This document shows, piece by piece, positions 1 to 64,000 of a stretch of 64,000 bases of DNA. The DNA is taken from assembly GCA_035235625.1 (NCBI GenBank), contig CP141144.1:48234014-48298013 (forward strand). Reading direction: 5' to 3'. Below the pieces are notes generated by a model. That model was given only the letters and a program-made list of their open reading frames with translations. It searched no databases and was not told the DNA's origin. Made by a program: the position numbers and the translations under genes. Each line of letters opens with the position of its first letter. The stretch's first letter is position 1. The stretch comes from Saururus chinensis. Taxonomy: Eukaryota > Streptophyta > Magnoliopsida > Piperales > Saururaceae.

Positions 1-296
1 ACATTTTTATAAGTAGAAGATGTGTAAAATAGTGATGCCTGGATTGGCTCCCACCGCTTTGCCCACACGGCGATAAGGTGCGAGCAAGGATAACCATAAA
101 ACCTGAGGGATGTTGCATGTACAAGTATGCATTGAAGCATTTACCATAACCTTTTGGGCAAGAATTGATGTCACTTCGTATTGACCCCTATTGATCCTAT
201 TAACTAATAGTTACCAATTTTTCTTGTTTGCTCTCTCAATATCGCTTCACTCTGGGAGTATACAGGGTGGCCATGGCAGAGGCGGCAGAAGATTGT

Positions 297-1343
297 TTAA
301 CAAAAAAAATTTATGACCTGATAAAAGATAGCTGACACTAAAGCCTGCATGGGTAATCCGCATGCCCCCTTCAAGACACTATTTAAACTTTCAACCATAT
401 TTGTAGTCATCATGCCAAATGTCATAAAACCACCGTGGGCAAGGGACCACTGTGCAGGATGCAATTCTCCTCCTAAGAGGAGATGTTTTGCCCTAGGACT
501 CTCTTGACCAATCAAGTTCATTTCAGCATCAAACTTTTTTACTGTAAATGCACAAGCTGCTACCCTAATCAAGTCTATCTGTGTATCATTTTTGAACTCC
601 TTCTTATAATATGCTTTTATGTGACGGATGCAATAACAATTTTAGTATAGAGGCTCGAGAAGAACCTCAGGCATGACCTTCTGATGCCCCTTATGTCGAT
701 CTAAAATAATGACAATGTTTGTCATGCCCATCAGTACATGATCCCTCAATTCCATTAAGAACCATTTCCATTTGTCTCCATCTTCCTTCCTGACAAGCCC
801 AAATGCAAGAGGAAATAACCCATTGTTTCCATTTGTAGCCGTTGCAGCCATAAGAGCACAAGGGTATCTGCCATACAAGTGATTTGTGCTAAGCTGGGCA
901 TTCTGACATGTGTTACCTTTGTACGTCTTCAATTTAAAGTACTCACCACCCTTTTTTATTGAGCCATGCACTCTCCAAGGGCAAGTGCTATTAATGCACT
1001 TCACTGTATACTATGACAAATTTGTTCATACAACCTTGTATTCGACATAATTTTGTATGGAAAACTCCTGCAAGGCTGTAACAAATGCTTCTTTATTCTC
1101 AAAGATGCGGCCAACATATAACTCATCTTCGTTTTGTTGGTCCATATCCATTATAGAATTAACTGCTGCACCTATCTCCTTATTTGTGATGTGTGCATAG
1201 AGTGGCTCTACTTCATAGTACAACGGCTCTTCATCATCCACATTTATATCATTTGCAGCAATAACATTGTCTACCGCATCATCCCCCTTGCCGTCAACCA
1301 TCAATTGAGCGCTTTCTTCACCTCTGACCCCTTCTTCATTCAT
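297..1343 (-). pseudogene. MuDR-type MULE transposase, degenerate
   Basis: Minus-strand coding remains of a Mutator-like transposase, the nuclear DDE enzyme that cuts the element out and reinserts it. In order: an acidic N-terminal part (1,343-1,110), a MuDR DNA-binding type domain (about 1,110-880, with motif CPWRVHGS), the catalytic core (about 880-645, with LYGRYPCALMAAT and then WFLMELRDHV and ILDRHKG), and a C-terminal part (560-297) with the MVESLNSVLK motif typical of MULE transposases. The frame is broken at about 1,020 and 645. The stretch that should carry the first catalytic Asp, between the DNA-binding domain and the core, is missing. The SWIM zinc-finger end would lie at 1-250 but is too decayed to read. 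Not functional. Confidence 0.85.
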
Positions 1344-1739
1344 GTCAAAATCTTCTCCACTTGCTTTGTCAATATTATCTTCACCTTCATTAGCCTCATT
1401 TTCATCAATATCTTCATTGTGGACATATCCCCCCTACATATAAACATCACATATGTATTAAATTTCATATGCCTAAAAAAGTTATATTCATTTATGAATA
1501 TATATTTCACCTTTGATTGGATGGTCCAGCATTGGTATGACCAACATACGTGTAGGGGTAATGAATGCCTATCGAACTTTAAGTTTCATACCATGCACTG
1601 CCTTGAGACATTTGAACGCTAAATGGCTCATGTGCATGCGTTGTGGACCTTCCATATTACACACAAAATTTAAAATTTAGCTAAACATATTTTCATTAAT
1701 AATTATAAGATTCAAAACGTATTCACAACTAAATCAACC

Positions 1740-2235
1740 TTACGTCCAATTAGGTCCACTTCCATCGTAAATAGGGGTAGATGACCTATGACGTTCATTT
1801 GAAGCTACTGTCATAGATAAATTTCCTTCTTCTTCGTCGTCCACCAGCATTTGCATATGACTTTTATTGTTCACATTTCTATTCGAGCTCCTATGTGAGC
1901 TCCTATGCGAGCTCCTATGTGAACTACTTCACCTTTCACTAGGCACTCGGGCCTCTTTTTCGAGAAATAACTCGAAAGCAATTGTGTGACTCGAGTGGTG
2001 AAACATAAAACCCATTGATGCATCATCATTTATGCATATTAATGTCATTCTCGAACTATATGATGGAATATTATATTTGAAAGTAATTTTTCATCTTCTT
2101 CTATCCCACCTAGCCATGCTTGCTACTTGCATCTCAAATTTATCATACGTAGACGGTTTCTTAATTAATAATCCTTATGTGCGTCCATCATAGGTAAGTA
2201 TAAAATTAACTATTTCTTCTGTCATCTCTATTTAC
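1740..2235 (-). pseudogene. MULE-1 transposase exon 1, degenerate
   Basis: On the minus strand this stretch matches the open 157-codon exon of MULE-3 at 41,603-42,076, including the acidic stretch (ctt/ctc-rich on the + strand) and the repeated serine/arginine-rich block at about 1,880-1,925. Here the frame has stops and small indels. In the family this N-terminal part resembles the PB1/ubiquitin-like module found at the start of many plant MULE transposases; that assignment is inferred from context only. Confidence 0.6.
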
Positions 2236-2739
2236 TTAATTCATAAACAATGGATTAAATTAATATTAGATTAAATAATTGTCTCAAAACTAAGAGGCTA
2301 AAACTAAATTAAGCAATTGCCTCATATATCAACGAGTAATAATCATACACTTTATCACATGTTTCTTCTCTTATCCAAACAAGACAACAAATATTCTCAT
2401 ACACTTCTTCAAACATTACATCTACCATATTGATAAAAATATTAAACTATTACTGACATCTACCCTATCTAAACTATTACTAACTCATATTCTCTATTAA
2501 ATTAGGCTTTGAATTTAAATAAACTGGAGTAGAAATTAGAGGAAATTAGGGGACCACGAGCACGGCGGCGGGGCGGATTTGGCGCAGTAGAAAGAGTAGA
2601 CGACAGGAACGGTGGCAGGGTGGAGGAGGCAGGACCGGCAGCAAGCCGGACGACGGAAGCAAGATTGGCGGTGGAGCGGACGACGGGAACCAGAGGCGGG
2701 CGGCACAGATGATCGACAGAGTAGAAAACATGACTGGAG

Positions 2740-3139
2740 GCGGAGGCGGAGTCGTGCTTAAATGAAGATGATTTCGTCGTTTAGAAGGATGAAATCAACT
2801 TAAGCTGATTTCGTCTTTTTAAATGACAAAATCAGCATGGTTACAAACCGAATGCCGAAATGGTATAAGTGTGGCAATTTCATCGTTCAGAAGGTCATTC
2901 AAAACGACAAAATCAGGTCAAGTGGTCTTAAACCGATTGCGTTGTTTAGAAGGATAAAATCAGCTTAAACCCAATTTCGTCCTTCTAAACTACGAAATCA
3001 ACTTAAAAAAAAAAGCCACGTAGGCGCTAGCTGCTTGGCTGGGCCTGCATGGCAAAAAGGAACACCACTTTGGAAATTTTTTCCTAAAGTAGTCTAAAAT
3101 GATAAATATTTTTATTATTATTATTTATATAATTTTCCC
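2740..3139. repeat. MULE-1 right terminal inverted repeat with palindrome field
   Basis: Terminal region of MULE-1. About 2,760-3,005 is a run of short palindromes built on TTTCGTC-GTT and its complement (GACGAAATC). This is followed by the GCCAGC/GGCT block and the end sequence ATTATTTATATAATTTTCCC. The same arrangement appears at the ends of MULE-2 and MULE-3, so it is a family-specific terminal repeat. Confidence 0.75.
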
Positions 3140-5400
3140 TTATTCAATTTTATGTTAAATTATTGTTTTGTAGATGATATATTAATATGGTTTTGATATT
3201 TATATCTATTGGTGGATTTCCATAGTTCCTTATGCACAAGTTAAGAGAAGGGATCGGATAATCCTTCCTTGCAAGATAAAGAGAAAAACTTTTTTTTTTA
3301 TGTGTGGGACAACCTTCTCTTATTAATCAAGACTACTCTTTACAATTAGAGTAGAGTAGTGATGATTAATCAATTTTTGAAATACTTCGATTAAATGAAA
3401 AAATGAAGAAGACAACTTGGAATTTATTAAAATAAAAAAGGAGAATTGCCAAGAGAAGTGGCTATAACTTTCAAATTAGAAAAAAAGAAATAAAGAAACA
3501 TCTTCTGAAAGATGAGAGCTCCATTGTATAATTTTGTCTTCCTTCATGTGAACTTCTAGTTGTCTTCCAATCCCTCAAATTTCTTTAACTTTTAAAAGGT
3601 TAAGGTTTTTGGAATTTCTAGAAGTCTTTAGGTAGGTGATGGACTTTAGAATTTCTTTTTGAATGCTCCTTAGACTTGAAGGCAAAAAACCCCTCCTTAT
3701 GAAAACGAATGAGTATTTATAGTATTAGGGTTGTACCGTTAAGTAAAGTAGTGGGTGATGAGTTGGAGAGGTAATTTGTGGGAATTGGAGAGTGAGTTAG
3801 TGGGATGCGTTGAAGGGGTAATTCGTGGGAAGTGGAGATTGTGGTGAAGGAATGGTTGGTGAGAATCAAATTAGTTAGTGGGGAGTGAGTTAGTGGGAAG
3901 TGGGGAGTGAGTTAGTGGGAAGTGGGGAGTGTGATGAAGGCAATTTCAAAAATAATGGGAGAAGTCCCGACATTATACCTTTGACTTAGTCCCCCCACTT
4001 CATCACTCTCTATACATATAATATTTTTTAAATTTTATCATTTCATTCATTCATTTATTTTCATTTCAGTTTTGTTTAGAGTAGTGGATCATAAGCCTCA
4101 GGGCTCTGCCATAATCTTTCACTCTCTACGTGGGGCCCATGGGGGTTTTCACATAATCTCTTTAAATTTTTCTTTGAACCTTAAGTTCTTTGAAATTTAA
4201 CTTTTTGTGCTTTTAGCCATTTTAGTCGGCTAAACATTTTTTTCAAAGGAAGACTTATCGTGGGGCCTACGAGTGTAACTTAGCCTTTTACTTATTTTGA
4301 TTTTATGACTATTTTGATGTGAGATTAATGAGGTTTTACATAGCTTTTTGTAATTTTTTTATTTTTTATTTGGCAATTATTTTAATACAAAGCCTCTCTT
4401 AGCCAATTTAACCTTTGTAGCTAACTTTGAGTATAAGGGGGTCTCATGAGGTCTTCACATAATGTTTTTTTATTAAAAGTGTTAGTACATTCCTATGTGT
4501 GTAGGTTTAGATTTTGTTTTTTTTTTCTTCTCTTTTTTGAACTTTGTCCACTTTGGAGACTATCCGTTTTGAAATTTTGGTCCCATTTATAGCTAGTCAA
4601 GCTCTTAAATCTTGGCTTTTGATTTTTGACTTCTTTTTATGTCAACAGACAGCCCCTCCGAATGGTGTCAGTGGAATGACTTTATAAATGGAACTATCAC
4701 CCATCAGAAAAGATTGTAAGAACAATGCCTGATTTTCCATGAAATTCTTCTACTAGGTTTCCTATAATACAAACTACTCTATATAGAACCCGTTTGAACC
4801 CTAAACCCTATTAGAGATGAATTGATTAGAGAAGGGATTTGTCATCAATAAAATATTTGTTATTGGAGACAGATTTCTTGTTACATAAATTTAAATGTAA
4901 TATGCTTATGATACTCATTTAAGTTAAAGGAATAAAAATTTTCTTTATAGGATTGTAGCACATTTGCCTTTTTTTTGCAAGTTTACGTACATTCATATTA
5001 CTCTCTTGGTCATTCGCCTAAGGCTGTTTCAGATTTTTGTTTTTATTATAAAACCTAAGCATACTTGGGCAAGCTCTTGCATACCTATGCACAAGGGTTT
5101 TTTTTTAGAAAAAATATATACACAAAGGCAAAGTCTCATGACCTTGCACACCATGAGTCTTTTCGTCATCTCAAGTGATAATTTGAAGAGATCTTTACCA
5201 AATTGGTTCTTATCTTAACCGGAAATCGGATCCTATCTTAACGGGGTTGATCCGGATATGGAAATGACTTTAAAAGCCACTTAAAAGCCAAATAAAAGCC
5301 GGCTTTGCAGGCTGTTTGTTTTAAGCTTATTTTTGAGCTGATTAAGTTGAAAAGTAAGCCGACATTATCCATTTTAGCCTAAAAATCAGAGAGGTTTAGC
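3140..5400. other. Unidentified AT-rich interval
   Basis: No gene, RNA or transposon terminus was recognised. The sequence is AT-rich and stop-dense on both strands. The only structure is a short purine-rich minisatellite at about 3,760-3,945. An ORF at 4,964-5,218 has no recognisable family and looks like chance. Confidence 0.5.
3760..3945. repeat. GTGAGTTAGTGGGA minisatellite
   Basis: Imperfect tandem repetition of a roughly 22-bp unit containing GAGTTAGTGGGAAGTGGGGA, clearest at 3,885-3,935, with decayed flanking copies from 3,760. No coding function is apparent. Confidence 0.65.
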
Positions 5401-5424
5401 AAGCTGATTTGCTGAAAATCCATC

Positions 5425-5864
5425 GTGATTTCCATCCCCCGCCTCTTTCCCCTCTTCCATCCTTCACCTAATTTCTTCCATGCTGTCGAGAACCTCTTCC
5501 TCCGGGGCTCCGACGCTAGCCCCGGTCCCATGACCATCGTCTTCATCTTCTTTGAGGACGCCGACCTTGACTCCGAGTGCCACTCCTTCTCCCAGCTCCT
5601 TGCCGACACCATGGCATCGCCCCGGACATTCTCCCCGCTGACCCCTGTCTTTGCTCCTTCCGGATCAAAGTTTCCGCCGCAGGTTTGGAGAGCCAGGCTG
5701 GGGAGAGGGATTCTAGGGGCTCGGCCCATGGGGGGCTGCGATTCAAGCAGAACCCACCGTTGAATTTGGTGGTGGCGGCGGCCCAACTTGGGATATTTAC
5801 GATCCTGCCGGGGTTGAGCCCTGCCAACTTGCTGAAGTTTCCCGGCTTCTTCTCACCCGTTCAG
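5425..5864 (+). pseudogene. Group I WRKY transcription factor, first-exon fragment
   Basis: A fragment of the N-terminal exon of a group I WRKY factor (WRKY3/WRKY4 type). In the first frame it reads ENLFLRGSDASPGPMT, then DSECHSFSQLLADTMASP. After a frameshift near 5,640 it reads RFKQNPPLNLVVA and FTILPGLSPANLLKFPGFFS. These are the conserved pre-WRKY segments of this group, including the PPGLSP-type proline/serine motif. Coding stops at TTCAG followed by GTACTC, a consensus splice donor at the position where this exon normally ends. So genomic DNA with part of the intron was copied. No WRKYGQK domain is present nearby. Clearly a broken gene fragment; the family call rests on these motifs. 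Confidence 0.75.
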
Positions 5865-6175
5865 GTACTCGCCTTGTGTTTAGAAATTCATTTTTGCTGG
5901 TTTTTGCTGTTGGAAGATTCGTTTAATCTGCATGAATTTATCGTTCTTAAATCTCTGACAGACTTTACTAAATTTAAGCTTTATTCGGATCAGTTGAACT
6001 CTGTTACACTAATAATATTTATGATTTTTACTAGCAACTACAAGGGTGCTTCTTTATTCAACTCTGCCATTTACGTGCCGTTACTTTAAACTATTTGTCC
6101 AATCTTCATATGATGCTGTATAGTTCTTCTTTCCACTCTTTCTATTGACCACTTATGGTTCTATTTTCTAATGTA

Positions 6176-6276
6176 AGTAGTTGCTTCCTCATTTGCATGA
6201 AAGATGATAGTATTGAAGGAATCTCTGATGCACTGAAAGAATGTGTTATTATTAACAAATCAGCAGAGGGGATTGG
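6176..6276 (+). pseudogene. Ribonucleoside-diphosphate reductase large subunit, exon fragment
   Basis: About 34 codons match the conserved core of the class Ia ribonucleotide reductase R1 subunit, which makes dNTPs for DNA synthesis. It reads [16 protein letters not shown], then [15 protein letters not shown], close to the family's [28 protein letters not shown] block, which includes a redox-active Cys. The match begins near 6,176 and ends near 6,276, where the sequence diverges and then stops at about 6,318. No other R1 exons lie nearby, so this is an isolated fragment 310 bp from the WRKY fragment. Confidence 0.8.
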
Positions 6277-6579
6277 CAATCTCAGTAGGATTTTAGAGAA
6301 AATTAAATGTAATTGATTAAGAGCAGATTTGCAATTCTCGGTCATTTGCAATTCAGGGGGAAAACCGTTCTTCGATAAGTCGTCTAACAGTAGAATAAAA
6401 CACCATTACGTTCCCGTCTCTCAATCCCACTTCGACTCTTGCTTCTTCGTTTCTCTTTCGATTAAACTCTTCAATCCTCTGTCGATTGAGCTCCTTGATA
6501 TGAGAAAACTCAATAGCCACTAAAATACGACTTGAGCTAGGAATATTTAACTAAGAGGCAGAGAAAAGAAATTGTATTG

Positions 6580-7310
6580 ATTTGCTTTGATAATTCGGAC
6601 ACTACTTTCTCCATTGATGCTCAGTTGTGATCCAAGGTATAGTGAAGATCAGTCCCCCTTTTTTTTTTTGCTAAAGAATGGATGGACGACGACTGAAGGG
6701 GCAGAGCCTTCATGGCTACAATCGTTGTGGCCAAAGATTGAATGTTTTTTCTTTGCGGCCGACAGGGCATGGTGGTGGCGTGAGTCAGCGAAGAATAGAG
6801 GGAGAAGGAAAAGATGGTTGACACCCGGCGGCGGGTCGTAGGCTGAGATAGAGGAGAAAGGCGAGAGGGAAATTCGGCTGGAAGGCTTGCTGGAGGCGGA
6901 GAGAAAGGCAGCGGTGATGGCTGTGGGAGACAGGTGAACAGAGAGGGCGAGTAGAGTGGAGAGGGACGGCGCTGGTGGTTCACGGAGGAGGTGAGACAGT
7001 AAGGAAGAGAGGGAGAAGTGATGGAGTCACAGCAGAAGGGAGGAGGGAAGGGGTGAGACGGCGCCGGTGGTTCTTGGCGGAGGTGAGAGAGATGGTGGTA
7101 TCGGTCGGTCAATCGGCAGCAGAGGGTGAGTGAGACAATTGGATGAGGTCTTCGAGGAAGAAGTCAAGGTCGGAGAGGAAGTGATGGGGAGGGCCGTCAG
7201 CTAGTGTCCGAGAGCGAAGCGGAAGAGGCGAACGGAAAGAGGAGAGCGGCGGGATGGAAATGGGATGGAGGAAGATGAGGAAGGATCTATTGTGGGACTT
7301 AATCAACGGC
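6580..7310. other. Purine-rich low-complexity stretch
   Basis: GA-rich on the + strand with overlapping Ser/Pro-rich ORFs on the minus strand (6,621-7,112 and 7,109-7,306). It resembles a 5' untranslated region or LTR leader rather than a protein gene; no domain is visible. It lies on the same unexplained interval as the WRKY and ribonucleotide reductase fragments. Confidence 0.4.
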
Positions 7311-7601
7311 CATAATTGTGGAAAATCGACGGTTGTAACTTTTTTTGAGTTTTTTTTATAATTGGCTTGGCTTGAGTCGGCAGAGCTTGGCTCTAGCTCG
7401 ACTTTAGTTCAGCTTGGCTTAGCTAGGCGCAAACTGCCCTCTTTTTATTTATATTTTTTTCACATTTATTAATTTAAAAAAATATATAAATAATAATTAA
7501 AAAAATATTTATTATTTTAAATTACTTTGGAAAATATTTTTCAAAGTAATGTTCTTTTTTTCTACATAGGCGCCAACCAAGCAGCTGGTGCCTTGTCATG
7601 G

Positions 7602-8049
7602 ACAGAGTTTTTGGGCAGTCGGCCATGCGGTGCCTCTAGGCTGAAAGCCCACTAAGCAAGCTTGCGAACGGGATAAATGGTTTGCCTTGCACTGGTGCAT
7701 TGTGTAATCACTTGCGGGCGCATGTAAAGCAAAAAGGTAGGGGGCAAAAGCGAGTCACGTTGCAAGGAGATGAATAAACACAAGCATAAAAGATGAATGC
7801 ATTTATTATCAATATGTTTACAAGTAATGAGTGCAACAACACTAGCCAACTTGCACAACTACTCACTCCCCCCATATAACATAAGAGATTTCTTGCATAT
7901 TGCTGAAGTGACAGCCAAAGTGGCTGTACCGGCATGGTTACACCCTAAAACATAAATAAGGAAAATACATAAAAATAAAGAAAAATACATGTAAAAAAAA
8001 TAAAAAGGAAGTTAGTGGGGTGTTTGAAACGCAATCCGTGATAGCATAT
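7602..8049. mobile_element. Unidentified insertion inside the MULE-2 left terminal repeat
   Basis: In MULE-3 the left terminal repeat passes directly from the GCATGG block into the T-rich run and palindrome field. In MULE-2 the same two blocks are separated by about 450 bp of unrelated sequence. No terminal repeats, PBS or coding sequence were recognised in it. A solo LTR of a small element is possible but unproven. Confidence 0.45.
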
Positions 8050-8459
8050 GTGGCTTTTTTTTAAAAAAAAATTAAGTTGATTTTGTCGTTTAGAGGAACA
8101 AAATTGGTTTTAAACTGATTTCGTCCTTCTAAACGACGAAATCAATTTAAGGCCACTTGACCTGATTTTGTTGTTCTGAATGATGAAATCAGCTTAACTT
8201 TTGAACGACAAAATTGCCACACTTATCCCATTTCGGCGTTCAGTTCGTAATAATATTGATTTCGTCCTTCTAAAGAACGAAATTAAATTAATTTTTTTTT
8301 TTAAAACTATTTCAAACTAACTTTATCATTCATTCAATACATACATAATTGCATTCATTCCACCCATTCCATGTATAACAAATATAACATTAAAGTACAT
8401 CATAGACAAATATCAAATATATTACATCACAAGTTGAAAAAATATTTAGTTTAAAATAA

Positions 8460-9090
8460 ATATATAAAAAAGGTAATGTCATAATCTCCTATGTCCTCGA
8501 CCTCGTCCTCGATGGTGCTATACGAGCTCCTCATGATCTGCCTCTAGCTCTAGCTCAGGCTTCGGCTTTGGCTCCGGTTGCGGCTCAACATAAGTAATAG
8601 ATGGTATAACACGAGCTGGCCGATGTCGTCTATAATATAAATTTGGATCTGGCTGAGCTACATGTGCAGTGACCGGAAATGATGAACCTGGAGGAGAGCT
8701 ATACGCTGCTGATGAAGATAGAATATCAGGGAATGAAGAGTGCATCGGTTGTGTCTGAGCGGCCTCGTCGATAGGATAATCTTTATGAACATTTGTAATC
8801 ACCGACTAAAGCAGTGGCAAGCTACGAAAGACATCATCATGCTCTCTAAGCATCGATTGGCATGATGCTGAAAAGTCCTCGCGTGAAGTACATGTGTTAA
8901 GTGCGTCAGTCAAATGCGCATGCATACGTTGAACTAGCCGAAGCTATAAAAAAATAAATTAAATATTAGATAAATAATTAATAAAAAAATAATATATGCC
9001 TTAATTAATAAAGTTGTATTTACCAGAGCTGCCTCAGACGCTCCCACTCCCCTAGGCTGATATGTCATCTCCTCTACATCATCGCACGGT
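8460..9090 (-). pseudogene. PMD-like gene, C-terminal exons, in MULE-2
   Basis: Minus-strand coding remnant. The last exon (8,802 down to 8,518) reads DEAAQTQPMHSSFPDI and YYRRHRPARVIPSITYVEPQP, followed by a Pro/Glu-rich tail and an RGRGRG end. The preceding exon at about 9,080-9,020 reads MTYQPRGVGASEAAL. Two related copies of the last exon and one of the preceding exon occur in MULE-3. The arrangement matches the C-terminal tail of plant mobile domain proteins carried by MULEs. Function in transposition is unknown. Confidence 0.6.
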
Positions 9091-10194
9091 AAAATATATT
9101 GTCGTGTAAGTATAATCCTTCTGTGCGTCCGTCATAGGTAAGTATAAAACTAACCATTTCTTTTGTCATTTCTATTCACTTAATTCATAAACAATAGATT
9201 AAATTAATATTAGATTAAACATTTGTCTCAAAACTAAGATACTAAAATTAGATTAAGCAATTGCCTCATATATCAACGAGTAATAATCATACACTTTATC
9301 ACATGTTTCTTCTCTTATCCAAATAAGACAATGAATATTCTCATACACTTCTTCAAACATTACATTTACCATATTGATAAAAATATTAAACTATTACTGA
9401 CATCTACCCTATCCAAACTATTACTAACTCATATTCTCTATTAAATTAGGCTTTGATTTTAAGTAAACTGGAGTAGAAATTTAATACTCACGAATCACAG
9501 TTAAGCCTATGAAACACTTATATTTTATCATTAAAAAGAAAAACTATAAAGCATTAGACACACATAAGATTGAAAGACAAAGAACAAGACAAGTAGCCAT
9601 TATATGCTATTGAATCCCATAAAAATGCCAATCAGTAGAGGCATAAAATACCACAACAATATTTAAATAAAACCAAGAGATTTTCCAAGTATATAAGCAT
9701 GGTAACCAACATATTTTCCAAGTATATAAACATAGAAACCAACAGATTTTCTAAGTATATAAGCATATCATGAAGAGTTTAAATTAATGAGCAAATTTCC
9801 TAATAAATGAAATTAAAATAGTTATAAAACAACACAACTTTAAAGCAATAATCCTAAAAAACAAAGATTTAATGCATTCTTTGTGTTCCGCTTAGTATAA
9901 AAATATGAAACTTAAATCTATCTTCTTGACTGAGCCTACAAGTAGCAAACATAAATGTCACTTAAAATTTCAAATTAGAGGAAATTAGGGTACCACGAGC
10001 ATGGCGGCGGGGTGGATTTGGCGCAGCAGAAAGAGTGGATGACAGGAACGGTGGCAGGGCAGAGGAGGTGGGACCGGTGGCGGGCCGGACGATGGAAGCT
10101 AGACCAGCGGCAGAGCGGATGACGAGAACTGGAGGCGGGCAGAACGGATGATCGATAGTAGAAAATGCGACTAGAGGCGGAGGCGGAGTCATGG

Positions 10195-10537
10195 TAAAAT
10201 GAAGATGATTTCATCATTTAGAAGCTAACACAACGAAATAAGCATGGTTACAAACCAAATGCCGAAAATGTAGAAGTGTGGCAATTTTGTCGTTCTGAAC
10301 GACAAAAACAGCTTTCAGAACTACGAAATCGGGTCAAGTGGTCTTAAACCGATTTCGTCATTTAGAAGGATGAAATCAGCGTAAAACTAATTTCATCCTT
10401 CTAAACGACAAAATCAACTTAAAAATGAAAAAAAGCCACACAGGCACCAGCTACTTGGCTGGCACCTGCGTGGCAAAAAAGAACACCACTTTTAAAATGG
10501 TAAATATTTTTTTAATTATTCTTTATATAATTTTCCC
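10195..10537. repeat. MULE-2 right terminal repeat and palindrome field
   Basis: Palindromic GACGAAATC/GATTTCGTC units from 10,205 to 10,430, then the GGCACCTGCGTGGC block, GAACACCACTTT and the terminus TTATATAATTTTCCC, directly followed by the 9-bp duplication. Confidence 0.75.
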
Positions 10538-10546
10538 TTAATTTAA

Positions 10547-11040
10547 AGCACATACTTAAATTAAAGCATAAGCTGTCTATGTGTTTCTTATTTGCTGAGA
10601 CCATTTTGAAATTTTAGCAAGTGCAACATTCTCCTTTTCTGTCTTAGATTTGTTATTTACAGACACCTAAGAAGACTTAAAATTTATAATTAATTTAAAT
10701 TTTTAAGTAATAAAAGTGATGCAAGTTTCATTATGTATCTTTCTGAGAGGATCAAATACTTAGGCTTATTGACTTAATTTTTTTTTATATATTAACTCAT
10801 TTTCTCATTTTTTTGGTGTCTTTACGAATGACTTCTTTAAAGAAATGACTTCTTCTTCTTGTGTGAGTGATCAAAGCCAAGCATTTCCGTCTTTCAATTA
10901 GATGGACAAATTATCCGCAAAACAATAAAAGATTTGAGCACTAATAATCTAAACAAGTGGACTTCTATTTTTTAAAAAATTATTCAAGATTTGGAGAGAA
11001 CTCTAATAACACATAGAGAGTGAGTATTTTTAAAACCCGC
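10547..11040. other. No feature recognised
   Basis: AT-rich sequence between the MULE-2 target duplication and the PMD remnant. If the PMD and gypsy remnants form one retroelement, its 5' LTR or leader should be here, but no TG..CA boundary or primer-binding site could be recognised. Confidence 0.4.
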
Positions 11041-12016
11041 ATACATATGTGGAGATGGTGGAGAAGGCAGCTCATTTACTTATGGATTCTCAAGGAAGAA
11101 AATTGGAATTTTTAATTATATGGGGAAGTAATTTTCTACAAATATGTTCTTTGAGCGTGATCTTTCCATTAGGTCATACAAATTTGCATTTTGCTCCGAA
11201 GGTTCCCCTTCAAGAGGAATTCCATCAAAAGAAATATGTATAGGACATTCCTTGGAATTGACTCACCATTCCAACGGTGTCAAATTTGTTGTATTCATAA
11301 AAGGTGGTAAAGACTTCAATAAGTGGGGATATGGAGATATTGAACGTTGGGTTTTATACCCGAGTAGTACTCTTACATTTTAGAATAACAATAAAGAGAA
11401 AAATGGTCCTCTTATAATATCTTTGATTACATAAGCGGATGAGCCTATGACTCAAAGTGTTGGTCTATCCTTACTGGGAAGCTTGTGGGTTCCTACTCAT
11501 CCAGACTAGATAGAAAAGGTTTGTTGGAAGTTGTGTTGGCCACTCTGAGAGGAATAACATTCAACAAACTGGCTTATATTGCTATGCTAGAGTCTTTTTG
11601 TCATGCGACAAACACTTGACTTTCTCCAAATGGTGAGTATGGATTCTCTTTAAGTGAGACCCACATCTCAGCTCTTCTAGATTTTGGGGAATTTTATGAG
11701 GAATGTATTCACTCCAACAAAGAGTTAGAGTTGATTCAAGAGGCAGAACCCAAGTTATACAAGATTATAGTTGAATTGTTTCTTCACTTCACTATTATTG
11801 CGAAAGAGAAATAAGTTCATGCTATAGGAGTCCTTATTCAGCAGTGGACAAATCACTTTTTTAACATTGTTGAATTTAGTCAAGCACATGCCAAAAAGAG
11901 TAATAAGAAATCATTTAGATATAAAACTTGAACTCCTCTTACCAAGGTAGACATTGAAGCACAAGCTAAAAAAGATTCTATTAGCTTGGAAGATCTACCC
12001 ATGCTAGAAAGTGAAG
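11041..12016 (+). pseudogene. Plant mobile domain (PMD) gene remnant, part 1 of 3
   Basis: Plus-strand coding relic with several frameshifts and stops. Readable stretches include a segment at 11,150-11,380 (FVVFIKGGKDFNKWGYGDIERW) and one at 11,500-11,700 reading GLLEVVLATLRGITFNKLAYIAMLESF and GEYGFSLSETHISALLDFGEF. That layout is typical of plant mobile domain proteins: a helix, then 'tHtfhlp.GE.titLeDv..llgl'. The relic is cut at 12,017-12,021 (AACCA) by an LTR element and resumes at 17,676. PMD genes occur both in hosts (MAIN/MAIL family) and inside transposons. This one is degenerate and lies directly upstream of a gypsy gag. Confidence 0.6.
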
Positions 12017-12021
12017 AACCA

Positions 12022-12339
12022 TGATGTGGACGGTTGTCCACGGGCAGGGAGCGGCACAGGGAGACCGGGAAAGGAGAGAGTGGATGACATGGCTATTGGA
12101 CAGAAAGAGGAGAGGCACAGAAGAAAGGGGAGAAGACAAAACAATAATTCACTTCATTCATAATCAAATCAGGGCACAACCCTTACACTTAAATAGATAA
12201 TCCTAATGGGCTCATTAACAAGTACCTAAGGCCCATTAGCATAATTAAAGGAAAACACTAATTACCTAATTAACCTAATTATTTAAATGCCCCTTATTAC
12301 ATAATTACCTAATAATAGGCCCTTAGGATGTTCACAACA
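12022..12339 (-). repeat. 3' LTR of gene-capturing copy 1
   Basis: 318-bp LTR on the minus strand, aligned throughout to 17,358-17,675. On the + strand it starts TGATGTGGACGG (one base off the usual TGTTGTGG) and ends TTCACAACA. Confidence 0.9.
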
Positions 12340-12380
12340 TTCCACCTCGCTTCCGCATCACCTCGTCCTCAAGGTGACCT
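12340..12380 (-). promoter_or_regulatory. Polypurine tract and shared 3' end block of copy 1
   Basis: On the minus strand, CACCTTGAGGACGAGGTGAT and then GCGGAAGCGAGGTGGAA, directly before the LTR. The purine-rich end would prime plus-strand synthesis. Copy 2 has the same block with few changes, which ties both copies to one replicating family. The CTTGAGGACGAGGTG string also resembles the extreme 3' coding end of many plant Ty3/gypsy pol genes. Confidence 0.75.
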
Positions 12381-13985
12381 AAAACTCCAAGCATTGGGCC
12401 CACCAAAGCTCCACTGTGAACAGCCAGTATGGAACCGTGGATGAGACACGCAGAATGATGGAGGTAGTGGGTCACTACTCATATGCAGATGTGCAGAAGC
12501 CAAACCAAACTTGATGGATGTGCAGTTAACTGAATCTAAGGGTAAGACATAGCTGTGGGCGGTAGAGACGGAAGATGAAGAAGGCGGAAGAGCAAAGGAG
12601 CTGGCCCGATGTGTTGGGTGTATGACAACATGGGGTGCCTACATAGGTCTCTAACAAGCGGGGTCACCATAGAGACTACAGGGCGCCCCAAGACTGCCCA
12701 TAGAGGGCAGCAAATAGCAGCAAAGTAGGCCCATAGAAGGCAACAATCAGCAGAGGCACGAGCGGTGTAACAGCCTTGGACATAGGTGACATATTGGACC
12801 CATGTGGCCACCCATATTCTAGAGCCCACAGAAGGCCCAATCCATGATGAAGCTGCTTATATACCTAGGTAGGATTGACTTACGAAAGTCCCACCCAAAC
12901 GGAAAGCCAAGTTGTAGTAAAGCCCAAGCCCAAGGCACATACGCACCACATAAAAGTTCAATGCCGACACATGTTGTGTAAGTGTCCAGCATACTGAAGA
13001 AGGCAGGCCTGTCTTGCATAACTTTTTGTTGGTGGAAAATTGGTGAAAACAAGGATGCATACCCAAATTTTAACCAAGGTAAAAGGAAGGTGGGTCTCAC
13101 GTTGGCTGTTACTAGATCTGAAGCCCGGAAAGCTTGGGCATGGACCGGACAGGAGTCCCCTTTGTTGCTGAATCGCCGGAGATCAGGATGGCAAGCGGTC
13201 CCGTGGCCAATGAAAAGCATAACCATATGGGAAAGAACATCCCGATCTACTAGGGCCAACTCCCGGAAGATCCGGGTCAAGCTCTGCCTTTCTGTTCGCA
13301 GCTCTGAGCTCCTGCCATGGCGTCCACCGGAGACACCCAGGTGGTCGCCGCCGCCGCGCCGGCGGCCAAGCCAAAGGCAGCCGTTGCCACAAAGGAGCCC
13401 CGCGCTACCGCCGCTCACCCTCCCTACCTTGAGATGGTCAGGGGGGAAAGCGTGTTTCAGGAGGAGTTTGGCTCGAGCCCGGATGTCCCCAAGCCTCGCC
13501 GCCACCAAGCCTGTGTCGACAGCCATAGTGCGGAAGTCCAAGGTTGTTGCAAAGCCGAAGTTGGAAAGACTGAGCTGGGCCTTGCGATCGGCCATTATGG
13601 AGACAGGTAGTGTCGTGCCGGGTTATGAGGGGTGCGAGGTTCTTCCTGGTGAGGAGCGAGGGGAAGTATGTCTCAGTGAGGTAGTTGCACCGTGGCAGAA
13701 ATTGCATCGGGGAAGCTCCGTTCTGTGGAAGAAGTGATTGATCATAGGAGGTTGAAAGTGGGCTCCTTGCAGACGGTAGGGAGACGCCTAGTTTGGCCCA
13801 GAAGATCTAGCCGGCGTTGTGCAAGGAGGGAATGAGCAGGGTGACCATGGTGGCGGCGGACACTCGAACGCCTGACAGGACATGGGTCGTGATGGACCAG
13901 CCCTTGCGCTCCTTCACCAGCCACTCCCGCTCGCCGCTACCATTGCCATCCAACGGCCTTAACCTGCTCCTCGATGTAGATCAAT
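12381..13985. other. Captured or unidentified cargo of copy 1
   Basis: Internal cargo unrelated to that of copy 2, with GC content well above its surroundings from about 13,130 to 13,970. Long overlapping ORFs exist on both strands (12,819-13,595 minus, 258 codons; 12,982-13,737 plus, 251 codons), but neither shows a known domain and they exclude each other. The recognisable part is an H1-like start at 13,317. High local GC and codon-like composition suggest several joined exon pieces of host genes whose origin could not be read. Confidence 0.5.
13317..13439 (+). pseudogene. Histone H1-like N-terminal fragment (captured)
   Basis: A start codon in good context (CTGCCATGGCG) opens a frame with an Ala/Lys/Pro-rich tail ending HPPYLEMV. 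This is the junction of the basic tail and the globular winged-helix domain seen in plant histone H1 (HPPY.EMI). The expected globular domain does not follow; the frame continues into unrelated sequence and stops at 13,610. It lies antisense to the host retroelement. The match is short and low in complexity apart from HPPYLEM, so H1 origin is probable but not certain. Confidence 0.5.
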
Positions 13986-13989
13986 TTTC

Positions 13990-16900
13990 TCAGATTTAAT
14001 TAGTGCTCAAATTTGTAAAATACTTATTTTTAGCCCAAAATTTTTTTTTACACCCCATTAGTTCATTAAGTGTACCCCAAGCCCTACTTAAAAGGAAAAG
14101 GGCTGAGCCATTTCCATTTTAGGAATAGGCTGGGAGGAGGTGATTAAGGTCTAGTTCCACAATTAGGCCCGAATTAGAAGGGATTAAGATATGTTCTTCC
14201 TTAATTAAGCTTAAACCCTAGATCTTCTCCTAATCCATTCTTAATCCAACATTTTTCCTTTTATTTGATTCAATTTCAAGCATCAAAGTCACTGATTTAC
14301 TCCCTTACTTCAAACCCTACTTATCAAAATTCATTTTTTATGCTTAACAAACCCTAGATCGAAGATTTCTTCAAAGTTTTCAATGTTAAATCGATTTTTA
14401 ATGGAGTTTAACTTAGATACTATGTTTTTGGAATGTTTCCAAGAAGAGTGAAGGTCAAATCTAAATCCAAACAAGTGACAAGTAATGGGTCTTTAAATCT
14501 CAATTTTCTTATGGTAAAATCTCGATTTTTATAGTTTATTTGAAATGGGTTTTGCTTGATTTAGTGCTTTAATGGTGGGATTAGTAAATGTTAATTTATT
14601 ATTCCAATTTCTTAGGGTTTTGCCTTTAGATGGTGTAGATTAACATTCTGGAAAGTTTGATGAAGTTTTAATGGTGTTTGTGTATATAGATGAAGGTTTT
14701 AAGTTGTTTTAATGAAGTCTTGATTTTGAAATTTGAAATGAAGAAGAAGGTCAAAACTGTTGTGTTGGCGATCAAATGGCCTGACAGGGCAATCGATCGG
14801 CAACACTATATTTTTGACTAATTTCCTTTATAACCAATCAAACGGCCTTGCTTGGCGTTCGAACGACTACACTACAGTTTTGCTATTTTCGAATTTATGC
14901 TCATTTCAATATTTTTACTCTATTTAATGCTTCTAATGGTTATGGAAAATGTATTATATTGAATTGGGCTACTGGAGGTGTAGAATTGATGATGAAAGTG
15001 TATGGATTATGTATAGGTGTTATCTTGTGGCATCATATTGTGTTGATAATCATACATGTTGATATTGAAGTACATTGAAACTTAGAATGTTAGAATTCTT
15101 GTGATTAGCATGTGTTTTCGGTAGAGATGTTATATAGCAAATGGTGAGATGTGTTCTCTTATAATATGGATGGTTTATGGAAAATTAATATGATCATGTT
15201 GTGGCTTATTGTGTGGAAAATCATGCTCGTGGGAATGAGCATTCGATTCGACATTGAGGGATTTTAAGTTTTATGATGGATTTTGTCTTGATTTCAGTTT
15301 GAATTCATTATTTCAAATGTGTTATGCATGCATAAGTTGCCTTGTGAGTTTATATCAAAACATTGATTGTATGCTTAGGATATGCATGAACACACACGTA
15401 TGGGGAATCTGCTATGACATTTTAGTTAATTATGATGCATAAAGAAACTGATTAGGACCACGTTTCATGTGTTGGAATCGACGTAGGTTTTGCTCACGGA
15501 TGTATCATGCTAGCATGCATCATGGATTGTTATTCATGGATGAAGTTTTACTGATGTTTAACCGGAATTAACCGATTGTATGGAATGCTTGAGATTGCAT
15601 GCCAGATTAATTACTCGGTAAATTAATCGAAACTTGGTTGGTCCGAAAGAACATATTTTCGATTTAAGTTCCTGTGGCAACGTGTATACTCCCCGGGTTG
15701 AGTATAGAGAGATGGAATCATGTGAGGACGAGTTGTGTACTTGTCTTGCAGATTTGAGATTTTTATTATGAGTGTCATCTGGACCCTAAAAATCCAGAGT
15801 GGTATGCCTTGTGCACCCGCTACCACATGTTCTAGGGTTCCTTGTGTGGGAATTCGGGCTCTCCCCTCCATAGGAGATGTCCTTCGACGAACACCCCTGT
15901 TCTAGATTCTCTGTGTGAGAATGAGACATCCTTGGCTAGGATCGTCCAGGGCAAGCAGCTTTAGGAATTGACAACCCCGGCTCTTTTACATTTCCTATGT
16001 GAAAATTTGACCGTGTCTTGCCTTCATGGCCTTGACTGCTTCTTGCCTGTGTGACAATACTTGTGTTTACTCCTTGATGGAGGCATTCACCATTTGTATT
16101 GATGCATGTCTATTATGAATGCTATGCATGATTGTGTATCATGTGTTTAACACGTTCGTCATGCAGGGTGAATGAATTTGATGCGATATGAATGCATGAT
16201 CAGAAATAGTGTGATTGAGATACTATTATGCAGGTTTATGTGATATGAATACATGATCAGAAATGGTGTGGTTAAGACACTATTATGCAGGTTTATGTGA
16301 TATGAATGCATGATCAGAAATGGTGTGGTTGAGACACTATTATGCAGGTTGATATGATATGAATGCATAATCAGAAATGGTGTGATTGAGACACTATTAT
16401 GGAGGTTTATGTGATATGAATGCATGATCAGGAATGATGTGATTAAGACACTATTATGTAGGTTTATATGATATGAATGTAAGATCAGAATGTGGTATAA
16501 CATGCTAATCTTAGATTTAATTTGTTTCATTGCCATGCCGTTGTGTTTTCTGGTGATTATAGTTATATTCAAACCATTATTGAGTTTTTATACTCACCCC
16601 ACTTTCTTGTTTTGTTTTGGGGCTGTGTGGCGTGACACGTAGATGGACAGGATCCTCTATATGAGGAAAGGTCGGAGAGAGCTTGGGAGTAGTCGTAGAG
16701 GCTCCTAATTTTGCATGTCTCTTTATTTACCTTGTTTTGATGTTAGAACCTTGTGGACGATCCTTGTCTTAGATTTGTGATATACTATGTCTTTAGTTTT
16801 CACTTGAAACGTTGTTTTGGAGCCAGGTGTGTGGCTATGAATTATTAGTATGTGGGTTGAGATTATGGTTTAATTTTGAGTTTAACTCTTTTGGTTCTAC

Positions 16901-17071
16901 CTATTTACTCTTGCTCAAAGTAGTGTGTAAACTCCCGTAAATTAGATTGCTTGAAGTTAGGGCACAAGTCTTCCACTATTTTCCTCAATCACTTTCAATC
17001 CGTCGCCCCCGTGCAATGGTTTGGCCCTTGGACTGGGTTTGGCTCGGGTCGGGCAGTGCCGGGGTGTGACA
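13990..17071 (+). mobile_element. Large LTR-like unit A, 5'-truncated
   Basis: Same family as unit B (18,798-22,267, opposite strand). It is homologous from a point about 327 bp inside the start of B and ends with the family terminus GTGACA at 17,071, after GGGTCGGGCAGTGCCGGGGT. Shared landmarks are the GTGTACCCCAAGCCCTACTT start region, the clustered CGAACG/CGATCG motifs at about 14,770-14,870, and a minisatellite at 16,160-16,490. It carries no recognisable coding sequence. The first 327 bp and any target duplication are missing. It lies inside gene-capturing copy 1. Confidence 0.75.
16160..16490. repeat. 57-bp minisatellite in unit A
   Basis: About six tandem copies of a 57-bp unit containing GATATGAATGCATGATCAGA and GAGACACTATTATGCAGGTT. 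On the minus strand this produces a 137-codon ORF with a repeated peptide, which is a by-product of the repeat. Unit B has a related array. Confidence 0.85.
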
Positions 17072-17079
17072 TGCCAAGC

Positions 17080-17475
17080 TCTTCGGAACTGATTATCCTT
17101 GCAGTGAAAGGCCTTTCGTCGAAATTGATGCACCTTCTTCTTCCATGCAAAAGATGGTGGAGTAGCCGCTCTTGGTGGAGGAGGTGGGGCAACCCGGGGC
17201 GGCACCTTGGCTGTTTGGGATGCCGCCATGGACATTACCATCCTCATCAAATCCTTGAGCCTCTCTTCAACCTTTGTGAGCAAAGCAGTAATCTCTGCCT
17301 GTGGATTCGGCGGCTCTGGCACGTGTGGTGGCCAAGGATTGATGGCTCCAATACCAATGTTGTGGACGGTTGTCCACGGGTAGAGAGCGGCGCAAGGAGG
17401 CCGGGAAAGGGGAGAGTGGACTGCATGGCCATCCAACAGAAAGGGGAGAGGCATAGAAGAAAGGGGAGAAGACAA
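17080..17475 (-). CDS. Short LTR-derived ORF of the gene-capturing family (copy 1)
   Basis: A minus-strand ORF starting inside the 5' LTR and reading through the primer-binding site into the interior. The stretch WTTVHNIGIGAINPWPP, then PNPQAEITALLTKVEERL and SMAASQTAKVPPRVAPPPPP, is matched closely by copy 2 at 56,455-56,810. It therefore predates the different cargo. The middle part could form a short coiled coil, followed by a Pro-rich linker. It may be the start of an old gag or simply leader sequence that happens to be open; no gag domain is visible. Downstream the frame runs into unit A. Confidence 0.5.
17344..17357 (-). promoter_or_regulatory. Primer-binding site, initiator tRNA-Met (copy 1)
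   Basis: Minus strand TTGGTATTGGAGCC directly after the LTR end ACA. This is close to the plant tRNA-iMet complement TGGTATCAGAGC, with changes at two positions. Confidence 0.8.
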
Positions 17476-17675
17476 GACAATAAGTCACTTCATTCATAAT
17501 CAAATTAGGGCACAACCCTTACACTTAAATAGATAATCCTAATGGGCTCACTAACAGGTACCTAAGGCCCATTAGCATAATTAAAGCAAAATATTAATTA
17601 CCTAATTAACATAATTATCTAAACACCCCTTATTACATAATTACCTAATAATAGGCCCTTAGAACATTCACAACA
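17358..17675 (-). repeat. 5' LTR of gene-capturing copy 1
   Basis: 318-bp LTR. On the minus strand it starts TGTTGTGAATGTTCTAAGGG and ends GACAACCGTCCACAACA. It is flanked on its outer side by the target duplication AACCA. Confidence 0.9.
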
Positions 17676-17680
17676 AACCA

Positions 17681-18459
17681 GGTCTTCAGGCATTATGAGC
17701 TAATGGTTGTAGTATGCTTAAATAAACTTTCTTCGCCACTTATCTTGTTGCATGGATCCATCGTTGCATATTCCCTAGCAAGAATTCACGGTTGCTTGAC
17801 CCTTCACTATTCTTAGTCACAACCCGCATGAAATTGGGGACATGTTTCACCCTTTGCCCTGCCATGGTGGCCCGCTTATGTGCTGGTTTACGTGACCACA
17901 TAAATCATTTGGGTTTACAAAAGGATAAATTGAAAGCTTATCTTGCACACTTCTATAGTTGGTATGTTATACATTGTCCGTCTCTACACCATGCACTTGC
18001 TCCTCAGACTCAAAGGGGTGAAGCTTTCTTGGGAATATTAACAAGTTCTCTAAGAAAGTTATCCTTAAAGGTGGCACGGGAGGTAATTCATTTTATGGGA
18101 ATTGGCATCTTGTAAGTCTACCTCACTTTAATGATGAAGGATTAAGTACATATGATTCTTTCTAAGCTGGCGTAAAGAAGGTGGATAATGCTGCCTTTAT
18201 TTGGCTTATCAATATTCACCCTAGTATTTTGGTTTACTGAAGTATAACCCAAGTAGAACTTGTGCCATATGCTCTGAGCCAATTTGTTGTACAATTCGGA
18301 TAACCCTAATCTTCAATGGAAAAATCATGGGGAAGTTTGTGATGTCGCTTGTGCTTGTTATCGCTTCATAAAGCATGTCACTGGAACAAGATTCATCTAT
18401 CCTGATAAAAGCACAATCTATACTGAATGCTTTGCCCATTGGTGGGTAAGTGCCACTGA
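17681..18459 (+). pseudogene. Plant mobile domain gene remnant, part 2 of 3
   Basis: Continuation of the PMD relic after the copy 1 insertion. The most open part (17,792-18,115) includes ARLCAGLRDHINHLGLQKDK and the hydrophobic/aromatic helix region that follows in PMD proteins. 18,330-18,459 reads CYRFIKHVTGTRFIYPD and then ECFAHWWVSATDY. Several frameshifts and stops separate the pieces. The frame is cut at TTATT (18,460-18,464) by unit C and resumes at 24,670. Confidence 0.65.
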
Positions 18460-19368
18460 TTATTTGTAACGACCAGTAATTTTGATGTTGATACCTTATT
18501 TATTTAATTTCATATTCCGCCTAGTAAATTTAAGTATAAAATTTGTTTAGATAAAAAGTAAATTTTGAATCTGTCGTAGCGGTATTAAGAACTTGAAAAC
18601 CGAGGTCGGATAAGAGGGAAAAGATTTTTCAAAGATTTATTTTAAATCTATACCGAATTTTGAATTATGAGTTAACGTGCACTTGTAGGTCATACTTTAA
18701 TAAAAGCTCAATTCCGGAATACAAATTTTTATTGGTTAGGTGGCCTAATTTAATTAAAAATTTATTAATTAAAAAGGGATTTGGATGAGACTAAACCTGT
18801 CACGCCCTGGCGATGCCCGACCCGAGCCGAACCCGGTCCAAGGGCCGGTCAAGCGCGCGGGGGCGACGAAGGAAGATTGAGAAACGATCTAGCGGAAGAC
18901 TTAACCCTAACCACGGGCGATTAACAGAAATACGGAGTACGCACAATCCTTTGAGTAAGAGTAAATAAAGAAGAAAGAAAAAGTGTTGCTTATCATAAAG
19001 TAAACAACAATCTCAAACCCACAAGCTTAGTTAAGTAAAGCCCACACCGGCTCAAAATAAGTCATAAGCATCACAACTGTAAAATGTGACATAAATCCAA
19101 AACAACAAAGAACCCTACACAAATGTTCTAAACATAAGCATAAAACTAAAGAAGATAAGTTACACAACGATCTCCAAGATCATATCCAAGCCGTCTCCGA
19201 CCTTTCCTCAAAGAGGAGATCCTGTCCTTCTACGTGTCGTACCACGCAGCCCCAAATCAAAACACAAGAAAGAGGGGTGAGTTTAACAAACTCAGCAATG
19301 GTTTTAGTATCACTATCAACGTCGAAAATACGATAGCATAGAAATAAGATCATTCAGATCAAAGATTT

Positions 19369-19775
19369 ACATGATGCATAATCAACCTGCATGGATGTAT
19401 CTCTAACATACATATTCCCACATGCATTATATCAAAATCAACCTTCTTAGATGTATCTCTAACATACATATTCCCACATGCATCATCTCAAAATCAACTT
19501 GCATGGATGTATCTCTAACATACATATTCTCACATGCATCATATCAAAATCAACCTGCATGGATGTATCTCTAACATACATATTCCCACATGCATCCTAT
19601 CAAATAAACCTGCATTGATGTATCTCTAACATACATATTCCCACATGCATTATACCAAAATCAACCTGCATGGATATATCTCTAACATACATATTCCCAC
19701 ATGCATTATATCATAATCAACCTGCATGAATGTATCTCTAACATCCATATTTCATCATGCATTATATCATCACAA
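19369..19775. repeat. 55-bp minisatellite in unit B
   Basis: About seven tandem copies of a 55-bp unit with CATGGATGTATCTCTAACAT and ACATATTCCCACATGCAT. Only some positions match the unit A array, although both occupy the same place in the LTR, so the arrays have turned over separately. Confidence 0.85.
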
Positions 19776-20999
19776 CCTCCATCACGGAGTAATCACACAT
19801 TAATGTCACACAGACGGGAGCATAGACAAGGCCATGAAGGCGTGTCATGGTCCAAAATTCTACACAAGAATTAAAGAAAGATCGGGGTTGTCAATCCCTA
19901 ATGTTGCTCGCCCTGGACGATCCTGGCCAAAGATGTCCCATTCTCACACAGAGAATCTAGAGCAGGGGTGTTTGCCCAGAGACATCTCCTGTGGAGGGAA
20001 GAGCCTGAGTTCTCACACAGAGAACCCTAGAACACGTGGTAGCGGGGTGCATACGGCATACCACACTAGATTCTCAGGGTCCAGATGACACTCATAATAA
20101 TATTCTCACAATCCGCAAGACAAGTACACAACTCGTCCCCACATAATCCCATTCAATTAGGCTCAACCCGGGGAGTGCACTCGTTCTACACAGGAACTCA
20201 AATTAAAATATGTCCTTTCGGACCAATCAACTTACGATTAATCCACGACCAATCAATCCGGCACACAATTCCATCACATTGCATCCAATCGGTCAAATTC
20301 AATTAATCACGATGAAGCCTCAATTGGAAATCTATTTTCATGATGCATGCAACATGGTACATACGTGGGCAAGGCATACATGAATCCTAATCCATGATAA
20401 GTGCGCTCATCAGCCCTTAATGCATCATTCATAATCACAATATCAAGCTTCAACATCATCATTTAACCCCACATGTGTGTGTACCTAGTAGAAGCATTTC
20501 ACAAAATACATGCCAACATGCTTGAAATTAAACTCACTACCACACTACAATGTGAATTTCCATCTAAACATGAATTCCAGCGGAAATCATAGAAGAAGAA
20601 TCGTTAAAATCATATCTCAATTCAAAACTCAACCACAAAGGCTAAACACATATAACATCACTCATTTCATCATGGAGTCATGGCATTCACCAACATCCAC
20701 ACACAACTAACCACAATCTATCATGACAAATCAGTCCAATAATAGGTTGTAGTCCTACTGAAAATATGTTTAACCAAAGGGAATCAACCATTCATAATTT
20801 CAAGATAACGATTCCAACATCATGCCACAAAACATAAATCATTCCACAAATTTCTAAGCATATATCTCAATTCTATAACCTCCATAGCATGCCTTTCCAA
20901 TAGCATAACATAGCTTAAAACACACCACATTCATATGAAATTGGCAAGCTAAAGTGGAATCATCAAAATAAACATCATGCATTAGAAAAACAATCTGCT

Positions 21000-21180
21000 G
21001 TGTAGCCGTTCGAATGCCCTTCAGGCCGTTCGATCTGTTAAACGCAAAAATTTGAAATTTACAGTTTTGCTGTTCGAACGCCTAGCAGGCCGTTCGATCG
21101 GCTGAACTAGAAAAGTGTTGTTCTGGCAGTGTTGCCGTTCGAACGCCCAGAAGGGCCGTTCGAACGCCAACAAGGCAGAA
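21000..21180. repeat. GCCGTTCGAACGCC motif cluster in unit B
   Basis: Five or six occurrences of the palindrome-containing motif CCGTTCGAACGCC or variants (CGTTCGATC, CGTTCGAATG) within 180 bp, each followed by a short AGGCCG/AAGG string. Unit A has a decayed version at 14,770-14,870. Possible protein-binding cluster close to the LTR promoter. Confidence 0.6.
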
Positions 21181-22308
21181 CAATCCATCTTCTTCCTTTC
21201 TCAAATTCAAACCGAAACACCATTGATAACACTTCAAATCCACATCTAACACCCTAATCATCATCAAAAGTCCTTATTGACTTCCAGAACATCAAACCAT
21301 ATCATAATAATGCAAAGCCCTAAGAAATCGGGATTAAATAATTCCATTTTCTAATCTTACCATTAACACACCAAATCAAACAACTCATTTCGAAATAAGC
21401 CAAAAATAAAGAATTTTACCATGGATAAACAGAGATTTTGAAGACCCATTACCTCAGTACTTGATTAAGCTCGGATTGAAGAGTCACCCTTCTTGAAAGC
21501 CTTGAAAACACAATGAGTTTGAGTTAAACTCTAATGGAAATCGATTTACTCAAGAAATCCCTAATTAAATCTTAGATCTAGGGCTTGTTGGTAGTAAAAA
21601 TCGAACTTTGAATGTTAGGGTTTGTAGTAAAACACAAATCAGTAGCTTTTGATGCCCAAAAATGAATTGAATTAAGGGGAAAATGGTAGATTTGGAAGAG
21701 ATTAAGAAGAAAGTAGGGTTTAGTGCTTAATTAGAGTAAGCTTACCTTAATCGGCTTTTAATTCGGGCTTAAGTGGGGATTAGGCCAGCCCTCCCTCCTT
21801 AGCCTATTCCCAAAAATGGAAATGGCTCAGGTCTGCCATTTTATAGTAAGGGTTGGGGTATGCATAGGTAAGTTTTGGGGTGTAAATAGGAAAAGTAGGC
21901 TAAAAATGGATATTTTACAAATTTAAGCACTAATTAAGTCTAGAAAAATTCTAAAATTTTTTGTATAACCTTAGGTAGATGTCTAGGTTCATTTGACCAA
22001 AAAATAAAATTTTCGACGGTGGGGCCCATAGGGGTCCCGCCAAAACCCTAATTTTTGGGAAAATAGTGAAAATTCTGAAAAATCCCAAAAATTCACATTT
22101 GGTTTAAAATCTCTTAAAACCACTAATATTGAAGTTGATTTTGGTTAAAACCATCACAAACACTATTTATTTACGAAATCACCGAATAAGATTAGAAAAT
22201 ACGTTAATCTCACGATAACCAATAATTAAAGAAAACCAAAACCGATTTAGAGATGAGGGTCCTTACAAAACCTTTGGGGAGCCCTAGCTTAATAGAGAAT
22301 TAGATGTT

Positions 22309-22318
22309 ATAAAAAGGA
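22309..22318 (+). promoter_or_regulatory. Candidate TATA box of unit C
   Basis: TATAAAAAGG followed within 40 bp by a purine-rich leader (AGAGAGAGAACATAGGGAG). This is the usual layout of an LTR U3/R junction. Confidence 0.4.
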
Positions 22319-24669
22319 GAAGCGGAATCGATTAGGGAGAGCCAGAAGCGTGGAAAAGAGAGAGAACATAGGGAGAAAAAAAAAGGAGGAGAAGAGGGGA
22401 TCGATCGAGAGAACGATAGGGAGAGAGACCGAGAAAAGGCTTGTCTGCTATCGCCATTGGTGGCCACCCAATTGTCGTGCCCAACTTCCTGCTATGCACC
22501 ATCTCGGCTTCTTTCTTCACGTCCAGATAAGTGTTTATTGATTTTCTTTTTATCAACTTTGCTTTAGATATGTATGGTTGGATTATTTTGTCAGATTGGT
22601 GAAATCCCATAACTTTGTAACTTTGAGGGGATTCTTATTTGCATAAGATGTTTCAGCTTCACTCCAGAATTCCTTAAGGTGGCTAGAGATGATATCTATG
22701 TTTGTTAAAATTAAAGTACGTGGATTGGAAAGGATTCAATGGATGTGGTAATGTAATTAGAACTGTGATTTGAAGTATGCTTTCTGAGGTCCATGTTTGT
22801 GGTATTAATTACATAAGTTTGTTCATATGATGAGTATACTTTAATGGTTGCAATGCTATGCTCAATGGATGGTGAACAGAGAGCAGACTGCTCTGTTTTG
22901 TGCAGACATGGGTTGAAGACGATGGTCCTGTTCAATATTAAATTTTCGGACCGGTCTGGTCTAATAAAAAGGAATTACATATTTGGACCCGGTTCACTAA
23001 GATAAAAACAGTATACAAATTTAAGAAAATTATGGAAGAACCTTAGAGTTTTAAGGAACTTCTCCACAAGTTTTTAGATCAACTAAAAATATGCATAGTA
23101 GTGAAAAATTACGAGATTGCCCTCAATAGTAAATTTTATCTTGCCTACTAAACCGGTCAAGGTTTAGGGGGAAATACTAATGGTTAAAATTTAAGAATTT
23201 TACTATAGTATTATGACTGTCTTGTGAAATTGGATTTAAGATTTTAGATCTAATGGAGTTATCAATAAATTATGAAAATTCCAAGAATACCCTTATGTAT
23301 GATTTTTGGTTCAATACTTAAATAAGTGACTAGGGTTATCGGCTACCTATAAATAAACATGTTTAGAAAACATTAACTCTGTTAGATGAGTATCAAGAAG
23401 CTTTAAAGAATGTGATTGACTAAAATGCCCTTAAAAAGAAATTAAGTTTAAGATGTACTAGACTAAAGTCTAAACTTTTTAATGAGCATTGAAGAAAAGA
23501 ACTGAGCAAACGAAAATGATTTTCAGAATCTACAAACAAGGGTAAGGGCTTAAGGGCACTATATCTTTGGGTACTAATGTTAGTCTTTGATTAATTGTTA
23601 TGATGATGTTATGCTCACATATATGTGTTGAATTAAGAGGTTTAGCTATGCATGTTTATTTGAGGAATGCATCCATTTAGCCATACATGTTGGATCATTT
23701 GATGGATGAATTGTGTATACATTATGCTTGTACCATGAATGGCTCAATATGTTATAAATTATGATCATTGTTAATCTTTACTTGGGGGTATATGAGAAGA
23801 ATACGTTGCATAATTGGTAGATTAGGTATTAAGAACCCACCTAAGAGGGATGGGTTGACAAGGGTAGTTAAGATTTGGGTTGGGTGACTCAATTTCAGGA
23901 TTCAAGATAATAAGACTACCCAGGTGCCACGTAGGGATGAGGGTGGACCCCAGCCTTTGGCAGTTCCCTCCTGGTCTTACGAGTCATTACGAGTGCACGC
24001 GTATGACCACCCACGGCGTTTTCACACCGACGCAACTCACGGATCACATAGCTAATTCTCTGGGTGATATAGGGAATGAGTTGTGTGTGTATTATGTTAT
24101 ATGATGCATATGGTGATTATGCAAACATATGACACGATGAATGATCATGTAAATATTATGATAAGTTACGATACATATATTATGACCATGTTTGGATATA
24201 TCATGCTTGGATATGATGACCATGTTCTTTTGCATAAGGTATGAATGCTATGTAAATAAATATGCTGAGTGATGCATTTCACGTAGTATCATGCTAGGGC
24301 ATTCAGAACTACGTATGGATCCGATCCTCTTCTACCTTGAAGTGGTACATAGGCAGTTGACATTAGACGATGTTGTAAGATTAGATTACTAATCTTTTGT
24401 TGTAAGATCCGATCCTCACTACGTATGGATCTGATCCAAATATTAGATTACTAATCTTTTGTTGTAAGATGCAGGTATTAGTTATCTCCATAATCTAGTT
24501 CATCGGCATGATAATCATCCTAGCCAAAGATCATGGGAAATGAACGGCTGGGTTTTCTTGAGGAATTCTATAAAGTGAGAACATTTTAGTATGAATTGTA
24601 TTTTATGTCGATATGGTATTGTAATTAGTGAAAAAAAATTCCTCTATAAAATCGGGCCGTGACATTATT

Positions 24670-24779
24670 ACCTTAATATAGACTTATCAAGAGCACCTTC
24701 ATTTTGTTCCATCCTTGATGATTCAAAGAAGATGCCACTTTTATCTAAATTAGATGATTTTGGTAAGGGGGCCAAATAA
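24670..24779 (+). pseudogene. Plant mobile domain gene remnant, part 3 of 3
   Basis: Resumes after the unit C target duplication with LNIDLSRAPSFCSILDDSKK and ends GKGAK then TAA at about 24,778. The gypsy gag-like reading begins within tens of bases, with no LTR or primer-binding site between. PMD and gag may therefore belong to one retroelement, or the gypsy lost its 5' end when the two relics became joined. Confidence 0.55.
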
Positions 24780-27585
24780 GAAAGATCAAGGAGTCAGGAA
24801 GCAGATTGGATCTTCATCAGATGAGGAGGAAGAGTCAATGCACAATGCATCACCAGTTGCGAACAAGTTTATGCCTTGATTTAAACCTAAAATTGAATTG
24901 AATGCATTTATTGGCCAATTGAATATTGAGGAATTCCTGGATTGGTTAGTTGAAATTGAAAATTACTTTTACTATATGGATGTACTTGAGGATATGAAAT
25001 GTAAAGTAGTTGCTTTCAAATCGAAAAGTGGGGCATCTGCCTAGTGGAATCAAATTCAACAAGATTGAATTAGCAAGGGAAAACATCAGATTAATTCTTG
25101 GCCTAGAATGAAGAAAATGCTAAGAGATATGTTCCTTTATGTCGAATTTGAGCAATCCTTGTTTTAGAAATATCAAGATTGCAAACAACATTCAAATTTA
25201 GTTGCTGACTATATAGCAAAATTCCATAGATTATCAACTAGAAATAGATTGAATGAATCTGAAGCACAAAAGGTACAAAGGTTCCTAGGAGGGCTAAAGT
25301 ATGATATGCAATTGAAGTTAGCTACAAAATCTATTGGAATAGTAATTGAGGCCATACAAGCAGCCCTGCGAAATGAATCCCTGATAGAACAAGCTAGACA
25401 TCGCATCATTCATTATTCTAGATTGATGGGAGAAGGAACTAGTGAACCACAAGCTAGACATAAGGAATCAATGGAAAGTGAGGTAGGAACTAATCGAAGG
25501 GAGAATCATAAGACTATACCCACTTTTTCAATACCTGCAACAAAGAAGATTGACTATGCCAAACCAAAACCTAATTCTTGCTTGAAGTGCAAGAAGGAAG
25601 GACATTATTCTTCATAATGTCCTTTAAGGTCCAAAGTGATGGCTTGTCATCAGGTTTTGGTTGGCGAAGAAAATAGTGGAGCTAGTGAGAATGAAGAGGA
25701 TCAAGAAGAAGTGTATGGTGATCATGAAGAGGAGAACTACAATGAATTAGTTATGGTAACTCAAAAGTTACTATTTACTCCTAAGCAGTTCATTCCTTCT
25801 CAGAGGCACAATTTGTTCTTTACTATTGGAACAATTCAAAACTCAAATTATAGAGTAATTGTTGATGGAGGCTGTATTGAAAATTTGATTGCAAAGTCAA
25901 TTGTGGATAAGCTGAAATTGGTTACTACTCCTCATCTTCAACCTTATACTATAGGTTGGATTAAAGAGGTTGGAGAGATTAAAATTCAAGAACAATGAAT
26001 TATACCATTTTCTATTGGGAAAACATATAGAGCTGATATACTATGTGATGTGTTGGACATGTCAATTTGTCATCTTCTATTAGGGAGGCCATGGCAGTTT
26101 GATACTTGCATTATGTATGATGGGCATGCTAATACTATTATATTTGAATTCAAAGGCAAAGTTATAGTTTTGCATCCACAAACTGTGACTGCCAAAATAT
26201 CTACTTATTCATCCTTGGATCAACTATTACAATCACAATCAACAAGTTCTATAAAGTCACAAGAAGGTATTAAAATTAGTTCATGTCACAAGAAGGATAA
26301 GAAACATAAAAAGGCCCTTATTGTTGCTTGTAATATCTCCTCAGCTCTAAGAACTGGATTGGTGGCTCTATCTTATGTGTACAGAATTGCATTTACAGTC
26401 ACTGATAGTTCACCTTCACATTTTAACAAAGGTGTACAAGATTTATTACATGAGTTTGTAGGTTTGATTAATGATGGCATACCTTTGACCCTACCACCTA
26501 TGCGCAACATACAACATAGAATTGACTTAGTTCCTAGTGTTACTCTTCCACATCTTCCTCACTATAGAATGAGTCCTATGGAGCATGCTGAATTATAGAA
26601 ACAAGTGCAATATTTGCTTAATAGGGGGTTGATCAAGAGTATAAGTCCTGTTGCAGTGCCTACAATATTGGTTCCTAAGAAGGATGATACATGAAGAATA
26701 TGTGTGGATTCTAAAGCAATAATTAAAATCACTGTCAAATATAGATTCCCAATTTTCGGGTTAGAAGACATGTTAGACATGCTTGCAGGTGCTCAAGTGT
26801 TTTCTAAAGTTGATTTAAGGTCCAAATATTATCAAATAAGAATGCAGCTTGGTGATGAGTGGAAGACAACATTTCAGACTAAGGATGACCTCTATGAATA
26901 GTTGGTGATGCCATTTGGCTTAACAAATTCACCAAGTAAATTTATGAGGCTCATGACTTAGGTTTTGAAACCTCTATTAGGGAAGTCAGTGGTTGTTTAT
27001 TTCAATGATAAACTCATCTATAGTTCAAATGAAACTCAGCATTTAAAACATTTGAAGGAGGTGTTTCAGCTGTTGCAAGAGAATTGTTTGCATATTAACT
27101 TGAAGGAAAGCATTTTATGGATGAACAACAATCTTTTTGGGTTATATTGTTTGAAAAGAGGGCCAGAAAGTTGATAACAACAAAATTAAGGCCATTACTA
27201 TCTAGCCAATACGTAGCAGTCAACTGAATTAAGAAGTTTTCTAGGGCTGACAACTTTCTATAGGAGATTTATACAAGGTTTTAGCTCTTTGGCTACTCCA
27301 CTTACTGAGTGCTTGAAGAAATGTTAGTTTAAATGACAGACTTCTCAATAGAAGAGTTTTAAGTTGTTGAAAACAAAATTGATGGCAACACCTACTTTAG
27401 CTCTAGCTGACTTTTTTAAAGTCTTTGAAGTGGATTGTGATGCTTCTATTCAGGGTATTGGAGTTGTCTTGTCTCAAGAAGGAAGACCAGTGGCATTTTA
27501 TAGCCAAACGTCAAGTGAGGCTAGGTCAAAATGGTCAACTTACAAGTTAGAACTCTATGCTCTAGTCTAATTCTTGAAGCATTGG
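24780..27585 (+). pseudogene. Ty3/gypsy gag-pol, 5' part (gag, protease, RT, RNase H start)
   Basis: Decayed plus-strand polyprotein. Gag (24,880-25,620) includes NRLNESEAQKVQRFLGGLKY and a CCHC knuckle CLKCKKEGHYSS, then an in-frame TAA, then CP. The protease region (25,800-26,040) has VDGGCIENLIAKSIVDKL, with DGG where DSG/DTG is usual. RT (26,560-27,170) has [25 protein letters not shown] and VVYFNDKLIY, where the YxDD catalytic box reads YFND. RNase H starts at 27,420 ([16 protein letters not shown]) and stops abruptly after LKHW at 27,585, where a GA-rich tract begins. Several stops make it inactive. The missing C-terminal half matches the inverted piece at 36,700-38,156. Confidence 0.9.
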
Positions 27586-27860
27586 CGAGAGAGAGAAAAG
27601 AGTAAAGAGAGAGAAAAGAGACAGGGGGAGGAGAGAGAGAGGGAGAGGAGAGATAGGGAGTGGAGAGAGATGAGGACAGAGAGTAAAGAGAGAGGGGAGA
27701 GAGAGAGGGAGGAGAGAGAGTTAGGAGGGGATAGAGATGATGAGAGAGAGGGTAAAGAGGAATGGAGGGTAGAGAGAGAGTGAAGAGAGAGAGGGTAGAG
27801 ATAGAGGGTACAAAGAGAGAGGGTAGATATGAGAGGAAGAGAGAGAGAATGTTGTGAGAG
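27586..27860. repeat. GA-rich low-complexity tract in CACTA-1
   Basis: Almost pure (GA)n/(GGA)n, directly adjoining the gypsy codons at 27,585. Any ORFs here (27,574-27,783) are composition artefacts. Confidence 0.85.
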
Positions 27861-29077
27861 AGGAAAAAATAATTTTTTTTTAAAATTAAGCCTATTAGCG
27901 ACACTCTTTAAGGAGCATCGCTATTAGTTATAGTAGTAGCGATTCTAAATTTCAAGCGTCGCTACTATTTACTCATTTTGAGACGCTCACTTCAATTTTT
28001 TTTAAATAACAATCCTCCCCATCTCCTCCCTCTCTCTTCTCTTTTCTCTCTCCTCTCCATCTCTCTATCTCCTCCCTCTCTCTCCTCTCTCTCTTTCTCA
28101 CTCCTCTTCTCTCTCTCATCTCTTTCTTCTTTCTCTCTCTTTTCCGCTTTTTGCGACACTTCCCTCCCACGGGCAAAATTTCGCCCACGTGGGGAATTTT
28201 TGCGCGTAGGTGAAAATTCCCCGCACTATCTTCCCTCATTGAACAATCGCCCCCGGGCAACGGCTCCAATGCAACCAGCCCCCTCATCCCTTCCGCTCAT
28301 CCCTCTCTCCCCAGATGAGGGGAAGGAAGGGGGACCCCAAAATAGAAGGGGCTGGATTCCTGTGGGGAGCCAGAATTCGGCCCCCTTTCCCCTCCCCAGG
28401 CCTGCCACCGGTGGGTTTTTTTTTTTAAAAGAATTGAAGGCTTTGAAAATAAAGAAGCCTTTTTTATTTTAAAAAAAACCTGCCAGTGGCGGGCCCAGGG
28501 AGGGGAAAGGGGCCGGATTTTGGCTGGGACGTCACTGAAGCCTTTTTTAGTTTTTTTATTTTCTTACTTATTAGTGACGCTTTCTAAAGTGTCTCTAATA
28601 CACAATTTTAATTTTTAAAATATATTTTATTATTAGTGGTGCTTTCCATAAGCACCGCAAAAAACTATATTTTTATTATTTTTTAAATTTTTTTAGCGGC
28701 ACCTAAATAATCGTCACTAATAAGCAGTTTTTATCTTTTTTATAATTTTTATATTAGCAACACTTCACTTAAAAAAGCGTCGCTAACGACTTATTAGTGA
28801 TGCATATAATTATGCGTTGCTAGCAAGCTATTTTTTTATTTTTTTGTAAAAATATTTTTATATTAGCGACGCTTATAATTATGTGTTGTTAATAATTTAC
28901 TATTAGTGACACTTTTCTTAGTGTGGCTAAAGTAAAATAATAACTGATGAATAAATAAATGTCGCAAATGTCACACTATTAGCGACGCATTGTGTTAAGC
29001 GTCGCTAATGAGAAATAGCTACTACAGTTTTCTCTGTGTGGCTTAAAGCATCGCTAATAGTACTATTTGTTGTAGTG
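27586..29077 (+). mobile_element. CACTA-1, right-end piece
   Basis: Ends at 29,077 with the CACTA terminus (ATTTGTTGTAGTG, complement of CACTACAACAAAT), followed by CTA (29,078-29,080). It contains a GA-rich tract (27,586-27,860), a CT-rich tract (28,020-28,140), a GC-rich block (28,150-28,510), and then many copies of TTAGCGACGCT and its complement. The same order is seen in the right part of CACTA-2 (62,800-64,000). On its left it abuts the broken gypsy RNase H instead of a terminus, so this is one end of a split element whose other part is at 38,157-44,186. Confidence 0.8.
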
Positions 29078-29587
29078 CTAGTGTCAGCCCTTCTCCCCTT
29101 GGACGAACATAGGAAGGGATGTCTTTCCTCCCCCTCTGCCCACATTTCTCTCACGCACCTTATCTCTCTTAAGATGCCACCTTGGAAAGAGTGTCAACTT
29201 TGCCAAGGACGGGCATCAAGGGCTGCATGGCTAGAGGACAAAGTAGAGATCATTAATTTAATAAACCCCATGGTCTAGGAATGAGTGATCTCCAACATTG
29301 AATATTAATAGAAGCAATTCTCTTTTATTCTATTTATGTATTTTGGATCTAAATACTTGTGTGCATTAGATATTGGTGAAGAAGGAGTAGGCATCCGAGG
29401 GTTACCTACCCTAAAGGTTAGCGTTTACAATCCTTCGTTGTTTTATCAATAGATTACCATGCTTATAATTTTGTATAATTCATGGTTTATTGAGTAATTG
29501 CATGTATACTTGAGATATTGAAGGAACATGCAAGTTTGAAAGTGGTGGCCACCACCTCCTTGCTTCCACTATGCCGCCACCCAACAG

Positions 29588-29602
29588 TGGTATCGGGCCA
29601 GG
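29588..29602 (+). promoter_or_regulatory. Primer-binding site of the copia remnant
   Basis: TGGTATCGGGCCAGG, close to the plant copia consensus TGGTATCAGAGCCAGG complementary to initiator tRNA-Met, one base after the LTR end. Confidence 0.75.
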
Positions 29603-30080
29603 TTCTAGTCGTTAGTCACCGGAAATTTTAGATTTGCCTGATTTCTTTTCTAGGGTTTTTTCAATTAAGTTTGATGTGATTAGCCCTAAGTATGTTAATC
29701 CACGATGCAATTCTAATCCATTGATCATATGAATGGTATTTTTCATTTGATTACATGATAATGATTGAAATCATGACACCAAAATGTTGAATTTGTATGT
29801 AAGTGTATGCAGACTGGTTTTGGGCTAAGGTAATTATTGCATAGATTTACCTAAATATCCCTAGGGGTATTTTAGTAATTATGGACAAAAGTTTCTTGCT
29901 GAATTTTCATAGCTTATTTTTAGCATAGTAAGGGTGTTCTTACTTGATTATTGTTGTCCATAGCATGTCATAAACATATGCTTGTGTACCTTCTTAAGTA
30001 GCCAACTGTTGTTACTATAATTAGTACTACAATACATTGTTTCTTCTTGTAGTGATTGTTTACTGATCCTATCTAACTAT

Positions 30081-30920
30081 CATGGCTTTCCCTATGTTTA
30101 CTTCTGAACTCAGTAAGACTAAGAAGCTTAATAGTGATAATTATATTATCTAGAAAAGGTGGATTCGCCACATTCTCCACTTCGTTGGTATGTGCCCTAT
30201 TCGGGAGGAAGCAGTGGAACCTCCTATAGAGAATGTCACTGTTGCTCAAAAAGGGCTTATGACAAATTTAAGGAAGAGGATGATAGGACCATGACTACTA
30301 CTTTAACCTTTATGGAACCCAATGTGGAAATGCTCTTATAGAAGAGCAAAAGTGTTAAAGGAAATGCTTGAGGCAGTGGCGGCTAGGCATGGGAATCTCT
30401 TCGGATGCTTCACACTAAGTACCAAAATTTGAGGATGAAGAAGGGTAGTGATGTGTTTGAGCACGTGAATGCGGCTAGGCATGGGAATCTCTTCGGATGC
30501 TTCACATTAAGTACCAAAATTTGAGGATGAAGAAGGGTAGTGATGTGCTTGAGCACGTGAATATTATGTCTATCTTAGATTGCTGGACAACCCTATTAAT
30601 GTGGAGATTTAGGTGTCCATCACTTTGAACAACCTTCCTAAGTCCTCAAGAAAAATGCGGTAAATTCACTAAATATGTCTAGACACCATGCTAACTTTGG
30701 ATTCCCTCATTGCCAAGTCAGTGGAGGGGAGAGGCAAAAACATATGAATGTTATGATGAGTGCTGCTATTAACCTGGCCAACACACTGGTGGGTCCAAGA
30801 AGGGTGGTCTAGGATCTGGGTCTTCAAAGAAAAAGTACTTCAAGGGGGATGGGAAAGAAGCTCCAAAATCAAGGTGCAGGTAAGGGCAGTGCAAAGCCCA
30901 AGAGCTAAACAAGGTATATG
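30081..30920 (+). pseudogene. Copia gag polyprotein (UBN2 type), degenerate
   Basis: Starts at an ATG giving MAFPMFTSELSKTKKLNSDN, then YIIWKRWIRHILHFVGM, the usual N-terminus of copia gag (UBN2 family), which packages element RNA. Frameshifts follow near 30,285. The later segment reads LRMKKGSDVLEHVNIMS, which is duplicated (30,379-30,470 and 30,471-30,562), then LDNPINVEI. The frame decays before the expected CCHC knuckle. Not functional. Confidence 0.75.
30379..30562. repeat. 92-bp tandem duplication inside copia gag
   Basis: Two adjacent 92-bp copies starting GCGGCTAGGCATGGGAATCT and ending GAGCACGTGAAT, differing at only a few positions, so more recent than the frame decay around them. 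Confidence 0.9.
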
Positions 30921-31152
30921 GTCCTTATACAGCAAGGTATATGGTCCTTATAACTATAGTGTATGATATAGGCATGTGTAGTGTCATTTCTTTTATGACA
31001 TCTGTATACTTATTAGAAATTTAGCTTGTGAAATTATGCTCATCATGTAAATTAAGTATAAATTTTATTATTTGTACATGTGAAAAGTATCAATCTCGGC
31101 CTAGGTAGTATTTTAACTGTTGTTATGTTTTGTGGTTATATCATTAAAAATA

Positions 31153-31254
31153 TTCCCTTCTTCCTACATTGATAGCTCCATTTGGTTTTTTGAAATTAAC
31201 TAATTTAGTTCATCCTGAAAAATCATATGAACCTATTAATGTAGGCAGATGGAG
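31153..31254. mobile_element. Stowaway-like MITE, copy 1
   Basis: A 102-bp element with TA on both sides. Ends TTCCCTTCTTCCTACATTGA and ATTAATGTAGGCAGATGGAG form terminal inverted repeats (core TCCTACATTAAT). It is non-coding and shares the internal AGCTCCATTTGGTTTTT string with the copies at 33,598 and 52,685. Confidence 0.75.
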
Positions 31255-32511
31255 TATATATTCATGTTTTTGCACTTTGATGAATTTCAATAATGAATTT
31301 AAAAATCCCAGGTTGTGAAAGCAACATCGGTGTTCTCTTCTCGGTCCACCCTTCTCTCACCTCCACAAGCTCTTTTGGCAACATTCTCCTCCTACTCTTT
31401 CCTCTTTTTCTCCTCTTCTCTAGTGAGCTGAGGTGGTACAAATTGTGTGTCCCCGCAACCAATGCAGCCAAAAAGATGTGACTTCACCCTTCTTCCTTTT
31501 TTCCTCATCCTTATTTCCCCCCTCCTTCTCAATATTGGTGTGATGGGGCAACACAAAATAGCTAGGATGGGTCAGGCTTTAGGGTGGGAGTATGGTCATT
31601 GGCAATTTTGGTGCTTGCACCATCAATGAACGCATAGCAGATGTTGCCACCAGTGCTGCAAGAGGAGGAGAAGGAAGATAAGAAAGGGAGATACATGACA
31701 TAAAAAGGAGAACATACGGAGGGCACATAGAGAAGGGTAGGGCTGGTCATGGAAAGTCTTTTGATGTTCAGGCTATATTTGAGTTTTCGTGGCCATCTCT
31801 GGTCGAATACTTTATTCGCCAATTTCTAGACACGGCTATGGACAAAGACCTCGTTCGACCGCTTGTCTGAGATCTTGTTTAATTTTTAAATACAATGTAC
31901 ATTCTTATATGAAGGAAAAAGATATTTCTCTATAATTGTTATTAAGCATCATTTTCTTAAACTTTGATCCTTAATTATTTAAATATAATCATTTAATATT
32001 ATATTTAAGTTATTCTTTAAAGTTAGTTATTAAATATTTCTATTGTTTAATACTAAGAGCTCTATTTGTCTTTTCAAAATAAATTAATTTATCCAATAGT
32101 AATACTAGAAATAAAGATAACGACATATATAAGTTTAAACTATTATTATATGCTAAATTGCTTAATTTAAATATTATCACCCTAACTGCCCTACTTAGTT
32201 AAAGTCATCAACACCGCTCTTGTTCCTTTCAACTGCTTTAACCTTCATCCAAATGCCTAAAAAGTTGTGTTCATGGACAATTATCGTGTCCATAAAAAAA
32301 AACCTTTATCTATAGACGAAACATTGATAGACAAATTGTTAGCAACCACAAACATGAAAAAGCCTTACTTGCTACTTGGCAAAAGAGCAGCCACAGAAGG
32401 GACCAACAAAAAAGTAAAAAATATAATTTGTAAAGAAAGTGAGACATTGCAGAAATAACATCATTCTTTAACTGTATTATAATATGAGAGTTTTAACATT
32501 CCTTAAAAAAA
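31255..32511. other. No gene recognised
   Basis: Short ORFs on both strands between 31,262 and 31,822 show no family. The rest is AT-rich. Nothing supports a gene. Confidence 0.5.
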
Positions 32512-32646
32512 AAAAAAGAGTTTATATACACCCCATTAATCCCTTCAATATCCCCTTTTATTCATAAAATTTAAGAGGGGTTTATAGGGTTGTTGGGATA
32601 TTGAGAGGATTATTGGGGTGAATATAGACTCCTTCTTAAAAAAAAA
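32512..32646. mobile_element. Foldback MITE-like inverted repeat
   Basis: Two arms of about 45 bp form a long hairpin: the left arm contains GAGTTTATATACACCCCATT and the right arm GGGGTGAATATAGACTC, with a loop rich in AAATTTAAG. Both ends carry A-runs. No target duplication could be fixed. Non-coding. Confidence 0.6.
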
Positions 32647-33107
32647 AAGTCCTTTACAAATGATTCAAGACTATAAACCCTGAACATTTTTTAATTAATA
32701 CCGAAAAAACCTGAACCACCGGTCACGAACATCATTGGCCAAATGAATCGGGAGGAATTAAAGAATCTTAAAAGGGGAAAAGAAAGTAGCGCGAATGAAG
32801 ACCAGATTATTAGTTGTCGTTCTTTGTCGTGTTTGAGCTGTCTCTGCCGTCCTCCCTGTAGGCTCACCAGATACAACAGCTCAAATGCATAAGGGCCCCC
32901 TGACATTAAATTTGCTCGCTATCAAACACGAACAACGCCATGCCAGCTGTTAAAAAATGCTAAATCTTCACAAATAAGTTCCTTTGAGCCAAGAAAAAAA
33001 AAAACTTCCTGCACTCAAGCACCAAGAAACCAAAAACGTGTCTTGCACCCTTGGGATGACTACACAAGCGGGGCTCACTTTGTTTGGTTGCCTTCCATTT
33101 TTGCACC
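32647..33107. other. 3' flank of the TOD1-like gene
   Basis: No coding feature beyond chance ORFs. The part next to 33,108 would hold the 3' untranslated region of the minus-strand gene; no polyadenylation signal was singled out. Confidence 0.4.
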
Positions 33108-35584
33108 TCAAATCTTCTCCTCCCACATTTTGGACAGATACTCCCCACATTTATTCACTTCAACTACAGCCGTCTCTGGGACCGCCCAGTTTTTCTTGAA
33201 TAACCTTTTGGTCAATGAAGAAGAGGATGAGGAGACATGTCCAACTTTCTTGAGGTTGTGCCTGTACTCCATGGCAATGTGTTCAAACACTTCTGTGTCA
33301 AACATATTTATTTTGATTGTGGGTTTCATGATGTCTCTCACGTAAGCGAAGGCCAATTGGTCTCTTGGGTTGAACGCCTCCAGTTCATTAAAGAGGAGAC
33401 AAGAGAATAGGTTGGTGGGGAGTCCATGTTTTCGAAGGATGAGAGCTGTGTCTGGTACATCTGCAGACCCAAACCATAAGTGTATTAGGCCAGCCACCCT
33501 TTCACAGCAGAACTGAATAAATTTAAGATGAGAAAACATACAAGATTATACTGAGACACCTTTCGCTACTAACATAGGTGCATGTGGTTAAATAATACTC
33601 CCTCCTCCTTCATTAGTAGCTCCGTTTAGTTTTTCAAACTAAATTAATTTTAATTAATCTTAAAAAATTAAATGTAGCTATCAATTTAGGATGGTGGGAG
33701 TAAAAGCATTTAGTGACCAATAATAAGTGAAAGATACGGCATTAGCAAACAAAAGTTTCCTGTCCATCTTTTTTTATTCCCAATGTAATCAATCCAATTT
33801 CAGATAACCAAACAATTATGCAAATTTCATAACGCACATTTCATGCATGGTATCAGCAAAACTAAATAGATTTACGTGACAAAACATACAAGAATGCGAC
33901 TCCTTTCATTATGTGTGTGTGTATATATATACACACACATAATGGCCAATGGTCATTAAAAGATACCAAATTCACATGCAAAAGTTTTACATCAATCGAA
34001 TTTGAGATGCAAAATTTATATCGCATATCACATGCATGGTAACACTTTTATCGCTCACTTCCATAACCTGTAGTGTAAGGGAGCTTTTTTGGTGTCCATG
34101 GCTCCAAACCATTTTCGCAGTACGTCTCCATTTGCAACTTCAAAGCTTGGATGTCGCCCCACTTTCTCCACCTCGCAGTTGCGATGGCCTCCTCCATCGT
34201 GTGGACATTAAATGGATGTTTTGCAATCGCCATGTCTGCATCTTCCTTCACGACGAGAGAGTGTATTAGAAGCAGAGGGTCCACTGTCAGCTGCAACTTT
34301 GCGTCCATCCAAATACTGAATTTTGAGTTGGGGAAGAGCCTGTGGATCAGATGCTTGGGGATAACCCCGTTCATGGCTGGATTTGTGTATGGCAATTCGC
34401 CCAACACTCTCACCACTCTCCACAACCCCAGTGAATCAGATTCCATCAGAATGTTGTGGGAATTAAGCCCTCTCACCGTGGCCTCGTCCACGAACAGGAA
34501 GAAACAAACTGTTGCCGGCGTTTTGGCTCCCAAACCTCTTGGTTGACGGATTTTGTCGTGGTCGCCGAAGATTGCCGACACTACCACCACCTGGTTGCAC
34601 CGTTCCATCGCTGACCTGTCTGATTTCCAACTTATAATTGACTAAAAGTGTTTTACATGTACCAAGGAATTAATCATCTTCTAAACACTACCACTGATTT
34701 TGATTGAATATGAAAATTACGTTAAGTCATGGCTGACTAATCTCTCGTAGAATCAAAATGGAAGGAAATGGGTTCGCGCGGCCATGTTACTAAGGGGCGG
34801 GTGGGTGAGTTTTTATCACCCACCTGCCCTGGAGATCCAGCAGCTCCCAATGCGCTGGGCGTCCGGGCACATATTAACTTTTCGTGTGTGTGTATAATAT
34901 TAATTAATATATATATATATATATATATTAACAATGATATTCACAATGATTTTAATGATGTAAGTGAAATTTTATGGTATTCACAATGAAATCTACAACA
35001 CCAGAGGAACAGAGGCTGACCATAATCAGATACCAAAAAGTCCTTCATGAATCCGCAAGGAACCTGTACTTGATCATCATGATGATAGAAATAAAGTTTT
35101 CGATCGTGAGCACTCAAGTTTCCTCCAAAACTCTCTGTCTTCACCTCCGTATAACGCAAGGCAGGAGAAAACTGAGAAAACTGAGAAGTGTTTTGGCAGA
35201 ATTCTCGGATCTCCTCCAACGCAACCCCATAATCTAGCCACAGATCGCACCCAAGAAAAGGACAAAACATACCCAGAATGAGAATGAAAATTTATTAAAA
35301 TAAATTTAACTAGAATTCAGGATATTCATAAAGGAAAGGAAACCTGAGAATTGAACAGGGGAATTGCAGGAGGAATACTGAATAGGAAGTGCGTATTTGT
35401 GCTCTCCGTAGGTGCTGGGATAGGAGTAGAGAGGCGTCTGAATCAGATCCGAGGGGCGGGATTGGACGATACATCTGGTGGAGATTAGGGAGAGATAGAG
35501 AGCAAGGAAGAGGCTGGTAAAGAGGTAGAGCAGAGAGAAACAGAGGAGTTTGGTCTGGAAACGGAGGGGCGGTGGCAGGAGCAT
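33108..35584 (-). CDS. TOD1: DUF616 protein, TOD1-like (4 exons, 452 aa)
   Basis: Exons (minus): 35,344-35,584; 35,021-35,233; 34,068-34,619; 33,108-33,460. All introns are GT..AG, and the 1,359 bases make 453 codons without a stop. The protein begins with a short tail and one signal anchor (about residues 12-34, LLCFSLLYLFTSLFLALYL), pointing to a type II Golgi/endomembrane protein. The rest is DUF616: CGFMKDF, VVVSAIFGDHDKIRQPRGLG, NPAMNGVIPKHL, HRLFPNSKFSIWMDAK, ARWRKWGDI, METYCENGLEPWTPKKLP and ELEAFNPRDQLAFAYVRD. The family includes Arabidopsis TOD1 (reported alkaline ceramidase, turgor control in guard cells and pollen tubes) and MUCI70 (glycosyltransferase-like, seed mucilage). Length and N-terminus favour TOD1, though orthology is inferred. 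It appears intact, and lies within the proposed inversion. Confidence 0.88.
33598..33700. mobile_element. Stowaway-like MITE, copy 2, in intron 3 of the TOD1-like gene
   Basis: 103 bp flanked by TA (33,596-33,597 and 33,701-33,702), ends CTCCCTCCTCC and GGATGGTGGGAG. It shares the internal AGCTCCGTTTAGTTTTTCAA string with the other two copies. It sits about 140 bp upstream (in transcript sense) of the last exon's 5' edge and does not disturb splice sites. Confidence 0.8.
33911..33942. repeat. (GT)n(TA)n(CA)n palindromic microsatellite
   Basis: GTGTGTGTGTATATATATAC followed by ACACACAC, able to form a hairpin, in intron 3 of the TOD1-like gene. Confidence 0.85.
34905..34930. repeat. (TA)n microsatellite
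   Basis: About ten TA units in intron 2 of the TOD1-like gene. Confidence 0.85.
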
Positions 35585-35867
35585 CAGTCTCTCTCTCCCT
35601 CACGTCTTCTCATTTCCCTTCTTTCCTTCCCTTGTCCTACCTTTTGGTTTTGGAAGCGGGACTTATTAATATCTCGTTTCCACCGTCACCGATTAATCGG
35701 TCTCTATTTGTATCCGTGGCAGGAACGCAGCATAAGCTTCGCACCATGAGTCTTACATGGCCGTAGCCCGTACGCTCATCATCCGACGTATATCCCTTTT
35801 CCACACCCAAATCTTTCACCCACGTATCGTATTATAATGGACACGGTATTTGAACAAAAATAGACAC

Positions 35868-35886
35868 ATGCCTTATATGGGCCTAC
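35868..35886 (-). promoter_or_regulatory. Candidate TATA box and site II element of the TOD1-like gene
   Basis: On the minus strand GGCCCATATAAGG. It combines a TATA-like CATATAAG about 290 bp before the start codon with GGCCCA, the core of the plant site II element bound by TCP factors. Position and orientation fit, but no other evidence supports use. Confidence 0.35.
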
Positions 35887-35889
35887 GAC

Positions 35890-36690
35890 CAAACCATTTA
35901 CTTTGGCAATCTGACCATCGGATCCAGGTTCAACCGTGTACATTAATAAAGAAGATCGGCCAATGATTAAAACCAGTTTACCCTATAAAATAATGATTAA
36001 TGTACAATCCAACAGTTTCTAGGAAGAGTTTTCCACAAAATGCATAGAAACCTTTCATTTACTAGCATTTTGTCATAATAGAGTATTAAAAATGCTTCCC
36101 AATTCCTAATGTCCAGATTCATGCAAATAAACACGAATCATGCCATGCAAACACTTACAAGCTCCTAAATTATTATTTCAACATTTCTAATTCAATATTT
36201 CATAGGGTTTGGAGGCGAATTTTCATGATTTTTTATTTAATTTTTTAAAATATTTTTAATGAAGATATTAGTATATAATAGAGGGATTATATTTTATAGT
36301 AATTTACCAAAATAGTAGTAGAATATACTACATTAAACAAAATATCACTAATTTATATATAATATTCCTAAAAGTTCCTTCTCCACTCAACTATGAAACT
36401 ATTTACTAGTTCTACTCTCATATCCAGAATGTTCGCTCTGCTCCCAACTGGATCCGATGTCAGCGCCGTATAGAAGATGAAATAATGACTTTAATGGTCT
36501 TGGCTTTTAAACTGTAAAGTCGAAAGTGCCCTTTCCATTGTAACATTATTACAAAATTTATCAACACGCCAACCCGGCATCCATTAATGATTACCGGAAC
36601 TGCCCTTATATGTTAATTTCAAGCATAAGCGCTCGATAAAATGCCGCATCTAGCTAATTCTTCCTCCGCATCATGTCCTCCTACCCATCA
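35890..36690. other. Upstream interval between the TOD1-like gene and the gypsy piece
   Basis: AT-rich, no coding signal. It should contain the distal TOD1-like promoter and, next to 36,690, either the gypsy 3' untranslated end or LTR. No TG..CA LTR border could be recognised. Confidence 0.4.
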
Positions 36691-36699
36691 AAAGCTCGA

Positions 36700-38156
36700 C
36701 CTCGAGCTTATATTCAAGGATCAGAATCAACTACCATATTATCATAACAAGGAGTAAGATCACAGATGTTGAAGACATTAGAAATTGTAGACCTGGCAGT
36801 AGAGCAACAATATAAGCATTGGGTCCCCACTTTCTTAACACCCGACATGGTCCTATCTTTCGAGCTTGCAATTTTCCCTGTTGTCAAGATGGCATCCTGT
36901 CCTTGCTTAAATGTACCATAACAAGCAAAATGTATTTCTTTTTGATGAGTATCAATTTGAGAGTTGTACTCGGCATTGGAAGCCATAATCTTGTTTCTGA
37001 CATAAGCATGCAAATTTGCAAATTGTGCCATAAATGACACTGTTGTCTGTGATTCACCTGACTATTTTGGACATAGGGCAACATCCACTGTATGGTGAGG
37101 CATGAAGCCATAAACAATTTGAAATGGAGCTAATCTAATGGTCCTATTAACAGTTGAGTTATATGCAAAATCAGCCTGACTAATAACTGAATCCCACTGT
37201 TTAGGAGTCCCCCCTGACAAATATCTCAGTAATTTGCCCAAAATCCTATTTGTTACTTCAGTTTGCCCATCCGTCAGAGGATGGCATGTACTACTATATT
37301 GTAAAGTGGTGCCCATCCTATCCTACAAAGTTTTCCAAAAAAGTACTCAAGAATCTACTAACTCCATCTGAGGTAATTGTAAGAGGAATACCATGTAATC
37401 TCACAACTTCTCTGAAGAACAAACCAACTGCATGTATTGCATCAACACTTTTCTTACAATGAATGAAGTGCACATATTTGGAAAACCTATCTACCACAAC
37501 AAATATTGAATCAAAACCTTTTCGAGTCTTAGGGAGACCTAGAACAAAATCCATACTAAAATCTTCCCATGGTTGATTAGGTACTAGAAGGGGTGAATAT
37601 AATCCAGCATTAGAAGCCCCTCCTTTGTATTGTTGATATGTAACACACTTTTTCACACACTTTTGCACATCCTTCTGTAATTGAGGCCAGTAATACCTCT
37701 GTTTTACCAATGCCAAGGTTTTGTCTCTGCCCACATGTCCAGCTAGACCACCACCATGAAGTTGCCTAATAAGTAACATTCACAGAGAACAAGCTGGAAT
37801 ATATAAAAGGTGTCCCTTGTACAAGAATGCTTCATTTAATGAGAATTCACCCTAAGGTTATTGAGTCAAAAGACATTGTTGTCACTTTTCCTGAAAAGCT
37901 TTATCCTCCTAGTAAAGCTTTTTTATTTCATCAAATCCAAAGCATGAAGCTAAAAGAACATGTACAAGAGCAACTCTCCTGCTAAGAGCATAAGCTACTT
38001 TGTTGAGTTTTCCAGACTTGTGTCTAATCACAAATGAATAATCTTGCAGCTCACCAATCCACCTAGCAAGAAGTCTATCCAACTTGGACTGATTATGCAA
38101 ATGCTTCAATGAGTCATGATCAGTGTTCAAATTCTCACACAATTTGAGACACTCTT
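36700..38156 (-). pseudogene. Ty3/gypsy pol, 3' part (RNase H end, integrase), inverted
   Basis: Minus-strand continuation of a gypsy polyprotein. It starts within RNase H (NTDHDSLKHLHNQSKLDRLL, then DYSFVIRHKSGKLNKVAYALSR). After a gap come the integrase HHCC part ([31 protein letters not shown]), the catalytic core ([42 protein letters not shown], where SDR/SDRD is usual) and HPLTDGQTEVTNRILG. The C-terminal domain ends near 36,714. Frameshifts at about 37,790-37,900, 37,320 and 37,060 inactivate it. Its first residues follow directly, allowing for decay, on the last residues of the plus-strand piece ending at 27,585. No second copy of either half was found. Confidence 0.88.
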
Positions 38157-38822
38157 TATAAAGCGTTGCAAATAGTTTCAATTTTTTTTACATAATAGTT
38201 TTTAGCGACGCTTAGAAATGAGCATCACTAATAGTATCAATAGTAGCGACATTTGAAAATCAGCATCGCTACTACTATAACAAATAGCGATGCTCTCTAT
38301 AGATCATCACTACTAGTTATTTTTTTTTAAATAACAATATTTTAGCGATGCTCAGAAGTGAGCATCGCTAAAAGAGTAAATAGTAGCAGCACTTGAAATT
38401 CAGCTCTTTATCAAGCGTTGCTAATAGGTTTAATTTTTGAAAAAACATTCCCTCTCTCTACATTCTCTCTCTCATCTCTCTCTACCCTCTCTCTCTTTAC
38501 CCTCTCACTCGTCTCTCCTCTCTCTCCTCACTCTCTCTCTCTTCTCTCTGCTCATCCTCTCTCTTCTCTCTCTCCTCACTCACCCTCCTCCCTTCACTCA
38601 CCTCCCTCTCCCTCTTCTATCTCTCCCCCTATCTCTATCTCTCCTCTCCCTCTCCCACTCTCTCCCTTGTCTCTATCCTTGCTATCTCTACTACCCTAAG
38701 GTATTAGCGATGCATACCGATATGCATCGCTACTACCTTAAGGTATTAGCAATGCATACCAATATGCATCGATAATATAATTTTTTAAAATTTTTTTTTA
38801 AAATAATTTATAATTAAAATTT

Positions 38823-39190
38823 GAGAAAATTATATAAATAATAATAATAAAAATATTTACTAAATTAAACCACTTTGGGAAATATTTTCCAAAGTAGTGT
38901 TCCTTTTTGCCATGCAGGCGCCAACTAAGCAGCTGATGCCTGCATGGTTTTTTTTTTTTAGTTTTTAAGTTGATTTTGTCGTTTAGAAGGACGAAATTAG
39001 TTTTGAGCTAATTTCGTCCTTCTAAATGATGGAATCGTTTTCAGTTGACCCGATTTTGTCGTTCTAAATGACGAAATCAACTTAAGCTAATTTCGTCGTT
39101 CTGAACGATAAAATTGCCATACTTGCCCCATTTCGGTGTTCGATCGGCAACAATGCTGATTTCGTCGTTTAGAAAGACGAAATCAAAATA
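38823..39190. repeat. MULE-3 left terminal repeat and palindrome field
   Basis: Terminus, CCACTTTGGGAAATATTTTC block, GCAGGCGCCAACTAAGCAGC, then palindromes TTTCGTCGTTCTGAACGA and variants. Inverted counterpart of 42,655-43,073. Confidence 0.8.
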
Positions 39191-39205
39191 AATTTTAAAA
39201 AAAAA

Positions 39206-40570
39206 CTATTTGAAACTAACTTTATCACCTGTCCCTATTCATTCATTCAAAACATACACAATACATACACAATTGCATTCATTCCACCCATTCCATGCAT
39301 AACAAATATAACATTAAAGTACATCATAGACGGGTATCAAATATATTACATCACAAGTCAAAAAAATGTTTAGTTTAAAATAAATATATAAAAAAAGTAA
39401 TGTCATAATATCCTACGTCCTTGACCTCGACCTCATCCTTGACGGTGGTGTACGAGCTCCTCATGATCTGCCTCTAGCTCTGGTTGTGACTCTGGCTCCA
39501 GCTCCGGCTAGGGCTCGGGTTACAGCTCCAGCTCCAGCTCCGGCTCAACATAAGTAATAGATGGTACAACATGAGCTGGCCGATGTCGTCTATAATATAA
39601 AATCAGATTTGGCTGAGCTACATGTGCAGTGTCCGGAAATGTTGAACCTGGAGGAGAGCTATACGCTGCTGATGGTGATGGAATATTAAGGAATGAAGAG
39701 TGCATTGGTTGCGTCTGAGCGGCCTCGTCGATAGGAAACAATGAAATTAAAATATTTTTTTTAAAAAAGACTATTTGAAACTAACTTTATCACCTGTCCC
39801 TATTCATTCATTCAAAACATACACAATTGCATTCATTCCACCCATTCCATGCATAACAAATATAACATTAAAGTACATCATAGATGAGTATCAAATTCAC
39901 AAGTCGAAAAAATATTTAGTTTAAAATAAACATATAAAAAAAGTAATGTCATAATCTCCTACATCCTCGACCTCGACCTCATCCTTGACGGTGGTGTACG
40001 AGCTCCTCATGATCTGCCTCTAGCTCTGGTTGTGGTTCTGGCTCCGGCTCCGGCTCCGGCTAGGGCTCAGGTTCCGGCTCCAGGTCCGGCTCCAGCTTCG
40101 GTTGCGGCTGCGGCTCCAGCTCCAGCTCCAGCTCTAGCTCCGGCTTAACATAAGTAATAGATGGTACAACATGAGCTGGCCGATGTCGTCTATAATATAA
40201 AATCGGATCTAGCTAAACTACATGTGCAGTGTCTGGAAATGTTGAACCTGGAGGAGAGCTATACACTGCTGATGATGATGGAATATCAGGGAATGAAGAG
40301 TGCATCGGTTGCATCTGAGCGGCCTCGTCGACAGGAAACAACAAAATCAAAATATTTTTTTTAAAAAAAACTATTTGAAACTAACTTTATCACCTACCCC
40401 TGTTCATTCATTCAAAACATACACAATACATACACAATTTCATTCATTCCATCCATTCCATGCATAACAAATATAACATTAAAGTACATCATAGATGAGT
40501 ATCAAATATATTACATCACAAGTTGAAAAAATGTTTAGTTTAAAATAAACATATAAAAAAAGTAATGTCA
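39206..40570. repeat. Tandem triplication of the PMD last-exon region in MULE-3
   Basis: Three direct copies starting CTATTTGAAACTAACTTTAT at 39,206, 39,771 and 40,371 (spacing 565 and 600 bp). The first two are complete through GGCCTCGTCGATAGGAAACA and the third is cut at about 40,572. Spacing differs because a GCTCCGGCTCC-type codon array, encoding a Pro/Glu-rich tail on the minus strand, is longer in the second copy. Confidence 0.88.
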
Positions 40571-41120
40571 TAATCAGACTCTCTAATCACTGACTGACAT
40601 GCTGCTGATAAGTCCTCACGCGAAGTACAGGTGTTAAGTGCATTAGTCAAATGCGCATGCATACGTCGAACTAAACGAAGCTATAAAAAAAATAAATTAA
40701 ATATTAGATAAATAATTAAAATAAAATAAGAAAATAATATATGTCTTAATTAACAAAGTTGTACTTACTAGAGCTGCCTCAGACGCTCCCCTAGGCTGAT
40801 ATGTCATCTCCTCCACATCATCGCGCGGTAAAATATATCGTCGTGCAATTGGTAAATGCCACTGCATATAAGCACTATGGGCATCTCGCAATGTCGTAGC
40901 CATCTCCCCTCTAATAACAGTGGCTCTCCTATCCTCCCATTGAGCAATATATGACGCATGATGTATAGCCTAGTCAGAAATATGGCGGCCCTGTCGAGTG
41001 ATGCTATGGACAAACTCGATGATAGAAGGTGGGACCCCTTGCTCCAGGTTAAATTGGAGCATTACATGATCCGGCACATACATCTCTATAATCTCATAAC
41101 ATATCAGCAGAGTTCGAGAT
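39430..41120 (-). pseudogene. PMD-like gene C-terminal part, in MULE-3
   Basis: Minus-strand exons. 41,010-40,770 reads ATTLRDAHSAYMQWHLPIARRYILPRD (split here by a frame change) and EEMTYQPRGASEAAL, resembling the Y..W....HP.I stretch near the end of plant mobile domain proteins. Last-exon copies at 40,340-39,970 and 39,741-39,430 read DEAAQTQPMHSSFLNIPSPS and YYRRHRPAHVVPSITYVEPE. Stops and the triplication show it is not a working gene. The pairing of transposase N-terminus and PMD on one strand recurs in MULE-2. Confidence 0.6.
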
Positions 41121-41129
41121 AGCCACACC

Positions 41130-42076
41130 TCTCTGCCGCATCATCCCCCTCACCGTCAACCATCTGTTGAGCGCTTTCTTCACCTCTAACCCCTTCTACA
41201 TTCGTGTCAGAATCTTTTCCACTTACTTCATCAATATTATCTTCACCTTCATTAGCCTCATTTTCATCAATATCTTCATCGTGGACATATCCCCCCTACA
41301 TATAAACATTGTATATGTATTAAATTTCGTATACCTAAAAAAGTTATATTCATTTATAAATATATATTTCACCTTTGATTGGATGGTCCAACATCGGTAT
41401 GACCAACATACGTGTAGGGGTAATGAATGCCCATCGAACCTTGAGTTTCATACCATGCACCGCCTTGAGACATTTGAATGCTAAATAGCTCGTGTGCATG
41501 CATTGTGGACCTTCCATATTACACACAAAATCTCAAAATTTAGCTAAATGAATTTTTATTAATAATTATAAGATTCAAAATGTATTTACAACTAAATCAA
41601 CCTTACCTCCAATTAGGACCACTTCCATCGTAAATAGGGGTAGACGACGAATGACGTTCATTTGAAGCTACTGTCATAGATAAATTTCCTTCTTCTTCAT
41701 CGTCCACCGGCATTTGCATATGACTTTCATTGTTCACATTTCTATCCGAGCACCTGTGTGAGCTCCTATGCGAACTACTTCGCCTTTCACTAGGCACTCG
41801 GGCCTCTTTTTTGAGAAATAACTCGAAAGAAATTACATGACGCGAGTGATGAAACATAAAACCCATTGATGCATCATCATTTATGCATATTAATGTCATT
41901 CTCGATCTATACGACAGAATATTACATTTGATAGTAATTTTCCATCTTCTTCGATCCCGCCCAACCTTGTTTGCTACTTGCATCTCAAATTCATCATTCG
42001 TCGATGATTTCTTAATTAATAATTCTTTTGTGCGTCCATCATAGGTAAGTAAAAAACTAACCATGTCTTCTGCCAT
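41130..42076 (-). pseudogene. MULE-3 transposase, N-terminal exons only
   Basis: The first exon (42,076-41,603, 157 open codons) starts MAEDMVSFLLTYDGRTKELL and passes through MTLICINDDASMGFMFHHSR to a Ser/Arg-rich and acidic linker. The second (about 41,440-41,130) contains HDEDIDENEANEGEDNID and GVRGEESAQQMVDGEGDDA, nearly the same as MULE-1 at 1,260-1,420. Coding then jumps to the PMD remnant, so the DNA-binding domain and DDE core are missing. The intact first exon suggests fairly recent activity of the family. Confidence 0.75.
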
Positions 42077-42654
42077 TTCTATTCAATTAATTCATAAATA
42101 ATAGATTAAATTAATATTAGATTAAGCAAACTAATACTAACATTTGCCCTAACCAAACTATTGCTAACTCATATTCTCTATTAAATTAAGCTTTGATTTT
42201 AAATAAAAATGTCAATCAATAGAGGCATAAAATACCACAATAATATTTAAATAAAACCAAGAGATTTTCCAAATATATAAGCATGGTAACCAATATATTT
42301 TCAAAATATATATGCATAGAAACCAATAGATTTACCAAGTATATAAGCATCTCATGAAGATTTTAAATTAATGAGCAAATTTCCTAATCAATGAAATTCA
42401 AATCGTTGTAAAACAACACATTTTTAAAGCAATAATCTTAAAAAAGAAAGATTTAGGGTACCACAGCGGCGGGGCAAAATTGGCACGGTTAGAATGGGGG
42501 CCAACGGAAAGGCGGCGGGGAGGAGGAGGCGGGACCAGCGGCGGGCTGGAGGAGGCGGGACTGGTGGCGGGCCGGATGATGGAAGCGGCGGCGGAGCAGA
42601 ACACTTATCGGTAGTTCGGCACAGAAGAAAGGACTCAAAACGCTACTGGAGGCG

Positions 42655-43073
42655 GAGTCGCGACTAAAACGACGACGATTTCGTTGTTTTGAACGACGAA
42701 ATCAACTTAAGTTGATTTCGTAGTTCGAAATGACGAAATCATCATTATTGTCGACCGAACGCCGAAATGGAACAAATGTGGCAATTTCGTCGTTCCAAAC
42801 GACAAAATCAGCTGAAGTTGATTTTGTCGCTCAGAACGACGAAACCTGGTCAACTTAAAACGATTTCATCGTTTAGAATGACGAAATAAGCTTAAAACCA
42901 ATTTTGTCCTACCAAACGATGAAATCAACTTAAAATTTTAAAAAAAGCCATGCAGGCGCCAGCTGCTTGGCTGGAGCTTATGTGGCAAAAAGGAACACCA
43001 CTTTGGGAAATATTTCCCAAAGTGGTTTAATTTGGTAAATATCTTTTTTTATTATTATTTATAGAATTTTCCC
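42655..43073. repeat. MULE-3 right terminal repeat and palindrome field
   Basis: Palindrome units such as TTTCGTCGTTC/GAACGACGAAA from 42,670 to 42,930, then GCAGGCGCCAGCTGCTTGGC, the CCACTTTGGGAAATATTTCC block and terminus ATTTATAGAATTTTCCC. Confidence 0.8.
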
Positions 43074-43082
43074 TTAAAATTT

Positions 43083-43400
43083 TCTTTCCTCTCCCCTCTC
43101 CCTTTTTCCTCTCTCCTCTCACTCTCTCTCCCTATCTCTCACTCTCTCTTTCTGTCTCTCTCTCATCTCTCATCTCTCTCTCCTTTCCCCTCTCTTCACT
43201 CTCTCTCCTCCTTCTCTCTCTTCTCTATCTCTTCTCTCCTCTTTCTCTCTCTCTCTCTCTCCTCACCTCACTCTCTCCTTTCTCTCTCTCTCCTCACCCT
43301 CTCTCTCCTCATTCTCTCTCTACACTCTCTCCCCTCAATCTCTCTATCTCCTCTCTATCTCTCTCATGACTTCTCTCTCCTCTCTCTCTATGCACTCTCT
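43083..43400. repeat. CT-rich tract in CACTA-1
   Basis: Nearly pure (CT)n/(CTC)n. On the minus strand it equals the GA-rich tracts of CACTA-2 (61,700-62,215). Confidence 0.85.
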
Positions 43401-44189
43401 CTTTTATTATAAATTATATTTTAAAATTAATAAAAAAATTTATGAAATAAAAAATATTATATATAAATAGTGAAAGTTTAATCTATTATTGACACTATCT
43501 TTTATTATAAATTTATTATTTATTTATTATATATACAAATATTAAATATTAAATAAAATATATTATATTTAAGAAGGTTATTTTAAATTTTTTAATATTT
43601 ATTTATTATATAATTATTTATTAAATAAAATTAAGTAATAAAACTATTAGCGACGCTTTATTAAAATCATTGCTAATAATATAACTATAAGCAACACTTG
43701 TAGTCAAGCGTCGATTTTATGAATCCTATTTGCAATGCTCTTTTACAAGCATCGCTAATAGTTCTAAATTTTTATTTTTTATTTTAAATTTATAACTATT
43801 AGTGACACTTTTAGTTAAGCGTCACTAATAGGGTATGATTAGCGACACTTTTTAACAAATGTCGCTATTATTAAAACTATTAGCGACATTTATAAAACAT
43901 CGTTAATAGATATAATTTGTTTTTATTAAAAAAATATCTTTTAGGGACACTTGTTTAAAGCATCACTAATAGCATATCTATTAGCGATGTTTATGATAAA
44001 GTGTCGCTAATATTTTTAATATTAGCGAGATTTTTATTAAGTGTCACTAATATTTGACTATTAGCGACGCTTAATAAAATGCATCATTCATAGTTAATTT
44101 TTTTGCGATGCTTGATTTTGTGTCACAAGTAGTGGTTTTTAGGGACGCTTTTGTTTGCGTTGCTAATAGTACATTTTGTTGTAGTGTAG

Positions 44190-44354
44190 GGAGGAGGGGT
44201 TGGTGGCCTATTCTTCTACACACGGTGAGAGGAAGCCAAGGGAAGGGGTCCGGTGCACCAAAGAGGGGACGGAGAGGGCAGGCCGCTCCTCTCTCTTCTT
44301 CTCTTTTTTGTTCTCTAATGGAGGCTTCCACACCAAAGAAAGGGGGGAGAGATG
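44190..44354. other. Flank between CACTA-1 and unit D
   Basis: GC-richer segment without a recognised gene. On the minus strand it is CT-rich like 29,081-29,160. If the inversion model holds, it would be the other side of the CACTA-1 insertion site and so perhaps part of the copia LTR. Confidence 0.35.
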
Positions 44355-46879
44355 GGGATTGTAACATTCGGGAATTTCCTAAATTTTGAAGTTGGCCACA
44401 TGAAAATATTGTATTTGAACCCCTTGACATTCTTTTAAGAAAAACTAACTTAGTTGGAATTTGTGGCTTAGACCTATATGAATAGAAAGTAGACAGAAAG
44501 ATTTTTGAAACATCATAAAGAGCATGCGAATTGGAGTTCAGATGAGGGAGATATGACTGTTCAAAGTTGAACATAGCTCAAAGGGCTAGTTTACCTGAAT
44601 TAGATGCGCAAGTTGGCGATTTAAGTGTTCTATGGGTCTGGTTAACTAAAGTGACAAAAATTAGTTTAAGAAGCCTAATTAGGTTGCCCAAGGGTTAAGG
44701 TTTTAGCTTGCCCAAACCTATTGGGGATTAGGAACCCTAATTTGCTTTATTATAAACAGGGCTAATTAGGGTTTCTAAGGGGAGTTTTTCTTTAGCCCTT
44801 AGGGGGAGAAGAAGAAGCCTCTGATGGGGATTTTTCTAGCAAAGGCGGTTGGCAATGGAGGCGAGGAGGCACATGCTCAAAGACCGGTGATGTGGCAAGG
44901 TAGGAGGCCTAACTTTACATTGAATGCATATTAAGATGATAACTCTATGCTTATTAATGTGTAATTGTATATGGAAAATCAAGTTAATTAGATTTAATAT
45001 GAAAGGTGGGATTTTGGGGTGACATGGTGCATTGGTGGCCTCCATCACCGACAGAGCTAGACCCAATTGTTCCATGTCTTGATAGTGAGAAGGGAATGGC
45101 TAGCGCCACAAGTCCAGCGGCTATGGGACTTCTAATTGGCGATTGGAAGGGCTCTCACACATCCGATGGAAGATGCCCCTGTGCTGCTCGTGAGAACCAA
45201 AGAAAGAACTAGGAAAAGGAGGGAGAAAAGGTCATGGGATGGCAGTGCAGCAGATTCTGCCGCTTCCACCGTCACCCAGTGACTGCCAGAGGCCAACATG
45301 GCCATCATCGGTGAGATTTCAGCCAACGACAGCTGGGGCTTTGCTGGAGGTAGAGCATTGCCATGGCCAAATCTCTGGACAGAAGACAATTGCTCGACCA
45401 ATTAATGCTAGTGCAGCCATTGGCCAGGGACGGGGCCAAGGCACTGCGGTTGCTGCTCAACCATGGCCACTGCTGCACCCCTGGCATGTCTGTGCACAGG
45501 AAATAGGCAGCGATTCAAACACGTGTACCATAGTCCAGTGGCATAGTGAGTCAGAGATCTGCTCGAAAAATTGGTGTGAAAGCCGCCTTCAACCAATGGT
45601 GAGGGACGAGGCCACCGATAGCTGCTGGACGTGAAGTCCAGTATCTGCTGGGCTTTCATAGTTGTCTTCATCTTTGCGAGGAAGATGAGTGTTGTATCAG
45701 GGATTAATTCCCAGTCCAGTTTAAAAAAAATAGAGAAATAAAAGAGGGAAATGAATTGGGTCCAGTTCAAGAGGGTATAATGTCCAAAATAATTTAGAAA
45801 ATTAGTAATATATTTAGAGAGTGGTGGGGGTGTTTTGACCAAGTTTCAGATGAGGGAAAAATCCTAAAATTATGAAATAACCCTTTTACCCTTGTAGTTA
45901 AATTACTATATAATATTCACTTACCCGATTTAGTGGCTCTAGTTCATGGGCCTATGAGTGGATTTAAAATCCCAGTGAGAGTTTAATGTGCACCCAAAAT
46001 ATAGACTAAAACACATAGTGAGGAAAAATACCAGTAAGTGGATAAGTGACTATTTTGCCTCTAGGGTTCAGGGTAAACCGTCAAGGTTGGTTCAAGGGGT
46101 TCATGACCCCATTAAATGCAAGGAAAATTACCCTAGGTCCATGACATGAAGAAGTACCCTTGAGCTCAATTACCAACTCATTAGATGTAACACCTGAGAT
46201 TTTTCATTACATTTTCTTAAAAAAATTTGAAAAAGTTTTGCAACATAAGGACTTTAAATTAGGAAAAATGACGAATACAAAACATTTGAAAGCAGTTTTA
46301 TAATTTAAAACATCATACATCAGTTTTTCCCATACAAATTTTTATTCATTTAAACATCGTACGACCAAACCAAACATCCTCATGTGATACTCGAAAACAA
46401 ATGTACCAATGAAATTGCTATGATCATAAACTTTAAATACAAATCTCTCCCAGGCATCCCTGAGTTCAAGTCCCATAATAGTCCACAGTCTAATCCAAAT
46501 TACAAGTTGAGAAAGCATAAACGCTTTAATTCTCATCTCACCCAGTACATCAGATTGTGGCACAAATAATACTCACAGTGAGTTAAGGATATAGCTGAGT
46601 CAAAGGGAATAAATCCATCACGGGAATGATCATCCATCTCTAGGATCTCTCCGTCACAAACCTACAAAAGCCTCCCAAACAACGGGGCTAAAACATAGGG
46701 TAAATGAGTATTTTCATACTCAATAGGAAAATACCTAGTAGGGAAGTTCTAAACAGTGAACTCTATAAGTCCATACATAGATGCGTTCATAGAACTCAAA
46801 CATGAAGTAGGCAGACATATAATAATCATACACATATGCATACAATCAAGTAAAAAACTTACCATCAAACCAATCTTAC

Positions 46880-47130
46880 AAATACACTCTTAATCAGAGT
46901 TTTACAAACTTACTCGTATAATCATACGCTTACTCATACAACTTACACATACTTGTACGACCTTACTCGTACAATCTTATACATCCTTGTATGACCTTAC
47001 TCATACAGTCTTACTCATAAACATACACTTACAGTCTTGCTCAGAATCATACTCTTATAGTCTTACTCAGAATCATACTCTTACAGTCTTACTAGAATCA
47101 TATACTTACACAGAAACGTACATACTCACT
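46880..47130. repeat. Minisatellite in unit E (CTTACTCATACAGTC type)
   Basis: Loose tandem repetition of a 25-35 bp unit with TCTTACTCAGAATCATACTC, three clear copies at 47,030-47,110. Confidence 0.65.
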
Positions 47131-48246
47131 TATATAGTCGTATACATACTATTGACCACTGAAGCTCATTACAACTAATAAACTCCAATGTCGAAATGGA
47201 AAGGAATGCCACTAGGGCATCACCTTAACCTTCGAGGAGTGACTAGACGCCATGGACTTTTCCGAAGGCAAGACACACCAATACTTATGGGGCAGGATTA
47301 AACAGGTAAGAGCAATTCCATGATACTACTTACATGAGTGCGCATAAATAAACACCCACACATTAGGGGTCATACAATTACCCACACTTTAGAGGTCTTA
47401 TAGTTACAGTGCCACTTTGGGCATAAATCATATAGTGCCACTCTTGGGCAGAATCATACAATGCCACTCTTCGGCATAATCATACAACACTTTCAATAGA
47501 GCATCAAATGTTTGGGCTTAATATAGCACAAAGACCAAACGAAAAGATACATTGCTCAGCATTAGATGTATGGGGCTCAATACAGCACACAAACAACATC
47601 TTGCAAGATAAACACCATGGCAAGACATGAGAAATGCTCAGCCGACTCATTACCGACTAGCTCAAACACGGAACTTAATCTATTTACCGTCAGGTCTCAA
47701 ACTCACAATGCTATTATTAGCTTTGCTTATAATTCAAGTTTAAATTAAGTTATGTGGTACAATTATACTACATAAACTCTCAAACATACAGTGCTACATT
47801 GATCAAACTGAAGCTTAGCCCAATCTGAAACCCTAGTTCGTCAGGGCAGCAAACTTCCTTAACCCATCCATCTCATAACATAACACAATGTACACCAAAA
47901 TCTTACATATTTATACAATCTCCGCCATCTGCCTTATGGCCAAAACATCTTACTTAGAAGTTATCAAACTGAGCTCCTCATAGCCAAACCCAGTTATACC
48001 CTCTCACTTATACCTCACTTATTATGTTTACTTTTTACTTCATAATTTGTATGTTATTCTTATACAATTATGCAACACTCTTACTATTTGACAATCCCCC
48101 AACATACGCTCTGATCTAAACCAATCCACTCCAATCCTCGCCCATCGAACTTATATCCTCTGTCTTTCGTCATACACTTACACATCCACATTCAACTCTA
48201 TACAAACTCCTCTGTCACCACTTACCATTCATAGCCCATCCATCTG

Positions 48247-48277
48247 CCCCCCCCCCCCCACACACACACACACACAT
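48247..48277. repeat. C-run followed by (CA)n microsatellite
   Basis: Thirteen C followed by about nine CA units. Length here is prone to sequencing and assembly error. Confidence 0.9.
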
Positions 48278-48329
48278 ACATACACATATCCATTGCACAT
48301 GTGTGTATCCATAACACATAAGTATGTCC

Positions 48330-48660
48330 ATCAGACACTTACATATACATACTTTCATACATAGCTTATTAACATACTCACTAGCCATCACTAATACACA
48401 CATAATCCACATACATAGAAACATACTCACTATGCCATCACTAGCACATACATAAATCACATATGTAGAAACATATTTGCTAGCCATCACTAGCACATAC
48501 ATAATCAACATACTTAGCTTACCAACAAACATGCTAGCCATCACTAGCACACACATAATCCACATACGTAGAAGCATACTCGCTAGCCATCACTTGCACA
48601 TACATAATCCACATACTTAGCTTACTAACGAACACGTTAGCCATCACTAGCACACACATA
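48330..48660. repeat. Minisatellite in unit E (GCTAGCCATCACTAGCACA type)
   Basis: Six or so copies of a roughly 50-60 bp unit with AGCCATCACTAGCACACACA and TAATCCACATACGTAGAA. It occupies a similar place to the arrays in units A and B but is unrelated in sequence. Confidence 0.8.
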
Positions 48661-51600
48661 CTTCAAACATACTTGCAACCCACATGCATATCATATGCAT
48701 TTCAACATAGCATAATTTATCTTCTTACATAATGCAAACAAATCATGATTTAACATCCAAGCATTGAATTATACAATCCTAACATGTTGCTATACATTCA
48801 AAGCATGCTATCATGAAATTATGAGTTTAAAGCTCCCCTACCTCGGAATCATGACGTATGATGGCGAGCACATGACGGTGGCAGCATCGGTGGCTGAGTT
48901 GCCGGCCAAAAGCATTGCCAAGTTGAAAGAGTTGTCTTAATTGTTTAGGAAGCGCCAAAAGTACTCACAGCCAAACGGGATGACACAAATCAACGCGACA
49001 AAATTTGCGATCCATTGCAGCACACTAAGGGCGGTCAGAAGAAAGGTTGTGCCAACAAAAATGACAAGTGTGACCAAAACTCAAGGTGTACTCATTGAAG
49101 GTTGGTCGAAGGCTGAGAATTACTCGGTTGGCCACAAGATGTTGAAATCGATAGCGGACAACACCCAACGGCATCGATTTCACATCTACAAGGACGGCGA
49201 CCAAAAACACACTGGCGTCTCAAAAATATAACGGACAGTGAGAAGAACAAAAACCCAAAAAATGTACCGGTAGCTCACCAATGAGCAAGAAAAGCATAGT
49301 GGCAGCCCTGGTTGGTGGCTATGGCTTCCTGACAGCCAAATGAAGATAAGTCTAATTGAGGATGGCTGCAAACGGCAGCAAAATCGCTCTCCTATGGACC
49401 GAAAACAAATTTGCAAGGTGAGAAAAACTGTAGAAAAGACTAATACCTCGTGGAAGAGCGGAGATGACATGGTGGCGGTCATAGCTGGTACCTATAGACT
49501 CGTAGCGGTAAGGCGAAGTGAATCAGATGATGGAGGAGAGACAACGGAGCGACCGAAAACTCACTCAAGTTTATCTCAAAGTTATTGGTTGTAAAAAATT
49601 TCTGGACGTCAAGTTTTCTGGAATCCGATTGATGGATTTCAGATTTATATATCTTTTTTTTTCTTTTTATGTCCCCAATACGATTTAACCTCCTGTTTAC
49701 ACATTGTACCTCCAAAATTCACGCCGAAAGTGCATGGCGAGGTCTACGGCCCGCGATTAAGCCCTACACCTAACTCTACGAGTATAATACTATGGTCAAA
49801 TATCAAATATAAATATGTTGAAGCATCATATTTTCCCACCAAAAATGATTAGAAAAATAGTAAAAAAATTACAAAAAATCATAGAAAAATCAGGGACATT
49901 ACATTAGAGTTTAGGATAGCCCTAGAAAAAAGACATATTACCCTTCTGAGTGGACCGCCTACATTCGTGTGAATAGAAGCGATAGTCAATTTGAAAGTTG
50001 AGCCTTGGGAGAGGTCAATGACTTAAAATCAATGGAAGAACGGTGAGATGACCAGAATGACCCAAAGGAGAGTACCATAGCCTAGGTGGTAGAATTACCC
50101 TAATACCCTTAGGTGTAGTCTATTCTGTTTTCATTGAAATGGATACCCTAGCACAAAGAGACTTAGGGCACCCTATGTATAATAAGTAAGGTATGTGAAT
50201 AGAAGGGGTGTGACCAGTAGATGACAGAAGACCTTCAAAGGTCATAGTGTCATGGGAAACAAGGGGAAGAACCCTAATTCTTAGGGTTTAAGGCAGCGTA
50301 TCACACGTGTCTACAACGCAGTGCATCAATCTACTAGGGTAGTATATATGTAACTCACATGATGCATTTGAGTTATTTACATTCTAGGGCTGAATTTGCC
50401 TAGCTCATTGCCCTAGCCCTGCAAATGAGGGCAACGAGCCTCCGTTTATTATTAATGGACTTGTGTAACTTCAAATTATTTATGTTGCTTACTCTGATGC
50501 ATGCTTTTATTATTGATGCATTAATTTATAATGATAACTTGAGATTAATGAAAATGAATCAAGAGATATTGGTTTTCGTTGGATTGGGGGGAGAACACCT
50601 AATCAAGATAAAAACTAAAATACCTTCAATGGGGTTTGAAACTAGTTCATGAAGAGAAGAGGGACTTGACATAGAAATGTTAATGAACCGAAGATAGTTA
50701 TGAGAGTCTACCCTAGTTACAAGAGTACTATTAGGGTTTCGGATGTTCTTTGAGTCGTAGCACATTGGATGAGATATTTATTGGGCCGATTTACAATGTG
50801 CAAAGGACCCAAATGGTTGGGCAAATATGTGACTAGATAAAATTAATCTAGTCTAAGTTTCAAATGTTTGGGGGAGTCAGTGGTCATGAGGACCTTAGGC
50901 TTCTATGGGTTATACATTATTTATGTCCTTGAAGACACTTCTTCTAGAGATGGGAGGATGAAGATTGTGATACTTGTACATTTTATTCTTTGTCATGACG
51001 GTTTGGATATTGGCTAGTGAGGTCTTTACCACGCGTTTCCCATGAGTCTTTACAGGACCATATCGTGTGTATGAAAAGCAGAGTTACATGAGCATCATGA
51101 AAAATTTGTATTTCTCTCACAGATGGGATCCACTTCTCTAGATTCGTGGCAGGCTATTAAGAGCCATGAGGATTTGGGTCAAGCTATTGTTGAGCGGTCT
51201 ACTCCAATGTTGGAGTTAGGAATTTGGGGATTTCTTCGAGAGTCGAGTTATCTCTAAATGAATACATATTTATATTATGTTTCTATTTCCTTACACTACG
51301 ATTGTAGTGTATTGACCTTCATCGCGAGTTATATTCTGTAAAACTTAGAGTTGGGTCAGAACAATGAAGGGTGGTTGGTATCATGTGTCATTTTAGTTTA
51401 CATATAATGTGTCTGTCTGTCCAAGGATTAGATAGGGGTACTAATTATTGAACAAGGGTTGTGAGATTATTAGTGACATTGATTGCTATTGATTGTTAAT
51501 TACGCACAAGTAAGTGGAAGTATTAAATTACTTGCATAAAATGTTGGTTGACTAAAAATATTTAAGTATTGCATGTGTGATGCTATGCTTCTTGAAATAA

Positions 51601-52156
51601 TGTAGTTTCTAAACTAAACTACATCTAGATCCGATCTTGTTGGAGTAACATTAGAGATGTTGTCTAATAAGTATGTAGGAAACTAACATCGAGTGATGTT
51701 GACCCGATTCGAAAAACATTAATAAATCTTTTAGTTCTTTTGGAAACTATTCTCCTGAGGGTGGAGAGGTTTTGTTGTTGTTTTTGTTTAGTTTGGTTTG
51801 GTTGGTTGTAGGTTCTTCAGGCGGGGATTAGTGAAACTAGGATAGGCGAGCATGAGATGTAATTCCTTGTTTGTGCAATTTTGGTAAGTAATTATATCCT
51901 CAGAATGAGAGTTAACTTAGTTATTTATTTTTAAACTAATAACGGGCTTGCACTTAGGCGGATAGGTTATTTTTTTATGAATTTTTGAGGCGTATAATAA
52001 TATCATATAATTTAATATTCGTATTTATGAACCCCATTTATTATGACCTAGATATAAAGTTAAATAGTTTATTTTGCACTTAAGAATTTTTTTCTTGTGA
52101 CTTATTGTTCATGATTTTTAAAAAGGACTTTTAAAAATCTGGCTCGTGACAAGGAT

Positions 52157-52684
52157 GGCGTGGCGTGAGAACGGGAAGATTGGTTAGGATTACATCACCC
52201 TAATCCAAACTTATCTTCAATAACCTCCTAACCTCCTCCTTTAGGGACCTTATGGGCTTGGGCCAAGTCCAATATGATCTCTAAGTTCACTTAACTTGCG
52301 TTAATATATAGAGTATCTTCGACAAGGGTATAGGCCCAACTCATTGAGCACATGGACGCCTAACACACTGCACACATTTGTGCCTGTGACGGGGTCGACC
52401 TCTTGCACACCACATAGGCCCCACTTAGAGGAGATGAATGGAAAGAGTAAATTTAGTGTGAGTGCATTGGGAGGTGTGTCTTACTTAGAGTAAACTTAGA
52501 ATGTGGGTGGGTGGCGCAACCACCCCACAAACTTTAGACCCCATGGATTTGATGGCTCACCAGAACCAATCTCAAGGTGGACCATATGGGCCGAGCCAAT
52601 ACCTAGTTCCAACATCATTGTGTTATATGACTAACCGAAAAGGAGAAATAAGGTCATTCATTAATAAGGTGATAAGAAATATTA
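52157..52684. other. No gene recognised
   Basis: Moderate GC, no conserved frame. It may continue the element into which unit D inserted. Confidence 0.4.
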
Positions 52685-52789
52685 CTCCCTCTGTCCTACA
52701 TTAATAGGTTCATTTATTTTTTTCCTAAATGAATTAATCTTAGTTCTTTTTGAAAAACTAAATGGAGATATTAATATGGGACAAGGGAG
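52685..52789. mobile_element. Stowaway-like MITE, copy 3
   Basis: 105 bp with ends CTCCCTCTGTCCTACATTAA and TTAATATGGGACAAGGGAG, preceded by TA (52,683-52,684) and followed by CA, a one-base change from the expected TA. Same family as the copies at 31,153 and 33,598. Lies about 230 bp beyond the TPR gene stop. Confidence 0.8.
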
Positions 52790-53020
52790 CATTTTGCAAA
52801 ATGAGCGAATGAAAACTTTATATTAATCATTATAATGATTTAGTATGACAACGAAAGGACATTGTATGCCACAATTTTATTCAACAAAAACATGACAGGG
52901 AGTCTTTTGAGAAATATATAGTTGAATGTGTTATTCATAGCAATAACGACTCGTTAAGCAATGACACATAACTAGAATGGGAAAAGAAAATGCAACAGTA
53001 CTACGTAGCATTCAGAAGTT

Positions 53021-54987
53021 TCATGCATTTCTAGCTTTCCGTATCTCTTCTTTCAAGTATCCCACATCTTTCTTAAAATTCTCGAAGGTCGACTCAGTAT
53101 GCTGCAAATCTTTTGGTTCGTTGTCTTCAGAATCTAATATTGGAATCACAGCATCAGGTCCGTTAAACTCTTCCCATTTAGCTTTTGATTTCTCAGTCTC
53201 ACCCATCATCAAATATGTGACAGCCTGCATTGCAATCAAGAAATTAATTGGTGAAAAAGCTAATATTAACCTGCTCGGTTGTTAAATCATGAAGATCGTA
53301 ACTCCACACACGTGTTTGGCATGCTATTCAAACTTACGTTTAGCTGTTGAATGTCAACCAATTAATCAAGTATTAAGTGGTTTATGTTTGAAGCAGCATC
53401 CCTAGTAAACATAAATTGAGTCTTTTGTTACCGATTCAAGTTCACTAATTTTAAATGAGTAGATATGTGCAACACCAGCAAAAGGGAAAAAATGCACTTG
53501 AACCAGGTAAATGGCCACTTCATGTCAGGTTGTATGTAATCTATCACTCAATACAGATCTAAAAAGACCAAGATGTTCTGCAGGGAATACAAGTGCAAGG
53601 GGTACATATCGACTATTTTTGCATCCACGGACACCTGAAATTAGGAAATCCTGTCGAACATAAACTTGGTAAGCTCTTTTAGCAGCTCAAGGTGTTAGTA
53701 ATTAAAGGGACGAACTATGTATTTCACTATAATCAACAGGCCAATTAAGGCGGGTTCACCGCACAGATGCTAGTTTTCTTTATTCATAGGGAACAGCATG
53801 TGAATGCATGGCAGCCAAAAAGAACAAAAAGTTTTGAGAACTGACCAGGTACAGTGGCGGCCTTGCATCAGTAGTTATCTCGTCCTGAGTCAGGCTTTTG
53901 CACAGCGCTTCAGCTGCCCTAAACTCTCCCTGCCACACCATTGCACATGATTAGAGATTATAATACTTGATACTGAAGCTTGCAGCATGTCAATTGCCAA
54001 GTTGATTGTGATACTGCTCAGTAAGGACCATAATTCTCTACGAATCAATGAACAACATGGTTATTGGATGCTATGACATATGATTACTTGGTAGATGAGC
54101 ATCTCAACAAGCAGCAGTCCAAGTTCATAGGCTTCTTGGCCAACGTTCTTCGGTAACTTGATTCTGGACTTCTTTGGAATCAATTCGACAGCCTGTATTT
54201 CAACTTCGTATTAATGCTGAATAAGGGCCATGATTCTTTTCGAATCAATGGGAATCATGGGGTATTGATTATCAGAACATAGGAATATCATAACAATCAA
54301 CGAGTACATTATTATTACTTGGTAGATCAGGAGCATCTTAATGTGTAGTATGCAAAGTTCAAAGGCTTCTTGGCGAATTAGTGTCTTTAGCAACTCAATT
54401 GCGAACTTCTCCTGCAGCATTTCCACAGCTTCATCTTCCTTTCCACTCATTTCAAGTTTCCAAGCTGCCTCCTGCGCATGTCTCTCGCAGCAAACCGAAA
54501 TTTACCTAGTTAGTAAACCACTTCATATGAACCTAATTAGTAATGATCACTAGTTACTATTTAGTAATGGGAATTAGAAATTGACCTGTAAACGACCAGG
54601 GTCACATTTTTCTTGCTTCAGAAGCTCCCGGAATTCATGCTCGGCGTTCGCCAACAATGTTGAATCACGGGCAACTTTGTCAGGGTCAAGAAATCCCTCC
54701 AGTGCAACCTTTCCTCTTCTCAAGGTGTTGAGAGACAAGGATCTCTTTAACGCGGGGAGAGGGCGGTGCGTGGCCATGTCGTCGCCATCCTTCCGTCCCG
54801 GCGTAGGAGGAATACAGCCTACTACAAATGCCCGAGAAGAAGAACGTTCAGCTTGCTTCCCATGCAGGCTAACACCATTTTGGTAGAAGCTCATAAGGGT
54901 CAGTTGCCTGGACGCAGCTTTATGATTGACCGAGAGTGGCTTGGCATAGAGAGAGAAGCGAGGGTGTAGGAGACAGGTTGCTTCCAT
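53021..54987 (-). CDS. TPR-like protein, probably plastid-targeted (5 exons, 315 aa)
   Basis: Exons (minus): 54,586-54,987; 54,319-54,471; 54,088-54,192; 53,846-53,929; 53,021-53,224. All introns are GT..AG and all exons are multiples of three, giving 316 codons including TGA. The N-terminus is Ser/Arg-rich and poor in acidic residues for about 60 residues, like a chloroplast transit peptide. The rest is helical, with motifs EAAWKLEMSGKEDEAVEMLQ, RQEAFELCILHIKMLLIYQ, GQEAYELGLLLVEMLIYQ, GEFRAAEALCKSL and AVTYLMMGETEKSKAKWEEF. The G-x-x-x-A-E/A-L spacing resembles tetratricopeptide-type helix pairs that mediate protein contacts. Exons 2 and 3 look duplicated. No specific name could be assigned. 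A chromovirus LTR starts about 300 bp upstream of the ATG. Reading frame intact, so probably functional. Confidence 0.8.
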
Positions 54988-55284
54988 TCTGCCTGGAATC
55001 GTATGAGTTCGGACTATTACTTGCGGCCTTTCATATACATGCTAAAGTTAAAATAAAGGACTATGTTACTATTACTTCAAGCAAAGCATCGACCTTTTGC
55101 TCGGTTTACTGATATCTCAAGCATAGTATCTGGCAGGTACATGATGGAAAAATGTTTTGCTGATGAATGAAAGAAAATGTTTTGCTGACCAATGCTCCCT
55201 TACCAGCTCCGTGACCAGCCCATATAGAGCCTAAACCTGGTTAGTATATAAGAGGGCAGTTGTGCATACTGGTTGGGGGGACGT
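54988..55284 (-). promoter_or_regulatory. Short upstream region of the TPR gene
   Basis: About 300 bp between the ATG and the chromovirus LTR. On the minus strand a TATA-like GTATATGAAAGG lies at about 55,027-55,038, only 40-50 bp before the ATG. No other element stands out. Confidence 0.35.
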
Positions 55285-56123
55285 TGTTCACACAGACTGG
55301 TCAGTCCAGATGTCACAGACGCAGAACTTTGCATAGCTTCTACACCCGTGATGGCCTGGCTGGACAACGCAGCCAGCAACCTGCTCTCGCGACCTTCCTA
55401 CTCGTATGCGCAAGGGGAAATAAACAATCAGCAAGGAATACCTACTCTGGTGCAAAGAGGCTCCACCCAATACTATATAACTCAGTCTGTCGGTTACAAT
55501 GGCAGGGAGAGGGTAGGGGCTGATCAACCAAGTCGTTGTACTCAATGTCTCAGAGATCTCTGGTTTGTCTTCACAACATCACCATCAGCCATGGCCGCCT
55601 TACTCTCTTCCCTTATATAGACTCAGCCTTAGTTGGTCTATATCGTACTAGGAGTACAAGAACCCAACCCATACAAGAGTCTCTCCCTGTCTAACTCTCC
55701 TAGCCCAATTAAGGGCATCCCAACACAAATTAGGAAACTAGCAAGGAGTCCGTCTTTGACTAGGAGTCCAGCGCCCTCCAGCTTCTAGAGTTCGTCCATC
55801 CAGGGAAACCTACTACCATCGCTCCCACTTGCGCTAGGAGTCTGGCTGCGCTGCATGAAGGGATCCTAGCTGCCTTAGGAGTCCGCCCCTAAGGGGTTGT
55901 AGCGCCTAGCTAGCCACCAAGAGTCCTACCCACATAGGGACCCTTCCTCAGCCTGCTCCGCAAGGCGAGCACTCATCCGGGACTGCTCCAAAGCTGCTCC
56001 TAACATCCTTCTAAGCCCAAGAAGCTGCCTAGGCTATCTGTCGCCTAGGCTAACTTGGTTGTCCGCTGCCAAGTATAGGAGGTAGTCTCCCCCTTCTCTA
56101 AGGAAAAAGTTAAGGGGCTAACA
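55285..56123 (-). repeat. Chromovirus (Ty3/gypsy) 3' LTR
   Basis: On the minus strand it begins TGTTAGCCCCTTAACT right after a polypurine tract (GGTTGGGGGAGGCC, 56,124-56,137) and probably ends GTGTGAACA at 55,285; the outer border is the less certain one. A TATA box CTATATAAGG lies on the minus strand at about 55,610-55,620, the expected U3/R position. The coding frame of the upstream chromodomain runs into the LTR and stops at 56,110-56,112. Confidence 0.7.
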
Positions 56124-56137
56124 GGCCTCCCCCAACC
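56124..56137 (-). promoter_or_regulatory. Polypurine tract of the chromovirus
   Basis: Minus strand GGTTGGGGGAGGCC, directly before the LTR start TGTTAG; primer for plus-strand synthesis. Confidence 0.7.
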
Positions 56138-56207
56138 AATTTACTTGATGTCTTCGTCGAGGCTAAGCACTCTGCGACTTTGTCTTCAAACTGCCATAAC
56201 GCGACGT

Positions 56208-56593
56208 TGTTGTGCACATTCTAGGGCTCTGTTGTGCACGTTCTAAGACTGCCACTGGAGCTACATGCTAGAATAATTAGTACTTTAATTAGTATTAAGA
56301 AATAAGGGTATTTAAGTAATTTGGTTAATTAGGTAATTAGTTATTTATGTTAATTATGCTAATGGGCCTTATGTGCTTGTTAGTGAGCCCATTAGTTAAC
56401 TTATTTAAATGTAAGGGCTATGCCCTAAGTGGATGAGTGAATGATTAATTATCTGTGCTTCTCCCCTTTCTTCTGTGCTTCTCCCCTTTCTGTCTGATGG
56501 CCATGTCATCCACTTTCCCCTTTCCCGGCCTCCCTGCACCGCCCCCATCACCTATGCCGGCTATCGCGCTGTTGTGGACAACCGTCCACAACA
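56208..56593 (+). repeat. 5' LTR of gene-capturing copy 2, with 22-bp end duplication
   Basis: Begins with a 22-bp block (56,208-56,229: TGTTGTGCACATTC then TAGGGCTC) followed by the regular LTR start TGTTGTGCACGTTCTAAGAC at 56,230. Ends GACAACCGTCCACAACA. The target duplication lies outside the extra block, so the block was part of the integrating DNA. Confidence 0.9.
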
Positions 56594-56847
56594 TTGGTAT
56601 CGGAGCCGTTACTCCTTGGCTACCATACATACCAGAGCCGCCGAATCCACAGGCAGAGATGAACGCTTTGCTCACGAAGGTTGAAGCATTGCTCACGAAG
56701 GTTGAAGAGAGGCTTGAGGATGTAATGAGGATCTTAATGTCCATGGCGGCATCCCAGGTAGCAAAGGTGCCACCCCAAGCCGCCCCACCTCCTCCACCAT
56801 CAGCGGATTCGCCACCAGTCCTCCCTGGAGCTCCGCACCATGTCTGA
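56455..56847 (+). CDS. Short LTR-derived ORF of the gene-capturing family (copy 2)
   Basis: Starts inside the 5' LTR and reads through the primer-binding site. WTTVHNIGIGAVTPWLP, EPPNPQAEMNALLTKVEALL and SMAASQVAKVPPQAAPPPPP match copy 1 closely, with an in-frame duplication of the LLTKVE segment. It ends at 56,847, overlapping the start codon of the RuvB-like frame (ATG at 56,840) by a few bases. Whether it is made as protein is unknown. Conservation between two copies of different age suggests either selection or shared recent origin. Confidence 0.5.
   Translation: MLLPFLLCFSPFCLMAMSSTFPFPGLPAPPPSPMPAIALLWTTVHNIGIGAVTPWLPYIPEPPNPQAEMNALLTKVEALLTKVEERLEDVMRILMSMAASQVAKVPPQAAPPPPPSADSPPVLPGAPHHV
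56594..56607 (+). promoter_or_regulatory. Primer-binding site, initiator tRNA-Met (copy 2)
   Basis: TTGGTATCGGAGCC, one change from the TGGTATCAGAGC consensus, directly after the LTR end. Confidence 0.85.
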
Positions 56848-57110
56848 GGGCATGGTCGACCAGCTTGCCACCAGCGAGTCCGCCAGCGTCATCCTTCAGA
56901 TGATCCGCGAGGGTCGTATCACCAGATGCGCTGTCCTCCTGGCCGGTCAGCCTGGTACCGGCAAGACCATCATCGCCATGGGGCTCGCCAAGCCTCTCGG
57001 TGCAGAGACCCTCTTCGCCATCGATGGGAAGGTGGTGGAGGTCCAGATTGATGGCCCAGCCATTTCTGGCATTGCGGCCAAGACAAGGAAGCCGCCTCTT
57101 GCTGCCGACA
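56840..57110 (+). pseudogene. RuvB-like AAA+ ATPase (RuvBL2/TIP49b type) fragment, captured
   Basis: A fragment of a RuvB-like helicase, a nuclear AAA+ ATPase of INO80/SWR1/TIP60 and R2TP complexes. It reads MSEGMVDQLATSESASVILQ, MIREGRITRCAVLLAGQPGT then GKT (complete Walker A, GQPGTGKT), GLAKPLGAETLFA, then jumps to IDGKVVEVQIDGPAISG. Compared with the family, about 55 residues between the GAETPF segment and the EGEVVEVQID segment are missing, with the frame kept. Homology ends near 57,110. Walker B and the C-terminal ATPase half are absent, so no activity is expected. The in-frame internal loss may come from aberrant splicing or template jumping. Confidence 0.85.
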
Positions 57111-57249
57111 CCGGCAAAATCAGAGTAGTAGGCCGCGACACGGGAAGATGCCGACGAGAGGGCCGATCTGCGCTGATGCCTCAGATGGGCATTCGTCTCT
57201 AGTTCTTGACAGCCCCTTCCTTGAAGATGGAAGTTCCATCCAGGAGTTC

Positions 57250-57740
57250 AAGAGAGCAACCTGTTTCTCTGTCAAACACAGGGAACCAAACATCCAACAG
57301 TCGCTCCCTCGCCTGACCACCGGCCTACACCTCTGGCCACCGCTGTCGCCGTCGTCTCTATCCTCTCCGCCATTCCATTCCACAACATTGGTACACCACC
57401 TGCGGGGCCAACTGGGGCAAGCTGTTCTGGAGGGTATGCATGCTGCTAGATTTGATCGGAACGGAGATCAAGGGCCTATTCCGTCGAAACGACCTGCACC
57501 CCAGTCGCTAGAGCGGCCGGCCGTCGGCCCCCTGGTCGCAGTCGCTCACTCGCTCACACATCCAAAGTCCAGGTCTTTCCAACAGTCGCTCCCTCGACTG
57601 ACCTCCAGCCTCCACCACCATCCTCTGCCACCGTCGTCTCCATCCTCTCCGCCGTTCCATTCCACTGTCTCGCCAGCCTTCCACGGTGCTCTGCCTCCAG
57701 TAGCTCCGTCGGCATCTCCTCCCACAGAACAACCGTGATC
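57250..57740 (+). other. Pro/Ser-rich segment with a direct repeat, in copy 2
   Basis: GC-rich open stretch of unknown origin. A block of about 90 bp (57,291-57,382) recurs at 57,579-57,665, both starting CAACAGTCGCTCCCTCG and containing CCGTCGTCTC and ATCCTCTCCGCC. It encodes a QQSLPRLT...SSPPFHST repeat in one frame. May be 5' untranslated or exon pieces of another captured gene. Confidence 0.5.
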
Positions 57741-58290
57741 TTCGGCTATGGAGAATCTTTTCCTTCTCCAGCCAGCGGAAAAGATTTTGCTTGAGAGATC
57801 TTTGGTCAATTTGGAGAATTTTTTCCAAACTGGAGATGAAGCTTCCCTGCTTCGACGGGATTTTCGGGACCGGTTTTCCCATATCAGTATAGAAGATGTG
57901 TGGCATCCCAGTATAGAAGATGTGCGGCATCCTTGGATTTACGGCTGTGATAAACTCAATCGCTGGGGGCTAGTGTGGAAGGATTTTTATTTTCATCGGA
58001 ATGTACGGGGGATTCGCCACTCTGGTCCAAGCAGGGGAGGTGACCTTTCCCCACTCTGGGTCGCCGTGACTTCCACCATGGGACAGCCGATGGCCACCAC
58101 CCAGCACCGTCTGCCGCCACTGGCCCATGCTTCAGTCATCTGGGCTGGACTTTTGTCTCCGCATTCTGTCGAAAATTTCAATGCACTTCCAGCCTCAGTC
58201 CGCTGCTCCCGCATCGCATGCTACTGGGTTGTCGTTAGCAAACTATGTTTGATGAAAATGGAAGCCTTCTAGCCTCCCAACGATTGTCCA
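57740..58290 (+). other. Unidentified open segment before the F-box frame, in copy 2
   Basis: An ORF at 57,748-58,272 (174 codons) begins MENLFLLQPAEKILLERSLV. It contains a small internal duplication (SIEDVWHPSIEDVRHP) and shows no known domain. It could be a captured exon set or leader sequence of the F-box cargo. Confidence 0.4.
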
Positions 58291-58470
58291 TTGTTCCACA
58301 ACAAATCCTTCCCTCATGCCTACGGGATAAGCCACAGGTTGTTCAACTCTGCCAGGAATTCTATCCGGGCCAATTTGACGTCGACCATGGGGGGTGTTCT
58401 CTACGATCACCATCTGTTCGACGAATTGCTCCAGAGTTTTCAGGCCATCACCAAAAATCAAAGAACGATG

Positions 58471-59720
58471 GAAGGAACCCATGACAGAATCAGCCAGCTC
58501 CCTGATGTAGTCCAGCATCAAATCCTTTCTCTGTTACCCATCAAATCTCTGGTCAGAGCTGGAGTCCTCTCCAGAAGTTGGAACATCTTACTGAAGGAGC
58601 TACAATTACACACTCTTGATCTCGACTTCAGTGAGGAGATTTCATCAGGAAAACCCCTGGGTGAGTTGGTGGGCTCCATCAACCTGTGTCTTCACCTCCA
58701 TGGAGGTAACAGGGTAAGGAGGTTCCATCTTTTGTTTTACCCATCTGTTAATTGTAACAATGATGTTGAGAATTGGGTTCAGTTTGCTGTGGACAAAGGA
58801 GTAGAGGAGCTTGAAGTTGATTGTGGATATGAATATGGACCATTAAGTACTAGAGAAGCATATGTGGATGAAGAAAAAAAGTGATTCAAGCTGCCTGTTT
58901 GTCTTTTTGGCTGTGATTCACTAACCCGCGTCAAAATAAGTCTTTTTGATTTCAGCCTCCCATCAGACTTCACTGGGTTCAGCTCACTCACAGAGCTTTG
59001 TCTCCAACAAGTGAACATGACTGATGAAGTGTTTGAGAGAATAATCATCATGTGCCCCTCTCTTGAAATATTAAATTTGAGGGAGGTCAATCCCCTGGGT
59101 TTCATTAAAATCTCTTCTCCAAATTTACGGCTTAAGTTCCTTACAATTGCGGTTGATGCAGTTGATATTGAAATAGACGCTCCGCATCTCACATTATTTC
59201 ATTTCAGTGGTGACTCGTATGATTGCTCATTACAGAACCTCTCTTCTTTGACGGATGCCATCATTTGTTCAGTAGGTATAGATTGTTATAATCTTGGTTA
59301 CGGTCGAACGAAAATTTTGGCAAAGATCAGCCATGTCATGATTCTGACTGTATGTACCATGGCTCTCCTGGGCATCATAACAACTGAGGAATTGGAGCCA
59401 GAAGATTTGCCAATTTCACTTCCCAATTTGCAGGAACTGCAGATACTGTTTGATGGGCTGCTAGACAACTATCTTACTGGTTTCTACTGTTTCTGTCGGC
59501 ACTATGCTCTTCCTTTACTTGAGAGACATTTCATAGCGCTTCACCCCAGTGATGTCCGTTATAGGATGGAGGAAGGTAGACAAGAACGAGGCTTCCCTCC
59601 AGATCATATATTATGCAACCTCAGGATAGTTAAGATAAATGGCTTTCATTGTCGCGGAAGTGAAATTTTGTTGGTGGATTTCCTTGGACAAAAAGGAAGG
59701 AGACTGTTACGTCCAACCTT
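58471..59720 (+). pseudogene. F-box/LRR/FBD protein, near-complete captured reading frame
   Basis: One frame from ATG 58,471 (open further up to 58,291) to about 59,720, broken by a single in-frame TGA at 58,882-58,884. The F-box (about 58,480-58,605) has DRISQLPDVVQHQILSLLPI and LSRSWNILL. Leucine-rich segments follow (FSSLTELCLQQVNMTDEVFE, CPSLEILNLREV, SPNLRLKFLTI), then an FBD-like end (NLRIVKINGF.CRGSEILLVDFL). Such proteins are substrate adaptors of SCF ubiquitin ligases that pair with SKP1. Plant genes of this type usually have introns in the LRR/FBD part; none is seen here, pointing to capture from mRNA. After 59,720 the frame runs into unrelated sequence. Without readthrough only the F-box half could be made. 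Confidence 0.85.
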
Positions 59721-59942
59721 GCCTCCATCTATATGTCACCAGCCTCGGCCCTGGAAAAGTATGCTACTGCTATATGCAAGGTTATGGTTGTGGAAGAGTA
59801 TGCCTTGATTTTGGAGGTTCAGGTTCTGGTCCTTGGACTCGTCTTGAGGTCTCTAGCATTTGCTTGTGACTCGGCAGCATTTTCCATTCAAGACCGGCTG
59901 TTTCGACCAGCGCTATGGTGGGCCTAGTGTTTGGCGTTTTCA

Positions 59943-59981
59943 GTCACCTTGAGGACGAGGTGATTCAGAAGCGTGGTGGAA
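59943..59981 (+). promoter_or_regulatory. Polypurine tract and shared 3' end block of copy 2
   Basis: CACCTTGAGGACGAGGTGAT, then TCAGAAGCGTGGTGGAA directly before the 3' LTR. Same as copy 1 with few changes. Confidence 0.75.
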
Positions 59982-60345
59982 TGTTGTGCACGTTCTAAGA
60001 CTGCCACTGGAGCTACATGCTAGGGTAATTAGTGCTTTAATTAGTATTATGAAATAAGGGTATTTAAGTAATTTAGTTAATTAGGTAATTAGTTATTTAT
60101 GTTAATTATGCTAATGGGCCTTAGGTGCTTGTTAGTGAGCCTATTAGTTAGCCTATTTAAATGTAAGGGTTATGCCCTAAGTAGATGAGTGAATGATTAA
60201 TTGTTTGTGCTTCTCCCCTTTCTTCTGTGTTTCTCCCCTTTCTGTCTGATGGTCATGTCATCCACTCTCCCCTTTCCCGACCTCCCTGCGCCGCCCCCAT
60301 CACCTAAGCCGGCTACCGCGCTGTTGTGGACAACCGTCCGCAACA
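59982..60345 (+). repeat. 3' LTR of gene-capturing copy 2
   Basis: 364 bp, TGTTGTGCACGTTCTAAGAC to GACAACCGTCCGCAACA, followed by the target duplication GACGT. Lacks the 22-bp extra block of the 5' LTR. Confidence 0.9.
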
Positions 60346-60989
60346 GACGTCTTGCTCCCAACTGTTCTCCGACTCCGGAAAACCCATCCACTTAACCAAG
60401 TAGAAGACACTCCTATTCTTCTTGCTCATTCCTTCAACTCTCTTGTCCATAATTGCTTCAACCTCTTTATCAAAAGAAGTTCTAATAGTAGGTGGTGCTC
60501 TCTTCAAAGTGCCTCTGCTGGAATCCACTAAGTCTTGGTAAAACAGTCTCAGGAAGCTAACATGAAAAATAGGTCAAGCTTGAACCGTTCAGGCAACTCG
60601 TGTTGGTATGCTAGCTAACCAACTCTTTGCTTCACCTCAAAGGGGCCATCATACCGCTGTATTAGCCCTTTGTGCACAACCATCCTTTGCAGCTTCTTTC
60701 AAAGATGAGTCGTAAGCTTCAACATAACTCTGTCCCCAACCTGAAATTTGAGAGGTCTCTGATCTCTGTCCGCATACTTCTTCATTCGCTTGACTGCCTT
60801 GGCCAAGCAGTCACGCGCCTCCTCCATTCTTTCAGTCATCCCTTATATAGATAGGTGATGGCTATGAAGAAAAAAGAGGTACCCTAAATTTTTCTGGAGT
60901 AAATTATTTAGAATGTTTAGAAAAAACTTTTTAGAGCTATAGCTTTAACTCTCTTACTATTAGATTAGATTCACTACAACAAAATGTAT

Positions 60990-61460
60990 CATTAGCGACG
61001 CTTCTATTAGTGATGCAAATAGAAGCATCGCTAAAAACTGATACTTGCGATGCATAAATAAGCATCGTGAAAAAATTAAATATTAGCAACACTTTTAATT
61101 AAGCGTCGCTAATAGTTATATAATAGCGACACTTATTATCAAGCATTGATATTACTGCAATTATTCGCAATGGTTAATACAAAGTGTCTCTAATTAGATC
61201 CCTATTAGCGACGCATAAAACAAATGTCGCTAAAAGCTATTTATTTTAAAAAGAAAAAAATATAACTATTAGCGACGCTTTTTGTAAAGCGTCGCTAATA
61301 GTTTTAATGTTAGCGATGCTTGCAAGAAAGCGTCGCTAATAGTTATAGTAATGAATTTAAAATTAAAAATTAAAAATTTAGAAATATTAGCGACGCTTTT
61401 AAAAATGTGTTGCAAATAGCTTTGATAATAGCGACACTTGTTTACAAGTATCGTTATTAG
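60990..61460. repeat. CACTA subterminal repeat cluster
   Basis: More than ten copies of TTAGCGACGCTT or its complement, often as pairs forming hairpins around a short A/T spacer. In En/Spm elements such clusters bind the TNPA-type protein; that role is inferred. Confidence 0.8.
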
Positions 61461-61699
61461 TTGTATTGATTAATTTTATTTAATAAATAAGTATATAATA
61501 AATAAATTTAAAAAAAATTAAAATAAACTTTTTAAATATAATATATTTTATTCAATATTTACTATTTTTATATATAATAAATAAATTTTCAATTTTCAAT
61601 AAAAGGTAGTATTGTCAATAATAGATTACACTTTCACTATTTATATATAATATATTTTATTTCTTAAATTTTCTTATTAATTTTAAAATATAATTTATA

Positions 61700-63230
61700 A
61701 TAAAAGAGAGAGTGAAGAGAGCAAGAGAGAGGAGCGAGAGAGAGAGAAGAGAGGAGGAGGAGGAGGAGAGAGAGGATAGAGAGAGAGAGGATGGGAGAGA
61801 GAGAAGAGAGAGGGTGAGGAGTGAGAGAGAAGAGAGGGCTGAGGAGTGAGAGAGAAGAGAGGATGAGAGGGGGTGAGGAGAGAGAGAAGAGAGAGAGGGA
61901 GGGAAAGAGGGAGGAGAGAGTGTGTGAGGAGTGAGAGAAAGAGGGAGGAAAGATAGAAGAGTGAGTAGTGAGAGATGGTGTGAGGGGAGAGAGAAGAGAG
62001 AGAAAGAGGGGAGAGAAGATGAGGAGAGAGAGAAGAAAGAGAAAGAGGGGGAGATAGAGAGAGTGAGGGGAGAGAGAGAAAGAGGGGAGAGAGGGTAGAG
62101 AGAGGATGAGGGGAGTGAGAGAAGAGAGAGAGAGGGGAGAGAGAGGATAAGGAGAGAGAGGGAAGAGAGAAAAGAGAGGAGAGAGCGTAGAGAGAGATTA
62201 GGGGAGAGAGAAAGAAAAGAAAAAAAAATTATAAATTATTTTTAAAAATTTTAAAAAATAAAAAAATATCTAGTAGCGACGCATATGGTTATGCGTTGCT
62301 ACTACCCTAAATTTTTAAAAAAGCAATTAAATAAAAAAGAGAAAAGGGAGAGAGAGGAGAGAGAGAAGAGAGATGGAAGAGAAAGAGAGAGGGAGGAGAG
62401 ATAGAAGAGAGAGAAAACGGGGGAGAGAGAAGGAAGAGAGAGAGAGAAAGAGGGGAGAGAGGGGGAGAGAGACGAGGAGTAGGAGGAGAGAGGGAGAGAA
62501 GAGAGAGAAAGAGAGGAGAGAGAGGAGGGAGGAGAGAGAGGGAGAGAGAAAGAGAGAGGATGAGGAGAGAGAAGAGAGAGAGGGCAGAGATAAAGGAAGA
62601 GGAGAGAGAGAAAGAGAGGAGAGATGGTAGAGAGAGATGAGGGGAGAGAGAAAGAGGGAAGAGAGAGAGAAATACGAGACAAGGAAGAGAGAGAGAGAGA
62701 GAAAGACGAGAGAGGGAGAGGGAGAAAGTGAGAGGGTGAGGAGAGAGAGAGGATGAGGACAGAGGGTAGAGAGAGAGATGAGGGGAGAGAGAAAGAGAAA
62801 GAAGAGTGAAAAAAAATAATTATAAATAATTTTTGAAAACTTTAAAAAATAAAAAAACATATCTAGTAGCAACGCATACCAGTTGCGTCACTACTACCTT
62901 AGGGTACTAGCGACACGTAACCGTATGCGTCGCTATTGCATTAGTATAGTAGCTATGCATACTGTTATGCTTCGCTACTACCCTAAATTTAAAAAATAAA
63001 AAATAAAAGAGAGAAAAGGGAGAGAGAAGAGAGAGAGAGGGAGGAGAGATAGAAGAGTGAGAGAGAGGAGAGAGGAGAGAGGAGAGAGGGGGAGGAGAGA
63101 GGGAGAGAGAAAAAAGAGGGGAGAGAGGGAGGAGAGAGAGGAGGGAAGAGAGGGTGAGGAGAGAGGGAGAGAGAGAGGAGGAGGGAGGAGAGAGAAACAG
63201 AGAGAGGAGAGAGGAAGAAGAGAGAGAGAA
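61700..63230. repeat. GA-rich tracts of CACTA-2
   Basis: Three long (GA)n/(GGA)n tracts. Ser/Leu-rich ORFs on the minus strand (62,302-62,872) and charged ones on the plus strand are composition artefacts. Confidence 0.85.
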
Positions 63231-64000
63231 TAATGTATTATTAAAAAAATATTTTTATAAATTTTAAAAAATTAAAAAGGTTATTAGTAGCTACGCATAC
63301 GGTATGCGTCACTATTATATTAGTTACTAGTGACATATAATTGTATGCGTCGCTAATAGCCTACAGTAATAGCGACACATACAATAGGTGTTGCTACAAT
63401 TAGCGTATTAGCGATGCTTAATTTATGTGTTGCTAATACACTAACTTTTTTGCCCGCACAGTTATTTAACTCCCCCGCCCTTCTCCCCTCGTTCTCTCAC
63501 TAGCATCACTGCCCCTCTCCGCCGGTCGGCCTCTCCTCTAGAGCCACCACCCTTCCCCTCCCTCTTTGTTCTCTGCTCTGGCCACGCCCTGCAGTGGCCC
63601 GCTTCCCCTTCCATGCTCTGTCTGCGCTCCGCTGCTGCTGCTTCCCCCTCCTTGCTCCGGCAGGAGGCGGCTAGACCCCTCCCCCTCTCCCTTCTTTTCC
63701 GTTTCGGCCGCCTCCAGAGCCCTCTCTCCCCCCTCCTTCCCCTCCCTCCTCTAATTTTTAGAGGGAGGGAAGGAGGGAGACGGAGCTGGGGAGAGAGGGG
63801 GGAGCGGGAGGGAGGTGAGGGCCGGAATCTGGCCCCCTCTCCCTTCCCTGTTGGCCCACCACCATGGATTTTTTTAAAAAAATTTATCTTTAGTAAAGCA
63901 ATTTTTATTATTTTTTATTTTTTCAATGTAGTAGCCATGCTTTGAAAAGCGTCGCTAATACACGAAATTTTTTAATATATTTTATTATTAGTGGTGCTTT

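Follow-up and report, generated by a model that had tools for sequence, protein, structure and literature searches.

Two LTR elements of Saururus chinensis, both lying within a 64,000-nucleotide (nt) stretch of DNA (the window), raise the question of whether one retrotransposon family without gag-pol can carry different pieces of host genes from copy to copy. A sequence-only reading of the window had proposed such a family from the elements eA (12,022–17,675, minus strand) and eB (56,208–60,345, plus strand), suggesting that it would be a dedicated vehicle for exon shuffling. Here we compare eA and eB with their relatives across a genome of 516 Mb in 11 contigs. A set of 15 elements with two LTRs, eA and eB included, provided 105 pairs for comparison and 84 open reading frames (ORFs) of at least 115 residues (61 sense and 23 antisense), which were scanned against Pfam at its cut-offs.

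Ends and interiors of the two elements

The features of eA are as follows.
12022..12339, minus strand: 3′ LTR, 318 bp; target duplication AACCA
12340..12370, minus strand: conserved 3′ tail with polypurine tract
12820..13900, minus strand: GC-rich block of the interior that is common across the eA subfamily, without a Pfam match
13950..17075 (approximate ends), no strand given: nested AT-rich insertion with an inverted relative at 18,798–21,947
17345..17356, minus strand: primer binding site, TGGTATTGGAGC
17358..17675, minus strand: 5′ LTR, 318 bp

Those of eB, in which e36, e37 and e38 denote other members of the set, are as follows.
56208..56593, plus strand: 5′ LTR (386 bp), a long form that starts with 22 additional bases
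56595..56606, plus strand: primer binding site, TGGTATCGGAGC
56804..57200, plus strand: captured RuvBL2 (TIP49) piece, 36 internal codons missing
57555..58452, plus strand: module with no named source, common to e36 and e37 (86–87%) and partly to e38
58444..59684, plus strand: captured F-box/LRR piece, 96% identical to C1:55908066-55909309
59672..59870, plus strand: tail-side module, 78–82% identical over the whole module at eight places among the matches listed
59951..59981, plus strand: conserved 3′ tail with polypurine tract
59982..60345, plus strand: 3′ LTR, 364 bp; GACGT duplication outside both element ends

The LTRs, primer binding sites and polypurine ends that the two elements had been said to share are all present. 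The paired LTRs are 90.3% identical in eA (318 bp each) and 94.2% identical in eB (over 364 bp), and the primer binding site differs from TGGTATCAGAGC at two positions in eA and at one in eB; the eB site, TGGTATCGGAGC, we take to be of the initiator-Met type, assigned to tRNA-iMet. Both target duplications are perfect, as had been noted, reading AACCA in eA (TGGTT in the element sense) and GACGT in eB. The reported lack of gag-pol was borne out by the ORFs of at least 115 residues, with such a domain in none of six in eA and none of ten in eB.

The RuvBL and F-box/LRR cargo proposed for eB is real by Pfam: the RuvBL2 piece matches TIP49 (E 4e-16), and the F-box/LRR pieces score E 1e-8 and 2e-15. 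At its borders the F-box piece shares 9 and 13 nt with the adjoining modules, and this combination of RuvBL2 and F-box cargo recurs at C1:28792942-28795859. The module at 57555..58452 had no Pfam match, and a protein search gave no relative. The corresponding search with the F-box sequence returned a single plant protein at 38% identity, and that with importin mostly plant proteins of moderate identity.

By contrast with eB, eA is a weak example of a cargo-carrying family, combining a GC-rich block found throughout its subfamily with a nested insertion. The H1-like cargo ascribed to it was not recovered, because its GC-rich ORFs matched no Pfam family at E ≤ 0.01 on either strand; the sole Pfam match in eA, to DUF3737 (E 0.0033, below the cut-off), lies within the nested insertion. 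Nor is the GC-rich block cargo of its own, since it matches many other places at 66–89% identity (40 of 112 candidates scored). The interiors of eA and eB had been called unrelated, and between the LTRs they indeed align solely beside the 5′ LTR (76% over 223 bp) and the 3′ LTR (86% over 70 bp), although the nested insertion of about 3.1 kb, which is 70% identical to its inverted relative, exaggerates the difference.

Constant ends and changing cargo across the family

A genome search for the family 3′ end, as the sequence-only reading had suggested, gave 254 matches, with none for a reversed-pattern control, and the interiors examined differ. The 15 elements show paired LTRs with TG..CA ends, a polypurine tract before the 3′ LTR and, in all but one, a primer binding site after the 5′ LTR, as expected of LTR retrotransposons. 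Ten are flanked by perfect 5-bp target duplications, where about 0.04 would be expected by chance over 15 elements, one has a duplication with one mismatch, and none was found for the remaining four. The primer binding site is present with up to three mismatches in all but one element, e47, and the 3′ tail is recognizable in every one (1–10 mismatches of 33). Element lengths range from about 2.6 to 5.7 kb, or 9.1 kb where a nested element is included.

Host-gene pieces above Pfam cut-offs occur in 9 of the 15 elements, with PDB alignments as further support, whereas eA, e36, e37 and e42b yielded no credible host family. About ten host gene families are represented, and several elements carry two or three. 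The pieces include RuvBL2, F-box/LRR, importin beta-1, importin-5, PPR, ClpB, argininosuccinate synthase, DUF1005, a PA-domain protein and malate dehydrogenase, and at least two host genes are combined in each of eB, e33, e34 and e47. A single interior common to all copies was looked for and not seen: 46 of the 105 pairs have no core sequence in common, and the other pairs share blocks in new combinations. RuvBL2 is joined to importin at C6:3741861-3744571 and C3:19021792-19024536, and argininosuccinate synthase to importin at C10:3114110-3115146. The proposal of a constant LTR, primer site, leader and tail around changing host-gene cargo thus stands for the family, with the exception that some copies share whole interiors.

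These exceptions bear on a different history, in which a few old, one-time chimeras were formed and the present variety arose through module reassortment and decay by recombination between copies. Consistent with it, whole interiors are common to e32 and e33 (94%) and to e36 and e37 (91%), module borders fall at identical positions in many loci (in the e34 query, for example, at 1524 and 1162), and the GC-rich block of eA is widespread. However, the 15 elements carry about ten different host genes, which implies at least about ten captures. Moreover, donor identities of 96–97% (F-box and importin), set against LTR divergences of 5–6% in the carriers eB and e31, suggest that some captures and the insertion of their carriers were not far apart in time. 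We therefore consider a history of few captures unlikely, while granting it a substantial chance.

The captured reading frames that we compared show no sign of selection, with substitutions evenly spread, and the chimeras compared look neutral. Repeated cargo change, one half of the dedicated-vehicle proposal, is retained, but the specialized function implied by the word dedicated is not supported and is at most possible; a parasite with frequent template switching accounts for the observations.

Cargo without introns and a gag-pol relative

Two captured genes lack introns, with splice sites and junctions read from match coordinates alone, not from donor letters. Argininosuccinate synthase is continuous in e42a, whereas the matching locus, C1:413666-419868, has two interruptions, of 4,851 and 111 bp; the domain across both gap sites aligns to a solved synthase with gaps of just 1–2 residues, so the interruptions must be introns. 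ClpB in e49 lacks the 400- and 156-bp gaps of C7:39209081-39211768, a locus just 77–87% identical to the captured piece, and its alignment to solved ClpB is ungapped at one of these two sites and has a gap of 3 residues at the other, so these must also be introns; two further gaps, of four in all, coincide with missing coding sequence and were left out of the count. The loss of at least two introns from the synthase and of two from ClpB points to the capture of mRNA, probably by template switching.

Three other candidates for intron loss or retention were rejected. Relative to C3:30500961-30502625, the importin beta-1 piece in e31 and at C6:5423307 is missing 414 coding nt (a 406-bp gap plus an 8-nt overlap of the pieces, about 137 residues). 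This is a coding deletion, and it is evidence for a putative jump at the 8-nt match, just as the border overlaps of the F-box piece in eB speak for jumps at short matches. The RuvBL2 interruption is likewise a coding deletion, recognized by alignment to solved RuvBL2 (a gap of about 105 bp plus a 3-nt overlap, making 108 nt, or 36 missing residues). The copy at C2:10816182-10817537, which could have passed for an importin capture that kept its intron, retains the nucleotides in question, which are coding, and has an 89-nt deletion of its own with a 7-nt overlap.

Capture at the DNA level, by ectopic recombination, gene conversion or nested insertion without RNA, would find precedent in the nested insertions of e36 and eA and in the inverted ClpB piece of e47. 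The absence of introns argues against it, as do target duplications with at most one mismatch in 11 of the 15 carriers and the orientation of the cargo, with 12 of the 13 ORFs that match host families above the cut-offs lying in sense; we regard it as quite improbable. By strand, such matches occur in 12 of 61 sense and 1 of 23 antisense ORFs, a contrast that is partly expected because coding cargo yields long sense ORFs, and in which the copies are not independent. The antisense ClpB piece and missing primer binding site of e47 are not explained by simple template switching onto mRNA. That the cargo is merely gene-like, being decayed gag-pol or GC-rich noncoding sequence, would suit the 49 sense ORFs, of 61, that match no host family above the cut-offs and the elements without a credible match, but is very improbable overall, although it may apply to the unmatched modules. 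For the named genes it is refuted by matches such as that of ClpB to a solved chain (E 7.5e-107), by those of importin beta-1 (E 2e-47) and argininosuccinate synthase (E 7e-38), and by DNA identities of 92–100% to genomic loci that are split into exons or arrayed in tandem.

No gag-pol of gypsy domain order and no gag family was detected in the 84 ORFs of the 15 carriers, the only sign of gag being leader homology. A gag-pol element with PR, RT, RNase H, INT and SH3 domains is nested in e36. It is a separate element, whose own LTR pair agrees at 304 of 315 sites and whose duplication (GTGGA/GCGGA) differs by a single base; e36 is thus not an autonomous cargo carrier. An autonomous ancestor holding the captured genes as normal content was not seen, the relative that we read carrying gag-pol and not these genes. 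This relative, the sole copy of which that we read is frame-broken, has LTRs distantly like those of the family. It shares homology with the family in its primer binding site, tail and LTRs, the LTRs giving global alignment scores of 106 and 94.5, where the best of 100 shuffles reached 56 in each case, and the first 237 bp of e38 match its leader at 77%. By this homology of its ends, the family is a non-autonomous one derived from Ty3/gypsy, and the nested element is its likely helper.

Collectively, we favour, with a probability of about 0.8, a gag-pol-less family of Ty3/gypsy descent that takes up spliced host mRNA by template switching with a helper acting in trans. Element RNA would be packaged and copied in trans by a related gag-pol element, and the polymerase would jump at short matches to co-packaged host mRNA and then back to element RNA. 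Spliced mRNA pieces would thereby take the place of the middle, and the ends, on which priming and integration depend, would be retained. Switches between two element RNAs would reshuffle the pieces, and the cargo would be a by-product that decays without selection.

Relation to known gene-capturing elements

Several classes of non-autonomous or gene-capturing elements differ from this family. TRIMs are very small, with LTRs of up to about 250 bp, a total of about 1 kb and no coding content, whereas the LTRs of eA and eB span 318–386 bp and the elements about 2.6–5.7 kb. LARDs have LTRs of several kb and a long, conserved noncoding interior, whereas here the LTRs are shorter than 400 bp and the interiors variable. 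TR-GAGs keep gag intact and lack pol, whereas the 84 ORFs contain no gag family. Pack-MULEs have terminal inverted repeats and 9-bp duplications, and Helitrons have their own ends, introns usually being kept; the present elements have LTRs and 5-bp duplications, and introns are absent in two captures.

As described in the parts of the literature compared here, a close parallel is maize Bs1 (reported by Jin and Bennetzen 1994 and by Elrouby and Bureau 2001, 2010), an LTR element with a chimeric interior of exon-only pieces of three host genes, the chimeric gene being transcribed and translated (PMC13317346, PMC4717578). Spliced host exons likewise lie between LTRs here, as judged from match coordinates for the synthase and ClpB. 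However, Bs1 carries one three-gene set, whereas here the cargo differs by copy and the compared frames lack signs of selection, a substitution pattern that speaks against a maintained chimeric protein. Gene-carrying TRIMs (30 elements from seven subfamilies, of which two elements combine exons from more than two genes, one being GmaRetroS15, with three genes) also lack coding capacity and combine 5-bp duplications with exon-only host pieces, but measure 1,172–1,449 bp and, in the parts compared, lack the module exchange within one family found here (PMC4717578).

In maize, at least 189 captures have placed gene fragments in 425 intact elements of 81 families and, under the conditions of that survey, no element combined fragments from two or more standard nuclear genes (PMC2774510), unlike eB, e33, e34 and e47. 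LTR elements of rice and sorghum captured 672 and 1,343 genes (PMC3726574), a genome-wide tally in which, in the parts compared, no single cargo-exchanging family appears. Retroduplicated NLR genes of pepper are spliced copies, of which about 72% lie inside gag-pol-less LTR elements, with capture provided in trans and, in some cases, two or three genes in single elements (PMC5664825). This resembles the present family, but about 70% of the pepper captures come from one gene subfamily under purifying selection, whereas the genes found here are many, unrelated and truncated, and their substitutions are evenly spread. In the openly accessible literature covered, we recognized no description of a family that exchanges its cargo in this way.

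Gene capture of the Bs1 and TRIM type is known, and is here repeated many times within one family. We suggest tentatively, with the odds somewhat against it, that this one gypsy-derived family, with about 250 recognizable 3′ ends, persistently swaps its cargo and, at a per-family rate exceeding that of other plant LTR elements, yields new chimeras of two and three genes as the polymerase switches again and again to spliced host mRNA and from one element RNA to another; conserved ends would then suffice for packaging and priming, leaving the middle free. Earlier plant LTR captures, in the parts of those accounts compared, are mostly scattered over many families, as with Bs1, some TRIMs and the maize survey. 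Since the chimeras look neutral, the main value of the family is mechanistic: many captures with traceable donors form a natural series for template switching by a plant reverse transcriptase, in which its rate, sites and matching sequences can be measured, and which also bears on whether multi-gene chimeras become genes.

Shared ends and differing interiors of the two elements

The window (C5:48234014–48298013, from a genome assembled into 11 contigs totalling 516 Mb) contains two long terminal repeat (LTR) elements:

eA, 12,022–17,675, minus strand: LTRs of 318 bp, pairwise identity 90.3%
eB, 56,208–60,345, plus strand: LTRs of 386 bp and 364 bp, 94.2% identity over 364 bp

The shared ends described in the sequence-only reading were found: both elements have paired LTRs, perfect 5-bp target duplications, a primer binding site near TGGTATCAGAGC, which we take to be the initiator-Met site, and a conserved tail preceding the 3′ LTR. 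Their interiors were said to be unrelated, and alignment between them is indeed confined to the LTR-adjoining ends (76% over 223 bp and 86% over 70 bp). A Pfam scan revealed no gag-pol domains in the 16 open reading frames (ORFs) of at least 115 aa in eA and eB, consistent with the reported absence of gag-pol.

The LTR start occurs in two forms, 22 bp apart in length (window 56,208–56,229; loci L034, L036 and L038). eB and the family member e38 have the long form at the 5′ end and the short form at the 3′ end, and members e34 and e36 show the opposite arrangement, so that single elements mix both forms despite the expected copying of both LTRs from a single template. An ORF at 60313–60528 (minus strand), which appears chromodomain-like by eye, overlaps the eB 3′ end. 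Elsewhere in the window, a 370-bp direct repeat (2168–2537 and 9112–9481, 94% identity, 6.9 kb apart) lacks TG..CA ends, and other gypsy fragments (reverse transcriptase (RT) and integrase; 26434–27591, plus strand, and 37215–37818, minus strand) share 32–50% identity with proteins of the element nested in e36.

Family membership and host-gene cargo

Genome searches with the eB and eA LTRs returned 1372 and 1517 candidate places, respectively, of which the best 40 each were scored. A 29-base 3′ end pattern, allowing up to three mismatches, matched 254 times (141 + 113; places known for about 100), and its reversed control gave no genome matches. The 5′ pattern matched 535 + 533 times (control, none), and also picks up related families having the same primer site. 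Twenty 10-kb loci and the window yielded 15 elements with paired LTRs (eA, eB, e31–e38, e42a, e42b, e44, e47 and e49). Eight loci yielded none: L041, L043, L045, L046, L048 and L050 had no or a single pairable LTR, and L039 and L040 contain the two LTRs of one 18.8-kb stretch. The primer site, with up to three mismatches, is present in 14 elements and the tail in all 15. Target duplications are perfect in ten (about 0.04 expected by chance among the 15), have one mismatch in another, and were not found in e33, e35, e37 and e44. LTR divergence ranges from 0.039 to 0.133 (K2P), corresponding to ages of about 1.5–5 My at a substitution rate of 1.3e-8 per site per year. At L042:975–9209, e42a and e42b, one of each subfamily, are separated by 1.5 kb and point in opposite directions; e42a seems to have inserted within another gypsy element, because RT (975–2279) and integrase (5263–5838) pieces of the latter flank it on both sides.

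The Pfam scan covered every ORF of 115 aa or longer, leaving out those of the nested gag-pol element. Of the 61 sense ORFs, 12 scored above the curated cut-off for a host family; of the 23 antisense ORFs, one did.

Host families in the elements (Pfam, above cut-off unless noted)
e31: importin beta-1
e33: PPR and DUF1005
e34: PPR and importin
e38: ClpB-type AAA
e49: ClpB-type AAA
e42a: argininosuccinate synthase; DUF1005 below cut-off
e44: PA domain
e47: importin repeat; ClpB-type AAA, antisense
eB: TIP49 and F-box/LRR
e32: PPR, below cut-off
e35: PPR, below cut-off

Host families above the cut-off are thus present in 9 of the 15 elements, in support of the proposed capture of host-gene pieces. 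The RuvBL (TIP49) and F-box/LRR pieces ascribed to eB were recovered; the host-gene cargo ascribed to eA was not, and eA, e37, e42b and e36 (without its nested element) have no creditable Pfam host family in such ORFs. Solved-structure searches concur for importin beta-1, argininosuccinate synthase, ClpB and RuvBL2, and identify cytosolic malate dehydrogenase and importin-5 in e47, and PPR and importin-5 in e34. The F-box/LRR cargo is FBD-type, and protein searches found relatives of the cargo proteins mainly in plants; together with the PPR cargo, this points to a plant genome.

Mosaic interiors and donor loci

A single interior shared by all copies was not seen: 46 of the 105 pairs among the 15 interiors lack a common core block of 80 bp, and the remaining pairs have common blocks, variously combined. 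The proposed change of cargo between copies therefore holds for part of the family, but within each of the pairs e32/e33 (94.1% identity over 3.8 kb) and e36/e37 (90.7% over 3.0 kb) one cargo has simply been copied. The e47 ClpB block is inverted relative to e34, e36, e37, e38 and e49. In e47 (L047:4681–8313), the end of the 5′ LTR and the primer site are missing and the antisense ClpB piece begins exactly there; the target duplication of e47, TTAAC, is perfect despite this loss. Genome matches include further combinations:

C1:28792942–28795859: RuvBL2 and F-box
C6:3741861–3744571: RuvBL2 and importin, ending at a 3′-end match
C3:19021792–19024536: RuvBL2 and importin, ending at a 3′-end match
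C10:3114110–3115146: synthase and importin

The e42a synthase piece is uninterrupted, and its best gene-like match, C1:413666–419868, falls in six pieces (92–100% identity). Three of the gaps there (4,851 bp, 111 bp and roughly 60–80 bp) are judged, from match coordinates and structure alignment, to be introns, because all lie within residues 137–255, where e42a aligns to the solved synthase with gaps of 1–2 residues only; the remaining gaps (500 and 84 bp) are outside the structure's reach and do not enter this count. The e49 ClpB piece is likewise uninterrupted and is split at C7:39209081–39211768 (77–87%). At the 400-bp gap, e49 aligns to the solved ClpB ungapped; at the 156-bp gap, three residues are missing. 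Because coding sequence is missing at the other two gaps, those were dropped as intron evidence. The eB F-box piece (58,444–59,684) is 96% identical to C1:55908066–55909309, which adjoins related stretches (78%; 70–97% in short pieces). The e31 importin piece is 96–97% identical to C3:30500961–30502625 and lacks 414 coding nucleotides of it. These donor borders are defined by match coordinates rather than splice-site letters.

By match coordinates, block borders overlap by 9 and 13 nt (F-box), 8 nt (importin deletion), 7–9 nt (e34 query positions 1162 and 1524) and 3 nt (RuvBL2 deletion), with none at the synthase 5′ border. Such overlaps are only suggestive of jumps at short matches, as chance extension can also produce them. 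Among ten frames of paired copies (e32/e33, e36/e37 and e38/e49), substitutions are about equally spread over the three codon positions in eight (for example, 15, 11, 12 and 54, 56, 65), and the other two have small counts (9, 5, 3 and 3, 3, 9); these substitutions give no sign of selective upkeep of the chimeric frames.

Subfamilies, candidate helper and probable mode of capture

The gene-capture finding depends on the eB subfamily, not on eA. The eA GC-rich block (12,820–13,900) has 66–89% matches at many other places (best 40 of 112 candidates scored), one inside an eA-subfamily LTR pair (C1:35160706–35163743) and another three (C4:36862127, C5:30323643 and C6:6591417) no more than 1.3 kb from an LTR of this subfamily. 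Eight close same-strand eA-type LTR pairs (among the best 40 of 1517) span 2.1–3.1 kb, and a further pair, C5:34016015–34025641, spans 9.6 kb. eA is longer than the close pairs because an AT-rich insert of about 3.1 kb is nested in it (13,950–17,075, ends approximate). Given the recurring block, the short LTR pairs and the insert, eA seems to be a typical copy from a subfamily that is older and more uniform. An inverted relative of the insert lies nearby (18,798–21,947, 70%). In the element sense, the insert seems to start with TGTCACACCCC, a beginning that would suit a long solo LTR, and it contains direct repeats at 16178–16490 (steps in multiples of 57 bp, 86–90% identity).

The gag-pol relative is nested in e36:

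L036:1012–6341: gag-pol element with its own LTRs, identical at 304 of 315 sites

Its broken reading frames contain domains for protease, RT, RNase H, integrase and SH3. The primer site reads TTGGTATCAGAGC, and the tail is a match to the family tail. Global alignment of its LTR scores 106 against eB and 94.5 against eA (shuffle maximum 56, 100 shuffles each), and the first 237 bp of e38 past the LTR match its leader at 77%. Its pol is abundant (at least 88% in the best 40 of 2807 candidates scored). This element is the best candidate for a trans-acting helper, a role that we infer from sequence.

The features of the family are those expected of reverse transcription with template switching, a known mechanism (PMC13317346): ends that stay constant around a freely variable middle, cargo that is spliced and mostly in sense orientation, loss of sequence at short repeats, and exchanged modules. 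No report recognised as describing such a family was found in the literature searched by topic rather than by species. Multi-gene elements in themselves are not new, since some soybean TRIMs are reported to carry more than one gene (PMC4717578) and a pepper study mentions two or three genes sharing one LTR element (PMC5664825), as in the family here. By contrast, a maize survey is reported to have found, under its conditions, no element combining pieces of several genes (PMC2774510), whereas the present family includes multi-gene chimeras. The family is best called a variant of Bs1/TRIM-type capture, differing from the accounts available in its many captures within one family and its frequent multi-gene chimeras.
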